Source: Sutcliffiella horikoshii
GTDB lineage: Bacteria > Bacillota > Bacilli > Bacillales > Bacillaceae_I
DNA length: 64,000 bases
Reading direction: 5' to 3'
Assembly: GCA_001636495.1 (NCBI GenBank)
Contig: KV440964.1
Coordinates: forward strand, 326,666 to 390,665
The notes under the pieces are model-generated. The model was not told the origin of the DNA. It saw only the letters and a program-made list of their open reading frames with translations, and made no database searches. This document shows, piece by piece, positions 1 through 64,000 of the stretch. A program made the position numbers and the translations under genes. Numbering within the stretch: position 1 is the first letter of the stretch; each line of letters opens with the position of its first letter.

Positions 1-669
1 GATATTCTTCACTTCGTCCTTTGTCCCGGAGGCTATCACTTCGCCACGGTCCATGATATAGATGCGCTGGCAGAGGAATTCTACTTCCTCCATGTAGTGA
101 CTTGTGTAGAGGACCGTTATCCCTTTTTCCTCGTTCAGTTTCTTCACCGTTTCGAGGATATAGTTTCTTGATTGCGGGTCGATCCCGACTGTCGGCTCAT
201 CCATGATCAGGATTTCAGGACGGTGAAGCAGTGCTACTGCAATATTGAGACGACGCTTCATCCCCCCGGAAAATTGCTTCACCGGTTCTTTTTGCCGCTG
301 TTCTAGTCCTACTAGGGTCAGGACTTCTTCTATACGCTGTTTCAGCTCACTTTTCGGAAGCTTGTAGATTTCCCCAAAAAAACTCATATTTTCGTAGGCT
401 GTGAGTTCCGGGAACACGGCAATCTCCTGCGGGACAACACCAAGGATTTCTCGGAGGTGCTGAGGCTGCTCCTTCACACTTTCCCCTTTGAGTAGTACAT
501 CTCCACTTGTCGGTTTGACGAGGGAGGAGAGCATAGAGATGGTGGTGGACTTACCGGCTCCGTTCGGACCAAGCAATCCCACCGTCTCCCCTTTTTCCAG
601 ATATAAGTTGACGCCTTTAACGGCTTGCGTGTTTTTGAATGTTTTCGTCAGTTGAATGGCTTCTAGCAT
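1..669 (-). CDS. ABC transporter ATP-binding protein (partial at window edge)
   Basis: Nucleotide-binding subunit of an ABC-2 type exporter; it runs off the left edge, so the C-terminus is missing. The reverse strand starts at ATG 669 behind a strong AAAGGGGG ribosome site. Visible motifs in order are Walker A (GPNGAGKS, near residue 35), the Q-loop region (VVPQE), the ABC signature (FSGGMKRRLNI), Walker B (ILIMDEPTVGID) and the H-loop (YTSHYMEE). It lies downstream of a two-component system and a DUF58 gene on the same strand, so its permeases should lie just outside the window. It closely resembles the ATPase at 40877-41821, including the shared stretch MDEPTVGIDPQSRN. The substrate is unknown. 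Confidence 0.93.
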   Translation of the reverse strand, partial: MLEAIQLTKTFKNTQAVKGVNLYLEKGETVGLLGPNGAGKSTTISMLSSLVKPTSGDVLLKGESVKEQPQHLREILGVVPQEIAVFPELTAYENMSFFGEIYKLPKSELKQRIEEVLTLVGLEQRQKEPVKQFSGGMKRRLNIAVALLHRPEILIMDEPTVGIDPQSRNYILETVKKLNEEKGITVLYTSHYMEEVEFLCQRIYIMDRGEVIASGTKDEVKNI

Positions 670-833
670 GTTTGGTAGACCCCCTTTGTACTTCTACTAT
701 ACTATCGGCGCGAGGGGAGTTAACCTGAAGAAGGTCATGAGTTTGGGATGGCGAGGGTGACTTTGGTCATTTTTAATTCCAGAACGACGGTACGGTTAGC
801 CCGTCCTCAAAAAAAATAGGCGAAGCACATGCC

Positions 834-2102
834 TCACCCCACAATCTTCCGTCTTCCCTTAGATGTAATTCTCACCATCTTCACACCTTTATCGATAGCC
901 TCCAAAACAAACCCTTCCGTCGAACCTGGCAGCTTCCATTTCTCGAATGCTGCTTGCTCGGTACAGGCAATCACATATGGAAACGTAAGGGCATGCTGAT
1001 GGACAACCTGAGCGAACATCGTCGCAGGTATCATCACGTTTTCCACCCTGATCCGGGCGAGCAGCATCAAAGCAGCATGCAGCTGTTGCTTTCCCTCCCC
1101 TGCATTCAACTCAATATACGATGGGTTTCCAAACTTTTTGATGTTGACCAGAATCGAGAATGTAATATTGTGCTTTGTGGCATATTGCACCAAAAATGCC
1201 ACCCCGCGCAGTTTTTCCTCCAAGTTGCTTGTACTGATATCAAGGATGAATAACCACGATATTTGGGATGTCCGCTCGTACACTTTGGACTGCAGGCTAT
1301 CCATCCTAGCCGTCGCCTTCCAATGAATCTGTCCAAATGGATCCCCATTCACATATTCCCTTGTGCCAAGCACCCTGCTTTTCTCATCAAACAGAGAATT
1401 TCTATTCGGATGTTCTCCCTGCTTTTTCGGAAGGACTCTCTCAAGCCCCAGCACCTGCTCACTTCTTGGATACACGATGACTTCAAACTTCATCTTGTCC
1501 CTTGTCTGAAGGTACACCTTTCCCCATCCGAAGAAGGAGTCGATTTCCATGTCGAACAACTGAAGCTGGGCCACTCCTCTCTTTACAGCGGTAAAGGGAA
1601 GCTTCACCTCCCATTGGCTTCTACCAATCTGTTGAAAGTGAAAATGTAGCTGGTTGATATGTATGAGTTCTTCCCCGTGTTGAAACAATATGTTCTTGTC
1701 TGTTCCCACCCTGAGCTTCCCGAAAAATATTGGTAGAAAGCTGTTATGAGTGATCCTGAGCCTTAACATTACCTCATCCTCGGTAAATAACTTCAACCGC
1801 TCCTCTATAATGCGAATCTCAAGCCTTTTGGCAACAAAAGTGAGATAGAGAAAGTTCCCCCACATGTAAGCTAATATAGCGAAGAAAAGGAAAATTAACG
1901 GAGTGGAACCTAAAAAAATGGCAGCAGACAGCAGGAGAAAAAGAACGGCATTTACCAGCCGATGCTGCCTATCGTTCTCAATTTGATACTTCCACCCTTT
2001 CCATTCGCTATTAGTATATTGCCTGGCCTTTCTATCCATCATACGTCCCTTTATCCGTTGAAAACGTGTTTTCATATGTAAATCATATTGGTTTGGATCC
2101 AT
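834..2102 (-). CDS. DUF58 domain-containing membrane protein
   Basis: A 422-residue protein with two adjacent hydrophobic segments around residues 50-90, then a large soluble region. The DUF58 signature is clear near residues 246-268 (REYVNGDPFGQIHWKATAR), followed by a von Willebrand A-like fold (FILDIS). DUF58 proteins usually sit beside a MoxR ATPase and a transglutaminase-like protein; neither is present here. The start at 2102 is set by AAAGGAGGAGG just upstream. It lies between a response regulator and an ABC ATPase on the same strand, so it may be part of the same cell-envelope stress or export module. The function is unknown. Confidence 0.88.
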   Translation of the reverse strand: MDPNQYDLHMKTRFQRIKGRMMDRKARQYTNSEWKGWKYQIENDRQHRLVNAVLFLLLSAAIFLGSTPLIFLFFAILAYMWGNFLYLTFVAKRLEIRIIEERLKLFTEDEVMLRLRITHNSFLPIFFGKLRVGTDKNILFQHGEELIHINQLHFHFQQIGRSQWEVKLPFTAVKRGVAQLQLFDMEIDSFFGWGKVYLQTRDKMKFEVIVYPRSEQVLGLERVLPKKQGEHPNRNSLFDEKSRVLGTREYVNGDPFGQIHWKATARMDSLQSKVYERTSQISWLFILDISTSNLEEKLRGVAFLVQYATKHNITFSILVNIKKFGNPSYIELNAGEGKQQLHAALMLLARIRVENVMIPATMFAQVVHQHALTFPYVIACTEQAAFEKWKLPGSTEGFVLEAIDKGVKMVRITSKGRRKIVG

Positions 2103-2157
2103 TCATCCTCCTCCTTTTTGGTGGATAAGGGGACTGTTCCATTTATTGAAATCCCCC

Positions 2158-2793
2158 CTACACAATCCCATTCCGAATCGCAAATATCGCCAGCTGTGTG
2201 CGATCCCTTAACCCAAGCTTCTGCAAAATGACCGTCACATGGTTTTTCACCGTTCCGACAGACAGATGTAGAGCGTCTGCAATTTCCTGATTATTTTTCC
2301 CATCGCCGACCAGCTGTAGAATGGACCGTTCCCTACTTGTCAGCTCTATCATTTCATTGACAGTAGGCTCCGGACGGTTAATCAACCTTGGCACCACCTT
2401 CCCCGCTACAGACGCATCAATGGAAATCCCACCATTCAAACAGCTCTCGATCGAAGACAAAAGGCTCGCCGCATCCGCGTCTTTTAAAAGATAGCCCAAT
2501 GCCCCAAGCTTCAATGCCTCCATCGCATACTCATCGTCTGCAAACGTGGTCAGAATCAGCACCTTCGCTTTCGGATCGCGCTGCCTGATGACCCTGGTCG
2601 CTTCAATCCCTGTCATGATAGGCATCCGGACATCCATCAGCACAAGATCGACTAGATGTTTCTCATAAGCATCTACCGCTTCCTTCCCGGTGGCAACTTC
2701 TGCTACAACGCGATAGTTCGGGTGCTGCTCAATCATCATCTTGATTCCCTGTCTGACCAGCGCCTGATCTTCCGCTAGCAAGATATTAATCAT
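2158..2793 (-). CDS. NarL/LuxR-family response regulator
   Basis: Two-domain response regulator of 211 residues. The receiver domain has the acidic pocket AED and phospho-acceptor Asp54 (LMDVRMP); the C-terminal LuxR-type helix-turn-helix covers roughly residues 150-211 (TSRERSILQLV, NNQEIADALHLSVGTVKNHV). It directly abuts the histidine kinase gene, whose stop ends at 2794, so the two are translationally coupled. The pair belongs to the DesK/LiaS-type class that often controls ABC exporters, matching the ATPase gene at the left edge. The stimulus cannot be read from the sequence. Confidence 0.95.
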   Translation of the reverse strand: MINILLAEDQALVRQGIKMMIEQHPNYRVVAEVATGKEAVDAYEKHLVDLVLMDVRMPIMTGIEATRVIRQRDPKAKVLILTTFADDEYAMEALKLGALGYLLKDADAASLLSSIESCLNGGISIDASVAGKVVPRLINRPEPTVNEMIELTSRERSILQLVGDGKNNQEIADALHLSVGTVKNHVTVILQKLGLRDRTQLAIFAIRNGIV

Positions 2794-3927
2794 TTAGTAT
2801 GTAACTCCCTTCAGAGGGAAAATCCCCTTCACTGTAAAATAATCCTCGATGACCTCCCGCTCCATCCGTCCGTTCAGACTTTCCATACGTTTACGCATAT
2901 TTTGAAGACCGAAGCCTTCTTCTATTAATCTCGACGTTTCCATTTTATTTTCCACCTTGACCTGGAAGCTATGCTCCCCGATGATTTCTAGGGTGATGGC
3001 GATATCCTTCGAACCCCCATGCCTCATTGCATTGGTGAGTCCTTCCTGCACAAACCGATACACCGCGATATTTTGCTCATTGGTCAATGGCTGCGAAAGC
3101 ACCCCTGTTTTGGTGGTCAGCTGCACCCTCATCTGACTTTCTGCTTCCAACTTTCTTATCAAATGAATCACAGATGAGATTCCCTGCTCTTCTTCCCCCT
3201 GCAAAGCTTTCACCGCTTTTCGCATTCCATCTAGGCTTTCGCGGGCCAATTGCTTGGCCTGCTTTACTATCGAGGCAATCTTTCCCTCTCCCGCTGCCTG
3301 CTCCGCCACTGCCAGCTGCATCATCAGTGCCGTCAGCTGATGGCCGACGGAATCATGAATATCCCTTGCTATCCGATTCCGCTCCTCGACTCTGGCAACC
3401 TCCTCAGTTTCAAGGACCTGCCTTTTCAGCGCACGGTACTCCACCAGCAGGCTTTTCCACTCTCTATCAAGCTTCTCATTGTCATGGAAGTACCGATGGG
3501 TGATGCCCCCCACCCCAGTCAATAAAATCACCAGAAATAAATGGTAGAAAAATAAATCCGTGAATGCCATTACACTTAGAGATATCGGTAAAGGAAGAAT
3601 GATAGCAACCTTTATCATGACTGCCCGTTTTATTGCTGGTGTTTGTATGTCGTCCAATAATAAAAAATAGAGCAGCAGCCATGGAATAGCATCGAATGGA
3701 CTCAGAATAAATTGTTGGATCAGGACTACCAGACAGCTTGCAAGTAGATACGCAACCCATTTCTCCTTCCAGATTGGCAAACTAAAGTAAAGACCGAGAA
3801 AGGCTCCGGCTGCTAATAGATAACCTGCCAAAAGGGTACCGGTAATGGAATAGTAGATAGGTGTGACAAGTAGGATCAGACATATAAATACGAGCTTTAT
3901 CCATAGTAGGTTGAGTTTGCTAAGCAT
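2794..3927 (-). CDS. Sensor histidine kinase (HisKA_3 type)
   Basis: Membrane sensor kinase of 377 residues. About five or six hydrophobic segments fill residues 8-145 with very short loops, the intramembrane-sensing layout of DesK/LiaS-type kinases. The dimerisation domain holds the phospho-accepting His191 (ARDIHDSVGHQ). The ATPase domain shows the N-box (QEGLTNAMRHG, Asn299) and a G-box (GFGLQNMRKRM). It is upstream of and contiguous with the response regulator at 2158-2793. A very similar arrangement occurs at 37655-39381. Confidence 0.95.
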   Translation of the reverse strand: MLSKLNLLWIKLVFICLILLVTPIYYSITGTLLAGYLLAAGAFLGLYFSLPIWKEKWVAYLLASCLVVLIQQFILSPFDAIPWLLLYFLLLDDIQTPAIKRAVMIKVAIILPLPISLSVMAFTDLFFYHLFLVILLTGVGGITHRYFHDNEKLDREWKSLLVEYRALKRQVLETEEVARVEERNRIARDIHDSVGHQLTALMMQLAVAEQAAGEGKIASIVKQAKQLARESLDGMRKAVKALQGEEEQGISSVIHLIRKLEAESQMRVQLTTKTGVLSQPLTNEQNIAVYRFVQEGLTNAMRHGGSKDIAITLEIIGEHSFQVKVENKMETSRLIEEGFGLQNMRKRMESLNGRMEREVIEDYFTVKGIFPLKGVTY

Positions 3928-4012
3928 GGTAGCTTCCTACCAGTTTGGTTGCTCTCTGTTCGTTCCTGCTGCTCAATGTAGTGCACCCTTTCTTGTTTAA
4001 ACGAACGTTTGA

Positions 4013-4690
4013 TTAAAAGATTTTCTTGAGTTTTTTCATCGTTGCTTCCGTTGTTAGGCTGCTAAAATAAGTCAGTAGTTGTTCCGTGGCTTCTTCTTTA
4101 TCAAGCTTGATTCTTTCAATATTGTTCTTTTCACACCAATGCCCCATCGTTTCATAGGATGTACTGCTCCATCCGTTCTTTTCCCCGTTTTCGTCCTGCT
4201 TTTCTTTTGTACCGGAGACGACGATATCGAGATTCCCCTGCAACTCTAGTAGAGCCTGATCGAATGCCTTCTTTTTCTCTTTTTCTTTCATGCCCGCTTT
4301 TGCACGCAATACTCTCGTATCAATCCCTTGGTTCCCCGAAATATGGCCAAAGAGAGTTAGGGCTTCACGTGATACCTTCCCATTTTCATACCGCTCTTCC
4401 ATGGTTTCTTGACTTGCTAGTGCCGCAAGCACCAGAGGAAGCAAGTCCTTTGAAATGAACACCGCTTTTTTCCTGATAAATTTCCCGTACGCCACCACCC
4501 CGTCTGCCGCGAATTGCGTCCGCCACATCCATGGGTCCTGATCAGTATCGGAATGCCAAGCTTCTTTTGGAGTGATGCTCCCAAGAGATGGATAGTCGTC
4601 AAAAAGTGGTGCAAGCGGGAGCAGCCCCACCTCGTTAATCACAGCTACTGCTTCCTCATATGTATGGATGGTACGAGTTTGTGTGGTCAT
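4013..4690 (-). CDS. AlkZ/YcaQ-related winged-helix protein, probable
   Basis: A soluble protein of about 225 residues. From memory it resembles bacillar proteins annotated AlkZ-related, with a conserved front end (TYEEAV, WHTDT-like region followed by DPWMWR) and a C-terminal region around SSTSYETMGHWCE. In-frame starts also exist at 4876 and 4696, but the AAAGGAG site overlaps the region just before 4696, and only ATG 4690 gives proper spacing of about 8 nt. The gene is divergent from a PadR regulator, and three similar operator-like sequences lie between them, suggesting PadR control. A glycosylase role is inferred from family naming only. Confidence 0.6.
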   Translation of the reverse strand: MTTQTRTIHTYEEAVAVINEVGLLPLAPLFDDYPSLGSITPKEAWHSDTDQDPWMWRTQFAADGVVAYGKFIRKKAVFISKDLLPLVLAALASQETMEERYENGKVSREALTLFGHISGNQGIDTRVLRAKAGMKEKEKKKAFDQALLELQGNLDIVVSGTKEKQDENGEKNGWSSTSYETMGHWCEKNNIERIKLDKEEATEQLLTYFSSLTTEATMKKLKKIF

Positions 4691-4770
4691 GGTCATTTCT
4701 CCTTTATTTTCCTTTTGTTTTAGAAATTCTACATACACGTCAGAGAGTCCTTTAAAATATTTCCAAATAT

Positions 4771-4867
4771 ACCTTGCATAACAAGATAGCGGAGCATATA
4801 ATGAAAGTATCATGTAATACAAGATAGCAAACGAACTTTGATTTGGTACCTTGTTATACAAGATACC
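4771..4867. promoter_or_regulatory. Candidate PadR operator cluster
   Basis: Three related elements lie between the divergent AlkZ-like and PadR genes. The best is a near-perfect 23-nt inverted repeat at 4845-4867, with arms GGTACCTTGT and ACAAGATACC. Similar halves occur at 4771-4790 (ACCTTGCATAACAAGATAGC) and at 4811-4828 (TAATACAAGATAGC). PadR-family regulators usually bind such palindromes next to their own gene. Assignment to this PadR is inference. Confidence 0.6.
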
Positions 4868-4911
4868 AACCAACAAAACTATCCTTTACCACAACCAAAG
4901 TAGGTGAACAC

Positions 4912-5244
4912 ATGGCAGCAAGAAGCCAGCTATTAAAAGGAATACTCGATGCCTGCGTAATGGCAATTGTCGAGGAGAAAGCAGTCTACGGGTACGAACT
5001 GTCCCAGCAGCTGCAAAAGGTCGGGCTACCGGATATAAGTGAAGGCACCATCTACCCCGTACTGCTCCGACTCCAAAAGAACGGATTCATAATAGGGGAA
5101 ATGCGCCCTTCCGCATCCGGCCCGAACCGAAAATACTATTTTCTAACAGAGGCGGGAAAAGAAGAACTTGAACGGATATCAAGTGAATGGATGCTGATCG
5201 CCGGTCCTGTAAGTCAATTATTGCAAAGAGGGGAAAAAGAATGA
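4912..5244 (+). CDS. PadR-family transcriptional regulator
   Basis: Winged-helix repressor of 110 residues. The PadR core fills the protein: LLKGILDACVMAIV, then GYELSQQLQKVGL, the recognition-helix region EGTIYPVLLRLQKNGF and the wing RKYYFLTEAGKEEL. I take ATG 4912, preceded by AGGTGA, over the upstream in-frame start at 4843, which lies inside the operator. Its stop overlaps the next start (ATGA at 5241-5244), so it is coupled to the DUF1129 and HAAS membrane proteins. PadR plus a HAAS-type membrane protein is a common Firmicutes pairing. Confidence 0.93.
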   Translation: MAARSQLLKGILDACVMAIVEEKAVYGYELSQQLQKVGLPDISEGTIYPVLLRLQKNGFIIGEMRPSASGPNRKYYFLTEAGKEELERISSEWMLIAGPVSQLLQRGEKE

Positions 5245-5921
5245 GCGATACGAAGAAGTTGATTGAAGAGAATAATGAAAAACGGAAACTGTTGAGTGAT
5301 AATAATTTGGGGTTGTATGAGGATTTTCTGCTATACATCCGTACGGATTTAAGGGTGGCGGAGCATGAGAGTGAAGAGCTATTGATGGAACTTCTCGACC
5401 ATATGCTTGAAGCGCAGCATGAAGGGCGATCTGGAACAGACCTACTTGGTTCCGATCCTAAAGCATATGCAGATGAACTGATTGAAGGGTTGCCAAAAGA
5501 AAAGAGACGGGATGTGATCCCTTTCATAAGCTCCCAAGTCAGTAATTCCTTAGGGTGGTTCGCTCTCGTTTTATCCATTGTCCATCTGGTGATGCCCATG
5601 TTCACGGAAATTAAAGCTCCTTCTCCTATAGGGAACTTGTTCATATTGGCTTTGGCTGTGTTAGGCGTTTCCGCACTAGGCGTGAAAGTGATCTTTACCT
5701 TAGTTCGTTCCAGCCTTTTTAGTGAAAAGAAAGAAGCCAAACGAGCCTATTGGAAAGCCGGACTTTTTGGGGGAGGATCCTTTGCGGTAATTTTACTTGT
5801 CGCCTGGCTTGTTCCTGATTTCGGGCCAAGTGTTTTGATAGAATGGTGGATTTATCTGATCTTCGCACTCATTCTACTAGGTACCGGAAAGCTGATTCAA
5901 CGTGCCTACCACACTCACTAA
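5241..5921 (+). CDS. DUF1129-family membrane protein
   Basis: About 226 residues. The soluble N-terminal half ends in the conserved DUF1129-like block EELLMELLDHMLEAQHEG followed by SDPKAYADELIEGLPK. Four membrane segments follow (about 108-125, 133-155, 178-200 and 203-222). The start at 5241 overlaps the PadR stop by 4 nt and has GAGGGG upstream. It is the second gene of a PadR-controlled operon; the family function is not known. Confidence 0.85.
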   Translation: MSDTKKLIEENNEKRKLLSDNNLGLYEDFLLYIRTDLRVAEHESEELLMELLDHMLEAQHEGRSGTDLLGSDPKAYADELIEGLPKEKRRDVIPFISSQVSNSLGWFALVLSIVHLVMPMFTEIKAPSPIGNLFILALAVLGVSALGVKVIFTLVRSSLFSEKKEAKRAYWKAGLFGGGSFAVILLVAWLVPDFGPSVLIEWWIYLIFALILLGTGKLIQRAYHTH

Positions 5922-5939
5922 CAGGAAGGGGAAAACAAC

Positions 5940-6707
5940 ATGAACCATCTACCATTATCTAAGAAGAGCCAAACTTTCATAGAAAACCTGCGGATCTATC
6001 TTTTTTCTTGCGGCAAAAAGACGAATGAGATTGATGAGATAACCGATGAATTATCGGTGCATTTATATGAGGCCGAAAAAGAGAACAAGAGTGTCGAGCA
6101 TATCATCGGAAGCTCTCCCAAAGAATACATGGAGCAGATCTCAGGCGAAATGTCCTTTGATGTTCGGGGCTGGGCAAAGTATGTGCCCATCATCATCCTT
6201 GGTGCTTTCTCCGGCATCGTTCTCAAGGACATCGTGTTTGGCGGCTTCCAATACTCGCTGGTGGAGCTGATTGGTTATCCGCTTGTTTGCATTCTCCTGC
6301 TTCTTGCTTACATGGGGACATTCAGGCTTATTTCCAGTCATAATTTTTCTAAGCCCAAAGAATTCTTTTTCTTGTATTTAGTCAGCTTTTTATCGATTGC
6401 AATGTTTACAGGGTTGATGTTCCTGCCAAATCATATAGAGTCACCGATTATACTGCTCGGCTATTATGGGAACCTTATTGTCGCAAGTATGGCCATTTCG
6501 TTTTTGATTGGGATTTCGATTTGGAGTAAGACGCTCGTGTCGATTGTTCTGCCGATCTTTTATATCGTTCCCGAGTACTTGATCAGCTTTACTGACCTTT
6601 CAGAGGGGAATCAGCTGTTAGCCAGCACCCTCGTGATGTTCGCGGGAATCGGTGTGTATTTACTGGTCTCGCTTAGAAAAACGAAGGAATCTGGTACCGC
6701 TCCATAA
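5940..6707 (+). CDS. HAAS-domain membrane protein
   Basis: 255 residues. The N-terminal soluble HAAS-type helical domain covers residues 10-75 (LRIYLFSCGKKTNEIDEITD, then IIGSSPKEYMEQISGEM). Six or so hydrophobic segments follow to the C-terminus. The AGGAAGGGG site just before ATG 5940 supports this start. It is the third gene of the PadR operon, 18 nt after the DUF1129 gene, and shares the overall plan of its neighbour (alpha-helical N-domain plus membrane bundle). The role is unknown; these proteins are often inferred to be co-repressor partners or targets of PadR. Confidence 0.85.
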   Translation: MNHLPLSKKSQTFIENLRIYLFSCGKKTNEIDEITDELSVHLYEAEKENKSVEHIIGSSPKEYMEQISGEMSFDVRGWAKYVPIIILGAFSGIVLKDIVFGGFQYSLVELIGYPLVCILLLLAYMGTFRLISSHNFSKPKEFFFLYLVSFLSIAMFTGLMFLPNHIESPIILLGYYGNLIVASMAISFLIGISIWSKTLVSIVLPIFYIVPEYLISFTDLSEGNQLLASTLVMFAGIGVYLLVSLRKTKESGTAP

Positions 6708-6711
6708 GACA

Positions 6712-6750
6712 AAGGGGAGCTGCGCTTTAACTTCAGCGTCTGCTCCCCTT
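6712..6750. terminator. Bidirectional intrinsic terminator
   Basis: Arms AAGGGGAGC and GCTCCCCTT with an inner GCGCT/AGCG stem lie between the convergent HAAS and SRPBCC genes. Confidence 0.8.
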
Positions 6751-7206
6751 CTATTTCATTGCGATTGCTTCCGATTCCACCCGGTCCATGTACTCCAGTA
6801 CCACTTTATTGTTGCTTTTTTCACTTCCAAGCTTCAGCATCGCCCTTCCCACAAAGTTTACCCCTTTGTTATGACCGGCATAAATGAAGCGCGTATGAGA
6901 CTCGTCCAACTTTTCTAGCGTAAAAGATAAATTTATTTCAAAAGCTTTTCCGAGTACAAACGCAATTTGCTTATGTTTTCTGTCTGGATTATCCTCATAA
7001 GCCAGCGTCTCCACGATATACGTTTCTACCCGTTTGCCTTCACGGTATTTCTGGCTGTGTTTGGCACCAACCTCCGTTTCCGTCTTCTCTATCAGCGTGT
7101 GCTCCTCCACTTTTGGCATGGTTCTCTTTATATTCTCGTCGAGGTACAGTTCCCACACTTTTTCGATATGGACTGGTAACACTCTTTCTTCTTTCCACTG
7201 AATCAT
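6751..7206 (-). CDS. SRPBCC (START/Bet v1-like) family protein
   Basis: 151-residue single-domain protein. It begins with the typical strand IQWKEERVLPVHIEKVWELYLD and carries the alternating strand pattern of the polyketide-cyclase/START fold (FEINLSFTLEKLDE, HTRFIYAGHNKG) and the C-terminal helix. It starts at 7206 with AAAGGAGG upstream, overlapping the MerR stop (ATGA). Coupling to a MerR regulator suggests it binds or modifies the small hydrophobic inducer; this is inference. Confidence 0.8.
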   Translation of the reverse strand: MIQWKEERVLPVHIEKVWELYLDENIKRTMPKVEEHTLIEKTETEVGAKHSQKYREGKRVETYIVETLAYEDNPDRKHKQIAFVLGKAFEINLSFTLEKLDESHTRFIYAGHNKGVNFVGRAMLKLGSEKSNNKVVLEYMDRVESEAIAMK

Positions 7207-7547
7207 TGATTTTCCTCCTTTCCTGACACCAAGAAGGCATCAATCTCTGCTGTTTTGTATTGCAGTTCTTCCATTTGGAGCCGTATCGTTTCTTTCTTTT
7301 GAATTAGTAAATCCTCAAGGTGTGCAAACGATTCATCCGCCATCACCAAAATCATCTCCTGAATCGTGAACCCGAAGCTTCGGAGTTTCACTAAAAGCAG
7401 AGCCAGAAAATAACTGCCATCATCGTAATATCGGTAGTTGTTTTTAGGATCGATATAGGCGGGTTCAATTAGCTTCACCTCTGCATAATAACGCAGGGTC
7501 TCCTTGCTCAGCCCGGTCATATCGGAAAACTCACTGACTTTGTACAT
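7203..7547 (-). CDS. MerR-family transcriptional regulator
   Basis: 114 residues: N-terminal winged helix (MYKVSEFSDMTGLSKETLRYY, then NNYRYYDDGSY), followed by a coiled-coil dimer helix (residues 75-105). No C-terminal effector domain is present, so ligand sensing could depend on a partner. Its 4-nt overlap with the SRPBCC gene points to a two-gene operon. AGGAGGGCGAG lies just upstream of ATG 7547. Confidence 0.92.
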   Translation of the reverse strand: MYKVSEFSDMTGLSKETLRYYAEVKLIEPAYIDPKNNYRYYDDGSYFLALLLVKLRSFGFTIQEMILVMADESFAHLEDLLIQKKETIRLQMEELQYKTAEIDAFLVSGKEENQ

Positions 7548-7673
7548 TTCTCGCCCTCCTTTGTTTAGTTTAAACTATGGGGTGCACCACATGGTCAATC
7601 AGGAATTTTTATTAGGGTATGTTTTTAGCTGACAACAGGCAAAAATACTGGCTTTTAATGGTCAAAAAAACGC

Positions 7674-7770
7674 TTCGGACATTTCGTTCTTTGGTTCGGA
7701 CAATTTTATTGTACATTTGTTGGGGGTTCGGACAACATTTGGCCTTGTTCGGGCAAGAATCGAAGCTGTT
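7674..7770. repeat. TTCGGACA 21-nt-phased array, left part
   Basis: The word TTCGGACA starts at 7674, 7695 and 7727, with the variant TTCGGGCA at 7748. The intervals are 21, 32 and 21 nt, and the sequence between words is not conserved. The array resumes to the right of the IS3 element at 9192. No gene is visible in 7548-7849 apart from the IS end. No function is known to me. Confidence 0.75.
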
Positions 7771-7849
7771 TGGAGGTAGTATAGAAAGTGGACACAGGGA
7801 TTGGCGTCATGTTTTAATCAAAATTAACCAATATAAGGACGTGTTAAAC

Positions 7850-8155
7850 ATGACGAAAAAGAAAAGCTACTCTCCAGAGTTTAGGGAATATGTGGTGAAA
7901 CAAATCGTACTGGATGGGCATAAGATCGTTGATGTTAGTCAAAAACTAGATATCCCCTATGATACATTACAAAAGTGGGTATATCGCTTTAAAAAGAGAC
8001 AGAAAGAAGAAGCTCAAGAAACTCAAAATCAATTATTAACAGCTTCTGAATACAAGGACATGTATGAAGCCGAAAAGAGAAGCAAGCTTGAGTTACAGGA
8101 AGAGATAGATATCTTAAAAAAGGCCATGCACATCTTCACGCAAGAAAAGAAGTAA
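7850..8155 (+). CDS. IS3-family OrfA (helix-turn-helix)
   Basis: About 101 residues. Helix-turn-helix near residues 8-45 (YSPEFREYVVKQIV, VDVSQKLDIPYDTLQKWVYR) followed by a leucine-zipper-like helix (KLELQEEIDILKKAMHIF). An upstream in-frame extension to 7619 crosses the IS end and is not real; ATG 7850 is the family-like start. It binds the IS ends and provides the N-terminus of the OrfAB transposase after frameshifting. Confidence 0.93.
   Translation: MTKKKSYSPEFREYVVKQIVLDGHKIVDVSQKLDIPYDTLQKWVYRFKKRQKEEAQETQNQLLTASEYKDMYEAEKRSKLELQEEIDILKKAMHIFTQEKK
8116..8122 (+). other. Programmed -1 frameshift site (A6G)
   Basis: The heptamer AAAAAAG lies near the end of orfA. The -1 frame is open from here through to OrfB, giving KGHAHLHARKEVIFEF and then the OrfB body. 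This is the standard IS3 route to the OrfAB fusion transposase. Confidence 0.8.
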
Positions 8156-8196
8156 TTTTCGAATTCATTCATTCCCATCGGAATGAACACACCGTA

Positions 8197-9063
8197 GTGA
8201 TGATGTGCAGAGTTCTTGGTGTGTCTACATCTGGCTATTATTTATTTGTGAAGCGATTGGACCGTGAGGCAACGGAAAGAGAACAATGGAGAAAGTTCAT
8301 AGATGAACGTATCCTATTTCATTTCGCTGATAACCTCGAAACATATGGAAGTGTGAGAATTCATCGTAAGTTAGTGGTAAAAGATAAAATAAATGTTTCT
8401 TCTAAAACGGTTGCCAATCGCATGAGAGCGTTAGGTTTGTTTGCCACACCGCCTAAAGTATATACCGTCACTACAGATTCTGATCATTCTAATCGTACGT
8501 ATAATAATAAGTTGAATCGTCAGTTTAGCCCAGACGCACCCAACAAAGTTTGGGTGACAGATATTACTTATATTCCTACTCATGAAGGTTTCTTATATTT
8601 TAATCCAATCCTGGACTTGTTCGGCAGGAAGGTTATTAGTTATGCAGTGGCTGATAAAATGGACCGTTCCTTGCCTCTTCGAGCTTTAAAAGAAGCCATA
8701 AAGCTGCGTCAACCGAAAGAAGGTTGGATACACCATTCGGATAAAGGAACTCAGTACTGTTCCAATGACTATATTGATGAGCTTAAAGAAGCAAAAGCAA
8801 AAATTAGTATGAGTAGGAAAGCTACTCCCTATGACAATGCCTGTGCGGAGTCGTTTTTTGCATCATTGAAAAAGGAGTATCTGAATAAATTTGTATTCAA
8901 AACTAAAGCAGAGGCAATGGGAGCTGTGCAACTTTACGTTGAGTTTTACAATAGGAAAAGAATCCATTCTACCTTAGAGTACGCCACTCCCAATGAGTAC
9001 GAAAAGGCGTATTATAAGGCACAACGCAAACATGCCAATACTACTCATTTGACCTCTGCTTAG
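8197..9063 (+). CDS. IS3-family OrfB transposase (DDE)
   Basis: 289 residues from the first ATG, but the frame is open back to the A6G site, and the catalytic protein is most likely the OrfAB fusion. An HTH_21-like region (LFHFADNLETYGSVRIHRKL) precedes the rve integrase core. DDE signatures are visible: VWVTDITYIPT (first Asp), IHHSDKGTQYCS (second Asp) and DNACAESFFASLKKEYL (Glu). It lies in the -1 frame relative to orfA, as expected. Nothing suggests inactivation. Confidence 0.95.
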   Translation: MMMCRVLGVSTSGYYLFVKRLDREATEREQWRKFIDERILFHFADNLETYGSVRIHRKLVVKDKINVSSKTVANRMRALGLFATPPKVYTVTTDSDHSNRTYNNKLNRQFSPDAPNKVWVTDITYIPTHEGFLYFNPILDLFGRKVISYAVADKMDRSLPLRALKEAIKLRQPKEGWIHHSDKGTQYCSNDYIDELKEAKAKISMSRKATPYDNACAESFFASLKKEYLNKFVFKTKAEAMGAVQLYVEFYNRKRIHSTLEYATPNEYEKAYYKAQRKHANTTHLTSA

Positions 9064-9189
9064 AGGAACAATTCGGTTTTTAATTGTTCCTTTAAACAGA
9101 GGCGTCCAAGCGAAGTGACTACGTAGCGCGGAAGAAAAAAATACGCCAATCCTATACGTATTGATGTCTATTTTATTGACAGAACTCCA

Positions 9190-9235
9190 ACTTCGGACAA
9201 GAACACAAAATGTTCGGACATTTCACTCCTCGGCC
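9190..9235. repeat. TTCGGACA 21-nt-phased array, right part
   Basis: The word TTCGGACA starts at 9192 and 9213, 21 nt apart, continuing the array at 7674-7770. Removing 7771-9189 leaves 25 nt between the flanking words, close to one unit plus a few bases. Confidence 0.65.
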
Positions 9236-9245
9236 CACCTCACTT

Positions 9246-9291
9246 AAAAAAAACACCCAAGGTCAGCCGCTTCTCCAGCTCCCTTGAGTGT
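9246..9291 (-). terminator. Intrinsic terminator
   Basis: On the minus strand, arms ACACTCAAGG and CCTTGGGTGT are followed by eight T. It ends the DUF3221 operon. Confidence 0.85.
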
Positions 9292-9298
9292 CCAGCTC

Positions 9299-9667
9299 TC
9301 ATTCTTCTATTATCTCCACCGTAGCAGCCTCTCCCTGACCAGGAAGGCTCTCCTCCATATTGTAATACTCCACTTTTACAAAATCATACAACTGTGGTCG
9401 ATCAAAGGACTCCCCATTGAAAGTGAACCAAGCCGATTGCTCACTTTCCGCAATCACTTCTTCCACTGTCAACTGCTGGATCTCTTCCTTACTTATATCA
9501 CTGACAACCAGAATCTTCCCATCTTCCATCGCCGCAACATACCCGGTCATTTCCATGCTCACAGGCTTTGGATTTTCTTTTAATCCAGTATCATAAACCA
9601 CAAAACTAATCACTATAATCACACCGATCACAGCAACCATTCCGATGAGCAGACCTCTAATCCCCAT
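9299..9667 (-). CDS. DUF3221-family exported or membrane-anchored protein
   Basis: 122 residues. An N-terminal hydrophobic anchor (residues 6-26) is followed by a small beta-rich domain with the DUF3221 pattern GYVAAMEDGKILVVSD and an AWFTF strand. It starts immediately after the stop of the upstream small membrane protein. A Bacillus-type small surface protein, function unknown. Confidence 0.75.
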   Translation of the reverse strand: MGIRGLLIGMVAVIGVIIVISFVVYDTGLKENPKPVSMEMTGYVAAMEDGKILVVSDISKEEIQQLTVEEVIAESEQSAWFTFNGESFDRPQLYDFVKVEYYNMEESLPGQGEAATVEIIEE

Positions 9668-10078
9668 CTATTCCTGACCTTTAACTTCCACTAATGTATA
9701 CTCCTCCGTATCCAAATCGTATTCAAACGAAATTAAATACTTTTCTCCGACCTCAATCTGGCCACAGAATGCTTCTGCATCCTCTTCACTCGCAGTTTCA
9801 TAATGATAAGTCAGCCCATCATAATCCTGTTCCGTTACCGAACAACGATAAGCACCGTTCTCATCTTCTGTAACTGCCACACTTTCCACCGTAATACGAT
9901 CCTCACCTGAAGTCGACGGAATATACGTGTACATGACAAACGTCGTAATAAGGAATAACGTCCCTACCACAAGCGCAATGCGCCCTTTTTTCTTTTCCGA
10001 CCTGACAAGCGTGGTGAACACACCGAACCCTATCAACCCAAAACTGATTGCAAATAAAATCAAACCAAAAATATACAT
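9668..10078 (-). CDS. Small membrane-anchored hypothetical protein
   Basis: 136 residues. Two membrane helices (about 3-22 and 34-53) with a positively charged RSEKKKGR loop between them, then an acidic, probably extracytoplasmic domain of about 80 residues containing two cysteines (YRCSVTE, EAFCGQ) that could form a disulfide. GGGGG lies before ATG 10078. It is transcribed with the DUF3221 gene, whose start directly follows its stop. I do not recognise a family. Confidence 0.7.
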   Translation of the reverse strand: MYIFGLILFAISFGLIGFGVFTTLVRSEKKKGRIALVVGTLFLITTFVMYTYIPSTSGEDRITVESVAVTEDENGAYRCSVTEQDYDGLTYHYETASEEDAEAFCGQIEVGEKYLISFEYDLDTEEYTLVEVKGQE

Positions 10079-10186
10079 TGATGAAACCCCCGTTTCTATT
10101 CTCTACTTCCCATTATATATCAGACAACCAGTATCATTCATACTTTTTCGTGGAGACAATTTATTTGTTACATACCAATAGCATAC

Positions 10187-10218
10187 AAAAACCCTTACCG
10201 CTCTCCCACAGTAAGGGT
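10187..10218 (-). terminator. Intrinsic terminator after the RodA-like gene
   Basis: Minus-strand arms ACCCTTAC and GTAAGGGT with a following T run. Confidence 0.8.
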
Positions 10219-10229
10219 CCGCAAAACTA

Positions 10230-11396
10230 TCATTCAAAAAAATACTTCCTAGTCCTAAACTGTACATTCAGCACAATCCCGATCGCGATCATGTACGTCA
10301 ACAAGGAACTACCACCATAGCTGAAAAACGGTAACGGAATTCCTGTTATCGGGAGCAACCCGATTGTCATCCCGACGTTTTGGAACACTTGGAATGTCAG
10401 CATTCCAATTACTCCCGCGCAAAGGTAGGTACCGAATGGGTCATGGCACTCCATCGCGATGAAGGTTATTTTATAGATCAAGAAAAAGAAAAGAGAAATA
10501 ACAATTGTCGCTCCCATAAAGCCGAATTGGCTGGCAATGGCTGCAAAGATGAAGTCTGTGTGCGCTTCCGGTAAGTATACATTCATCTCCCCGTAGCCCG
10601 AGCCCGTGTATTCACCTGATCCAATGGCAAGCAGGGACCTAACTAGTTGAAACCCTTGCACATCCTGGTATTCATATGGATTCAACCACCCATAAAATCG
10701 GTCCAACTGATATTCAGGAATTAGGTAGGTATGGAAAAAGGTTGGATGCGCAATGAAAATATATAAGAATAGTGCAATGAATCCCAAGGCTGCGCCAGTA
10801 AGTGAAAGGATGATGTTCCACTTGATTCCTGATACCAGGATCATGGCTGCGATAATGGCGCAATAGACAAGGGTTGTCCCCATATCGGGCTGCTTTGCAA
10901 CTAGAAATAGTGGGAGGCTGGATGCGGCAATGATTTTCACAAGCAGCAGAAAGCTATCCTGTAAAGTTGCTTCTTCGAACTTTGCGCGGTGGTCAGCGAT
11001 TACCTTACTTAAGACTAAAATAAGTGAAATTTTCATGAGCTCGGAGGGTTGGATGTTCCCTAGTCCCGGCAAGGTGTACCAGCTTGTTGCTCCTTTTATT
11101 TCACTGACAAGGGCGGAGGGAAAGTTGAATTCCAGCCCAAGTAAAAGGATGACGCCAAGTCCAAACGTGATCCAGGCGAGGTTCCGTAAGTAATCAAAGT
11201 GGATCAGCATGGACAAGCCGATGCCAATAGCTCCTACGATAAACCACATTAATTGTTTTTCCATGAAATCTATATTGCGAAGAACCGGTGGCAACGTGGG
11301 TTCCACACTTTTCAACGCAAACAAACTGGCCACAACCATTATCCCGATGAGAAAGATCAATGTGGTATCCAATTGAGGTTTATAGTCTTTTTCCAC
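10230..11396 (-). CDS. FtsW/RodA/SpoVE-family (SEDS) protein
   Basis: 388 residues, about ten membrane segments. SEDS proteins polymerise lipid II glycan strands together with a class B PBP. Family hallmarks are present: IQPSELMKISLILVLSK, KQPDMGTTLVY, the conserved Asp loop region EAHTDFIFAAIASQFGF and the C-terminal TGIPLPFFSYGGSS. The start is GTG 11396 behind GGGGAGAGG. The length and lack of division-cluster neighbours fit a RodA-type elongation paralog rather than FtsW, but sequence alone does not settle which. Confidence 0.93.
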   Translation of the reverse strand: MEKDYKPQLDTTLIFLIGIMVVASLFALKSVEPTLPPVLRNIDFMEKQLMWFIVGAIGIGLSMLIHFDYLRNLAWITFGLGVILLLGLEFNFPSALVSEIKGATSWYTLPGLGNIQPSELMKISLILVLSKVIADHRAKFEEATLQDSFLLLVKIIAASSLPLFLVAKQPDMGTTLVYCAIIAAMILVSGIKWNIILSLTGAALGFIALFLYIFIAHPTFFHTYLIPEYQLDRFYGWLNPYEYQDVQGFQLVRSLLAIGSGEYTGSGYGEMNVYLPEAHTDFIFAAIASQFGFMGATIVISLFFFLIYKITFIAMECHDPFGTYLCAGVIGMLTFQVFQNVGMTIGLLPITGIPLPFFSYGGSSLLTYMIAIGIVLNVQFRTRKYFFE

Positions 11397-11604
11397 TTAC
11401 CTCTCCCCGCCCTTTGCCTTATTCTTTTTATTTATTGATATTTGTATTATTATCATAGTAATCGTTGTGTATTTTTCACTTAACTTATAAATCATATTCG
11501 AGAAATCCATACCCGTCAATTTTTAAAAAATGGATAATGTATGACGTCGTAAATTAAGGGGAAAATATCCCAAAACATTACTTTTTTTAGGAGGAAATAC
11601 GAAT

Positions 11605-12834
11605 TTGTTTATTGCATTGGCACTTTTTCTATTCATGTCCTTTTTCTTATCGGGAAGTGAGACTGCCTTAACAGCTGTCAATCGAATGAAAATTCAAATA
11701 AGAGCGGAAAATGGAGATATTGCAGCCCAGAAACTATTGAAACTAATTGAACGTCCTGATCAGTTTATTACCGCAATTTTAATAGGGAACAATATCGCAA
11801 ATATTATGCTTCCAACATTAGTCACTCTAATTGCAATAAGTTATAGCTTTAATGTTGGAATTGCTACAGCCATATTAACGGTTGTTCTAATTATTTTTGC
11901 AGAAGTGTTACCTAAGTCCATTGCTGCGACATTTGCTAATAAAGTAGCTTACATCGTTGCACCTGTTATCTCCCTACTTCTAATTATCTTTAAACCGTTG
12001 ATCTTCTTGCTCTCCCTTTTTACCAATTTGGTGATTCGATTACTTTCTAGAGGAATGGTTCAGGAAGCCACCTTATCGAAGGAAGAATTGAAGACAATGG
12101 TGGATATCGGAAGAACGGAAGGAACGTTCTTTGAAGAAGAATCTCAACATATTATCGGGGCCATTGATTTCTATACGAAAGATGTTCGCGATGCTTTAAA
12201 GACACCTCGCATCGATATTCATGGTCTGCCATGCGACGTTACCTTTGAGGATGCGAGGAATTTCGTCATGGAAAGCAGTTATACCAGATATCCTGTTTTT
12301 AAAGACAATATGGATAATATTATTGGTGTTTTCCACGCAAAGCTACTATTGAACTGGTCGCTGAATCCTGAACTGGAGATAAAGGATTTTATGGATACCA
12401 CACCGTTATTCGTTGCAGAATCCACCTCCATTGAAAAAGTATTTAAGATGATGCTGAAAGAAAAGAAGCATATGGCGATTGTCATTGATGAATACGGCGG
12501 GACAACTGGGATTATCAGTCATGAGGACATTATTGAAGCCATGATCGGGCAGGAAATTGAAGATGAAACAGATGAAACTGGGGAAATTTTAATTGAGGAA
12601 CTGAGTAATTCTCAGATTATCTGCCATGGCAAACTTGCAATCAGACGTTTTAATGAAGTGTTTAAGACGAAGGTACCGGAAGAAGAGGATACTATTGCCG
12701 GATTCTTATTCAAGGAGCTGGGACACATCCCCTCAGAGGGCGACCATCTTGAATACCAGCATCTCCACTTCGATATTTTAAATATGGAAGATAATGTGAT
12801 TAAACAAATAAAAGTGAAGAAAAAAGCCACTTAA
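11605..12834 (+). CDS. CNNM/hemolysin-C family transporter with CBS domains
   Basis: 409 residues: DUF21/CNNM membrane domain (about 1-175; GSETALTAVNRMKI at the start, IAEVLPKSIA-like loop), a CBS pair (about 190-320; TRYPVF and IVIDEYGGTTGIISHEDIIEA) and a C-terminal CorC_HlyC domain. The start is TTG 11605, nine nt after a perfect AGGAGG. It is convergent with a paralog at 12893-14224. Family members transport or protect against Mg or other divalent cations; the ion here is unknown. Confidence 0.92.
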   Translation: MFIALALFLFMSFFLSGSETALTAVNRMKIQIRAENGDIAAQKLLKLIERPDQFITAILIGNNIANIMLPTLVTLIAISYSFNVGIATAILTVVLIIFAEVLPKSIAATFANKVAYIVAPVISLLLIIFKPLIFLLSLFTNLVIRLLSRGMVQEATLSKEELKTMVDIGRTEGTFFEEESQHIIGAIDFYTKDVRDALKTPRIDIHGLPCDVTFEDARNFVMESSYTRYPVFKDNMDNIIGVFHAKLLLNWSLNPELEIKDFMDTTPLFVAESTSIEKVFKMMLKEKKHMAIVIDEYGGTTGIISHEDIIEAMIGQEIEDETDETGEILIEELSNSQIICHGKLAIRRFNEVFKTKVPEEEDTIAGFLFKELGHIPSEGDHLEYQHLHFDILNMEDNVIKQIKVKKKAT

Positions 12835-12841
12835 ACAAGTA

Positions 12842-12885
12842 AATGGTGCCGCCCTTCATCAATCAATGAAGAGCGGCACCATTTT
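12842..12885. terminator. Bidirectional terminator between convergent CNNM genes
   Basis: Long stem with arms AAATGGTGCCGC and GCGGCACCATTTT, flanked by A and T tracts. Confidence 0.88.
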
Positions 12886-12892
12886 CTATCTA

Positions 12893-14224
12893 TTACGATT
12901 GATGCTGGTTGGATAAAGCATTTAACTGAAGACCAACCTGTTTTACCTGGTGATTGTCCATCTCAAGTACTGTCCAAATGTTCTCACCATGTTCGATATG
13001 TCTATCTTCATCGTCTTCAAGATCCTGCAGCATTACCTGCATCCAGCCGCCAATCGTATCTATATCATCCTTTTCATCAAATACTACCCCGAACTGCTGT
13101 TCAATATCTGTCAATAAGACAAGGCCATTTATATGATAAAGGTCTGTTTCAATTTGTTGAATGTCCGGCACTTCATCTGCATCGAACTCATCACGGATTT
13201 CCCCTACGATTTCTTCAAGGATATCTTCCATCGTAATGATTCCGGCAGTACCACCATATTCATCGATTACTAACGCTATATGAACCTGTTCGGCCTGCAT
13301 TTTTAATAATGCATCCTGTAGGGAGGTCACCTCATGAATCAGTGGAAGCTCGTGAAGGAAGTCCTTCATTTCCCCTGCTCTACCGGCAGCGAAACTTGTA
13401 AGCATTTCCTTTACGTTGACAAATCCGAGAATATTATCCTTGTCCCCATCTTCTGTAACAGGGTAACGGGTATATTGATGTTCATCCAATATGCTGATAA
13501 TTTCTTCTCTGGTCATGCTATTAGATAAAGTGACAATTTGCACACGCGGGATCATGATATCCCTTGCGATTCTTTCGTCAAAAGTGAATATATTTTCCAT
13601 GTAGGATAATTCTGTTTGATTAATTTCTCCACTTTCAAAGCTTTGAGTCATAATGATTTTAAGCTCTTCTTCTGAATGGGCCTGCTCATGACTTGCTGGC
13701 TGTACTCCAAAAACACGTAATAAAACGCGTGCTGAACCATTTAATGCCCAGATTAGTGGGTACATAAGTTTACCAAACCAGTATAAAGGTCGGGCAATAA
13801 GCAATGTCATTTTTTCTGCAAACTGAATCGCAAGCGTCTTTGGCGCAAGCTCTCCCACTACTACATGCAAGAACGTTACAATGGAGAATGCAACCACAAA
13901 CGAGATTACAGTAGAAACGGACGCTGCTACCCCAAAGTTATCAAATAAAGGGTACAAAAGTCTTTCCACAGTCGGTTTCCCTAACCAACCTAGACCTAAT
14001 GCTGTTACCGTGATACCTAGCTGACATGCGGACAAGTAATAATCCAAATCGGCAATAAGTTTTTTGGCCACAACTGCTGTCTTATTACCTTCTGCAATCA
14101 GTTGATCGACACGGGACATACGCACCTTTACCACCGCAAATTCTGATCCAACGAAGAATGCTGTCAAACCTATTAATAAAGCCACTAAAAGTAAGTTCAT
14201 GATTAATATACTGTCAATATCCAA
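12893..14224 (-). CDS. CNNM/hemolysin-C family transporter under a manganese riboswitch
   Basis: 443 residues: CNNM/DUF21 membrane domain (1-195, FFVGSEFAVVKVRMSRVDQL), a CBS pair (about 210-335, HQYTRYPVTEDGDK and LVIDEYGGTAGIITMEDI) and a C-terminal CorC_HlyC domain. It starts at TTG 14224 with GAGGG just upstream. The leader holds a yybP-ykoY riboswitch and terminator, so expression should rise with Mn2+. That makes Mn2+ efflux or homeostasis the best guess for its role, although the family is better known for Mg2+. It is longer than, and only partly similar to, its convergent neighbour. Confidence 0.92.
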   Translation of the reverse strand: MDIDSILIMNLLLVALLIGLTAFFVGSEFAVVKVRMSRVDQLIAEGNKTAVVAKKLIADLDYYLSACQLGITVTALGLGWLGKPTVERLLYPLFDNFGVAASVSTVISFVVAFSIVTFLHVVVGELAPKTLAIQFAEKMTLLIARPLYWFGKLMYPLIWALNGSARVLLRVFGVQPASHEQAHSEEELKIIMTQSFESGEINQTELSYMENIFTFDERIARDIMIPRVQIVTLSNSMTREEIISILDEHQYTRYPVTEDGDKDNILGFVNVKEMLTSFAAGRAGEMKDFLHELPLIHEVTSLQDALLKMQAEQVHIALVIDEYGGTAGIITMEDILEEIVGEIRDEFDADEVPDIQQIETDLYHINGLVLLTDIEQQFGVVFDEKDDIDTIGGWMQVMLQDLEDDEDRHIEHGENIWTVLEMDNHQVKQVGLQLNALSNQHQS

Positions 14225-14337
14225 TTGTTTCCCTCAAATGAGGGATTCACCTCCGAAAAATTCCACTTTATTTTTTCTGACTTTACCTTTAACTATTCCA
14301 CCTAATTTTAGATTAGAACTCTCCCCCTATCCGAATA

Positions 14338-14366
14338 TAAAAAAACCTCCACCAAAAATCAGGTAG
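14338..14366 (-). terminator. Riboswitch expression-platform terminator
   Basis: Minus-strand arms ACCTCTACC and GGTGGAGGT followed by seven T, between the yybP-ykoY aptamer and its gene. Confidence 0.85.
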
Positions 14367-14394
14367 AGGTTTTGTTTTTAAGATTTATATGACC

Positions 14395-14540
14395 TATACC
14401 TTAATGGCAAAGGTCTCGCAAACAACATCTTAAGTGTTGCCAGTTAAGCCGGTGACGCATTGCATCACGTGTTGACGACATAACTGTAAGCTACTCCCCT
14501 TTGGAGTATTATAAGCTCTGTTTCTCAGAGCGATAGCTTA
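14395..14540 (-). promoter_or_regulatory. yybP-ykoY (manganese) riboswitch
   Basis: On the minus strand the two invariant segments of the class are present in order: AAAGGGGAGTAGC (around 14491-14503) and GCGAGACCTTTGCC (14405-14418). Between them is a variable middle helix region containing CGTCAACACG and CGTCACCGGC. An intrinsic terminator lies just downstream and then the CNNM gene, so Mn2+ binding is expected to favour read-through. Assigned by matching the known consensus by eye. Confidence 0.88.
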
Positions 14541-14610
14541 AACTCATAAACTATCAAGAAAAATTTTATAATAGTTTGGTTGGAAAGTCAATATTGGTAG
14601 ATTAGCAGGA

Positions 14611-14643
14611 AAGTCCCAACTCCTTATGTATGGAGTCGGGACA
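14611..14643 (-). terminator. Probable terminator after the TipAS regulator
   Basis: Arms GTCCCGACTCC and GGAGTTGGGAC on the minus strand; the T tract is short. Confidence 0.55.
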
Positions 14644-14651
14644 GGTGCTAT

Positions 14652-15419
14652 TTACTGATTTTTCATTCCTGTATAGATGTAGATCGCATCCCTTAGGAAC
14701 TGTGCTGTACCAGACTGTTTTTTATCATAAAAAGCAGTAAACCTTTCGTCATCCACATACATCTGGGCAAGGCCTGCATGTGCTTCCTTGGAATAGGAAT
14801 CCCAGTAAAAACCTAGCCACTGACGGTGCAAGTCTGCCGCTTTTTGTGCTAGATCGCCAGCAGGATCTCCCGTCGCGAACGCTTCGTTCAATACTTCGAG
14901 CACTTCTTCTCCAAGCTTTTCACCTTGTTCGTGCTGGTTCTTGGTCATTCCCTTCAGCTTGGCGTTAGATTTATCGATTGTCTCATTTCCATACTTCGCT
15001 CTGATTTCCTCGCCGTATTTCGCTTCATTTTCATCTATCATGTTCTGCTTGAATGCTTCAAACTTTTCTTTATCACTCATGGTAATGCTCCCTTCTTTCG
15101 CAGCCAAGGTCCGGTCTACACTTTCAATGAGGCCCTCCAGCCGCTTTTGCTTTGTCAGAAGCTTATCACGGTGTTCTTTAAGTGCTTCCACTTCATCAAA
15201 GGATGGAGCATTAATGATTTTTTGAATGCTTTCAAGGTCTATCTCGAGCTCCCGGTAAAAGAGGATTTGCTGCAGCTTATCCACTTCCTCCTGCCCGTAG
15301 ATACGATACCCCGATGCACTGATTCTCGCCGGCTTGAGAATCCCAATTTCATCATAATATCGCAGCGTCCTGCCAGTCACCCCAGCCAATTTCGCTAATT
15401 TCTGTACGGTGTATTCCAC
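14652..15419 (-). CDS. MerR-family regulator with TipAS effector domain
   Basis: 255 residues. N-terminal MerR helix-turn-helix (VQKLAKLAGVTGRTLRYYDE, then GYRIYGQEEVDKL), a long coiled coil (about 75-110), and a C-terminal TipAS-type ligand domain (about 125-250). The latter shows AKYGEEIRAKYG, HRQWLGFYWDSYSKEAHAGL and YVDDERFTAFYDK. TipA/Mta-type regulators detect thiopeptides or other drugs and activate efflux. No transporter adjoins it here. The start at 15419 has AGGAGGTGATC upstream. Confidence 0.92.
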   Translation of the reverse strand: MEYTVQKLAKLAGVTGRTLRYYDEIGILKPARISASGYRIYGQEEVDKLQQILFYRELEIDLESIQKIINAPSFDEVEALKEHRDKLLTKQKRLEGLIESVDRTLAAKEGSITMSDKEKFEAFKQNMIDENEAKYGEEIRAKYGNETIDKSNAKLKGMTKNQHEQGEKLGEEVLEVLNEAFATGDPAGDLAQKAADLHRQWLGFYWDSYSKEAHAGLAQMYVDDERFTAFYDKKQSGTAQFLRDAIYIYTGMKNQ

Positions 15420-15491
15420 CTCTGATCACCTCCTGACAAATTCAGTGTACACCTTGACGCAGCGTGAAGGTAAAGGGGTTATTTCAATTTT

Positions 15492-15806
15492 TTATTCCAC
15501 CGTCACAGCCGTTCCATACGCAATAATCTCGGACGCATTCGTCATCACACTGGAGGTTTCCAAGCGCACACAAATAATCGCGTTCGCCCCTTTGCTCTTC
15601 GCATCCTCCACCATTCGAGCAATTGCCTTCTGACGAGCTTCCTGCATCATTTCGGAGTATTCCTTAATCTCGCCGCCGACAATTGTTTTCAAACCTGCCA
15701 ACAGATCTTTCCCTATATGCTTTGACTGCACGGTGCTTCCTTTCACAAAGCCCTTCAACTCCACAACCTTCTTGCCTGGTACCGACTCAGTAGTCACTAT
15801 AATCAT
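15492..15806 (-). CDS. YbjQ/UPF0145-family protein
   Basis: About 104 residues, a complete YbjQ fold: IIVTTESVPGKKV, a central GGEIKEYSEMMQEARQKAI helix and the C-terminal GANAIICVRLETSSV strand followed by YGTAVTVE. An AGGAGG site lies 9 nt before ATG 15806; the upstream ATG at 15815 is too close to it. The gene overlaps the end of the small membrane-protein gene, so they are likely co-transcribed. The family forms decamers of unknown function. Confidence 0.9.
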   Translation of the reverse strand: MIIVTTESVPGKKVVELKGFVKGSTVQSKHIGKDLLAGLKTIVGGEIKEYSEMMQEARQKAIARMVEDAKSKGANAIICVRLETSSVMTNASEIIAYGTAVTVE

Positions 15807-15996
15807 TTTTGTCATCCTCCTCTTTTTCCTTTGCCCGCTCTACAATCAGCACGATGAAAAGTGCAATGACGGCAACTCCGTAAAGTATGTAAAATAATAT
15901 GCCCAACCAAATACTCACGACAAGCAGTGCAATTCCGACCACTTGCCCCAATACTGCCACAAGCAATAACACTTTCTTTAGAGTTTCTATCATCAT
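15787..15996 (-). CDS. Small two-helix membrane protein
   Basis: About 69 residues with two hydrophobic helices (about 7-29 and 31-53) and a highly charged C-terminal tail (ERAKEKEEDDKNDYSDY). GGGGGG precedes ATG 15996. The tail overlaps the YbjQ start region by 20 nt, indicating translational coupling. No family recognised; pairing with YbjQ suggests a membrane partner. Confidence 0.72.
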   Translation of the reverse strand: MMIETLKKVLLLVAVLGQVVGIALLVVSIWLGILFYILYGVAVIALFIVLIVERAKEKEEDDKNDYSDY

Positions 15997-16053
15997 GATC
16001 CCCCCACCACTACTATTCACCGCCCGAGGTGAATTTCCTGTCCATCATGGAAA

Positions 16054-16084
16054 GTATATTTTTCCACTACTTATCTCATACATG
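16054..16084 (+). promoter_or_regulatory. Possible sporulation (sigma-E-like) promoter
   Basis: GTATATT (16054-16060) and CATACATG (16077-16084) resemble sigma-E -35 and -10 elements, but the 16-nt spacer is longer than usual. It lies 58 nt before the coat gene. Confidence 0.3.
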
Positions 16085-16142
16085 AATAGGACAAATTTGC
16101 TCATCATAAAAGGGAATGTCACTTTAAGGAGAGATGTAAACC

Positions 16143-16796
16143 ATGCAAAATCAATTTACCCCACAAGGGCAAAATATGAATCAAAATCAGATGCCGCCAA
16201 AGATGAACATGGCTGGCACACAGGCTCCAAACACCAACCACGGCGGACACGAGCTCTATGATGCACACGAAGTAATTGCCGGCATTATCAGTATGCTCGA
16301 CCAATATCAAATGTACGATCAGCATATCCAGGATCCTGCACTAAAAGACATCCTGACACGACAGACAACCTTTGTTACCCAAATGTACAACACCATCGTG
16401 GAAAGCTTCCGTACCGGTCAAAAGCCATCCGTCTCCACCCAGGTCTATAAAATGACACAGACGCATGATGTTGTATACGGTATCCAACCGACACAACCGA
16501 AAAAACCAAATCAGTCGGTGAGCGACCTTGCTGACAACGGCCTTTCTGCTTATATGCTTGGTCAGACGAAAGGCCTTGCAACCCTGCTCGCCATGACAGC
16601 GCTCGAAATGACCAATCCCGTATTGCGCCGAGTCATTGCCGACAGTGTTCCGAACTTCATTGAAATGAGCTATGAAATCTTCCTATACCAAAACAAACAT
16701 CAATATTATCAGGTGCCACAACTTGCGATGCAGGATATGAACGCGATGCTGCAAAGTTATGTGACAGTTCCAAATCAGGGGAATATGCCGCATTAA
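16143..16796 (+). CDS. CotF-family spore coat protein
   Basis: 217 residues. The Gln/Asn/Met-rich N-terminus (about 1-33) is followed by a ferritin-like coat domain (about 36-110: LYDAHEVIAGIISMLDQYQM, KDILTRQTTFVTQMYNTIVE) and a second helical segment (about 130-195: LGQTKGLATLLAMTALEMTN, FLYQNKHQYYQVP). This layout is typical of CotF/YhcQ-type coat proteins. AAGGAGAG lies before ATG 16143. A weak sporulation-type promoter candidate lies upstream. Expressed in the mother cell if family behaviour holds. Confidence 0.88.
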   Translation: MQNQFTPQGQNMNQNQMPPKMNMAGTQAPNTNHGGHELYDAHEVIAGIISMLDQYQMYDQHIQDPALKDILTRQTTFVTQMYNTIVESFRTGQKPSVSTQVYKMTQTHDVVYGIQPTQPKKPNQSVSDLADNGLSAYMLGQTKGLATLLAMTALEMTNPVLRRVIADSVPNFIEMSYEIFLYQNKHQYYQVPQLAMQDMNAMLQSYVTVPNQGNMPH

Positions 16797-16802
16797 GATA
16801 CA

Positions 16803-16857
16803 AAGAAGCCATGGAGGGAAACTCTAAATTCCTCCACGGCTTCTTCATTATTTTTTT
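16803..16857. terminator. Bidirectional terminator
   Basis: Arms AAGAAGCCATGGAGG and CCTCCACGGCTTCTT with T-rich 3' flank, between the convergent coat and CtaG-like genes. Confidence 0.85.
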
Positions 16858-16862
16858 ACATC

Positions 16863-17666
16863 CTACCCTTCTAACGCCACCTTGCCAAGTCCCTTAGGCC
16901 GGGTAGCTTTATACCATTGATAGCACAGGATGACTAAGATGATACCGTCGATCACATCGCCGCCATAGTACATAACCATCCCGCCTCTTTCCGCTTGTTC
17001 TACTGGTACACCCATTGGAGGCCGGGAATAGATGACTTTCGATAGGATGCCATGTCCAGCAAGTGCGAGTATGAAAATGATGGTACGGTAAAGATAACTT
17101 CTTCTATGTGTTGTCAGGTCAACATAAATCATGGATATAGTAAATAAATACCCAGCCAGGAACACATGAAGATGCACGATAAGATAAAGCCCTACATGCT
17201 GATGCATGGTTTCATACAACGGGGTGGTATATAAAAGCCATAATCCTCCGATATTTAAAACAGTGGCAACAGCCGGATCTGTAACTACCGAGATAGGTTT
17301 ACTTTTTAACAGCCTTGATAACTTCCTGGAAGTGCTAACGTTCAACGTCCTCATTAAAAGAGTCATAGGTGCCGACAAGGCGAGCAATAGCGGCGCCAAC
17401 ATCCCTAATAAAAGATGTGCGTACATATGATAGGAGAAATCCACATGTGCCCTTTCTGCAATCGGACCTGCCAAAGCACTTACCGCAAAGATAATTCCAC
17501 CACTAAACAGCAAAGTCCGCTTAAGCGGCCATTTCGTATATGTTCGATTGGAACGTTTCACTGCCACTAGATATAAAAGTAGGGCCAATAAAAAAGGAAA
17601 CACCAGTAGCTGGCTAGTCCAACCACCGAGCTCTGCCTGATGGTGGATATGAGTGAGTACGCTCAT
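16863..17666 (-). CDS. CtaG-family cytochrome c oxidase assembly protein
   Basis: 267 residues with about seven membrane helices. The caa3_CtaG pattern is present: FSYHMYAHLLLGMLAPLLL, LYETMHQHVGLYLIVHLHVF, and GHGILSKVIYSRPPMGVPVE. Conserved His residues in the helices could bind copper or heme. Start 17666 overlaps the DUF2243 stop (ATGA). The family assists assembly of copper-containing oxidases; the ba3-type oxidase at 28087-30786 is a possible client. Confidence 0.9.
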   Translation of the reverse strand: MSVLTHIHHQAELGGWTSQLLVFPFLLALLLYLVAVKRSNRTYTKWPLKRTLLFSGGIIFAVSALAGPIAERAHVDFSYHMYAHLLLGMLAPLLLALSAPMTLLMRTLNVSTSRKLSRLLKSKPISVVTDPAVATVLNIGGLWLLYTTPLYETMHQHVGLYLIVHLHVFLAGYLFTISMIYVDLTTHRRSYLYRTIIFILALAGHGILSKVIYSRPPMGVPVEQAERGGMVMYYGGDVIDGIILVILCYQWYKATRPKGLGKVALEG

Positions 17667-18133
17667 GAAGAAACCTCTTGGGAACGTTGCTTAGTATTCG
17701 TTTTAATAGTTAAAATCACACCCACCACGATCATGCTGGCTGCGATCACATTCCAAATCACGTCATAGATTATGACATTTTCTACATACCGGATCTGATG
17801 GATCCGCATGATTTTGTGTTGAATGATCCCATCATATAATTGAAAAACTCCCGCCCCCAAATAAATCCCGCCTATCCACCTTTTCAGTACAAGCGCTTTC
17901 CTTCTCCGTAAATCAGCAAATAAAAACAAGCCACCTATCGTAGCAAACCAACTGAATGCATGAAATAAACCATCAGATACTAACCCAATATTGGTAGTCG
18001 ACTTATCATAGAAATGATGCCAATGAAGTAATTGATGAAAGATAGTTTCGTCAATAAAAGCAACCATGCCTAACCCAAAGAGAATCCCCGACCACAGATT
18101 TCGTCTATTATAGTTTGCTGTAGCCCCATTCAT
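17663..18133 (-). CDS. DUF2243-family membrane protein
   Basis: About 156 residues with four membrane helices. The DUF2243 signature is clear: GFGMVAFIDE-like first helix (LFGLGMVAFIDETIFHQLLH), then HHFYDKSTTNIGLVSDGLFH and a later QLYDGIIQHKIMRIHQIRY. ATG 18133 is preceded by GAGG at good spacing; the upstream TTG at 18145 is not. It is translationally coupled to the CtaG-like gene, an association common in Bacillales, and probably belongs to a copper/oxidase assembly module. Confidence 0.88.
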   Translation of the reverse strand: MNGATANYNRRNLWSGILFGLGMVAFIDETIFHQLLHWHHFYDKSTTNIGLVSDGLFHAFSWFATIGGLFLFADLRRRKALVLKRWIGGIYLGAGVFQLYDGIIQHKIMRIHQIRYVENVIIYDVIWNVIAASMIVVGVILTIKTNTKQRSQEVSS

Positions 18134-18189
18134 GCCATTCCTCAACTCCCATACTCTAAAGATAGACTTTCCTTCATAATTTCCCTAAA

Positions 18190-18425
18190 AAGTGGCTTGT
18201 AATCAATTTGTTGCTTTTTCTAAGACTGTTTTCGTAAACTTTGTTGCTTTTTCGTATTTTTAAACCCACCGTAACATTCCTTGCTGTCGTGCTCTTTTCC
18301 CGGCTGTACAGAATAAACTACATGCCTGTTTTAGAGTAGATAAGCTGTAAAAAGTCCAATTGCCGACTTTTTACTAGTGAATAGCAACAATCTTTGAGAA
18401 AAGAGCCATTTCTAAAAACAAATCA
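18190..18425. repeat. MITE-like intergenic element, candidate
   Basis: A non-coding segment of about 230 nt. Its ends are imperfect inverted repeats: TGGCT...CAATTTGTTGCT at the left against the complement of AGCAACAATCTTTGAG...AGCCA at the right (18385-18412). TTGTTGCTTTTTC is repeated near the left end (18209 and 18240). A perfect 9-bp hairpin, TAAAAAGTC/GACTTTTTA, lies around 18347-18372. No ORF. It resembles non-autonomous repeat elements of bacilli, but copy number cannot be judged from one window. Confidence 0.45.
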
Positions 18426-18446
18426 AGGGAATATGCAACATTAGGA

Positions 18447-18488
18447 TAAAAAATGCCGATGAGAACGAAATCCCATCGGCATTTTTTA
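18447..18488 (-). terminator. Intrinsic terminator of hemAT
   Basis: Arms AAAAATGCCGATG and CATCGGCATTTTT; minus-strand T tract follows. Confidence 0.88.
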
Positions 18489-18492
18489 TATT

Positions 18493-19785
18493 CTATTCCA
18501 TCTCTTGAGTAATCATGGTCAAACTGTCTGCTGAATGAGCCACTTCCTCGAATGCCTTACCCAACTCATCAACTACTCCTACAAATGACAAAACTTCTTC
18601 ATTAATTTTATTATTTTGGTTTGTAGTCTTCCCTAGCATATTTAATATTTCTTCAAAATGTTTCTCCGTCTGCTTCATGTTATCGTCGCCACTTTTGACT
18701 TCCATTCTTATTCTCTCCAGAGACTTTATCAATTCCTCTGCTTGTTTATTCGTATTCAAGATAAGAGAGGAAACGTTTGTGACGGACTTTTTCGTCTGCT
18801 CAGACAGTTTTCGAACTTCACCGGCTACCACCGCAAAACCTCGGCCGGACTCTCCTGCCCTTGCCGCTTCAATCGCAGCATTAAGAGCCAACAGATTTGT
18901 CTGGTCCGCTATTCCTGTCACGATTTCTACTATTTCTTCCATCTGTTTAGATATGGTTAATAATACATCCACATCCTTTGAAATATCATTAACGGAACCA
19001 TGAATATTTGTCATATTCAATGTTTGTTTATGTATTTGACCCTTTCCATTTTCCGCATGCTCCTGCGCAAGAATGGAAAGCTCTGTTCCGTTGTTTGAGA
19101 GGGACACAATCTCACTAGAACGTGAGAGCAATTGTTGAAACGCTGCGTTCGTCTCTTCCGATATCGCTGCCAGATTCTCAGAGGCACTCGCTACATTTTC
19201 CCTGACGTGTCGCTTCTGTTCTTCCACGGCCCCTTTTAGTCTTTCTGTTTCCTGATCATATGCCTCTAGTACTAACTGCTGCTCCAAATTCAACAGCTTC
19301 GATACGGCTCTGATTGCAAGAAGGCAGTCTTCTTTGTCTGAAATGTTCTTATCAATAATGTTTATCAGCGATAAAAGTAAATCTTGGAATGCACACATAT
19401 ACCATTTTGTTTGGAGGCCAATTTTTACATGTATTTGAGCTATTTTTATTCTTTTAACAAAATAGGATTCATCTATCTTCCCATCAAACATCTCGGTAAT
19501 ATGTTGCTTAAGCGTCGTTTTAAGCCTTGCAATAGAACTGTTATCATTGATAATTGCCAATAATGCCGGTTCGTTCTCCAAGTTCTTATAAAATTTCGCA
19601 ACAATATCCTCGATTTGTTTCGTAACAAACGGTTGAATGGCATTTATGATTTCCAGGTCCTTTTTATGAAGGTCGATCATTTTTACCTGCTTGAGGATTT
19701 CACTATCTTTCTTGATCTGTAGACTCCCTTTTCCCCCTTCAAAACTGAAGCTTTTGCTTTGATGTCGCTCTCTTTTGAATATCAT
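18493..19785 (-). CDS. hemAT: HemAT heme-based aerotaxis transducer
   Basis: 430 residues, matching the family length. The N-terminal globin-sensor domain (about 30-185) carries the likely proximal heme ligand His119 ([16 protein letters not shown]). There is no transmembrane segment. The C-terminal MCP signalling domain (about 210-430) shows the hallmark hairpin tip [20 protein letters not shown] followed by [12 protein letters not shown]. It binds O2 and signals to CheA for aerotaxis. The start at 19785 follows GGGGAG. A terminator-like hairpin lies in the short leader just upstream. Confidence 0.96.
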
Positions 19786-19806
19786 CCTTACTCCCCTTTT
19801 TCATAC

Positions 19807-19832
19807 AAAAAATCCCTCTCAACAAGAGAGGG
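19807..19832 (-). terminator. Terminator-like hairpin in the hemAT leader
   Basis: Minus-strand arms CCCCTCTC and GAGAGGG followed by ATTTTTT, ending about 20 nt before the hemAT start codon. It could attenuate hemAT or end a short upstream RNA. Confidence 0.6.
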
Positions 19833-19871
19833 GACTGCATCATTGGCGTTAAGCAATTTCCTATTTTTAAT

Positions 19872-19901
19872 AGTATAGGAATTTATGACCACAAACAACA
19901 A
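19872..19901 (-). promoter_or_regulatory. Possible sigma-A promoter for hemAT
   Basis: On the minus strand, TTGTTG and TATACT lie about 18 nt apart. This would place the start of transcription upstream of the leader hairpin. Confidence 0.4.
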
Positions 19902-19960
19902 CTTAATTTACCTCTTCAGAAAAATTATGTATTAGGTGTTTACCAGGGTTAATTCGATTG

Positions 19961-19976
19961 TTATGATATATCATAA
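19961..19976. promoter_or_regulatory. Palindromic operator of the PadR-DUF4188 operon
   Basis: TTATGATATATCATAA is a perfect 16-nt palindrome, 45 nt before the PadR start, with further ATAT-rich half-sites to 20005. Probably autoregulatory. Confidence 0.55.
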
Positions 19977-20020
19977 AGATATATATCAAAATGATACATA
20001 TAACAAAGGAGCACTTCAAC

Positions 20021-20572
20021 ATGTCAAAAGAAAATACCCAATTTGCTATTCTTGGCCTTCTGACTACAGGTTGCCAGACCGGCTATTCCATCAAGCAGAT
20101 GATGGACGGAAGCCTGAATCACTTTTGGAAAATCAGCTATGGTCAGATTTACCCGACCTTAAAGAAATTAGTCGACAATGGATATGCCTCTGTCCAGGAT
20201 ACGCCACAGGAAGGCAAACCCGACAAAAAAGAATACCACATCACCGAAAAAGGGAAAACCGCTCTGAAAGAATGGCTTCAAGACCCCATCTTAGACCTTG
20301 CCACCGATAAGAACGAATTGCTTCTCAAGCTTTTTTTCTGCAGACATCAGGACCCGGCGCGTACGGCGGAACTTTTGAATAACTATTACGAAAAACTGAC
20401 AGTCCGACATCAAACTTTCCAAGCTATCAGCGAGAGAATCACTGAAAATCATATTCAAGACGCTGATGCTCCTTACTGGCTCATGACCCTTGACTATGGA
20501 TTGTGCACCACCAAAGCCGCCATCGAGTGGTGCGAACAAACAAAAACAAAATTGCTTTCTAAGGAGAGATAA
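20021..20572 (+). CDS. PadR-family regulator (Vir-C domain type)
   Basis: About 183 residues. The N-terminal PadR winged helix covers residues 5-85 (FAILGLLTTGCQTGYSIKQM, then ISYGQIYPTLKKLVDNGYA and KKEYHITEKGKTALKEWL). The C-terminal helical dimerisation domain covers about 90-180. AAAGGAG lies 10 nt before ATG 20021; the in-frame start at 19991 lies within the operator. It is followed 2 nt later by a DUF4188 gene, a frequent pairing. Confidence 0.92.
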   Translation: MSKENTQFAILGLLTTGCQTGYSIKQMMDGSLNHFWKISYGQIYPTLKKLVDNGYASVQDTPQEGKPDKKEYHITEKGKTALKEWLQDPILDLATDKNELLLKLFFCRHQDPARTAELLNNYYEKLTVRHQTFQAISERITENHIQDADAPYWLMTLDYGLCTTKAAIEWCEQTKTKLLSKER

Positions 20573-20574
20573 GA

Positions 20575-21042
20575 ATGGGTACAGAGATTTTTCCCGGTCG
20601 CTATACAGTGGAAAATCAAGAGGATGTTGTCGTCTTTACCATCGGAATGCGAATCAACAAATGGTGGGCCATCCATAAATGGTTCCCTGTCTTTAGAGCC
20701 ATGCCGCCGATGATAAGGGAGTTATACATGAACAAAGATCTTGGTTGCCTGTCCATGGAACATTTCTTCAGCCTCCGTACCACCTTGCTGCTTCAATACT
20801 GGCGTTCCGAAGAGGATTTGATCGCATACGCTAGAGGGCAAAAGCATCTTAAGGCTTGGAATGAGTTTAATAAAAAAGTCAGGAATAATGATGCCGTGGG
20901 AATCTACCATGAGACGTTTCTCGTCAAAAAAGGGCAATACGAATCTTTATACGGGAATATGCCGAAGTTCGGGTTGGGGAAGGTATTTGGGATTAGTGAG
21001 ATCACGAAGGGAAATAATAGTTTTAAGAAGAGAATTTCCTAA
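20575..21042 (+). CDS. DUF4188-family protein (monooxygenase-like fold)
   Basis: 155 residues. The DUF4188 pattern is visible: PGRYTVENQEDVVVFTIGMR, INKWWAIHKWFPVF, a central YWRSEEDLIAYARGQKHLKAW, and the ending VGIYHETFLVKKGQYESLYG. The fold is related to dimeric ferredoxin-like (ABM-type) proteins. It is in an operon with the PadR regulator, which suggests inducible handling of a phenolic or toxic compound. No substrate can be assigned. Confidence 0.87.
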   Translation: MGTEIFPGRYTVENQEDVVVFTIGMRINKWWAIHKWFPVFRAMPPMIRELYMNKDLGCLSMEHFFSLRTTLLLQYWRSEEDLIAYARGQKHLKAWNEFNKKVRNNDAVGIYHETFLVKKGQYESLYGNMPKFGLGKVFGISEITKGNNSFKKRIS

Positions 21043-21114
21043 CATGGACGACAGAATATAAATCACATCATCTTGGCAATATATATGAGAGATTACTTGG
21101 AAGGTGATGTGAAT

Positions 21115-21972
21115 ATGTATTTTTATAAAGAAGACTTAATCAATATGATTGTGCCGGATAAACCTGATCCTCATGCTGCAAAGATACTTCAAGAAGCACT
21201 TGGGGGCCAGTTTGGTGAAATGAGAACAATGATGCAATTCTCATTCCAAAGTGCCAACTTTAGGGGGAAAGCGAAACAATATCGTGATTTAATCAGAGGG
21301 GTATTCCTTGAAGAGCTAAGTCATGTTGAACTCGTCCAATCTACCATTAACCAACTATTAAACGAATCCGGTGGAGAACTGCCAGGCAATCAAGCTGCTG
21401 ATGCTGCTCCATTAGATGATGTCATACAATCTGGCGCAAACCCTCACCATTATATTATAGGTGCTAAGTCTTCCTTACCTGTAGATGCAGGAGGAAATCC
21501 TTGGAACGGATCATGGGTATACGACCACGGAAATCTTGTCGCAAACCTGCTTAATAATGTTGTACTAGAATCCACTGGGGTGTTACAGAAGTCCAGAATT
21601 TACGAAATGAGCAGTAATAAAACGCTTAGGGAAACCATCGCATTCTTGATTGTACGGGATAATGCCCACCAAAATGCATTCGCCAAAGCATTAGAAACCC
21701 TTGGCGTTGATTGGGGAAAAATTTTTCCGATTCCAAATTATGATATTAACAAATACCCGGAATGCCGTAAATATGTTGAGATGGGCTTCCATAATGCCCA
21801 ATTCAACTTCCGCCTCGACGATACGCGGATAGGCGAAATCTTTCAAGGTACAACTCCAAGCAGAAATGGAGGAGAACTAGCAATTATCGATCCGCCAAAA
21901 GGCTATCCGGTTCCTGAAATTCCCGATATGCCAAATGAACATGCACCAGGCCTTTTTGATTTCAATAATTGA
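21115..21972 (+). CDS. Manganese (non-heme) catalase
   Basis: About 285 residues, a four-helix-bundle dimanganese catalase that disproportionates H2O2. Likely metal ligands are visible: Glu35 (GGQFGEMRTMMQFSFQ), Glu66/67 and His70 (FLEELSHVELVQ), then a second Glu (NNVVLESTGVLQK) and His (RDNAHQNAFAKAL). Length and sequence are closer to YdbD/YjqC-type enzymes than to CotJC. ATG 21115 is preceded by AAGGTGAT; an upstream in-frame start at 21073 lacks a ribosome site. It is single, with its own terminator. Confidence 0.93.
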   Translation: MYFYKEDLINMIVPDKPDPHAAKILQEALGGQFGEMRTMMQFSFQSANFRGKAKQYRDLIRGVFLEELSHVELVQSTINQLLNESGGELPGNQAADAAPLDDVIQSGANPHHYIIGAKSSLPVDAGGNPWNGSWVYDHGNLVANLLNNVVLESTGVLQKSRIYEMSSNKTLRETIAFLIVRDNAHQNAFAKALETLGVDWGKIFPIPNYDINKYPECRKYVEMGFHNAQFNFRLDDTRIGEIFQGTTPSRNGGELAIIDPPKGYPVPEIPDMPNEHAPGLFDFNN

Positions 21973-21985
21973 ACAATTGCAATGC

Positions 21986-22016
21986 TGCGACCAGGTTAAC
22001 TCTTGGTCGCTTTTGT
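21986..22016 (+). terminator. Intrinsic terminator of manganese catalase
   Basis: Arms GCGACCA and TGGTCGC followed by TTTTGTTATT. The rest of 22017-22392 shows no supportable gene. Confidence 0.8.
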
Positions 22017-22392
22017 TATTTCAAAAGCACTTATTTTGAAAAGTTCATGCCAAAATGGACCGAGTTGATGCCTACCACTCCGATGAAAATATATGCCATA
22101 ATATCCACTCCTATTAATTCTCTAAAATCCATTCAAGTAATGATACGATAAAAATCAGGAGGAAAAAAAGCGCAATTATTATCTTTTGTATTAGCCTTTT
22201 TAATCGAGATCTTCTACTAATTTGCTTAATGCAGTTCTACATACTATGACTAATAGATTTTCCACCCTTACACCCCCGAAAGATAGAACCCCTTACTTCA
22301 CTGTAGTCATCAAACTTTTGTTTTCTGTCATAATTTACAATTCGAGATGCGCACGTCTATTTCCTTCTTAATGCTCATTCGGCGTTTAGCCT

Positions 22393-22436
22393 CAAAAAAA
22401 CAAGCCAACTAAGTCCCTTGCGAGCTAGTTGGCTTA
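22393..22436 (-). terminator. Intrinsic terminator of the DUF2935 gene
   Basis: Arms AAGCCAACTA and TAGTTGGCTT with a minus-strand T run. Confidence 0.87.
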
Positions 22437-22445
22437 CTGTATGAC

Positions 22446-23270
22446 CTACCCTCTCACAGTAGGCTTTGTTAGCTTACAAGCCGGAAAGCTGATGGAAGGT
22501 GCATAATAGGATAGCTTTCTCATAAAATAGCAGGATTCCGGAAAGTGATGTTCAAGGAATCGCAGGGTGCTTTGATTGATGAGTTCGTCGTTTAGATAAA
22601 GGTCTAACACTTCGGCTACCAGATTGTTAAAGTTGACCACTTCCACGGACACTTCTTTTGCAAATCTCATCTGCACGGGAAAGCCGGGTTCCGCGAAATG
22701 CAAATAGCCTTCCATCATGTCATTTTTCACAATGAACTGCGAGAATTTCCCCCTAACATAATTGGCCCGTTCAACAAGCGCGAACTCCACTCCATCCAAC
22801 ATCCTTAATAACAAAGAGGCATGCCCCAACTGATCATCGAGCCACATGCTTAACAAATCAACCAACGACAATGCTGGATAGTCCCTGCCGTGGACATAAC
22901 TTTCCAAAATTCTTAAGTACTCCCGATTTTCCAAAAGCGTCCCATTCAGGTAGGTCGGTGTCAGATTCAAATTGACCTTGTTGTATAACCTTAAATTCAA
23001 AAGATTCCCCTCGAACAAGTAGTACTTATATGCCACCTCGTTTGCCATTTCGGATAGCCTGATCATCGGCCCAGAATTAATAGGTGCATCTTTAGGAACC
23101 CTCTTCAGTTCCTGCTCCACTTTTCCGAAGGTCTCAATAAACGTCTCTGCCTGCTTGACCCACTTCTTTTCTTCCGGTGATAGATAATCCCTTATAAAAT
23201 AGGCATGGTCCTTTAAGATGCCAAGCCAGAATTCATGCTCTTCCCATGGGGTAATCGGTTCATAGCTCAT
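22446..23270 (-). CDS. DUF2935-family protein
   Basis: 274 residues made of two repeats of a ferritin-like DUF2935 domain (about 10-135 and 145-265). Typical features are the opening WEEHEFWLGILKDHAYFIRD, IRLSEMANEV, the second-repeat start FALVERANYVRGKF and the end SYYAPSISFPACKL. His and Glu residues such as HEFW and DHAYF may bind metal. The start at 23270 follows GAGGGT. It lies directly downstream of a germination operon but has its own terminator. The family is common in spore-formers; no biochemical function is known to me. Confidence 0.9.
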   Translation of the reverse strand: MSYEPITPWEEHEFWLGILKDHAYFIRDYLSPEEKKWVKQAETFIETFGKVEQELKRVPKDAPINSGPMIRLSEMANEVAYKYYLFEGNLLNLRLYNKVNLNLTPTYLNGTLLENREYLRILESYVHGRDYPALSLVDLLSMWLDDQLGHASLLLRMLDGVEFALVERANYVRGKFSQFIVKNDMMEGYLHFAEPGFPVQMRFAKEVSVEVVNFNNLVAEVLDLYLNDELINQSTLRFLEHHFPESCYFMRKLSYYAPSISFPACKLTKPTVRG

Positions 23271-23325
23271 TCTGTACCCTCCTCTTTATACAACTTATTT
23301 GTTTGGAGGGATTTTCATGATAAAT

Positions 23326-23360
23326 AAAAGCGCAGCCTACTTGAAGTAAACGGCGCTTTT
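23326..23360 (-). terminator. Terminator of the gerB-gerA-gerC operon
   Basis: Arms AAAAGCGC and GCGCTTTT, 6 nt after gerC. Confidence 0.75.
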
Positions 23361-23365
23361 GGCAT

Positions 23366-24538
23366 TCAATTTATATCCTCCATATTAATCGTACGGTTTT
23401 TGAGCGCACCAGAATGAATGACCTTAACATTTATATCAATGTCCTCCAACATATTATCTGATAAAATAAATCCCCCATCATCCAAAGATGATTTCCACCT
23501 CTTATTTTTCTTTCTGTACAGGATATGCTCCAAGCGGAAAAAATCCGTATCATTTTGTACACCTAGTTTGTATAAATCCTTAATTTCCTTATGTATCTCT
23601 TCCTTCATGTTTTCTTCCATTTCTTTTAAATTTAATATTTTATTTGCATCTCTATTTGATATGACTCCCTCGAGAGAAACCTTTACATCAAAGCTAAGTG
23701 GGCCTATACCTTCAAATGGTTTAATATCCACCTCATTTTTTTCAAAAACAATATTGAAGTCCGGCTCTCCCTCATTATCCCTTACCTGTATTCCAGCTCT
23801 CTCCGTCTCTTTAGTAAGCCAGCGTAGCCCCTTCAGGACTTCAAGTGTATAAAATCCTTTAAATTCTTTATTTTTCACAAAAAAGGCCCCATCAATTTCA
23901 AGTTTGGGATCAGGTTCCATATTATGAACCCAATGGCTTTCATTGATACGGATAGATGGAAGATAAGTGGTAAGGGCCGGTTCATATAATTCTCTTACAA
24001 ATTGTTGAAGCTTTATAGGACGAATAGTGGAATTTTGTTCATATGTACCTATAGGGCGATGCAAAATGGTTGCTAGTGCTGATTGATCGAAGAAGCTTGT
24101 GGTGGAAAAGACCTCCTTAATAGGGGCGTTCGTTCCAAAAATCCACGTAACTAACCGAAGCTCATAATACCTTGTCAATACATCAAAAATATGATGAAAC
24201 CCTTCTTCCAATGCGGTTTCACTTACTAATATCGTATTAACATGTGCCCAAAGGAGCCTTTCCTGTGAAGTATTATATGCTAAGGAGAGGGCTTCATCGA
24301 ATGTTTTTCCTTTTGTTTCCGAGACCCATACAGAAGGTTCACCACTGCTTCCGTTAGCTCCTTGAGAATTAAAACTAAGTAATTGAATATAACCTATATA
24401 TTCATTATCCTTGAAATCCACCCCTATTGCGGTAACATAGTTCAGGTTCTGAACCTCTTTGATATCCGAGCAGCTTGTTAGAAATAAAAGAATAATTATC
24501 AGAAATCCTTTCAGCATCATTTGAAGATTTGATCTCAT
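23366..24538 (-). CDS. Ger(x)C-family germinant receptor lipoprotein (C subunit)
   Basis: 390 residues. The lipoprotein signal is clear (hydrophobic core, then LTSCSD, acyl Cys23). The mature Ger(x)C fold has the family opening LNYVTAIGVDFKDNEYIGYI and the C-terminal domain including HKEIKDLYKLGVQNDTDFF. C subunits are membrane-anchored outside the inner spore membrane and are needed for germinant response. The start ATG 24538 overlaps the A-subunit stop by 4 nt. It is last in a gerB-gerA-gerC operon. Confidence 0.93.
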   Translation of the reverse strand: MRSNLQMMLKGFLIIILLFLTSCSDIKEVQNLNYVTAIGVDFKDNEYIGYIQLLSFNSQGANGSSGEPSVWVSETKGKTFDEALSLAYNTSQERLLWAHVNTILVSETALEEGFHHIFDVLTRYYELRLVTWIFGTNAPIKEVFSTTSFFDQSALATILHRPIGTYEQNSTIRPIKLQQFVRELYEPALTTYLPSIRINESHWVHNMEPDPKLEIDGAFFVKNKEFKGFYTLEVLKGLRWLTKETERAGIQVRDNEGEPDFNIVFEKNEVDIKPFEGIGPLSFDVKVSLEGVISNRDANKILNLKEMEENMKEEIHKEIKDLYKLGVQNDTDFFRLEHILYRKKNKRWKSSLDDGGFILSDNMLEDIDINVKVIHSGALKNRTINMEDIN

Positions 24539-26001
24539 TCTTCCTGTCCCTCTTTCTGCTGTACCATCGGTGCTTTAAACTGACTTTTCTTAAAAGGGTT
24601 AACAAGCAAAGCTGATAAAATATCCTTGAAGCTTAACGTGGAAATGGGTTCTAGATACCCCACCTTAAAGGACTCCAATCGGGCCAAGTAAAATAAGATA
24701 CTAAACAAACCTAAAAACACTCCATAGATACCCAAAAACACACCTAACAGCATTATATAGATTCGCAAAACACTTACGGTCCCTGTCAGGGATTGGTTCA
24801 CAAGTGTAAAAGTTGCTACAGCCGTCAAAGCAACCACCACAATCATTGTGGCAGATGCCAAACCAGCCCGTATCGCAGCGTCCCCAATAATCAATCCCCC
24901 TACTATTGCAACTGTCTGTCCCACTGCTTTTGGCATTCTGATTCCGGCCTCTCTCAGCAGTTCGAATAGACCAAGTATAAAGAATGCTTCCAACCCTAAC
25001 GGTATGGGTAACCCTTCTCTCGATATGGAAACGGTATTTAATAGTTGAAAAGGAAGCTGATCCACGTTTACGGAAGATATGGCAATCCAAAAACCTGGTA
25101 GCATAACCGCTATAAAAAAACCTATAATTCGAAATATCCGTTGAAAGGCCACCGTATGATACGGGTAGTGAATATCCTCAGGAGATTTTAACAAAACAAA
25201 AACATTATTAGGCCCAATCAATATCGTCGGCGAACCATCTACAATAACAATAAACCTTCCCCTCAATATACACTCCACCGCAAAGTCAGGGCGCCCGATA
25301 TAATCAAATAACGGAAATAATGAAAAGGTGCGGTTTGATAACCATTGCTCCAATTGTCCACTGCTGACCAAGCTTTCTGTTTCCATTTGTTCAAGTCTAC
25401 TTCTTACCTCATTCAGCATCTCCTTATTTACTCTATCATCCAGATACATTAGAGAAACTGCTGTTTTACTTAGCGTCCCAACTTCAAAGTTTTCATTATA
25501 TAAATAGGATGATTTCAACCTTTTACGAATAAGGGCTATGTTGATGTTCAGCTCTTCAGTAAATCCGTCCTTGGGTCCCTTGATGGAAACTTCTGTATTG
25601 GATTCAGAGGGCTCCCTTTGGGGCACATCTGCAAGTTCAAAAGCAAGAAAGTGATTGCTAGGTTGTTGAAATACGATAAAATACCCTGAAAAAACTTTAT
25701 CGATTAACTCACTGATGGAAGTCACCTTTTTAATAGGCGGCAATTCGAAATCAACCACAGCATCCTCTCGAATTTGAACATATTCTACTATAGAACGAAA
25801 ATACTCATTCACTTGGCTGAGATCCACCATTCCAATACAATAAAAAGAGAAAATATTTCCGTGTTTTTCTTCCATTTCAATAAAATGAACATCTGCATAG
25901 TTTTGAAAATAGTTTTCTAATTCCTCACCTAGAAGGTTGTGATTTTTCAAATGTTCCTCTAGGGATTCCAAACTTAGAACAGGTGATGATAACTTATTCA
26001 T
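24535..26001 (-). CDS. GerA-family spore germination protein (A subunit)
   Basis: About 488 residues. The soluble N-terminal domain (about 1-250) contains the signature LMYLDDRVNKEMLNEVRSRL and the later PDFAVECILRGRFIVIVDGS. A C-terminal membrane domain of about five helices follows, with GLPIPLGLEAFFILGLFELL and REAGIRMPKAVGQTVAIVGG. A subunits form the oligomeric, channel-like part of germinant receptors. I take ATG 26001, which overlaps the gerB stop (ATGA at 25998-26001), over the ORF start at 26124, which lies inside gerB. The ribosome site is weak, consistent with coupling. Confidence 0.93.
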   Translation of the reverse strand: MNKLSSPVLSLESLEEHLKNHNLLGEELENYFQNYADVHFIEMEEKHGNIFSFYCIGMVDLSQVNEYFRSIVEYVQIREDAVVDFELPPIKKVTSISELIDKVFSGYFIVFQQPSNHFLAFELADVPQREPSESNTEVSIKGPKDGFTEELNINIALIRKRLKSSYLYNENFEVGTLSKTAVSLMYLDDRVNKEMLNEVRSRLEQMETESLVSSGQLEQWLSNRTFSLFPLFDYIGRPDFAVECILRGRFIVIVDGSPTILIGPNNVFVLLKSPEDIHYPYHTVAFQRIFRIIGFFIAVMLPGFWIAISSVNVDQLPFQLLNTVSISREGLPIPLGLEAFFILGLFELLREAGIRMPKAVGQTVAIVGGLIIGDAAIRAGLASATMIVVVALTAVATFTLVNQSLTGTVSVLRIYIMLLGVFLGIYGVFLGLFSILFYLARLESFKVGYLEPISTLSFKDILSALLVNPFKKSQFKAPMVQQKEGQEE

Positions 26002-27080
26002 ACAGCTTCCGTTCCTTTCACCTTTTGTGGGAGAAAGCTTATTACAAACAACGACAAGGTCAGAATTATTCCAATCAATAGTAACCCTGGGTAAAAATAA
26101 GTTCCTATGGCTGTTTGTACCCAAAGATCACTAATTGGCAATATTCCTATAAAAAATAAACTGGTGGAAGCTGACCAAAAAACGATAGATTTCACTTTAT
26201 TTGATGTGAATCCGATATCTTTGAGAAAAAACAAACATAAAGACACCCTGATCACCGCCCCGGAAATGAACTGAAAGACTGCAAAAAAATCTAAATGTGA
26301 AACATGCTCCCCTAGCTCTACCAGCCTCCACTGTTCAAATGCAGGAAAGCGTAGAACTGCTGCGACGTTCGGTCCAAACGAAGCAATTGACCCAAGTAAA
26401 GGACCTAGAATAAGTCCAAGCAAGATTGTGATAAGGAGAAGAAGTTGCCAAAGCTTGAACGGCTTACTTACATATTGTTGCAATAGAAGAATCAATAGAA
26501 TATCCACACTGCCTCCAAGCACAACAGTAATACCGCTAATAATTGGAGAACTGCCGTTCACAAGAATCGGAAACATATAAGAATAATCTTTATTAGAGAT
26601 GGTAGAAAATGCGACAAAATAACCAAGGATCCATACAATTGGCAATAAAAATGTAGCACTGTACACAATTGTCTTTAAATTTGAGCTAGCTCCCCATACA
26701 CATAATAGAAGGAAAGGAAGGACGACGATCCATTGTGGTGTGAGAGGAAGAAAGTATATCTTAATGGATGTTATAAAATCATAAAATGATATTAAAGCAA
26801 TGATGGAAATATGGAAGAAATAGATAAACATGACACTGGCAGAAACAACTCTTCCCGCTCGTTTAGAAATCCAAGTAGAGAGCTTCATTTTTTGTTTATT
26901 ACGAGACATGATGAAAAATAGAAGCATCCCCCAAATCAGCAGGATCCCATACCCTTCCAAAACACAAACCCAAGCATCGCGCTTTGCTACAAATAATAGA
27001 TGAGGCAACATAAGCACATGATTAGAAATCCCGATAAACAGAATAATGACAAAGGATAGTTGCAGTCGGGAAAAAGTCAT
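25998..27080 (-). CDS. GerB-family germination permease (B subunit)
   Basis: 360 residues with about ten membrane helices, of the amino acid/polyamine permease superfamily. Typical features are the N-terminal helix SFVIILFIGISNHVLMLPHL, FYDFITSIKIYFLPLTPQWI and the FPILVNGSSPIISG loop. B subunits bind the germinant. It is the first gene of the operon, ahead of the A subunit; most receptor operons run A-B-C. A consensus sigma-G promoter lies upstream of its start. Confidence 0.93.
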   Translation of the reverse strand: MTFSRLQLSFVIILFIGISNHVLMLPHLLFVAKRDAWVCVLEGYGILLIWGMLLFFIMSRNKQKMKLSTWISKRAGRVVSASVMFIYFFHISIIALISFYDFITSIKIYFLPLTPQWIVVLPFLLLCVWGASSNLKTIVYSATFLLPIVWILGYFVAFSTISNKDYSYMFPILVNGSSPIISGITVVLGGSVDILLILLLQQYVSKPFKLWQLLLLITILLGLILGPLLGSIASFGPNVAAVLRFPAFEQWRLVELGEHVSHLDFFAVFQFISGAVIRVSLCLFFLKDIGFTSNKVKSIVFWSASTSLFFIGILPISDLWVQTAIGTYFYPGLLLIGIILTLSLFVISFLPQKVKGTEAV

Positions 27081-27116
27081 GATGTTTCCTCTCTTTCAAC
27101 GAATGGTAGTATTTAG

Positions 27117-27146
27117 TAGTATGAGTGGAAACACCTCAATTATTCA
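27117..27146 (-). promoter_or_regulatory. Sigma-G (forespore) promoter
   Basis: On the minus strand TGAATA and CATACTA are separated by exactly 17 nt, matching the sigma-G consensus in full. It lies 37 nt before gerB, so the receptor is made in the forespore. Confidence 0.85.
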
Positions 27147-27157
27147 AAACTCAAAGT

Positions 27158-27187
27158 AAAAACCGCATTCTCCAAATAGAATGCGGC
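27158..27187 (-). terminator. Intrinsic terminator of the YdeI-like gene
   Basis: Arms GCCGCATTC and GAATGCGGT followed by T on the minus strand. Confidence 0.85.
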
Positions 27188-27193
27188 CTCCCA

Positions 27194-27868
27194 TCACTTC
27201 TTATTTCTCCTATATAAATCCATTGATTTATGACCCTCGTCAATGATGGCTACCATCTCGTGCAACCTCTTTTCCTGTGTTTCCGCCCTTTTGGCACTAA
27301 AGACATAACGAGCCCAATCCTTCTGGTAGCCGTATGTGAGATCGTTATATTTCGCCAACACCGCTTCATTATTTTTCAGGAAGCTCTTGATGTCTTCGAT
27401 GTGAACGATGTAGTCATCGACACATTGGCTCTTTGCGCTTGTCTTCTTTTTCGTTTTCTTAGAGGCGGATTTGAACCCGACCACTGTGAAAACCTCATTC
27501 AGGCTTACCATCCTCGAGAATTTCAAGGTGCTGTTTGGAAGATACTTTTCCTCGTCCAGATTCAGTTCAGCGTAAAACTTGTCTCTTTCTATGCACTCTT
27601 CATAGACCGGGTTCCCCTTTTTGGGGTAGGCGACATACATATAGCCGTTGTCTGAGAGCAGTTGCTTTTCATTGATGACCTGTACAAAATTGTTGAAATC
27701 CTCCATGGTAAACATAAACAAAAATACTAGATCATAGTCGTCCTTTTTAATAGAAGGATCGTAGTCCAGTCCTTCAAATTCCCCCATACCCTCTGGCACC
27801 TGCAAAAATAATCGGTTTTCATATTTTTGCAGATTTAGTTTATCGACAATCGTCTTTTCGGCATTCAT
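27194..27868 (-). CDS. YdeI/OmpD-associated family protein
   Basis: 224 residues. The N-terminal half (about 1-130) is a DUF3052-like alpha/beta unit (YDLVFLFMFTMEDFNNFV, NGYMYVAYPKKGNP). After a lysine-rich linker (KKTKKKTSAK) comes the YdeI-like C-terminal domain with DYIVHIEDIKSFLKNN and the very conserved YQKDWARYVFSAKRAETQEK followed by GHKSMDLYRR. No enzymatic function is established. It has its own terminator and is independent of the germination operon. Confidence 0.8.
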   Translation of the reverse strand: MNAEKTIVDKLNLQKYENRLFLQVPEGMGEFEGLDYDPSIKKDDYDLVFLFMFTMEDFNNFVQVINEKQLLSDNGYMYVAYPKKGNPVYEECIERDKFYAELNLDEEKYLPNSTLKFSRMVSLNEVFTVVGFKSASKKTKKKTSAKSQCVDDYIVHIEDIKSFLKNNEAVLAKYNDLTYGYQKDWARYVFSAKRAETQEKRLHEMVAIIDEGHKSMDLYRRNKK

Positions 27869-27995
27869 ACTTACACATCCCCCTTCTACTAATTAACATT
27901 TCCTTCCTCCTATTATAACAAAATACTTCATCACCAAAACCTCTTATCGATTTTGCTCACTTGTTAACAAATTGTTCACCTTTCTCTTCCAGATG

Positions 27996-28011
27996 TGTGA
28001 CTTTTATCACA
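27996..28011 (+). promoter_or_regulatory. FNR-type operator of the ba3 oxidase operon
   Basis: TGTGACTTTTATCACA fits TGTGA-N6-TCACA, the FNR/CRP box. The -10 hexamer TACAAT is at 28033-28038. The implied start near 28045 puts the box centre at about -41.5, the class II activator position. Confidence 0.72.
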
Positions 28012-28086
28012 CTTTTAAATCTCCCCACCTTTTACAATGAAGGTGCATAAGTATTTAGATAAAAATGGGAAAAGGAAGTGGCGAGT

Positions 28087-28446
28087 ATGATTTCTTTCAA
28101 AAAATTGTTGGCGTGCTGCTTTGCACTTGTATTACTTTTAGGTGTTATGACTGGTTGTGGTTCTAATGAGGTTTCAGTGGAAGATGCGGAGGCGGAGATT
28201 ACGATTAAAAGTTCCAATTGGGATTTCGATCAGGCTACTTACACAGTGCCCGCTGGCAAACCTGTAGCTATCCATCATGAAAATGTCGAAGGCCACCATG
28301 GCATCACGATTAAAGGAACAGATGTGAAAATCCAAGGAGATGGCAGTGTAGTTGCGAACCTTAAGCCTGGAGAATATGAAATCATCTGTGACATCATGTG
28401 CGGAACCGGTCATGCCGAGATGGTTTCCAAGCTAGTTGTGGAATAG
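28087..28446 (+). CDS. Cupredoxin lipoprotein with CuA-type site
   Basis: About 119 residues. Lipoprotein signal peptide with MTGCGS at its end (acyl Cys23), then a single cupredoxin domain. The metal-site motif CDIMCGTGHAEM reproduces the CuA ligands of oxidase subunit II (two Cys, His, Met), and an upstream His (NVEGHHGITI) supplies the remaining ligand. I prefer ATG 28087 over GTG 28078, which sits too close to AGGAAG. It is the first gene of a ba3-oxidase operon, where it could deliver electrons or copper to the core subunits. Confidence 0.85.
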   Translation: MISFKKLLACCFALVLLLGVMTGCGSNEVSVEDAEAEITIKSSNWDFDQATYTVPAGKPVAIHHENVEGHHGITIKGTDVKIQGDGSVVANLKPGEYEIICDIMCGTGHAEMVSKLVVE

Positions 28447-28462
28447 GGAGGGAGTGACAGGG

Positions 28463-28630
28463 ATGGCAAATGTACAATATGAACGTCCTGAAAAAACAAC
28501 CAACAAAAAGCTTCCTGTGAAAGAGGAGGAAGCTTCATTAAAAGGGACATTGATTGCCGTATTTATGTTGGGGGCATTTATTGTCATTTCGTGGGTTAGC
28601 GTGTTCAGCTTATTTATTTCACGAAATTAG
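28463..28630 (+). CDS. Cytochrome c oxidase subunit IIa (ba3 type)
   Basis: About 55 residues with one C-terminal membrane helix (LIAVFMLGAFIVISWVSVF) after a charged N-terminus. This is the size and layout of subunit IIa of ba3 oxidases, and it sits directly before subunit II. GGGAG precedes ATG 28463. Very small, so support comes mainly from context. Confidence 0.8.
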   Translation: MANVQYERPEKTTNKKLPVKEEEASLKGTLIAVFMLGAFIVISWVSVFSLFISRN

Positions 28631-28657
28631 CAGGTCAGAAAAAGGGGGTACAAATAG

Positions 28658-29131
28658 ATGCATTTACACCGTTATGAAAAATATTGGTTAATTTTTGGAG
28701 TCGGGACATTGGTCGTCTTTTTATCCGTGATCGGGTTTACAGCCTTTGCTCATGGTCATCATCCACCAAGTCATATGGCCACCGTGGATGCACAGAATGT
28801 AAAAGATACCGCTCCATTTGATGAGCCGGGTTTGAAGCAGATTGATGAGAATACCTATGAAGCTACGATTATAGCAATGACATTTGGTTATCAACCTAAT
28901 AAGATTTCCGTTCCGAAAGGCTCCACCGTCAAGTTCCAGGTGACAAGTCAGGATGTCGTGCACAGTTTTACGATTCCTATGACAAACGTCAATATGATGA
29001 TCACTCCGGGGCACATCAATCAATCGGAACATACATTCAAGGAAGCCGGATCTTATCTTGTCCTTTGCAATGAATATTGCGGAATTGGACATCAACATAT
29101 GCAAATGGAAATTGAGGTGACGGAAGAATGA
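28658..29131 (+). CDS. cbaB: ba3-type cytochrome c oxidase subunit II
   Basis: 157 residues. One N-terminal membrane helix (about 10-33), then a cupredoxin domain with the CuA motif CNEYCGIGHQHMQME and the upstream ligand His in SQDVVHSFTIP. The short, single-helix form is characteristic of ba3 (type B) oxidases. GGGGG precedes ATG 28658. Its stop overlaps the subunit I start by 4 nt (ATGA). It receives electrons from cytochrome c. Confidence 0.93.
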   Translation: MHLHRYEKYWLIFGVGTLVVFLSVIGFTAFAHGHHPPSHMATVDAQNVKDTAPFDEPGLKQIDENTYEATIIAMTFGYQPNKISVPKGSTVKFQVTSQDVVHSFTIPMTNVNMMITPGHINQSEHTFKEAGSYLVLCNEYCGIGHQHMQMEIEVTEE

Positions 29132-30786
29132 AACAGGCAGCGGAAGTCGACATTCACGATTCAAAATTGAGTATGGCCTATATCTATATTGCTTTTGCCG
29201 CATTATTTTTAGGAACGATGGCCGGAGTGGTCCAGGGGCTTGTCCGCGGAGGTCTGATGGAGCTTCCTTACAGCATCAGTTATTACCAGCTGTTAACGGC
29301 GCATGGCGTGTTACTTGCACTTGTATTGACGACCTATTTCATCTACGGGTTCCTTCATGCCGGTATGAGCAGGACACTGGGCACGATGACTCCTGTAGAA
29401 AGGAGATTAGGTTGGATCGGCTTTTGGGTACTGACGATTGGTACTGTGTTGAGCTTTGCAATGATCTTAACGAATGACGCATCGGTCTTATATACTTTTT
29501 ACGCGCCATTGCAAGCCTCTCCCCTCTATTATGTTGGGCTGACACTGTTTGTGGTCGGAACCTGGATAGGCGGCGCAAGCTTATTGGCACATTATATCCG
29601 CTGGAAAAAACAGAACCGTGGTCAGATTACACCACTGTTCAGCTTTATGACAGTTGGAACGATTCTCTTGTGGTATGTCGCTTCCATCGGGGTTGCCGCG
29701 ACGGTCTTACTTCAGTTCTTACCTTGGTCCCTTGGACTTGTAGATAACATCAATATCCTATTGAGCCGTACGTTGTTTTGGTACTTCGGACATCCGCTTG
29801 TGTACTTCTGGCTCCTGCCGGCTTACATCGCCTGGTATGTCTGCATTCCGAAAATCATTGGCGGGAAGTTGTTCAGCGATTCCCTTGCTCGCTTGGCTTT
29901 CGTGTTGTTCTTGTTATTCTCGATTCCAGTAGGATTCCACCATCAGCTGATGGAAGCTGGAATCTCTGAATTTTGGAAATACCTGCAAGTTGTCCTGACA
30001 TTTGCGGTAATCGTTCCTTCGTTGCTGACTGCCTTCTCCATTTTTGCCACATTTGAATTGGCTGGTCGAGCAAAAGGTGCTACTGGGGCATTTGGCTGGG
30101 TACGTAAGCTTCCTTGGAAGGATGCACGATTTTTCGCACCATTCATGGGGATGCTGTTCTTCATCCCTGCCGGAACCGGCGGAATCATCAATGCCAGTAA
30201 CCAAATGAACGCCGTCGTCCATAACACACTTTGGGTGGTGGGACATTTCCACATTACCGTTGGATCCACTGTTATCCTGACTTTCTTCGGGATTGCTTAC
30301 TGGCTGATTCCAGTATTGCGCGGCAGAGCCTTTACAGCTCGCATGAATAAGCTTGCGATGACGCAGACGATTCTTTGGACAGTCGGCATGTTCTTCATGT
30401 CTGGTTCGATGCACTTGCTCGGACTGTTGGGGGCACCGCGTCGTACCGCTTTTACTACTTACCAGGATCATGCTACAGCGGCCGCTTGGTTTGAAGGGAT
30501 TTTCGCAAATCAAGTGACAATGGCACTTGGCGGAGTCATCCTGTTTGTTGCATCCATGCTGATGATCTACATCGTCATCAATCTTGCCTTCTTCGCGCCA
30601 AAAGCTCATACGGAATTCCCGATCGGCGAGGTGGCGGAAGATGCGCGCGAAACGCCGCGGATTCTTGAAAACTGGAAGCTTTGGATCGGAATTGCGGTGG
30701 CATTGATCTTGTTCGCTTACACCATTCCGTTAATGGATATGATACAAAATGCACCACCAGGATCACCGCCGTTCAGGCCTTGGTGA
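29128..30786 (+). CDS. cbaA: ba3-type cytochrome c oxidase subunit I
   Basis: 552 residues with about 13 membrane helices. Heme and CuB ligands are visible: LTAHGVLLALV (low-spin heme His), WYFGHPLVYFWLLPAYIAWY (CuB His and the cross-linked Tyr), VGFHHQLMEAG (paired CuB His) and VVGHFHITVGSTVI (heme His). It reduces O2 to water with proton pumping. It is coupled to subunit II and ends the operon before a strong terminator. The FNR-type promoter suggests induction at low oxygen. Confidence 0.95.
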   Translation: MKQAAEVDIHDSKLSMAYIYIAFAALFLGTMAGVVQGLVRGGLMELPYSISYYQLLTAHGVLLALVLTTYFIYGFLHAGMSRTLGTMTPVERRLGWIGFWVLTIGTVLSFAMILTNDASVLYTFYAPLQASPLYYVGLTLFVVGTWIGGASLLAHYIRWKKQNRGQITPLFSFMTVGTILLWYVASIGVAATVLLQFLPWSLGLVDNINILLSRTLFWYFGHPLVYFWLLPAYIAWYVCIPKIIGGKLFSDSLARLAFVLFLLFSIPVGFHHQLMEAGISEFWKYLQVVLTFAVIVPSLLTAFSIFATFELAGRAKGATGAFGWVRKLPWKDARFFAPFMGMLFFIPAGTGGIINASNQMNAVVHNTLWVVGHFHITVGSTVILTFFGIAYWLIPVLRGRAFTARMNKLAMTQTILWTVGMFFMSGSMHLLGLLGAPRRTAFTTYQDHATAAAWFEGIFANQVTMALGGVILFVASMLMIYIVINLAFFAPKAHTEFPIGEVAEDARETPRILENWKLWIGIAVALILFAYTIPLMDMIQNAPPGSPPFRPW

Positions 30787-30801
30787 TGGATGGTGTGATG
30801 G

Positions 30802-30835
30802 GCAGTGGGATGAAGGGTTCCCGCTGCTTTTTTAT
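30802..30835 (+). terminator. Terminator of the ba3 oxidase operon
   Basis: Arms GCAGTGGGA and TCCCGCTGC followed by TTTTTTATT. Confidence 0.88.
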
Positions 30836-30855
30836 TGGGGGAAGGTTGAGATAAC

Positions 30856-31063
30856 GATGAGGACTTCTCTGACGGGGTTGGACTTGGACTGAGGTCTTCA
30901 TTCGGGGGATGAGGACCTCCCTGACGTGGATCTAGCACGGCTGAGGTCTTCATTCGAGCGATGAGGACCTCTCTGACGGGAATCGAACCCGACAGAGGTC
31001 TTCATTCGAGCGATGAGGACCTCTCGTACAAGAATCGAGCACGACGGAGGTCTTCATCTTTTC
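30856..31063. repeat. Four exact 52-bp tandem hairpin repeats
   Basis: Units begin with GATGAGGAC at 30856, 30908, 30960 and 31012, exactly 52 nt apart. Each unit opens with GATGAGGACCTC (one base different in the first) and closes with GAGGTCTTCAT. The two ends are complementary, so every unit can fold as a hairpin. The central 25 or so nt differ between units; inner CGTG/CACG in unit 2 is replaced by CGGG/CCCG in unit 3. It lies between the oxidase terminator and glnS. No gene is supported here. Confidence 0.9.
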
Positions 31064-31203
31064 TTTTTGCGCCTCTCCCCCTCTTATAAGCTTTTGCGCT
31101 TGCCATTTCTTGTGTTACAATATTGACTATCATAAATGTGGGGAAAATAGCTGAAATAACCTGCTCTCCCCCGGCATTCTTAAAATAAGGAAGGTTGAAA
31201 AAC

Positions 31204-32916
31204 TTGGAACATAACCCAGCAAACTCGAATTTCATTCGAAATATCATAAAAGAGGACCTGGAATCCGGTAAGCGCAACCATGTGATCACCCGCTTCCCTC
31301 CAGAGCCAAACGGCTACCTACATATCGGACACGCAAAATCCATCGTCATCAACTTTGATTTGGCTGACGAGTTCAACGGAAAAACGAACCTGCGCTTTGA
31401 CGACACCAACCCTTTAAAGGAAGACGTTGAATATGTTAACTCCATCAAAGAAGACGTAAAATGGCTTGGCTATGATTGGGACGGACTATTCTTTGCTTCT
31501 GATTACTTTGAAGAGATGTACAATCGCGCCGTTCTTTTGATCAAAAAAGGCAAAGCGTATGTGGACGACCTTTCTGCTGATGAGATCCGCGCTTACCGTG
31601 GGACTCTTAAAGAGCCAGGAAAAGACAGCCCATACCGCGATCGCTCAGTGGAAGAGAACCTTGACCTGTTCGAGCGCATGCGTAAAGGCGAATTCGGTAA
31701 CGGCCAAAAAGTGCTTCGTGCGAAAATCGACATGAAGTCACCGAACATCAACCTGCGCGACCCAGTTATTTACCGCATTTCTCATGCAACGCACCACAAT
31801 ACAGGTGACAAATGGTGCATCTACCCAATGTATGCCTTCGCACACCCAATCGAGGATGCGATTGAAGATGTAACCCACTCCATCTGTACAGTGGAGTTTG
31901 AAGACCAACGCCCACTATACAACTGGGTAGTAGCGGAAACGGAAATGGCTGGAACGCCACAGCAAATTGAGTTTGGCCGTTTGAACATCACCAATGCCGT
32001 AATGAGTAAGCGTAAACTGCGCAAGCTTGTGGAAGAAGGAATTGTTGACGGATGGGATGACCCTCGTATGCCGACGATTTCCGGACTGCGCCGTAAAGGT
32101 TACACACCAGAAGCGATCCGTTCATTCGTTCGCGAAACAGGTGTTTCTAAAGGATCCGGTTTTGTAGACTCACAAATGCTAGATCACTTCGTGCGTGAAG
32201 ATCTGAAATTGAAATCCCCTCGTACGATGGGTGTTGTTCGTCCGTTGAAGGTGGTCATCACCAACTATCCTGAAGGACAAGTGGAAATGCTGGATGCGGA
32301 GAACAACCCAGAAAACGAGGAAATGGGTAAAAGACAAATTCCATTCTCCCGAGAGATTTATATTGAGCAAGAGGATTTCATGGAGGATCCACCAAAAAAA
32401 TACTTCCGCCTCTTCCCTGGCAATGAGGTTCGCCTGAAGCATGCTTACTTCATTAAGTGTGAGGACTTTGTTAAGGATGCGGACGGCAATGTGGTGGAAA
32501 TCCACTGTACGTATGATCCGGAAACGAAGAGCGGCTCTGGTTTCACTGGCCGTAAAGTTAAGGGTACCTTGCACTGGGTGGAAGCAACACAAGCTGTTCC
32601 TGCTGAGTTCCGTTTGTTCGAGCCGTTGCTATTGGACGAGGAGCCTGAGGCGGAAGTGGAAGCTGAAGTGGCAGATGTTGCTGGCACGGAGGAAGAAACG
32701 GTGGAAGTTATCGAAAAATCCTTCCTTGACCATGTGAACCCTAATTCCATGAAAGTGTTAAATGGCTTTGTGGAGGAAAACATGAAGGGTGTGGCGCCAC
32801 AAGAGAAATTCCAATTCTTCCGCCACGGCTACTTTAATGTGGATCCGAAGCATACGACTGCGGATAAGCTAGTCTTTAATGAGATTGTGTCGTTGAAGAG
32901 TTCGTTTAAGTTATAG
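31204..32916 (+). CDS. glnS: Glutaminyl-tRNA synthetase
   Basis: About 570 residues, class I synthetase. The HIGH motif appears as [15 protein letters not shown] (about residue 35) and the KMSKS equivalent as VMSKRKL. The C-terminal beta-barrel anticodon-binding region contains an acidic insertion of about 25 residues ([14 protein letters not shown], then [11 protein letters not shown]) before [15 protein letters not shown]. The AAGGAAGG site is 9 nt before TTG 31204, which I prefer over TTG 31195, directly abutting it. Most Bacillus species lack GlnRS and use GatCAB transamidation, so this gene probably came by transfer. Confidence 0.95.
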
Positions 32917-32939
32917 AGTTGATTGATTGAAGGTTGATG

Positions 32940-32968
32940 GCCCCCGTTGAGTGAACGGGGGTTTTTTG
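32940..32968 (+). terminator. Intrinsic terminator of glnS
   Basis: Arms CCCCCGTT and AACGGGGG followed by six T. Confidence 0.92.
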
Positions 32969-33029
32969 TTGGTTTGGTGGGGTGGTATTTGTACGAGTTT
33001 TCCTGCAAAATTTGCCGGGGGTTGTCGAA

Positions 33030-33149
33030 TAGCGGTTAAATGGCTGAAAGTAGTGGATAAAACGAAAAATTCGCGGATATAACCCAATCTTCGTGGTTAA
33101 AACAAAAAGTTCGCGGATAAAACGAATACTTTCGGGCTTCAGGCAGGAA
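33030..33149. repeat. 20-bp-phased GCGGATAAAAC array
   Basis: Five related units start at 33030, 33050, 33070, 33090 and 33110, exactly 20 nt apart, with a decayed sixth at 33130. The best word is TTCGCGGATAAAAC (33110), with TTCGCGGATATAAC at 33070 and TTCGTGGTTAAAAC at 33090; the remaining six bases of each unit vary. It lies between the glnS terminator and the NERD gene. Confidence 0.8.
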
Positions 33150-33203
33150 TCCATGATTTGAGAGGCGAAGTAGAGAGGGAATATCTATAAAAAGGAGCCT
33201 ATA

Positions 33204-34163
33204 ATGATAAAAAAAGACCGAGAAAAGCCACTCAGGTTGCTCGCACATGAAGCTGCAATGCGAAGAGTCCCCAAAACCCATCCAAAATACCCCCAAATCG
33301 AACAAGAATTTTACCGTTTACACTATGGATACAAAGGCGAACAAGCAATGGACTACTTTTCATCCTTCCTCCCCCATGAGAACTATAAAGTTTTGCATGG
33401 CCTCAGGATTCCGGACACTAAAGGACGACATTTTCAGATGGACTCACTCCTAATCTCCCCTACTCATTGCCTCATATTAGATTCCAAGTATGTGTCAGGT
33501 AAAATTGAGTTTGATGAAGATACCGGAAGTCTGATCCGTCACAATGAAACAGGCTATGAAAGACTTGGAGACCCCTTTGCACAGCTAGCCAGACACAAAA
33601 TTCAGCTCTCCTCTATCATTCATAAGCTTAAATTACCCCCGATACCTATTTATACTCAAATCGTCATAACACATAAAAATGCTACCCTATTAAAAAAATC
33701 TCCCATCATCTTGAAGAATGTAGTCTTCCACACAAACCTCCCAACTAGAATAAAAGAAATTGATAACATCCAAACCCACACCTATTTTTCAAATAAGGAC
33801 GCCAATAAACTCGTGCAAACACTATCAAAAATCCATCAAGATGAGGATTTCAACTTGATGGATTACTATGGACTATCACCTTCTGAATTTATTAGAGGAG
33901 TGATTTGCCCTAATTGCTCCCATGCACCTATGCAGAAAATATATCAGAAGTGGTTGTGCTTAAAATGTGGCCATTCAGGAAAAGAGCTTCTTCAACAGAC
34001 CATTAAGGACTATCCATTACTTGGATTTGGGAACAAGATAACAAACAGAGAGTTCCGAGAGTTCATATGTCTTCATTCATCACATATTGCTTACAGAGAG
34101 CTCGTATCGTTAAACCTCCCCCACAAAGGCAGCAAAAAAGCCCGCATATACTTTATTGAATAG
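33204..34163 (+). CDS. NERD-domain protein with C-terminal zinc ribbon
   Basis: 319 residues. The nuclease-related domain covers about residues 45-160: GYKGEQAMDYF, then QMDSLLISPTHCLILDSKYV (conserved Asp and the Asp-X-Lys of the fold) and the later GDPFAQLARHKIQLS. A C-terminal zinc ribbon is visible (CPNC and CLKC, about 228-253), followed by a short helical tail. AAAGGAG precedes ATG 33204. NERD proteins are presumed DNA-acting; no substrate is known, and it stands alone between repeat arrays. Confidence 0.9.
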   Translation: MIKKDREKPLRLLAHEAAMRRVPKTHPKYPQIEQEFYRLHYGYKGEQAMDYFSSFLPHENYKVLHGLRIPDTKGRHFQMDSLLISPTHCLILDSKYVSGKIEFDEDTGSLIRHNETGYERLGDPFAQLARHKIQLSSIIHKLKLPPIPIYTQIVITHKNATLLKKSPIILKNVVFHTNLPTRIKEIDNIQTHTYFSNKDANKLVQTLSKIHQDEDFNLMDYYGLSPSEFIRGVICPNCSHAPMQKIYQKWLCLKCGHSGKELLQQTIKDYPLLGFGNKITNREFREFICLHSSHIAYRELVSLNLPHKGSKKARIYFIE

Positions 34164-34169
34164 AACCCT

Positions 34170-34207
34170 AAAAACCCCCGCGGAGATAACCTCCCGGGGG
34201 CCTTTTA
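34170..34207. terminator. Bidirectional terminator
   Basis: Arms CCCCCG and CGGGGG plus inner GGAG/CTCC, flanked by A and T tracts, between convergent genes. Confidence 0.75.
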
Positions 34208-34217
34208 ACATTGCATG

Positions 34218-34415
34218 CTACACAAACCATCTCAAATAAACTGTAAATCCAACTATGATAACGACAAACAACGCGATATAAATGTACGTGAGTCGTCTTA
34301 CATTCCCCTCCGATTTCTTCTGATAGTCCTGATCTCCCTTTCCCGCTACTAGCAGCGTGGCAAACAGCCCGCCAACCAAAACTAGCACTCCTAAAACGCC
34401 TAATGCTAACATCAT
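34218..34415 (-). CDS. Small two-helix membrane protein
   Basis: About 65 residues with two hydrophobic helices (about 2-25 and 43-65) separated by a polar, lysine-rich loop (GKGDQDYQKKSEGNVRR). GGAGAGAG lies before the ATG at 34415; an in-frame ATG at 34430 is also possible. No family recognised. It is divergent from katG, with a repeat array in between. Confidence 0.65.
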   Translation of the reverse strand: MMLALGVLGVLVLVGGLFATLLVAGKGDQDYQKKSEGNVRRLTYIYIALFVVIIVGFTVYLRWFV

Positions 34416-34509
34416 ATGCTCTCTCTCCATTCTGGAATTCTCTCTACTTTGAACGGTAGCCTATAAAAAGTGTTTTTTCAACTAAACTAGCTTATTTTTT
34501 TCCCTAATT

Positions 34510-34590
34510 ACAGTAACATTTTGGTCCATTGTAACTTTCCGGGGGGGTATTGTAACTATTTAGGCAGTGATTGTGACTTTTCCAATCTAC
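34510..34590. repeat. 21-bp-phased ATTGTAAC array
   Basis: ATTGTAAC occurs at 34528 and 34549 and ATTGTGAC at 34570, exactly 21 nt apart. A related ACAGTAAC at 34510 lies 18 nt upstream. The intervening bases are not conserved. It lies in the divergent region between the small membrane protein and katG. Confidence 0.65.
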
Positions 34591-34732
34591 TAGGGATTGG
34601 CTTTTCCGCTTCTTTGTAAGTATCAAATTCCAGTAATAAGGAACCTTAATTATTGGTAACGTACCCACAAACCCTTAATTTCAGAATATTTTCAAAAATA
34701 TCCAGCATATTTCTTTTTATTCCAGCAATTAT

Positions 34733-34747
34733 TTATTATAATTATAA
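34733..34747. promoter_or_regulatory. PerR box upstream of katG
   Basis: TTATTATAATTATAA matches the PerR consensus TTATAATNATTATAA at 13 of 14 defined positions. It lies about 100 nt before katG, predicting peroxide-inducible expression. Confidence 0.7.
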
Positions 34748-34802
34748 TGTAAGAATTGATGTTGTCTCATTTTGTGGTTTCGTACGTTGTAAGGCAAGTT
34801 AG

Positions 34803-37031
<2,229 letters not shown>

Positions 37032-37034
37032 TAC

Positions 37035-37079
37035 AAAAAAGCCAGATGGAGATTAGCCCCTTCATCTGGCTTTTCTTTT
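37035..37079. terminator. Bidirectional terminator
   Basis: Arms AAAAGCCAGATG and CATCTGGCTTTT, between convergent katG and GNAT genes. Confidence 0.88.
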
Positions 37080-37536
37080 ATTTTGCGGTCTTTTTTTCAT
37101 AAAGCTTAATCGAGCCACCGCCTGGCCCATATGCGATTCCGCTATTGTTCCAACCATATCTCTCATAATAGTTTTCTAAATCTGTCGTTAGGTATAGGTT
37201 CTCATAGCCTTTTTCAGCCGCCACGCATAACCCGTGCTCCAAAAGCTTGGCACCTATCCCCTTCCCTCTATGCTCCTCTGCCACATATAGGCAAGCCAAC
37301 CATGGACACAGGTCCTGCCGGCTATTTATATCATTTCTCAAAATTGCATACGTACCAATGATTTCTCCCTCTTTAACCGCCACATAAAACCGTGGTATAT
37401 CAGAAGAAGTTGTTGCAGAATGGAGAATCGCATCTTCGTAAAATTTGAAGTTTGACTCACTTCCCCAGTGTTGCCAAAAAACTTGGATTGCCTTTTCCAA
37501 TAGTTGATTCTTACTTCTTAGTTCGATAATTTCCAT
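37078..37536 (-). CDS. GNAT-family N-acetyltransferase
   Basis: 152 residues. The acetyl-CoA site is clear: LACLYVAEEHRGKGIGAKLLEHGL (motif A, Arg/Gln-X-X-Gly-X-Gly/Ala class) preceded by the strand GEIIGTYAIL, and the C-terminal YYERYGWNNSGIAYGPGG. GGAG lies before ATG 37536. The substrate is unknown and its neighbours do not help. Confidence 0.92.
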   Translation of the reverse strand: MEIIELRSKNQLLEKAIQVFWQHWGSESNFKFYEDAILHSATTSSDIPRFYVAVKEGEIIGTYAILRNDINSRQDLCPWLACLYVAEEHRGKGIGAKLLEHGLCVAAEKGYENLYLTTDLENYYERYGWNNSGIAYGPGGGSIKLYEKKTAK

Positions 37537-37654
37537 TGTTATGCTCCGTTCCCCTTATACTTTTTGATATACCAAATTTCGCTTTAGAGGAAACGATATC
37601 CTGCCTCTTTATTTAAAAACGTACAAACTCAAAAAATATTCTTGCATGTCACTC

Positions 37655-38263
37655 TTAATTCTTTTTTAAGTAGTAGATGGCCAGCTGGGTACGGTCACGG
37701 AGTTGGAGCTTCTCTAAAATGATGGATAGTGTATTTCGTACGGTGCCTTTACCAATATAGAGCTGTTCAGCGATTTCTCGATTAGAAAGCCCATTTGCTA
37801 CTAGTCCTGCGATGTCTTTTTCACGAGGAGTCAATCCATCCAATCCACTCTGTTCACTAGGAAGCGTCAATTGCCTCAATACACCAGCATCTATTACACT
37901 AACACCTGCCATAAGTGCTCGAAGCTGCTGGGCCATACTGGAAACTTCTGTAGATTTAATTAAATAGCCCTCCGCTCCGGCGAGTATGGCAAGTCGGATG
38001 TTCTTTTCATCCTTAAAGGTTGTTAACATCATGATATGAACCAGAGGCCATTCCGTTTTAATTTGCCGTGTAGCCTGAATGCCATCCATGATAGGCATTT
38101 GGATATCCATCAGTACAACATTCGGCAGTACCAACCGACAGGAAGTTATGGCTTCGGCACCATTATGGGCTGTGCCGATTACTTCCATGTCCCTTTCGCG
38201 GGATAGGAGTACTTTGAGGCTTTTGCAAACAAGATCATCGTCATCTACAATCAAGATTTTCAT
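37655..38263 (-). CDS. NarL/LuxR-family response regulator
   Basis: About 202 residues: receiver domain with Asp53 (VLMDIQMPIMDG) and a C-terminal LuxR-type helix-turn-helix (LTPREKDIAGLVANGLSNRE, then GKGTVRNTLSIIL). GGAGG sits before ATG 38263, which overlaps the kinase stop (ATGA); the upstream ATG at 38278 is less likely. The cognate kinase is upstream and an ABC-2 exporter follows the same orientation further upstream. Same architecture as the module at 1-3927. Confidence 0.94.
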   Translation of the reverse strand: MKILIVDDDDLVCKSLKVLLSRERDMEVIGTAHNGAEAITSCRLVLPNVVLMDIQMPIMDGIQATRQIKTEWPLVHIMMLTTFKDEKNIRLAILAGAEGYLIKSTEVSSMAQQLRALMAGVSVIDAGVLRQLTLPSEQSGLDGLTPREKDIAGLVANGLSNREIAEQLYIGKGTVRNTLSIILEKLQLRDRTQLAIYYLKKN

Positions 38264-39381
38264 AGATGGTGCCTCCATTGTTCCGAATTCTCAACTGGAA
38301 GGACACAAATTAACAGGAACCCTTTAGTGGTGTCAGTGGATATACTGCCTCCCACAGCCTTGGCTCTGTGGCGAAGATTTCTAAGACCCACACCAGGTTC
38401 TTGAACACCATTATCCTTCACGACTCCATCGTTATGAACGGATAATCTCAAAATGTGAGGACTTATGTCCAAGGATATTTCCACTTGTGTCGGTTTGGCA
38501 TGGCGAATAGTATTCGTTAAGGCTTCCTTAAGAGTGGGATAGAGAATAGTCCAGAGATTTGCAGGAACCTTGGAGGTGTCGCCAAATACATGGAAGTTCA
38601 CTGGACATAGTGAGAATTTGTCGCAAATATCATACATTCCCTCTAATCCCAGTTCTTTTATCGGCTTTAAATTATGGACTGTTTCTCTTAAATAGACTGC
38701 ACTATTGGAGAGGCGCTGCTGAGCTAGCGTGAACATTTCACTTGCTGCCGGGTCACCTTCCTTCCAAAGGTGCTCAAAGGCCTGCAAGGCAAGAACGGAG
38801 GCGGTTATTTCATGCCCTACCTCATCATGAAGCTGCTGGGCAATTCGGTTTCTTTCTGACAGCTCAGCCAGGCGTGCACCTTGAGCATTAGCCAATAGAA
38901 GTTCCTCTTTTAGATTTTCCAATTCGTATCGGTCCCTTCGTTGTCGGTCGGACTCCCTTTGATTCCTTTCCGTATCTTTCGCCCACCTTCCAAGGATTGC
39001 CCCGGATAATGCTGCTTGGAGGAAAACGGCTATTACCAGAACGGACGAGTCAGGAAAGGCGAAAATAAACAACAATGTCGGGAGAATGTACACTGGTTGC
39101 CTTTTATACATACTTTCAAAAATCGGCAGGGCCAATGCCAATGCGGCAAATGGCCAATAAAGGAGAGCTATAAAACATGCAACCTGATCCAAAAGGACCG
39201 TCCAGCCTGGTAGCCGGAACCTCCATCTAGCCAATGTCATTACGATCAGAAACAGCAGAAGGATTACCCCTCCTTCGTCGCCGGCATTATACAGCCAGAG
39301 CAGACTAAGAAAAAGTAACCCTAAAAGACGCCAAAGGTTGGTGGCCGATTCGGAAGTCCAATTATCCCATTTATTTATCAT
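38260..39381 (-). CDS. Sensor histidine kinase (HisKA_3 type)
   Basis: About 373 residues. Several hydrophobic segments occupy residues 18-130, followed by a coiled-coil linker and the DHp helix with phospho-accepting His185 (RNRIAQQLHDEVGHEITA). The ATPase domain shows LKEALTNTIRHA (N-box) and GVGLRNLRHRA (G-box). The start is taken at ATG 39381, with GAGGG upstream; GTG 39399 is an alternative. It is coupled to the response regulator and probably controls the ABC-2 exporter at 39457-41821. Confidence 0.93.
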   Translation of the reverse strand: MINKWDNWTSESATNLWRLLGLLFLSLLWLYNAGDEGGVILLLFLIVMTLARWRFRLPGWTVLLDQVACFIALLYWPFAALALALPIFESMYKRQPVYILPTLLFIFAFPDSSVLVIAVFLQAALSGAILGRWAKDTERNQRESDRQRRDRYELENLKEELLLANAQGARLAELSERNRIAQQLHDEVGHEITASVLALQAFEHLWKEGDPAASEMFTLAQQRLSNSAVYLRETVHNLKPIKELGLEGMYDICDKFSLCPVNFHVFGDTSKVPANLWTILYPTLKEALTNTIRHAKPTQVEISLDISPHILRLSVHNDGVVKDNGVQEPGVGLRNLRHRAKAVGGSISTDTTKGFLLICVLPVENSEQWRHHL

Positions 39382-39456
39382 GCATAAACCCGCCCTCACT
39401 GATACTACTTTTATTATAGCAAATTCCAGTTAGCCCTCTTCTCCATATATATCATG

Positions 39457-40143
39457 CTAACTTAATCTTCTTTTGCTTCCTAATAATAGAAAGGCGATAC
39501 AAAAGAGGAACATAACGACAATCGGTACACCCAGTTCTTCTACTGGAGCACCGTAGGAAACGAGGATGGTCCCTTCCGCTACCCAATAGGTAGGCAGTAA
39601 CATTACTGCTCTCTGAAAATAGTCAGGCATTATTTCCACTGGCCACATCACTCCACCAAGCATTGCCATGAGAATGATGAAGCCTCCTAATATACTAAAG
39701 GCTACCTCCTTATTATGAAACAAGGAATACCATGCTAAGGAGAAACCTAAAGCAGTCATGGAGAAAACCGTATAAATGATAAAAAGTAAAATCGGTTCGG
39801 GCAGATCATTTCCATGAACAAGAACTCCAAGAATAACAAACACCACATTAATTAAAGTCAAAATCAACGAATATGCCAACAAGTTTTGCCACAAGTACTG
39901 AAAATGGGTGATAGGAGCTACACTTATTCTCAATAACGTCTTATCTTCCCTATCCTCCAAAATAATACCCCCTAGCCTGGCAGCCAAGAATAACAAGATA
40001 ATACTATAATATTGGAAGCCTATTGGGATTTTCGGCCATTCTCCAGACGGAAGAAATGCGGCCCCTATTGGCAAAGCCAGTAAGAAGATTATATTGGATT
40101 TCTTTCGAAAAAAACGCTTAAATACAAAAGTAAAAACGGTCAT
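39457..40143 (-). CDS. ABC-2 type transporter permease
   Basis: 228 residues with six membrane helices, typical of a half-permease: VFTFVFKRFFRKKSNIIFLL at the N-terminus and LGGIILEDREDKTLLRISVA, a loop characteristic of drug/antimicrobial exporters. Start 40143 overlaps the stop of the upstream permease (ATGA). It pairs with 40140-40874 and the ATPase 40877-41821. Confidence 0.9.
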   Translation of the reverse strand: MTVFTFVFKRFFRKKSNIIFLLALPIGAAFLPSGEWPKIPIGFQYYSIILLFLAARLGGIILEDREDKTLLRISVAPITHFQYLWQNLLAYSLILTLINVVFVILGVLVHGNDLPEPILLFIIYTVFSMTALGFSLAWYSLFHNKEVAFSILGGFIILMAMLGGVMWPVEIMPDYFQRAVMLLPTYWVAEGTILVSYGAPVEELGVPIVVMFLFCIAFLLLGSKRRLS

Positions 40144-40874
40144 AGAAGCTTCCGCCTTCCAAAATACGCGGCTGATATGGCTAATAGGATAGATGAAGCA
40201 ATCAGAATAACAAAGCTGATCAGTGCTTTATCTATATTTTCCCCTGTCATGTTTGCAAAAATCATATTCTTTCCAAGCGAAAAGGGATTGCTATAGGATG
40301 AAAGTAGTTGAAAAAGACGACCTTCCGGCAATGGGAACCAAACTTCTGCCAGCATTAAACATACAAGTCCGAACCCTGTCCCCAGCCGCTCAGCTGTTTT
40401 ATAATTATTCACACCTAAAACCAAATTGATGAACACAAATTGTATAAGAGTGGATACTATCAAAAGGATTATCAACACGAACGCCAAATTTCCCCAATGG
40501 ACGTCGTAGACAAAAAATGTGTAAATTACTATGATAAAGCTCTGCAGCACATTGAAGAGTGAACTGGAAATCAAAATGGAATATGCATGCTTATGAGCCT
40601 GGTATGGCAGGGAGTACATTCTCCATTTCATGGAGGACATCAGGTCGCCTCTAATATACTCCATTGTGTAAAAGCCACCAAACATGAGAAAGGCGAAAAC
40701 CATGGTAACCGCAATTTCATCCTTAATGGGTATGCCGAGAGATTCATTCACCGCATCGTCCGCTATCATTCCCAAAACAGTTATCAATGCAACCGGGGTA
40801 ACTAGTAAAATCACCATACCTATATAGTTTCTGAGCATCCGGCGAAGGATAAAATAACTTGATCTTACTAACAT
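40140..40874 (-). CDS. ABC-2 type transporter permease
   Basis: 244 residues with six membrane helices. The N-terminus is SSYFILRRMLRNYIGMVILL and the cytoplasmic loop RGDLMSSMKWRMYSLPYQAH corresponds to the equivalent loop of its partner. It begins 2 nt after the ATPase stop and overlaps the next permease gene. The exporter, ATPase plus two permeases, is complete. The substrate is unknown; lipid-like drugs or antimicrobial peptides are possible. Confidence 0.9.
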   Translation of the reverse strand: MLVRSSYFILRRMLRNYIGMVILLVTPVALITVLGMIADDAVNESLGIPIKDEIAVTMVFAFLMFGGFYTMEYIRGDLMSSMKWRMYSLPYQAHKHAYSILISSSLFNVLQSFIIVIYTFFVYDVHWGNLAFVLIILLIVSTLIQFVFINLVLGVNNYKTAERLGTGFGLVCLMLAEVWFPLPEGRLFQLLSSYSNPFSLGKNMIFANMTGENIDKALISFVILIASSILLAISAAYFGRRKLL

Positions 40875-40876
40875 GG

Positions 40877-41821
40877 TTATTCCTCCCCTCCGTCACGGAG
40901 GCTTTTACCAGTCAGGGTTAAAAACACATCCTCCAAGGTCGGTTCTTCCGCAGTGACGGAAAGGATTCCACCAAAGTCTTTCGCAATGGAAAGGGCACGA
41001 TCGAGATTTCCTGCTCCAACTTGTGAAATAATTGTTATTTCCTTGTGGGTTCGTGTCACTTGTTTTATCCCGTCCAGCTTACGGAGCCTTTCTAGAAGGA
41101 GGTCAGTCGGACTTGCTACCTCCAGCTTTATTTTTTCTTCATGCTGGATTTTTTTCACTAGTTCGTTGATGGTACCCTCGGCAATGACATGCCCCTGATC
41201 CATAATAACCACACGTTGCGCGAGAGTTTGTAATTCTTCCATATAGTGTGTCGTATAAAGAATCGTCGTCCCTTGCCTGTTTAGTTTGCGAATAGTTTCT
41301 AAAATGTGATTTCTGGATTGTGGATCAATCCCTACTGTTGGTTCATCCATAATAAGAAACCTAGGTCTGTGAACAAGAGCGCAGGCAATGTTCAGTCGTC
41401 TTTGCATCCCACCTGAAAATTTGACAGGTAGCTTCCGTGCATGCTCCGTGAGACCCACTAACTCCAACGTTTCCTCTACCCGTTTTTTTAATTCTTCTCC
41501 CTTAATACCATATATCCCACCAAAAAACTCCAGGTTTTCCCTTGCACTCAGATCAGAAATTAAAGAAATTTCTTGTGGTACAAGTCCGATCTGACGTTTA
41601 ATTTCCAACAAATTGGAGTGCTGTTCCTTGCCAAATACGTCAATCTCCCCGGAATCGAATCCAATGATACCTGCCAAGGCGTGAATCAAAGTTGTTTTCC
41701 CTGCACCGTTGGGTCCCAACAACCCTAGTACCTCTCCTTCTGCAATTTCTAGGTCTACATTATCGAGGACCAACTGCGAGCCATATCTTTTAATTATATT
41801 TTTCATACGGACAACTGCCAT
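40877..41821 (-). CDS. ABC transporter ATP-binding protein
   Basis: 314 residues. Walker A (GLLGPNGAGKTT), Q-loop (GLVPQEISL), signature (FSGGMQRRLNIA), Walker B (FLIMDEPTVGID) and H-loop (YTTHYMEE) are all present, followed by a C-terminal extension of about 90 residues typical of drug-exporter ATPases. GGAGGG lies before ATG 41821. It is first in an operon with two permeases and, further on, a two-component system. Strikingly similar to the partial ATPase at 1-669. Confidence 0.95.
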   Translation of the reverse strand: MAVVRMKNIIKRYGSQLVLDNVDLEIAEGEVLGLLGPNGAGKTTLIHALAGIIGFDSGEIDVFGKEQHSNLLEIKRQIGLVPQEISLISDLSARENLEFFGGIYGIKGEELKKRVEETLELVGLTEHARKLPVKFSGGMQRRLNIACALVHRPRFLIMDEPTVGIDPQSRNHILETIRKLNRQGTTILYTTHYMEELQTLAQRVVIMDQGHVIAEGTINELVKKIQHEEKIKLEVASPTDLLLERLRKLDGIKQVTRTHKEITIISQVGAGNLDRALSIAKDFGGILSVTAEEPTLEDVFLTLTGKSLRDGGEE

Positions 41822-41971
41822 AAAATACCCTCCTTGAATCCTGTTCTTATTATTATCTTAATTGGCTAAGGTATTTATGGAGTAGTTACAAATGTAATGA
41901 TTGAGTTTTAAGTGCTTGAATGCATGGTTTTGCAATTATATTTGGAAAGACATATAGAAGGAGTGTGGATT

Positions 41972-42526
41972 ATGGAACAAAATGTGTTTGAACAGATGGC
42001 AAAAAGATATGATACAGAAGAAAGAATCAAGTTAGCTAACATAATTTCAACGGAAGTAAAACCGGAAATCCAAGACAGCCAATCAAAATCTTTGATTGAC
42101 TACAGCAGTGGAACTGGTCTCGTAAGTTTAGAGCTAGCCGATTATGTTGAATCTATTCTGCTAGTGGATTCCTCTAAGCAAATGTTGGAGGTCGCGGCGG
42201 CTAAAATTGCAAAAAAAGGCATTAAAGCATACATCCTTTTACTATCCATGGTGCTCCTCCACATCCCAGATACCAAGCAAATACTACAAGAAATTTACAA
42301 CACCTTAACTCCTGGCGGAAAACTCATCCTATTCGACTTTAACAAAAACGATAACATTCATCATCAAACCGTACATAACGGATTTTCTCATGAAGAGCTG
42401 GAACAGTTACTTTCAGAAATCGGGTTTACTTCCATTAATGTGAAGACTTTTTATCATGGAAAAGGGATATTTATGAAACAGGATGCTTCAATGTTTATTT
42501 CTAGTAGTATAAAGTGTAGGGGCTAA
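41972..42526 (+). CDS. Class I SAM-dependent methyltransferase, internally deleted
   Basis: About 184 residues. SAM-binding motif I is present (LIDYSSGTGLVSLELADYV) with the following acidic strand (ILLVDSSKQML). The sequence then jumps from KIAKKGIKAYILL to SMVLLHIPDTKQILQEIY, with too little room for motifs II and III; about 20 residues expected there are missing, in frame. The C-terminal part looks normal (LTPGGKLILFDF). AAGGAGTG precedes ATG 41972. The deletion may abolish activity, so this could be a decaying gene. Confidence 0.75.
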   Translation: MEQNVFEQMAKRYDTEERIKLANIISTEVKPEIQDSQSKSLIDYSSGTGLVSLELADYVESILLVDSSKQMLEVAAAKIAKKGIKAYILLLSMVLLHIPDTKQILQEIYNTLTPGGKLILFDFNKNDNIHHQTVHNGFSHEELEQLLSEIGFTSINVKTFYHGKGIFMKQDASMFISSSIKCRG

Positions 42527-42551
42527 TTTGAAACGATTTGATTTGAATTTC

Positions 42552-42585
42552 AAAAACGCCTCCACTTAAAGTAGAGGCGCTTTTA
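42552..42585. terminator. Bidirectional terminator
   Basis: Arms AAACGCCTCCAC and GTAGAGGCGCTTTT, between convergent genes. Confidence 0.8.
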
Positions 42586-42602
42586 CTTATTATAAGTATA
42601 TA

Positions 42603-43274
42603 CTATTCACCACTATCTTTTTGCTCCGCATAGAACTCATCAATTGCTCTCAGCCAGTTAGTGCGAGCGATCTTAGCTGCCGTTTCTTTATCCCGACTTT
42701 CAAATGCTTTTAACATGGACTCGTGCTCTTCTATAGAAGCACTTGTCAATATAATGGACTGATGAAAATAGAGACGCAGAACATGTGCCTGAAGATTGGA
42801 TACCGAATTCGCGAGATACGGGTTTTGTGCATTTTCTACAATAATATTATGGAACTGTTCATCCTGCTTTAAAGCGGAATAAAAATCTCCTTTTTTAATG
42901 GCATGAGCGAATTTAGTATTTATCTCACGCAATGTATCGATGGTATCTTGGGGAATTAAGGGTGTTGCCAGTTCAGCCGCTAAGGCCTCTAAAGCCCCTA
43001 ATGGAGGCAGGATCTTGGTTATATCTTCTTTTTTAACAGAGGTGACTTGCGTGCCTACCCCCGGAAACATTTCTACTAAACCTTGAACATTCAGTAATTG
43101 CAACGCTTCCCGTATAGGCGTTCTGCTCACACCTAAAGCTTGTGCAAGTTCCGCATCATTTAGCTTTTCTTTCGGTTGAAGCGTTCCATCAATGATCCAC
43201 TCTTGAATTTGAGCAAAAGCGCGCTTTTTGGCAGAAACACGAGTGGGTGATGAATAGTTGGAAGGTATGGGCAT
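42603..43274 (-). CDS. GntR-family regulator (FCD domain)
   Basis: About 223 residues. The N-terminal winged helix (QPKEKLNDAELAQALGVSRT, then PIREALQLL) is followed by an all-helical FCD effector domain with the metal/ligand pattern DEQFHNIIVENAQN and the later EEHESMLKAFESRD. AAGGTGG lies 9 nt before ATG 43274; the TTG at 43283 is too close. It is divergent from brnQ, with three shared operator-like motifs between them, so it probably regulates branched-chain amino acid uptake and itself. Confidence 0.92.
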   Translation of the reverse strand: MPIPSNYSSPTRVSAKKRAFAQIQEWIIDGTLQPKEKLNDAELAQALGVSRTPIREALQLLNVQGLVEMFPGVGTQVTSVKKEDITKILPPLGALEALAAELATPLIPQDTIDTLREINTKFAHAIKKGDFYSALKQDEQFHNIIVENAQNPYLANSVSNLQAHVLRLYFHQSIILTSASIEEHESMLKAFESRDKETAAKIARTNWLRAIDEFYAEQKDSGE

Positions 43275-43343
43275 GATGATCAACCACCTTTATAAAATTC
43301 GAGTTAGATCTATTAAAAGTGTATAGCATTCTGTCTTGAAATA

Positions 43344-43425
43344 CAATATATTACATGTTACAAACCTACGTAATATATTGCATAAATATTTTGCATATGA
43401 TATCGTGTATTATGCAATATATTAC
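43344..43425. promoter_or_regulatory. Three candidate GntR operators in the gntR-brnQ divergent region
   Basis: The motif CAATATATTAC occurs at 43344-43354 and 43415-43425 and in the opposite orientation at 43370-43380. The last two form a perfect 16-bp inverted repeat (arms 43370-43385 and 43410-43425, 24 nt apart). The core AATATATT is itself palindromic. Confidence 0.65.
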
Positions 43426-43495
43426 CTAGTCAAACTAACTTTCTATATATTTTCGTAGAAACAACCAGATTACTAGACTACCAGGAGGATTTGAG

Positions 43496-44848
43496 ATGAA
43501 TAACAAAATGCCGTTTTCATTCGTACTAGCCATTGGTTTTATGCTTTTCGCCTTATTCTTTGGTGCAGGAAATTTAATTTTTCCAGCCATGCTTGGTCAA
43601 TCTGCCGGAACAAATATTTGGTCTGCTAATGCGGGCTTTATTGTAACCGGAGTTGGCTTGCCTTTACTTGGAGTACTAGCGTTAGGATATTCGGGGAAAA
43701 GCGATCTCCAGTCCTTGGCAAGCAGAGTACATCCCGTTTTCGGACTTGCTTTTACGGTTATCTTATATCTAGCCATCGGGCCTCTCTTTGCAATCCCTAG
43801 AACGGGAACTGCTTCCTTTGAAATGGGAATCAGGCCTTTCTTATCAGCAGAGACCAGTAGCGTTGGATTACTAATCTTCACCATTCTATTTTTTGGAGTT
43901 ACCGTATTCTTTTCATTAAAGTCTTCTAAAATAGTCGATATTGTAGGGAAAGTTTTAACGCCGCTATTACTGATTTTCATAGGAATATTAATTGCAACAG
44001 CGTTTATATTCCCAATTGGTAGCTTCCAAGCTCCTACAGAGGGTTATGTTGACGGCTCCTTCTTCAAAGGATTCCAAGAAGGATACCTGACAATGGATGC
44101 CCTTGCAGCCTTTGTATTCGGAATCGTGGTCATTAACGCCGTGAAAGCAAAAGGTGCGACTACGAAAAAGGAAATTATGATTGCTGTAGCAAAAGCAGGC
44201 AGTATTGCAGCAGGACTTCTTGCCATCATTTACACCTCCCTATCCTTTATTGGAGCTTCAAGTGTAGAAGCACTTGGGCAATTAGAAAATGGAGGAGCAG
44301 TGCTATCAGGTGCATCCACTCACTTTTTCGGAGCTTATGGTGGACTGTTACTTAGCCTGATTGTTATTGGCGCTTGTTTAACAACAAGTATCGGTCTTAT
44401 CATTTCATGTTCTTCCTATTTTAATAAACTATTGCCAAGTATTTCTTACAAAACTTTCGTGATTCTTTTATCCACGATCAGTGCTATTTTCGCAAACGTG
44501 GGCTTAACTCAATTAATCGCAGTATCCGTACCGGTGTTAGTTGCAATCTATCCATTTGTTGTCTGCTTAATGGCCTTAACCTTCTTACATTCGTTCTTTA
44601 ACGGGAGAAAAGAAGTGTATCAAGGTAGCATGATTTTCACTTCCGTTGTGGCAGTATCTGATGCGTTGAAGGCTGCAGGTATGAACATTGCGCCGGTTGA
44701 AAACCTTTTTGTTGCAATTCTTCCTTTATATCAAGTCGGCCTAGGTTGGATTTTCCCAGCGATTATTGGTGGTGTGTTGGGGTTTGTTTGGGGGAAGGTT
44801 ACAAAAGAGAAGCCGGAAACTGTACAGCTTGAGAGGAAAGTAAGTTAA
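43496..44848 (+). CDS. brnQ: Branched-chain amino acid transporter BrnQ
   Basis: 450 residues with about 12 membrane helices. Typical LIVCS family sequence: LFFGAGNLIFPAMLGQSAG near the N-terminus, the PRTGTASFEMG loop, and YPFVVCLMALTFLHSFFNGR. It imports leucine, isoleucine and valine with a coupling cation. AGGAGG lies upstream of ATG 43496. It is divergent from a GntR regulator; single-gene transcript with its own terminator. Confidence 0.95.
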   Translation: MNNKMPFSFVLAIGFMLFALFFGAGNLIFPAMLGQSAGTNIWSANAGFIVTGVGLPLLGVLALGYSGKSDLQSLASRVHPVFGLAFTVILYLAIGPLFAIPRTGTASFEMGIRPFLSAETSSVGLLIFTILFFGVTVFFSLKSSKIVDIVGKVLTPLLLIFIGILIATAFIFPIGSFQAPTEGYVDGSFFKGFQEGYLTMDALAAFVFGIVVINAVKAKGATTKKEIMIAVAKAGSIAAGLLAIIYTSLSFIGASSVEALGQLENGGAVLSGASTHFFGAYGGLLLSLIVIGACLTTSIGLIISCSSYFNKLLPSISYKTFVILLSTISAIFANVGLTQLIAVSVPVLVAIYPFVVCLMALTFLHSFFNGRKEVYQGSMIFTSVVAVSDALKAAGMNIAPVENLFVAILPLYQVGLGWIFPAIIGGVLGFVWGKVTKEKPETVQLERKVS

Positions 44849-44903
44849 TTCACCATGTAAAAAGACTCAACCAGAATTATTGGGATAGCGACATAACGCA
44901 TAA

Positions 44904-44938
44904 AACACCGTTTCTTTACAGAGACGGTGTTTTATTTA
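44904..44938 (+). terminator. Intrinsic terminator of brnQ
   Basis: Arms AAAACACCGT and ACGGTGTTTT plus inner TCT/AGA. The remaining 44939-44999 shows nothing else. Confidence 0.85.
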
Positions 44939-44999
44939 ATCCTACCCATTTTCTTAATACCAACTTTTTGACATCCCAAAAACTTACAGGCTAAAATAT

Positions 45000-45991
45000 T
45001 TAAATGTCTTGTGAAAACTTCTTGAGTTTTTCCTTTATATTTTCATTTGCAAAAGAGGCTTGCACGCTATCCAGGTAAATCTGTTTATACTCTACATCAT
45101 TCATAGCAAATTCATTCCAGACTAAATCACATTCCTTTGCCATCGTTGTGTTCTGTTATCCGTATTTACAGTTACCTTTATTCCATCCCTGTGAAAATCG
45201 CAAATTGGATGATCACTAATTTGGGTTACTGCTTTGGTTTGGACATTACTTGTTGGACATATTTCAAGTACAACCTGTTTTTGCTTTACAATATTATAAG
45301 CTTCTTCACAATCATGAATGAACACACCGTGTCCAATTCTTTCAGCCCCTAATAATTTTACTGCCTCAAGCACATTTTTACCGATTCCAGTTTCACCTGC
45401 GTGGATTGTTACTCTAAACCCATATCCTCTAGCCAATGTGATGGGCTCAATGAATTTTTTACAAAAACCTTCCTCCTCAGAAGCACACAAATCAATTGCG
45501 ACAACCCCTTTCCCTAAGAATTCTTTCCCCTTCTCAACGACCTCAAAGGCACTTTCCACCGCCATCGTTCTCATACATGACAATATGATATTTCCATGAA
45601 TATCAAACTTCTCTTCTGCCTCTTTCATTCCCTCTATCACACTTAGGATAATTTCTTCTATAGATAATCCCATTTTCGTATGAAGTAAGGGTGCAAATCG
45701 AACTTCCATATATTTTACATTTTCCTTTGCTGCATCTTCAAAAAGCTCAAAAGTAATTCTTTTCAAATTTTCTTTTGACTGCATAACTAAATTAGGAATA
45801 GAAAATCTTTTAAGATATTCATCTAAGGATTCGCAGTTCAGTGGAGCAATTAGTTCTTCTTTCATTTTCTCCTTATCAAAAGAAGGTAATTTGATGCCGT
45901 CTTTCTTTGCTATGTCAATGATGGTCTCGGGTCTAACGCTACCATCCAAATGGCAGTGAAGTTCAATTTTAGGTAATGTGGAAAAATTCAT
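45000..45991 (-). pseudogene. add: Adenosine deaminase, frameshifted by a short deletion
   Basis: The 5' part (45991-45122) encodes a normal adenosine deaminase: KIELHCHLDGS (two metal His), VTIHAGETG, ERIGHGVFIH and ICPTSNVQT. It goes out of frame just after VNTDNRT and stops at 45122. The missing C-terminus continues in another frame (TTMAKECDLVWNEFAMNDVE to KLKKFSQDI, stop at 45000). The junction AGAACACAACGATG fits loss of about 10 nt between short ACA repeats where VSN would be expected. GGGAGG lies before ATG 45991. An adenine riboswitch controls it. Confidence 0.87.
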
Positions 45992-46017
45992 TATTGTTGC
46001 CTCCCCTATTTTTATAC

Positions 46018-46084
46018 AAAAAAATTCCTGATTACGAAGAAAGCACAAGTGAAAATCCTTGTATTTCCTTCGTAATCAGGAATT
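46018..46084 (-). terminator. Terminator of the adenine riboswitch expression platform
   Basis: A long minus-strand hairpin with arms CCTGATTACGAAG and CTTCGTAATCAGG, followed by seven T. Its 5' arm overlaps the 3' strand of aptamer helix P1, so ligand binding and termination exclude each other. Confidence 0.85.
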
Positions 46085-46135
46085 ATTGGTACCTGGTAGA
46101 AACCTCCAAACCATATTATTGGAGTTATACGAAAT
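46067..46135 (-). promoter_or_regulatory. Adenine (purine) riboswitch aptamer
   Basis: On the minus strand: P1 TTTCGTA, then the invariant TATAACTCC region, the L2 segment ATATGG, GTTTCTACC and the 3' strand CCTGATTACGAA. The ligand-pairing base at the position equivalent to 74 is U (CCU-GAUUAC), which specifies adenine rather than guanine. The overlap of P1 with the terminator predicts an ON switch. Confidence 0.9.
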
Positions 46136-46241
46136 TGAGTATTTTATTAAGTTCTATATAAAAATAATAAATTCTATCTCTATTGTCAAGGAGCAGGTTT
46201 ACATTCAACTCTCTAAGAGATAATCGCTTTTGCTTTTATGT

Positions 46242-46270
46242 TCAATAATTAGAAAAGCGAACGCATAGTT
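46242..46270 (+). promoter_or_regulatory. Possible sigma-G promoter of the second germination operon
   Basis: TCAATA and CATAGTT with a 16-nt spacer match the forespore consensus only partly. It lies 77 nt before the A subunit gene. Confidence 0.3.
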
Positions 46271-46346
46271 TTTAGTTCATGAGTGATAATATATCCATGA
46301 AAAGTTATTTGAGGTATCCTCTCTTTTAGCTATAGGAGGTCCCCCA

Positions 46347-47960
46347 GTGCATATTGTTGAATCTATAAAAAACTTTCTTCCACATGCAAATATCTATGTG
46401 TATACCATCATTACTCTTTTGGTTCCTTTGGCCCTGTCTAAGATTACCGGTTATTTTCAAGGCGATAAGGCAATACCAGTCAATGAAGAACAGGATAAGG
46501 AAGTTCCTGCTACACTTTCGAATGATTTATCTACCAATGTTAGTGAAATAAACAAAAATTTCGGGACAAACAACGACATAATTACAAGAGAGTTCACCTT
46601 TGGGAAAGAACAGACTAGAGCTGCCATTATTTTCGCAAAAGGACTGGTAGATACAACTATTATCAATAGTAATATACTGGAACCATTGCTAGTAAATCTT
46701 CCAGATAATATTGATCCTTTGACTAGCCAAATAAAAAACCTTTTACCAATTAGCGAGATTTCCGAAGAAAACCGGATTGGAGTTATCAACACAAGTATTC
46801 TAAGAGGACAAACGGTATTATTTTTACAAGATATCGATTATGCATTTGTATTAAAAACAAGCAATTCTAAAAGTCGTAACTTAGAAGAACCTGTATCTGA
46901 GTTGCAGGTTAGAGGACCCCGAATAGGCTTTAATGAAAACTTAATAGATAATGTAACCCTTCTTCGGAAAGCGGGAGTTAATACTAAACTAAGGTTTATC
47001 ACCCTTCAATTAGGTAAACGATTCAACAAAGAGTTAGTCATTACCTATGTAGAAGGTGTAGCAAATCCTGAAATCATTGAAAATGTGAAACGAAAAATTG
47101 AGTCTATCGATATCGATAATTTACCTGAATCCGGATATGTGGAGGAATTAATTGAAGACAATAATTTCTCTCTGTTTCCACAAGTTCAGAGTACAGAACG
47201 TCCTGATCGGGTTGTAGCGGCCCTCACTGAAGGAAGGGTTGCCATTATTTTAGACGGGACTCCTTTTGCATTAATTGTACCTGCTACAATTAATATGTTT
47301 TTGCAATCACCGGAAGATTACTATGAGCGGTGGATTGCCGGCAGTTTAGTCAGATTCCTAAGGTATGTAGCTGCTTTTATAGCAGTTTTCACACCTGCAT
47401 TATACATATCTTTCGTATCGTTTCATCAAGGATTAATACCTACAAAACTTGCCCTTTCCATTATTAGTTCCAGGGAAGGGGTTCCTTTTCCAATCCTTAT
47501 TGAAGCTCTTTTGATGGAGGTTTCTATTGAGATACTGAGAGAAGCAGGTTTAAGATTGCCGAAACCAATTGGCCAAACGATTGGAATCGTTGGTGGTTTG
47601 GTAATCGGAGATGCGGCCGTTCAAGCTGGTATTGTAAGCCCAGTAACTGTTATTGTCGTAGCTCTCACGGCTATTTCTTCCTTCTCACTTCCGCAATATA
47701 ATATAAGTATTTCGTTACGAATAGTGAGATTTATTGCCATGATTCTTGCTGCAACATTAGGATTGTATGGTGTTATAGTCTTTTTTATATTTTTCAGCAT
47801 ACACCTTGTTCGCTTAAAAAGCTTTGGAGTTCCTTACCTTAGCCCTGCAGTACCTTATCAGACGAATGATTGGAAAGATTTTTTAATACGACTTCCTATA
47901 TCAGCTATGAAAAAAAGACCTAAGATCTTAAAGCCAACTGACACTATCCGAAAAGGGTAA
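46347..47960 (+). CDS. GerA-family spore germination protein (A subunit)
   Basis: 537 residues. The N-terminal soluble domain (about 80-295) contains LRGQTVLFLQDIDYAFVLKT and the GerA signature VEGVANPEIIENVKRKIESI, then PDRVVAALTEGRVAIILDGT. About five membrane helices follow, with EGVPFPILIEALLMEVSIEI and LREAGLRLPKPIGQTIGIVG. The N-terminus carries an extra hydrophobic segment (about 15-33). The start is GTG 46347 behind AGGAGG. It is first in an A-B-C operon, the usual order. Confidence 0.94.
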   Translation: MHIVESIKNFLPHANIYVYTIITLLVPLALSKITGYFQGDKAIPVNEEQDKEVPATLSNDLSTNVSEINKNFGTNNDIITREFTFGKEQTRAAIIFAKGLVDTTIINSNILEPLLVNLPDNIDPLTSQIKNLLPISEISEENRIGVINTSILRGQTVLFLQDIDYAFVLKTSNSKSRNLEEPVSELQVRGPRIGFNENLIDNVTLLRKAGVNTKLRFITLQLGKRFNKELVITYVEGVANPEIIENVKRKIESIDIDNLPESGYVEELIEDNNFSLFPQVQSTERPDRVVAALTEGRVAIILDGTPFALIVPATINMFLQSPEDYYERWIAGSLVRFLRYVAAFIAVFTPALYISFVSFHQGLIPTKLALSIISSREGVPFPILIEALLMEVSIEILREAGLRLPKPIGQTIGIVGGLVIGDAAVQAGIVSPVTVIVVALTAISSFSLPQYNISISLRIVRFIAMILAATLGLYGVIVFFIFFSIHLVRLKSFGVPYLSPAVPYQTNDWKDFLIRLPISAMKKRPKILKPTDTIRKG

Positions 47961-47980
47961 TTTTTTTAGGGAAGGATCTA

Positions 47981-49078
47981 TTGAATATGAACCCACAACA
48001 GGAAAATCTAGTTTCGCCCACGCAGGCGATTATCATCATCATCAACTATATTCTAGGTGTAGGGATACTTACTTTACCTAGAACACTTGCTGATGAAGTT
48101 GGAACTCCTGATATTTGGATTACCATCCTAATTAGCAGCCTCTTTCCGTTGGCAGTAGGTTTCATTATTTTAATGCTTAATAATAGATACCCTAATAAAA
48201 CATTCTATCAATACAGTTCTAAAATTATAGGCAGGATATTAAGTACTATTATTGGTCTATCTATGGTCGCATATTTTATTACCTTAACAAGTTTTGAAGT
48301 AAGGATTTTAGCTGAAGTTACAGAAACATATTTACTGGAAGGCACTCCTATCCAAATATTAATTATTATCTTTTTATGGCTTACCCTTTATTTGAATGTA
48401 GATGGGCTTAATTCAATCGCACGGATGTTTCAGGTCATTTTTCCACTTACCGTTTTTATTTTTATATTATTAGCGTTAATGAGCTTAGGTTTGTTCGAAT
48501 TGAAAAACTTAAGGCCAGTTCTTGGCGGCGGTATTGGCCCTGTATTAAAAGGGATTAAAACGACCTCTTTGTCTTATATCGGCATTGAAATATTGATTAT
48601 TCTCTCTGCCTTTTTAACTGACCCAAAAAAAGGCAAAAAAATTGTATTTGCAGGGGTAATAATGCCGACTATTTTCTATCTTATTACTATTGTGATAGTA
48701 ATTGGAGCCTTGTCGCTTGATGGGGTAAGCAATTTAACTTGGCCTACGATAACGCTGATTCGCTCTTTTGAATTTCCGGGAATATTCTTTGAAAGATATG
48801 ACTCCCTCTTTTTAACGATTTGGATATTACAAATTTTCGCGACAATATCTATAACGTTATATGCAGCATCTTTGGGACTATCTCAGCTTTTCAATAAAGA
48901 GATAAAAACCTTTATGTACATTCTCCTTCCCGTTGCTTTCTTTATTTCGATGTTACCCCAAAATCTGCAGCAAGCTTTTTCGCTTGGTGACATGCTGGGA
49001 AATGCAGCAATTGTTTTATTCGGCATAATCCCCATTATACTATTAGTTCTCTCTTTCTTAAGGAGGAAGCACAGTTGA
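47981..49078 (+). CDS. GerB-family germination permease (B subunit)
   Basis: 365 residues with ten membrane helices. Family features are TQAIIIIINYILGVGILTLP, the cytoplasmic LNNRYPNKTFYQYSSKIIG and the FPLTVFIFILLALM region. The start is TTG 47981, with GAAGGA a little close (about 4 nt), or ATG 47987 at 10 nt; the sequence does not decide. Its stop overlaps the C-subunit start. Confidence 0.93.
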   Translation: MNMNPQQENLVSPTQAIIIIINYILGVGILTLPRTLADEVGTPDIWITILISSLFPLAVGFIILMLNNRYPNKTFYQYSSKIIGRILSTIIGLSMVAYFITLTSFEVRILAEVTETYLLEGTPIQILIIIFLWLTLYLNVDGLNSIARMFQVIFPLTVFIFILLALMSLGLFELKNLRPVLGGGIGPVLKGIKTTSLSYIGIEILIILSAFLTDPKKGKKIVFAGVIMPTIFYLITIVIVIGALSLDGVSNLTWPTITLIRSFEFPGIFFERYDSLFLTIWILQIFATISITLYAASLGLSQLFNKEIKTFMYILLPVAFFISMLPQNLQQAFSLGDMLGNAAIVLFGIIPIILLVLSFLRRKHS

Positions 49079-50256
49079 AGCATTTATGTATTATCTTAAA
49101 ACGCTCTTTACAACTGCTTATAGTGTTTCCACTGCTTACCGGTTGCTGGAGTTCTAGGGATATTGAAAAGCTGGATCTATTGATTGGGGTTGGAGTGGAT
49201 ACGGCTCAAGAAGAGAATATAAATTCTTCTTCTTATGAGACTGCTTCGCCACTTACTGTTACCTATCAAATGGCAAAGATAAAAAGCAATCAAAATCAAA
49301 ATTCCAAAAATCAAGAAGAAAAACCCTACACCAATGTTGAACAGACCGGAGCCTCCATTATCGAAACAGCTCGAGATGTTATACTCTTAAGAAAAAACAC
49401 AGTGAACGGTCAACACCAAAGGTTAATAATCATAAGTAAAGAGGTAGCAGAAAATCGAAGTATAAAAGAAATTCTTGATTTTTTCATCCGTGAACCTGAG
49501 GCCCGAATGAGTATGCTTGTCATGATTACAGAAGGGCTGGCAAAAGATATATTAGGTCATATGGAGACTGACGATATCCCATCTATGCATATATACGATA
49601 TATCAGAGAACTTCGATAAATCGAATGAACTACTTGAACGGAAGTCCCTTGCGAAAATAAACGCTTTGATGGAAGCACAATCCAGTTTTATACTTCAAAA
49701 TGTCGTACAAACGGATGGAGAACTTAAACTGTCCGGTGCTGCTGTAATAAAAGGCAGTACATTGAAGCTTATTGGTATCTTAAAAGAAGAAGAGATAAAG
49801 GGCATAAACTGGATTACTGCACCCACAAATGGGGCTATTGTAAAGGTAGCAAAAGAAGGCAGTGATAAACCAATAATTTACGAACAAGAAATTTTAAAAA
49901 GTAAGATTACTCCCACGTTAAAGAACGGTCAGCTTTCTTTTCAAGTTAAAGTGAAATCAGAAGGGCGAATCATTGAGGTTGCAGCCCATACCGAAGACTA
50001 TGCAAAGGAAAAAACAAGAAGAAAAATAGAGGGGCAAATAGCTGAAGAAGTAAAAAAAGAGATTCAGACCAGTTTGGAAAGAATTCAAAAAGATTTCCAA
50101 GTGGATGCCATTGGCTTCCATGATTATGTAAGAATTAAGCACCCCAAGTTTTGGAAAGAGCACCAAAGCGACTGGGATTCTATTTTCAGTCAGGCTCCTA
50201 TTGATTATGAAGTACAGGTCACGATCACTGACTTTGGCTTGGGGATACAGAACTAA
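49075..50256 (+). CDS. Ger(x)C-family germinant receptor lipoprotein (C subunit)
   Basis: 393 residues. The lipoprotein signal ends in LTGCWSSRD (acyl Cys near residue 23), followed by the family opening LDLLIGVGVDTA and the C-terminal Ger(x)C domain (RRKIEGQIAEEVKKEIQTSL, DAIGFHDYVRIKHPKFWKEH). It starts at TTG 49075 with AAGGAGG upstream, overlapping the B-subunit stop. The mature N-terminus has a Ser/Asn-rich insert (about 45-85) absent from the C protein at 23366-24538. Confidence 0.93.
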   Translation: MKHLCIILKRSLQLLIVFPLLTGCWSSRDIEKLDLLIGVGVDTAQEENINSSSYETASPLTVTYQMAKIKSNQNQNSKNQEEKPYTNVEQTGASIIETARDVILLRKNTVNGQHQRLIIISKEVAENRSIKEILDFFIREPEARMSMLVMITEGLAKDILGHMETDDIPSMHIYDISENFDKSNELLERKSLAKINALMEAQSSFILQNVVQTDGELKLSGAAVIKGSTLKLIGILKEEEIKGINWITAPTNGAIVKVAKEGSDKPIIYEQEILKSKITPTLKNGQLSFQVKVKSEGRIIEVAAHTEDYAKEKTRRKIEGQIAEEVKKEIQTSLERIQKDFQVDAIGFHDYVRIKHPKFWKEHQSDWDSIFSQAPIDYEVQVTITDFGLGIQN

Positions 50257-50262
50257 AAGAAA

Positions 50263-50302
50263 TAAAAAAGCACCTTACTTTTTACAGTAAAGGTGCTTCT
50301 CA
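50263..50302. terminator. Bidirectional terminator
   Basis: Arms AAGCACCTT and AAGGTGCTT with A and T tracts, between convergent gerC and glmS. Confidence 0.85.
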
Positions 50303-50345
50303 CGTTTTTTAACCTTAAAATGGTAGTTTTTTTCACTTTAAAGAA

Positions 50346-52151
50346 TTATTCCACCGTAACACTCTTCGCAAGGTTACGTGGCTTATCTACGTCACAGTCT
50401 CTGTGAAGTGCTGCGTAGTAAGAGATCAGTTGCAACGGAATAACAGAAACTAGTGGAGATAGCAATTCGTTTACTTGTGGTACAACGAAGCTGTCTTCTT
50501 CTGTTTCTAGGCCTTTCATGGAGATGATACAAGGGTTCGCACCACGTGCTACTACCTCTTTCACGTTACCGCGGATGGATAGGTCCACTTGTTCTTGTGT
50601 GGAGATGGCGATAACTGGTGTACCATTTTCGATTAGGGCGATCGTTCCGTGCTTCAATTCTCCTCCAGCAAATCCTTCTGCTTGGATGTAGGAGATTTCT
50701 TTTAATTTCAATGCACCTTCAAGACCTACATAGTAGTCCATTGTACGGCCGATGAAGAAGCAGTTTCTAGTTGTTGCTAAGAATTTGCGAGCGATGTCTT
50801 CAAGCTCTTCTTTTGCATCACATAGAACTTCCATTGCGTTTGCAACGATACCTAGGTCTTGCACTAGGTCGAATTCTAGGTTATGACCTTTCGATTCCGC
50901 TAGTACTGCAGCGAAAATGGACAGAACACCAAGTTGTGCAGTGTATGCTTTTGTAGAAGCTACTGCAATCTCAGGGCCTGCGTGAAGTAGCAATGTGAAA
51001 TCCGCTTCACGGGATAGTGTAGATCCTTGTACGTTTGTAACTGTAAGTGCCGGATAACCAAGCTCTTTCACTTGTACAAGTACTGCACGGCTGTCCGCTG
51101 TTTCTCCACTTTGAGAAATGAAGATGAATAGCGGTTTTTCAGATAAAATTGGCATGTTGTAGTTGAACTCACTTGCTACGTGTACTTCTACAGGTACCTT
51201 AGCAAGCTTTTCAATCATTTGCGCTCCAACAAGACCTGCATGGTAGCTTGTTCCTGCTGCTACGATGTAGATGCGGTCAGATTGGTTAACAGCGTCGATG
51301 ATATTAGAGTCAATTGTCAACTCGCCGTTTTCGTCTTGGTATTTTTGGATGAGCTTACGGATTACTAATGGCTGCTCATCAATTTCTTTTAACATGTAAT
51401 GTGGGTATGTGCCTTTTTCGATATCACTTGCATCTAGTTCAGCAGTGTATGGCGCGCGCTCGATGATTTCACCGTTCAGCTTTTTGATTGTTACCGCTTC
51501 TTTTTTCACGATAACCATCTCTTTGTCCATAAGCTCAACGAATTGATCCGTCACTTGGATCATCGCCATTGCGTCACTTGCCACTACGTTGAAGTCACCT
51601 TTTCCTACTCCAACTAATAGAGGACTCTTGTTTTTCCCTACATAGATTGTTTCTGGATCTTCATTGTCCAGTAAAGCAATCGCGTAAGAACCTTTAAGGA
51701 TAGAAAGAGTGCGACGCATCGCTTCTTCTACATGCTGTCCTTCGTTTGCAAATTTCTCGATGATTTGTACGACTACTTCTGTATCTGTTTCACTTACTAG
51801 TTCTACGCCTTGTAAGTGTTCGCGTTTAAGTTGTGAATAGTTCTCGATAACTCCGTTGTGTACAAGTGTAAAGCGACCAGACGTGCTTTGGTGTGGATGC
51901 GCATTTACTTTACTTGGCACACCGTGAGTTGCCCAGCGAGTGTGACCGATTCCTGTTGATGCTGAAACGTCATTGTCCACTACTTCACGAAGGTCCGCAA
52001 TACGGCCTTTTTCCTTGAATACGTGTACGCCGCTCTCGTTCATTACTGCGATTCCAGCAGAGTCATATCCACGGTATTCAAGCTTTTCCAGACCTTTTAA
52101 AAGAATTTCCTTTGTATCCTGTGTTCCGATATATCCAACGATTCCGCACAT
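50346..52151 (-). CDS. glmS: Glutamine-fructose-6-phosphate aminotransferase (isomerizing)
   Basis: 601 residues. It makes glucosamine-6-phosphate from fructose-6-phosphate and glutamine. The N-terminal glutaminase domain begins with catalytic Cys2 after Met (MCGIVGYIG) and shows [21 protein letters not shown] and VHNGVIENY. Two SIS domains follow (about 285-420 and 455-590) with [23 protein letters not shown] and the C-terminal [20 protein letters not shown] lies before ATG 52151. Controlled by the glmS ribozyme in its leader. Confidence 0.98.
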
Positions 52152-52254
52152 AATTAATGTTCCTCCCTAGAGTTGCAGGGACAAGAAAACACACCATAGA
52201 AAGGGGCGTTCTTGCCCCCACATTACCTATAAAATATTTTTGTAATCATAGTAA

Positions 52255-52410
52255 CAGTCTTTGTACATAAAGTTGCCTTTATGCTTTAAACTGTCCCTAG
52301 AGTCGGTTGTGATTGGCAACCGGGAGGCATCCGCCGATAGATCGATAAACCTCCTCCTCGTCAACTAAGCATTGTTTCGTCCGTGGCTTAGTTCAGGCGC
52401 TTTGTATAAA
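52255..52410 (-). promoter_or_regulatory. glmS self-cleaving ribozyme
   Basis: On the minus strand the cleavage-site core GCGCCTGAACT is found with cleavage expected between A 52401 and G 52400. It is followed by AGTTGACGAGGAGG, the catalytic core CGGCGGATGCCTCCCGG, and the 3' region TTTAAAGCATAAAGGC. It is cut in the presence of glucosamine-6-phosphate, lowering glmS mRNA. Confidence 0.95.
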
Positions 52411-52560
52411 GTTGTAACCTCGTTGCTCCTTTCCATTCTCGAATAGCAACAAATAATATCTTACCTTCCATACCCCAATTCGTCAACAATTATGTGGATT
52501 ATTACCAGGTTATAGATGTTCGTCGATGAATTTTAGTAGAAAACACAGATAAATTGTACA

Positions 52561-52770
52561 ATCCCTTCATAAGAAGCGGGAATACCGTCACAGGGGTAGC
52601 AAATCCCTTCACAACATAGTCGCAATTGCCCCTATTTTAACTGTCGTTCAACTACTTGAAAATTAATCCCGTCACTACATGGATTTTTCCCGTCATAACA
52701 GTGAAAAATCACGTCATAACTGGTGATAATCCCGTCATAACCTCCAATAATCCCATCACAGCGATTAATT
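52561..52770. repeat. Ten-unit 21-bp-phased CCCGTCATAAC array
   Basis: Units start at 52561, 52582, 52603, 52624 (a 42-nt stretch, two degenerate units), 52666, 52687, 52708, 52729 and 52750, every interval a multiple of 21 nt. The conserved word is ATCCCGTCATAAC at 52729; variants are TTCCCGTCATAAC, ATCACGTCATAAC, ATCCCGTCACTAC and ATCCCTTCACAAC. The last eight or so bases of each unit are unrelated. It lies upstream of the glmS leader and downstream of the glmM terminator. Confidence 0.88.
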
Positions 52771-52812
52771 AGCCTGGATGTATGAAAATAGAAACTTGTG
52801 ACGGGTGGTAAT

Positions 52813-52866
52813 AATAAAAAGATATGCATCCACCGCTCCATAAGTGCGGTATATGCATATCTTTCT
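52813..52866 (-). terminator. Terminator of the cdaA-cdaR-glmM operon
   Basis: Arms AAAGATATGCAT and ATGCATATCTTT with TTTATT following on the minus strand. Confidence 0.87.
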
Positions 52867-52881
52867 CGTTCACCCTGTCGT

Positions 52882-54228
52882 TTATTCCGTGCCCATTTCC
52901 GCACGCACCACGGCTGCGATACGCTCTACGTACTCGTCGCATTGCTCTTGTGTTGGTGCTTCGGCCATAACACGTACAAGTGGCTCTGTACCGGATGGAC
53001 GCACAAGGATGCGGCCGTTGCCGTTCATTTCCGCTTCGACCGCTTCAATGACAGCTTTCACTTTCTCGTTCTCTGTTACACGGTGCTTGTCCGACACTCT
53101 GATGTTCACAAGAAGTTGAGGGAACTTCGTCATTTCACCAGCAAGCTCGGATAGACTCTTTTTCGTCAACTTCATGATGTTCACCAGTTGCAAACCTGTC
53201 AGCATGCCGTCGCCTGTTGTGTTGTAGTCAAGGAAGATAATGTGACCGGATTGCTCTCCGCCTAGAAGGTAATTGCCATTTTTCATCTCTTCTACTACGT
53301 AACGGTCACCAACTGCTGTTTGCTTTGTTTCCACGTTGCTTGCCTCTAATGCTTTGTAGAATCCAAGGTTGCTCATGACAGTGGATACGACTGTGTTGTG
53401 ACGTAGGCGTCCATTTTCGCTCAAGTATTTTGCACAGATGAACATGATTTGGTCACCGTCGACAATTTGTCCTTTTTCATCTACTGCGATGATTCGGTCT
53501 CCGTCGCCATCAAAGGCAAGACCGATATCTGCACCTTTTTCCAGCACTAATTGTGCAAGTGTCTCAGGGTGAGTAGAACCGACACCATCATTGATGTTCA
53601 ACCCGTTCGGAGAAGATCCCATTGTAGAGATGTCGGCCTCTAGATCTGCAAAAAGATGTGTTGCATGAGAAGATGTTGCCCCATGTGCACAATCTAATGC
53701 AATATGAATGCCAGAGAAATCCTCATCCACTGTTTGTTTTAGGAACTGAAGGTATTTCTGTCCGCCTTCGAAATAGTCGTTTACTTGACCTAGGTCAGCA
53801 CCGACTGGACGCGGAAGACTGTCTGTTTCTTCGTCCATCAACGCTTCAATTTCCGCTTCCTGCTCGTCAGATAGCTTGAAACCGTCCGGTCCGAAAAATT
53901 TGATTCCGTTGTCCGCCACCGGATTATGAGAAGCGGAGATCATCACACCAGCTTGGGCACCTAATGCCTTTGTTAAATAAGCAACACCTGGAGTCGAGAT
54001 GACGCCTAAACGCATAACTTCTGCACCGATGGAAAGTAATCCTGCCACTAGCGCTCCTTCAAGCATATGTCCTGAAATACGTGTATCACGGCCAATCAAC
54101 ACTTTCGGACGGGTCTGATCCTTTGTTAAAACATAACCTCCCAATCGTCCTACTTTAAACGCCAATTCCGGTGTTAATTCAGCGTTCGCTACCCCGCGTA
54201 CTCCATCCGTACCAAAATATTTACCCAT
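52882..54228 (-). CDS. glmM: Phosphoglucosamine mutase
   Basis: 448 residues, four-domain phosphohexomutase converting glucosamine-6-phosphate to glucosamine-1-phosphate. The phosphoserine loop is at Ser100 ([15 protein letters not shown]), the Mg-binding loop is [14 protein letters not shown], and the C-terminal phosphate-binding loop is [19 protein letters not shown]. It is the last gene of the cdaA-cdaR-glmM operon; CdaA, CdaR and GlmM are known to form a complex in Bacillus. It begins 20 nt after cdaR. Confidence 0.98.
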
Positions 54229-54248
54229 TTCGTAAATCTCTCCTTTTA

Positions 54249-55505
54249 CTACTCATTAGTTTCTTCTTCTATCAGTCTGAACTTTACATTTCTCTTCGGT
54301 AGGTCCCACGAAACATTTTGTGGACCGTTTATTTCAAGAGGCACTTCATGCTCCCCTGCATTCAGATCTGTTACATTCACATACATCTCCATATCGGAGC
54401 TATTAACGTTTTCAAGAACGCTAGGAGAACCAAGAACCGTCAAGTCCATCAATCCACTTTCAGGATCAATAAACTCCAGTTCCAATCCTTCTGATAGACC
54501 GATATGTTGGATAGGTACGTTCGTAAATGTCTTCTGCTCTTCTTTTTCCACTTCCACATTGACTTTAATTTTCTCCGGTACCACTCGTTTCACACCATCT
54601 GGTACGGGAACATCCACTTCAATGGTAGTACTTTCTGTGATCTCTGTTAGATCCAAATCTATATTATCGATGAATTCCAGCTTGTCTATGGCACTTTTCG
54701 GTCCATAAACGGTCACTTCATTCGGAACTGCTTCCACTTTGGTGATACTCAAGTTTTCCCCTAAAGATCCTTTTCGGTTAATTCTCAAAGGAACCGATTT
54801 ATATGGACTGGTAACCGGAACATTGACGTCCACCACTGGAGGCTCGACTTCTACGTTCAAGGAATTCCCTTCCCTGTCATAGACCGTCACACGCGATTGC
54901 TGCTCAATGGACTCATTGACACCTTTAAGGTCGACACGTGCTTTCACCAGTGCAATACTTTCAATCAGTTCGCGTGAACCCGTCACCTTTACTATGTTTG
55001 GTTTAACGATTGGCTGCTCGGTCTGATATCCTTCTTCCATCTGGCCTCTGTTAATAAAATCGACATCAACAGGAAAGTCCTTTGATATTCTTTCATGGAT
55101 GGTGACAGACGCTACAGCGGGTTCGATTGTCACATTCAATCTTTCTGATAGATTTCGATATTGCAGGGTCACTTGGTGTGTCCCGATTCCCAAATCGGAT
55201 AAATCCGCAAACACTTCAAAATCCTTTTGTAGTGCGGCAGGCTTAACGGTAGCTGTCGGACCTTCTAGGGTTACCGCCACACTTTGAGGTACTCCGGTCA
55301 CAACTAGATTCTCCCTATCATAGAAAGATTCAACAGGAACATCCGTCACTGTTTCTACATCATTGGATCCTGAAAATGGCGGAGGGGTGGTGCTAGTACG
55401 TTGCTGTGTGGAAGTATTTTCGATGTTAACGGACATGTACAGCATAAAGGCCATCAACAATGCGATAATTTTCATCACCCAACGGTTATTGATAAACTTA
55501 TCCAT
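54249..55505 (-). CDS. cdaR: CdaA regulatory protein CdaR (YbbR)
   Basis: 418 residues. One N-terminal membrane helix (about 8-26, [20 protein letters not shown]), then four tandem YbbR domains outside the membrane (about 50-130, 140-215, 225-310 and 315-400), each about 80 residues of beta structure. It binds and modulates the diadenylate cyclase CdaA. The start overlaps the end of cdaA by 8 nt. Confidence 0.95.
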
Positions 55506-56331
55506 CCTTTTTCCCCCTCCATTGCCAGCGAGTTGAAGATGTCGTTTTGATACTTGTATCCATTTCCTTCATCAACAGGTCGCTGAAACTATCAGGTTCC
55601 AAATCCCGGTGCAATTCGCCGTTCTTTGTAACAGAGATATTCCCTGTCTCCTCTGAAACGATAATGGTAATACTATCAGTTACTTCACTGATTCCAAGTG
55701 CCGCTCTATGCCTTGTTCCCAGTTCTTTCGATATAAAAGGACTTTCGGATAAAGGCAGGTAACATGCAGCAGCAGATACTTGGCTTTTCTGCAGAATGAC
55801 CGCTCCATCATGAAGTGGGGTATTCGGGATAAAGATGTTGATGAGAAGCTCGGATGACACTTTGGCATGTAACGGAATACCCGTTTCTATGTAATCTCCC
55901 ATTCCGGTCTCTCTTTCAATCGAAATCAACGCTCCAATACGGCGCTTTGCCATATATTGAACAGATTTAACGACTGCTTCAATCATCTTGGCGTGCTCTT
56001 CTTCATCATCCACACCGCTTCTTGTAAACAATTTTCCCCGGCCCAATTGCTCCAGGGCACGACGAAGCTCTGGTTGGAAGATGATGATGATCGCCAGGAA
56101 CCCCCATGTCAAAGCTTGGTCCATCAGCCATTGCAAGGTGCTTAGTCCTAAGAAGCTACTAATGATCCTTACAACCACAATCACTGTTATCCCTTTTAAC
56201 AGCTGGACCGCCTTTGTCCCACGGATGACCATGATAAGCTTATAAATAACAAACCAAACCAGCAAAATATCTACTATATTTGCCAGATAACTTAAATATG
56301 GCATATCTCCAAAAGGTATTTCAAAAGGCAT
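55498..56331 (-). CDS. cdaA: Diadenylate cyclase CdaA
   Basis: About 277 residues. Three N-terminal membrane helices (to about residue 85) end in STLQWLMDQALTWGFLAIII. The DAC domain (about 100-255) shows the catalytic DGA motif (TPLHDGAVILQ) and the RHR motif (GTRHRAALGISEVTD). It makes c-di-AMP from two ATP. ATG 56331 follows GGAAGTG; the in-frame ATG at 56370 has no ribosome site. It is in an operon with cdaR and glmM. Confidence 0.97.
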   Translation of the reverse strand: MPFEIPFGDMPYLSYLANIVDILLVWFVIYKLIMVIRGTKAVQLLKGITVIVVVRIISSFLGLSTLQWLMDQALTWGFLAIIIIFQPELRRALEQLGRGKLFTRSGVDDEEEHAKMIEAVVKSVQYMAKRRIGALISIERETGMGDYIETGIPLHAKVSSELLINIFIPNTPLHDGAVILQKSQVSAAACYLPLSESPFISKELGTRHRAALGISEVTDSITIIVSEETGNISVTKNGELHRDLEPDSFSDLLMKEMDTSIKTTSSTRWQWRGKKDG

Positions 56332-56473
56332 CCTCACACTTCCTTTAACAGTACAAGATTTATGTATCAAGTACGATAACCGTAACCATGTTATTATAAC
56401 ATATTTCTAAAAATGAAGTAGAATGGTCCATGTAAATCATACATTGCCATGCTATTATAATCTCCTTGAAATA

Positions 56474-56503
56474 TAAAAAGATGCTTGGTTTTTCAAGCAT
56501 CCT
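56474..56503 (-). terminator. Terminator of sigW-rsiW
   Basis: Arms GATGCTTG and CAAGCATC followed by TTTTTAT on the minus strand. Confidence 0.87.
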
Positions 56504-57132
56504 TAATCATTAAATACATCTACTGCCTTTTTGAAGCCGTCTTTCATGGTGAACCAAATCCACTCAAACACTTGGTTGATTTCCTCGATGTCACCTGTCA
56601 CCTGGCCTGCAGATGCCAGATAGTTTTCGCCATTGATGACTTCACCATTTATGACCGTCACGTTTCCCCGGACTTCGCCTTCGACACGGATGTTTCCGTT
56701 CTTGACTACAACATCCCCTTCGACGACTTCACCCTCGGGAACAATCACGGTATTATCCTGCACGACAAGATTCGGTTGGTTGGTAAAAGCGAATTTATCC
56801 TCTTGCCAGCCACCAAACAGGCTGCCTGCCATCAGGATAAAGAAAATAGCCGCCGCTACAAACAGTGGGTGTGAACGCATCCAACGATTCCACCCAATTG
56901 TTTTCTTCTCTTTCGGTAAACTGTTCATCACTCTTTGCGTGAAATCATTTGGTGCTGATATATGAGAGGTACTCTGCACAAGCGCAATCGCCTTCTCCAG
57001 CTCATGAAACTGCCGGTAGCAATCCTTGCAATCATGGAGATGTGCCTTTAACTCTTGTTCTCGTTCTTTATCTAGGTCACCATCTAAATACTCATGCATA
57101 TACTGGACGATATGTTCCGGACATTTGCTCAT
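56503..57132 (-). CDS. rsiW: Anti-sigma-W factor RsiW
   Basis: 209 residues. The N-terminal zinc anti-sigma domain carries the His-X3-Cys-X2-Cys motif (AHLHDCKDCYRQ). A single membrane helix follows near residues 88-107 (PLFVAAAIFFILMAGSLFGG). The extracytoplasmic part contains a regular beta-type repeat (TVIVPEGEVVEGDVVVKNGN, then RVEGEVRGNVTVINGEVING) reminiscent of polymer-forming beta-helix domains. It holds SigW at the membrane until regulated proteolysis. It follows sigW by 20 nt. Confidence 0.96.
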   Translation of the reverse strand: MSKCPEHIVQYMHEYLDGDLDKEREQELKAHLHDCKDCYRQFHELEKAIALVQSTSHISAPNDFTQRVMNSLPKEKKTIGWNRWMRSHPLFVAAAIFFILMAGSLFGGWQEDKFAFTNQPNLVVQDNTVIVPEGEVVEGDVVVKNGNIRVEGEVRGNVTVINGEVINGENYLASAGQVTGDIEEINQVFEWIWFTMKDGFKKAVDVFND

Positions 57133-57152
57133 TTTTCTTACACCTCCAGAAT

Positions 57153-57716
57153 TTAAACATGGCGCAATTGCTGCCTAAGCGCTTCTCGCCCTCTATGAAT
57201 ACGGGTCTTCACCGTTCCTACTGGAATCTCCAGTATCTCACTGATTTCAATCAATGAAAGCTCATCGATATATTTTAACACTATCACCGAGCGGTACTTG
57301 TCTGGAAGCTTCAATATTTGGCGCTGGATTTCGCCTTGAAGCTCCATCGTTTCCACTTCCTCCTCAGGAAGGGCAATGTCTGCCGCCACTTGCGAATACA
57401 TCGTCAATCCCTCTGTTCCTGCTACCTCTGCATCTAAATAGTAATCCGGCTTCTTTTTACGTATGCGGTCGATCGTCAAGTTTGTCGCAATCCGATAGAG
57501 CCATGTAGAAAACTTCCTATTAACATCAAAGCTGTTGATATTAATATATGCTCTAATAAAAGCTTCCTGTGCAATATCCTCCGCTTCATGCGAATTACCG
57601 ATCATCCGGTACACGAGCTGATAGATTTTATCTTTAAAAAGCTCCACAATTTCTGCAAACGCATCTTGATCGCCTTTTTTTATCTGTTTTATTCTTTTTC
57701 TAATTAGCTCTTCCAT
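57153..57716 (-). CDS. sigW: ECF sigma factor SigW
   Basis: 187 residues. Region 2 (FKDKIYQLVYRMIGNSHEAE, DIAQEAFIRAY, RKFSTWLYRIATNL) and region 4 (ILKLPDKYRSVIVLKYIDEL, IPVGTVKTRIHRGREALRQ) are both clear. It controls genes for resistance to envelope-active compounds. The perfect SigW-type promoter upstream shows autoregulation. Order sigW, rsiW, then the c-di-AMP operon is the standard Bacillus arrangement. Confidence 0.98.
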   Translation of the reverse strand: MEELIRKRIKQIKKGDQDAFAEIVELFKDKIYQLVYRMIGNSHEAEDIAQEAFIRAYININSFDVNRKFSTWLYRIATNLTIDRIRKKKPDYYLDAEVAGTEGLTMYSQVAADIALPEEEVETMELQGEIQRQILKLPDKYRSVIVLKYIDELSLIEISEILEIPVGTVKTRIHRGREALRQQLRHV

Positions 57717-57750
57717 TCCGTTCCCCCGTTGTCTGGCGGTCGACTAGTAA

Positions 57751-57777
57751 TACGTGCCTTCGCCGTAAAAGGTTTCA
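57751..57777 (-). promoter_or_regulatory. SigW autoregulatory promoter
   Basis: Minus-strand TGAAAC and CGTA elements are separated by 17 nt, matching the SigW consensus, 35 nt before sigW. Confidence 0.88.
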
Positions 57778-57897
57778 TTTTTCTCTATAAAATATATATT
57801 AACAAAAATTTACTGAAATTGGTTTAAAAAAGGGTAAATGAGGGTAAAAACTACTAGAATTTATTTTTGAAGCCTAACGAATAAGGGGTGTTGTACA

Positions 57898-58080
57898 TTG
57901 GCAGTCCATGCTACCGTCCATTTACAAGAAGCTATTGAGAGAAAAAGAGAAGAAATGATTCGACTCTCCTCCTCCAACCACCTTCAATCCAAAGAAGTAA
58001 TTGATGCGAGCACCTCGCTTGACTCATTGATAAACCAATACTTGTATTTACAAATAAAACGAAAACCAGCAACTTCCTAA
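57898..58080 (+). CDS. Spo0E-family aspartyl-phosphate phosphatase
   Basis: 60 residues, two helices. The family signature is present: LQEAIERKREEMIRL followed by SKEVIDASTSLDSLINQYL (the SxxxD-type motif). Such proteins dephosphorylate Spo0A~P and restrain sporulation. It starts at TTG 57898 behind AAGGGGTG. It stands alone, divergent from sigW. Confidence 0.88.
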   Translation: MAVHATVHLQEAIERKREEMIRLSSSNHLQSKEVIDASTSLDSLINQYLYLQIKRKPATS

Positions 58081-58102
58081 GTGTAGTTGCTGGTGTTTTT
58101 TT
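58064..58102 (+). terminator. Intrinsic terminator of the Spo0E-like gene
   Basis: Arms CCAGCAACT and AGTTGCTGG followed by TGTTTTTTTT. Confidence 0.87.
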
Positions 58103-58172
58103 TGCAAAGTTGGATTTAGACTAACTCGGACAAGCGAGTGGCTGCAGCTAAAAGGAACTTTAGAACTAAAGT

Positions 58173-59075
58173 TTATAAGAGCTTTTCCCCAAACAATGAA
58201 CCCATCAGCGCAACTGCCACTGTTGCTGTTTTATTTCGCTCATCTAGAATTGGATTAACTTCTACGAATTCTGCTGAGGTTAAAATATTTGCCTCTTCTA
58301 GCATCTCCATCGCTAAATGACTCTCACGGTAAGATATGCCACCTAACACCGGTGTCCCCACTCCTGGAGCATCATGTGGATCCAATCCATCGAGGTCCAA
58401 GGAAAGATGGACACCATCAGTCCCCTGCTCTTTTAGATAGGAAATTGCTTCCTCCATTACCGCAGTCATACCCATTCTGTCTATCTCATGCATAGTAAAT
58501 ACCTTGATTCCCTTTTCCTTAATAAGTACTTTTTCTCCATCATCAAGTGATCTTGCACCGATGATCACTATATTTTCCGGTTTGATTTTTGTATGTTTTC
58601 CGCCGATGCCAGTTAACGTCGAATCGCCTATCCCAATGCTTACCGCAAGTGGCATACCATGAATGTTACCGGATGGTGAAGTTTCACCTGTATTGAGGTC
58701 GCCATGGGCATCATACCAGATCACTCCCAAGTTGGAATAGTGTTTAGCAAGTCCAGCAATGGTTCCAATGGCGATGCTGTGATCTCCCCCTAGAACTAAT
58801 GGAAACTTACCTTGTTGTACCACTTCAGCGACCTTCCCAGCAAGATTTTCACTCGCTTCGGCAACCGCTTTCAAATTTTTTAAGTTACTTTCAGCAGATG
58901 CCGTTCTTTCTCTGCTGCCAATTTCAATGTCCCCTAAATCTTCTATTGTTTGTGTTAATTTCTCTAATCGTTCCACCACACCCGCATAACGGATGGCACT
59001 AGGACCCATATCCACTCCGCGACGTGTTTGTCCCAAATCCATTGGTACTCCAATAATGCTAATATCTTTCTTCAT
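58173..59075 (-). CDS. rocF: Arginase
   Basis: 300 residues. It hydrolyses arginine to ornithine and urea at a binuclear Mn site. Metal ligands are visible in [13 protein letters not shown] (His), [10 protein letters not shown] (Asp and His) and [15 protein letters not shown] (two Asp); the family residue pattern [20 protein letters not shown] opens the protein. AAAGGGGG lies before ATG 59075. The gene lies between the tRNA cluster and sigW, as in other bacilli. Confidence 0.97.
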
Positions 59076-59230
59076 GAATCGTGTCCCCCTTTATGTAATC
59101 TGCTTCTATTGTATAGCGAAAACAGGAGATGACTCAACTCGACATAGTTTTGAATATATATGCAGTTTGGAATTGTCGAATTATTCGTTCCTGTATATTC
59201 CAAAAACCCCATCTGCTTAATCCAGAAGAC

Positions 59231-59268
59231 ATACAAAAAAGCCATAAACCCAATGGTCTATGACTTTA
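59231..59268 (-). terminator. Terminator of the rrn-tRNA operon
   Basis: Minus-strand arms AAAGTCATAGACC and GGGTTTATGGCTTT (imperfect) followed by T6. The rest of 59076-59230 shows no supportable feature. Confidence 0.7.
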
Positions 59269-59283
59269 AACTTTATTAGAAAG

Positions 59284-59356
59284 TGGAGCCTAGCGGGATC
59301 GAACCGCTGACCTCCTGCGTGCAAAGCAGGCGCTCTCCCAGCTGAGCTAAGGCCCC
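59284..59356 (-). tRNA. tRNA-Ala (UGC)
   Basis: Full cloverleaf of 73 nt with acceptor GGGGCCT/AGGCTCC and the anticodon TGC in CTTTGCACG. No CCA encoded. Last tRNA of the cluster. Confidence 0.97.
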
Positions 59357-59390
59357 CTATATAGTTAATAAAGCTTGCAAAACAAAAAAA

Positions 59391-59463
59391 TGTGCCATGA
59401 AGGACTCGAACCTTCGACCCTCTGATTAAAAGTCAGATGCTCTACCGACTGAGCTAATGGCAC
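59391..59463 (-). tRNA. tRNA-Lys (UUU)
   Basis: 73-nt cloverleaf starting GTGCCATTAGCTCAG, anticodon TTT within CTTTTAATC; T arm GGTTCGAGTCC. Confidence 0.97.
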
Positions 59464-59468
59464 GCTGG

Positions 59469-59540
59469 CTGGGCTAGCTGGATTCGAACCAACGCATGTC
59501 GCAGTCAAAGTGCGATGCCTTACCGCTTGGCTATAGCCCA
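59469..59540 (-). tRNA. tRNA-Gln (UUG)
   Basis: 72-nt cloverleaf starting TGGGCTATAGCCAAG, anticodon TTG within CTTTGACTG. It is the substrate that the glnS-encoded GlnRS would charge. Confidence 0.96.
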
Positions 59541-59674
59541 TTAATTAAAGTTGTTTCTCTATGTACCACGTACCCAATCTTCGTTGATAACTAACTTCAC
59601 TTATTATCTCTGATTCCAGGAAGTTTATACATTTTTTCAAACAAAAACTCCGGAATTTTCATTTCGAAGTTGAA

Positions 59675-59758
59675 TGGTGGAGGGGGGCAGATTCGAACTG
59701 CCGAACCCAAAGGAGCGGATTTACAGTCCGCCGCGTTTAGCCACTTCGCTACCCCTCC
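59675..59758 (-). tRNA. tRNA-Tyr (GUA)
   Basis: Type II tRNA with long variable arm, starting GGAGGGGTAGCGAAG, anticodon GTA within CTGTAAATC, encoded CCA. The 134 nt between this and tRNA-Gln hold nothing recognisable. Confidence 0.97.
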
Positions 59759-59766
59759 AAGGGATA

Positions 59767-59842
59767 TGGTGGAGGATGACGGGATCGAACCGCCGACCCC
59801 CTGCTTGTAAGGCAGGTGCTCTCCCAGCTGAGCTAATCCTCC
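59767..59842 (-). tRNA. tRNA-Val (UAC)
   Basis: 76-nt cloverleaf with encoded CCA, anticodon TAC within CCTTACAAG. Confidence 0.97.
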
Positions 59843-59872
59843 GATGTATTTTCATATAAATACTGATTTTTA

Positions 59873-59957
59873 AAGGAAAGTTATTTTCACTCTCGTGATA
59901 AGGAATATTATTTTCGCTAACGCGTTAATAAGGAAAGTTATTTTCACTATGTGAAAA
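59873..59957. repeat. Triplicated spacer repeat between tRNA genes
   Basis: AAGGAAAGTTATTTTC at 59873, AAGGAATATTATTTTC at 59900 and AAGGAAAGTTATTTTC at 59930, each followed by a small inverted repeat (TCACTCTCGTGA, CGCTAACGCG, TCACTATGTGA). Located between tRNA-Val and tRNA-Glu. Confidence 0.7.
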
Positions 59958-59962
59958 AACTA

Positions 59963-60038
59963 TGGTGACCCGTACGGGATTCGAACCCGTGTTACCGCCG
60001 TGAAAGGGCGGTGTCTTAACCGCTTGACCAACGGGCCA
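59963..60038 (-). tRNA. tRNA-Glu (UUC)
   Basis: 76-nt cloverleaf with encoded CCA, starting TGGCCCGTTGGTCAAG, anticodon TTC within CTTTCACG. Confidence 0.97.
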
Positions 60039-60051
60039 ATTTTTTTGTATA

Positions 60052-60125
60052 AGCTTCCAACCGGGCTCGAACCGGTGACCTCTTCCTTACCATGGAAGTG
60101 CTCTACCTAACTGAGCTATGGAAGC
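60052..60125 (-). tRNA. tRNA-Thr (GGU)
   Basis: 74-nt cloverleaf starting GCTTCCATAGCTCAG, anticodon GGT within CATGGTAAG; no encoded CCA. Confidence 0.96.
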
Positions 60126-60126
60126 A

Positions 60127-60201
60127 TGGCTCCACCAGTAGGATTCGAACCTACGACCCTTCGGTTAACAGCCGAATGCTCTACCGCTGAGCTATGGTGG
60201 A
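60127..60201 (-). tRNA. tRNA-Asn (GUU)
   Basis: 75-nt cloverleaf with encoded CCA, anticodon GTT within CTGTTAACC. First tRNA after 5S. Confidence 0.97.
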
Positions 60202-60211
60202 ACAATACTAG

Positions 60212-60327
60212 CCTGGCAACGTCCTACTCTCACAGGGGGAGATCCCCCAACTACCATCGGCGCTGAAGAGCTTAACTTCCGTGTTCGGTATGGGAACGGG
60301 TGTGACCTCTTCGCCATCATTACCAGA
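60212..60327 (-). rRNA. rrf: 5S ribosomal RNA
   Basis: About 116 nt. Recognised by the minus-strand GATGGCGAAGAGGTCACACC and the C-loop CCGTTCCCATACCGAAC; ends are approximate. Confidence 0.96.
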
Positions 60328-60453
60328 CAAATAATATTATACAAAATTGAGAAAGAAAATCAAGAAGTTTTTTCAAATTTCTTGTTCCTTCAAAACTAGA
60401 TAATGTGTTCCTATCAAGATATTCATATCGTTCACTTATTTCGATACTTATTG

Positions 60454-64000
<3,547 letters not shown>

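Follow-up and report, generated by a model that had tools for sequence, protein, structure and literature searches.

The 64,000-nt window analysed here contains five intergenic arrays in which a short word recurs at a fixed distance; all five sites were read and their coordinates rechecked, and the arrays described in the first-pass annotation are real. Site 1 is a single TTCGGACA array split in two by an insertion sequence (IS), a division that the first-pass annotation leaves unmentioned. Its left part (7674–7770, + strand) holds words 1–4 of ten plus the TT of word 5, with copies of TTCGGACA starting at 7674, 7695 and 7727 and TTCGGGCA at 7748 (spacing of 21, 32 and 21 nt), and the IS3-like element inside the array (7771–9189, + strand; OrfA with HTH_Tnp_1, OrfB with rve) has the termini TGGAG...CTCCA. 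The right part (9190–9220, + strand) carries two TTCGGACA words, at 9192 and 9213, which we take as words 9 and 10, with words 6–8 missing, by numbering them after the ten-word layout described below. Site 2 (30855–31058, + strand) is an array of four 52-nt units, with a ATGAGGAC...GTCTTCAT dyad in each. Downstream of glnS, site 3 (about 33030–33131, + strand) is a 20-nt array of the word GCGGATAAAAC and variants, with four words and a degenerate first one, immediately preceded by the left flank GTCGAAT. Named relatives of the glutaminyl-tRNA synthetase reach 82%, in a comparison that may lack records very close to the window. Site 4 (34528–34580, + strand), with three ATTGTAAC words at 21 nt, is the weakest of the five. 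Finally, site 5 (52561–52770, + strand), between glmM and the glmS ribozyme, is a 21-nt array of ten rows of the word CCCGTCATAAC and variants, two of them barely recognisable.

The words had been described as locus-specific, which proved incorrect: each recurs elsewhere in the genome, and word families are common to loci and species. The source genome contains 15 pairs of TTCGGACA words and, at up to 3 mismatches, 15 matches to CCCGTCATAAC and 17 to GCGGATAAAAC, with 0 for the reversed-pattern control in all three cases. Read on the opposite strand, the site 4 word ATTGTAAC belongs to the GTTACAAT family, with arrays in L049 and L054. Of the genomes sampled across the order, 8 of 199 contain the TTCGGWCA triple, as do 2 of 97 genera. 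A pitch of 20–22 or 52 nt was found in several genomes, and the proposal of a common pitch with unshared words, and not of one dispersed repeat, was borne out.

Arrays were detected as 8-mers recurring at least three times at a constant distance, with up to one mismatch, in noncoding DNA and for periods of 14–30 nt. In the window plus 40 stretches (864 kb), 22 of the 25 noncoding arrays detected had a period of 20–22 nt, although 8 of these stretches had been positioned at pattern matches already known. The unbiased sample is that of 20 evenly spaced 20-kb stretches, in which, for the same range of periods, 6 of 8 noncoding arrays fell at 20–22 nt, as against 3 of the 18 arrays found in all when this noncoding DNA was modelled in 40 order-2 Markov controls; the arrays are thus more numerous than in random controls. 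Coding DNA from the 864 kb yielded 18 arrays, nine at 21 nt; by eye, five of these nine are of the intergenic type under spurious ORFs, including site 5, and the remaining four sit in long or repetitive genes. An outside comparison of 80 named loci from Bacillota and others (973 kb, 118 kb of it noncoding) gave four rows at 20–21 nt: three are runs of 7-mers, and the fourth, from Bacillus timonensis (L066), is a 20-nt array.

The TTCGGACA element contains up to ten words at distances of 21-32-21-22-21x5 nt, and it spans 200–201 nt in 20 of the 25 arrays having at least 8 words. The gap of 31–32 nt corresponds to three helical turns. Helical phasing, also proposed at first pass, is sustained for this family by a phase coherence of 0.97 at 10.6 bp, compared to 0.22 at 10.0 and 11.0 bp; a 21-nt lattice by itself peaks near 10.5, and the 31–32-nt gap is the sole feature that separates the two. 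As an observation counter to binding on one face, the 20-nt period drifts with respect to 10.5 bp over several words.

Alignment of one orthologous site from seven species showed an identity of 0.962 for the words, 0.774 for the spacers and 0.743 for the flank. Spacers within one TTCGGACA array are unrelated to each other, and there are position-specific features. The state of the word (ACA or TCA) varies genome-wide with lineage, and the counts of TTCGGACA/TTCGGTCA pairs were 58/0 in genome G014 and 9/77 in G013. Array-rich genomes include G004, G010, G012–G014 and G160, and G001, G011, G015, G023 and G184 lack the word. At the glmM site, four units of G014 differ from those of its sister G008 in the sixth position of the word, with 82 of 129 spacer positions in agreement. 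At this orthologous site, other species carry a different word, or none: the glmM array is absent from G001, G002, G005, G007 and G015, and inspection by eye of the glmM–glmS region of G005 and G007 did not reveal a clean empty site with target duplication. That the arrays are dispensable, as these five genomes indicate, runs counter to a model of binding arrays.

An expansion process had been suggested as the origin of the arrays. In its most explicit form, slippage or unequal exchange would expand the units, which would be homogenised within each array and then decay, leaving the words as a remnant, with the pitch being derived from the replication or recombination machinery. The long, near-uniform TTCGGTCA arrays from G016, which belongs to another genus, show that expansion does take place as well. 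It would also fit the nearly identical 52-nt units seen in places, and the 20-nt arrays downstream of glnS, in which about 16 of 20 positions are alike and all units switch word jointly between species. Conversely, expansion is unfit for the TTCGGACA element because its words are constrained and its spacers are not: the spacers are unrelated within an array, each array has a fixed length and a fixed number of words, some features are tied to position, and words change without homogenisation of the spacers. Additionally, decay of tandem repeats gives no reason for the use of 20–22 and 52 nt alone, and we consider it unlikely as a general explanation.

The second class of arrays recurs at exactly 52 nt, the period of 29 out of 29 arrays among periods of 48–56 nt. 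Its units contain dyads, and the GAGGTC 52-nt unit was found again in L026, L031, L048, L057 and L059. Many E-type and 52-nt units are near-uniform and in this resemble simple tandem repeats, a point against the model of binding arrays.

The TTCGGACA arrays face genes in both orientations (15 -/- and 12 +/+ of 41), with rows that are not independent, seven of them being one orthologous site and some IS-split arrays having the IS as neighbour gene. Avoidance of divergent intergenes was not significant (4/34 versus 90/422, P 0.27). By eye, and uncounted, arrays lie just after terminators at several loci. The arrays could also act at the RNA level, being transcribed and bound by an RNA-binding protein or functioning in mRNA ends, since they are intergenic and often follow a gene, the 52-nt dyads could form hairpins, and the 20-nt family downstream of glnS keeps a single orientation. 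Nevertheless, the RNA fold of 14 TTCGGACA arrays, which occur in both orientations, was no better than that of shuffles (mean z -0.15 and 0.16), Rfam at gathering thresholds gave no match at any of the five sites in the window, and phasing at 10.5 bp also argues against a role as RNA. GC skew flips from G-rich to C-rich across the arrays, in both the 20–22 nt and the 52 nt classes, with a left-minus-right difference of 0.52 in 27 arrays; the 492 control placements, drawn repeatedly from the same 422 intergenes, gave 0.01 (P 9e-9). The idea that the G-rich left flank and the C-rich right flank pair as a hairpin was discarded, as pairing was unspecific (-25.0 kcal/mol for self and -25.2 for cross pairing; 35 arrays). 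Altogether, an RNA-level role appears very improbable.

All 13 copies of one IS lineage found in the genus sit at 21-nt arrays, with matched word families and with different words. Conceivably, a mobile-element system uses the arrays as landing sites or has left them behind, and this lineage or a lost relative makes or maintains them, which would also agree with their variable presence at orthologous sites. However, the lineage was not detected in 10 of 16 genomes of the genus, some of them array-rich (G004, G008, G010 and G014), the word constraint is also seen at IS-free sites and the flanks are, by eye, alike between loci in composition and no further; we thus regard this origin as quite unlikely. 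We also discarded a phage origin, given that of five IMG/VR contigs with the three-word pattern four had it within ORFs and one was a plain short tandem repeat (by eye and ORF overlap). A plasmid origin was likewise discarded: the site 5 array had no match in the plasmid collection and a TTCGGACA locus had nine weak partial matches, to the right-hand 75 of 341 bases and outside its array.

What the sequence itself shows is the pitch, the constant length, the constraint on the words, their occurrence irrespective of gene orientation, the absence of an RNA fold, the composition switch and the targeting by an IS; a binder, a filament and a role as roadblock are inferred. In our preferred reading, which is plausible but held tentatively, the arrays would be rows of sites for sequence-specific proteins on one face of the DNA, most likely serving as a bidirectional roadblock or insulator. 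Of the mechanisms suggested at first pass, binding in phase is the one we favour; a general nucleoid protein acting by itself, also suggested there, would not account for word specificity. Each word family would have its own candidate binder, or relatives of one binder, placed head to tail, one per two turns, in the 20–22 bp class and on dyad sites, one per five turns, in the 52-bp class. The result would be a short nucleoprotein array of about 100–210 bp, acting as DNA in either orientation, and its most likely task would be at the edges of transcription units. A broader proposal, which we find possible but doubtful, is that of a class of bacterial DNA elements set by helical pitch and not by sequence, in which numerous word families with a candidate binder apiece form one-face filaments (two-turn direct or five-turn dyad) as markers of transcription boundaries. 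Co-evolution of the binders with their words would let a lineage shift all its words together, and one transposon lineage would read the class regardless of the word. Should the arrays prove to be bound filaments located where transcription units meet, the genus would have an insulator-like code with a fixed pitch and free words, and sister species with a genome-wide word shift would offer a natural series for the co-evolution of a DNA-binding protein and all its sites. The IS lineage, for its part, can readily serve to report which features mark an array.

Searches of the open-access literature showed no account of these arrays and, to our knowledge, there is no annotation for such intergenic DNA; they do resemble several known systems. 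CRISPR arrays also combine a repeat with a non-repeated spacer at constant spacing, and have identical repeats of at least 20 nt, unrelated spacers and cas genes, whereas here the word is of 8–14 nt, and the spacers are orthologous between species and evolve by substitution within a fixed total length. Plasmid iterons and centromere arrays are direct repeats of about 20–22 bp that have a short core, to which protein binds cooperatively and head to tail, and they lie beside rep or par genes; our arrays share the repeat length and the short core, and may be bound in a similar way, but occupy many chromosomal loci, with several word families, instead of a single cluster beside rep or par. REPs are palindromic, with a unit of 20–40 nt able to fold, and have an associated RAYT transposase. 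REP/BIME sequences of enterobacteria are dispersed and intergenic, reported to bind protein and a preferred target of IS1397 and other insertion sequences (PMC1525189, PMC2817692). Our arrays are also dispersed, intergenic and targeted by specific insertion sequences; however, the 20–22-nt arrays are direct repeats with a fixed helical pitch and several word families and, as seen for TTCGGACA, do not fold as RNA, while the 52-nt units do have dyads. RemA-binding regions from Bacillus subtilis are likewise phased direct repeats, and an octameric ring protein has been proposed to wrap their DNA; their repeats are AT-rich, 7 bp long, poorly conserved and separated by 3 bp (period 10), and they lie upstream of a few promoters (PMC8481266). 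In contrast, the words described here are highly conserved, contain G+C and recur with periods of 20–22 and 52 at many loci. Lastly, Beggiatoaceae and cyanobacteria have TAACTGA direct repeats in many intergenic sets, mostly just upstream of start codons and with a proposed role in translation (PMC4679880). As in our arrays, a short word is directly repeated between genes at numerous places, but ours employ several words in place of a single heptamer, at positions that are not tied to starts.

Rereading of the window (G000:C1:326666–390665) found arrays at all five intergenic sites (about 7674–9220, 30855–31058, 33030–33131, 34528–34580 and 52561–52770) where the first-pass annotation had described short words recurring at fixed distance between free bases. 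Searching for 8-mers with at least three recurrences at constant distance in noncoding DNA, we found 25 noncoding arrays with periods of 14–30 nt in 864 kb (145 kb noncoding) of the 4.26-Mb genome (G000; Bacillaceae-like, judging from the closest named proteins), a sample made of the window and 40 stretches of 20 kb, eight of them aimed at known matches: nine arrays at 20 nt, eleven at 21 nt, two at 22 nt and one each at 14, 16 and 28 nt. The 15 controls for this sample gave 11 arrays in total, one at 20–22 nt. In the subset of 20 evenly spaced stretches, six of eight arrays had periods of 20–22 nt (two each at 20, 21 and 22 nt; one at 14 and one at 28 nt), against three of 18 in 40 order-2 Markov controls of their noncoding DNA taken together. 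Exact 8-mer recurrence in G000 noncoding DNA peaked at 52, 40, 20, 21 and 42 nt. Half of the 18 arrays in coding DNA of the 864 kb were at 21 nt; by eye, five of these nine are of intergenic type under spurious ORFs, and four lie inside long or repetitive genes.

Among congeners, periods of 20–22 nt were shown by 11/11 (G014), 5/6 (G011) and 7/7 (G005) arrays in 400 kb each, with numerous words besides those of G000. Periods of 21 nt occurred in 4/4 arrays from another genus of the family (G016, 100 kb) and in 5/5 from G017 (40 kb; all within a single stretch, chiefly copies of one block), and periods of 20–22 nt in 1/2 from another family (G160, 100 kb); no arrays were detected in 40 kb each of G023, G184 and G022. 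G016:C1:3334578–3335236 holds more than 30 TTCGGTCA words at 21 nt with almost uniform spacers. Locus L305 (G160:C3:437200) carries 21-nt TTCGGACA arrays with free spacers; the triple-word pattern was absent from three other genomes of that genus.

The loci searched yielded 41 TTCGGACA arrays, all different in sequence and each containing four or more exact words. A complete array has ten words, at about 0, 21, 53, 74, 96, 117, 138, 159, 180 and 201 nt, and the span was 200 or 201 nt in 20 of the 25 arrays with at least eight words. In 20 full arrays, unit 5 has its own distinct spacer, near TTTGAAAATTTGG, and units 6–9 end in AAAAC or AAATC. Word phase coherence was 0.97 at 10.6 bp and 0.95 at 10.5, falling to 0.22 at 10.0 and 11.0; the 31–32-nt gap equals three turns, and the rule is therefore helical phase, not a 21-nt unit.

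Orthologous sites show how the words vary. Between glmM and the glmS ribozyme (window 52241–52412), a census leaving out G009 found TTCGGACA arrays in G004, G006, G008, G010, G012, G013 and G014 and no array in G001, G002, G005, G007 and G015; G000 has one CCCGTCATAAC array and G003 two, and G011 uses a third word. Across the seven TTCGGACA species, identity was 0.962 in words, 0.774 in spacers and 0.743 in the 40-nt flank, the variable word position being position 6 (0.81). G014 differs from its sister G008 at position 6 in four words, and their spacers match at 82 of 129 positions, so that words changed without spacer homogenisation. Genome-wide TTCGGACA/TTCGGTCA pairs numbered 58/0 in G014, 40/16 in G008, 15/5 in G000, 10/0 in G009, 7/60 in G004, 9/72 in G010, 8/58 in G012, 9/77 in G013, 5/19 in G005, 8/29 in G006, 0/5 in G007, 1/1 in G003, 0/1 in G002 and 0/0 in G001, G011 and G015. 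Downstream of glnS (330 nt viewed), 10 of 15 genomes have a 20-nt array and share the sequence on its left, with word GCGGATAAAAC (G000, G003, G005), TTGATAAAA (G006, G008), GGACAATAWAAT (G004, G010, G012) or other forms (G001, G011); it is absent in G007, G009, G013, G014 and G015. G005 and G006 are sisters in the tree, yet their words differ in every unit.

An IS3-like insertion sequence (window 7771–9189) splits the TTCGGACA array of the first site. The five G000 copies of its lineage all interrupt TTCGGACA arrays at TT^CGGACA, in a single orientation relative to the words. Four of them are accompanied by a 4-bp duplication that ends in TT; the window copy lacks it and its host array lacks words 6–8, as after a deletion. 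A genus-wide search, without match in 10 of 16 genomes, added eight copies. Those of G006, G012 and G013 (92%) are within TTCGGACA arrays; contig ends truncate the loci of G012 and G013, and the G013 junction was deduced from word positions. Four in G005 (75%) lie within AGTT(C/G)GTGCCAAAA arrays, all with the 4-bp duplication, and that of G009 (88%), with CATT on both sides, lies between two other 21-nt arrays, not within a word. All 13 copies found (window; L327–L331, L337–L344) are at 21-nt phased arrays, whose words differ from one subtype to another.

Flanking genes relative to the TTCGGACA word strand were −/− in 15, +/+ in 12, +/− in 9 and −/+ in 4 of 40 arrays scored out of 41; seven of the −/− rows come from the glmM site, one per species, and some split arrays have the insertion sequence as neighbour. 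Despite these non-independent rows, both gene orientations are common. Avoidance of divergent intergenes was not significant. Across arrays of both classes, 20–22 nt and 52 nt, flanking DNA shifts from G/T-rich to C/A-rich, symmetrically on either strand; for the 20–22-nt class, GC skew left minus right was 0.52 (n = 27) against 0.01 in 492 matched placements reusing 422 intergenes (P = 9e-9). A possible interpretation is that transcripts arriving from either side end there. Pairing between the flanks was not specific. The window also contains a purine riboswitch (46053–46152) and a tRNA cluster adjoining an rRNA operon (59284–60201). Word-specific binding to one face of the DNA itself appears well supported by the sequences, and from array position and composition we infer a possible role as roadblock or insulator.

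The second class is exact in period: all 29 arrays in the range 48–56 nt have 52 nt (11 in G000, 10 in G005, four each in G014 and G016), with none found in G011 and G160. In G000 and congeners (L026, L031, L034, L044, L045, L048, L050, L054, L057, L059, plus congeneric loci), most units, judged by eye, contain a dyad whose arms vary between arrays yet remain complementary. Drift of tandem repeats could account for some of the 20-nt and 52-nt families and for the G016 arrays. Searches of open-access papers found no description of such arrays. The G014 site upstream of glnS (L171) brings two word families together: its 52-nt array, built from a different unit, closes with one GAGGACCTC-type unit. 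At this position in G003 (L169), G005 (L164) and G013 (L168), a longer repeat, CTAGCTGTTGATTGGAGC...GAAATCAACAG, replaces the 52-nt array, and presumably resembles a repeat of other Bacillaceae.
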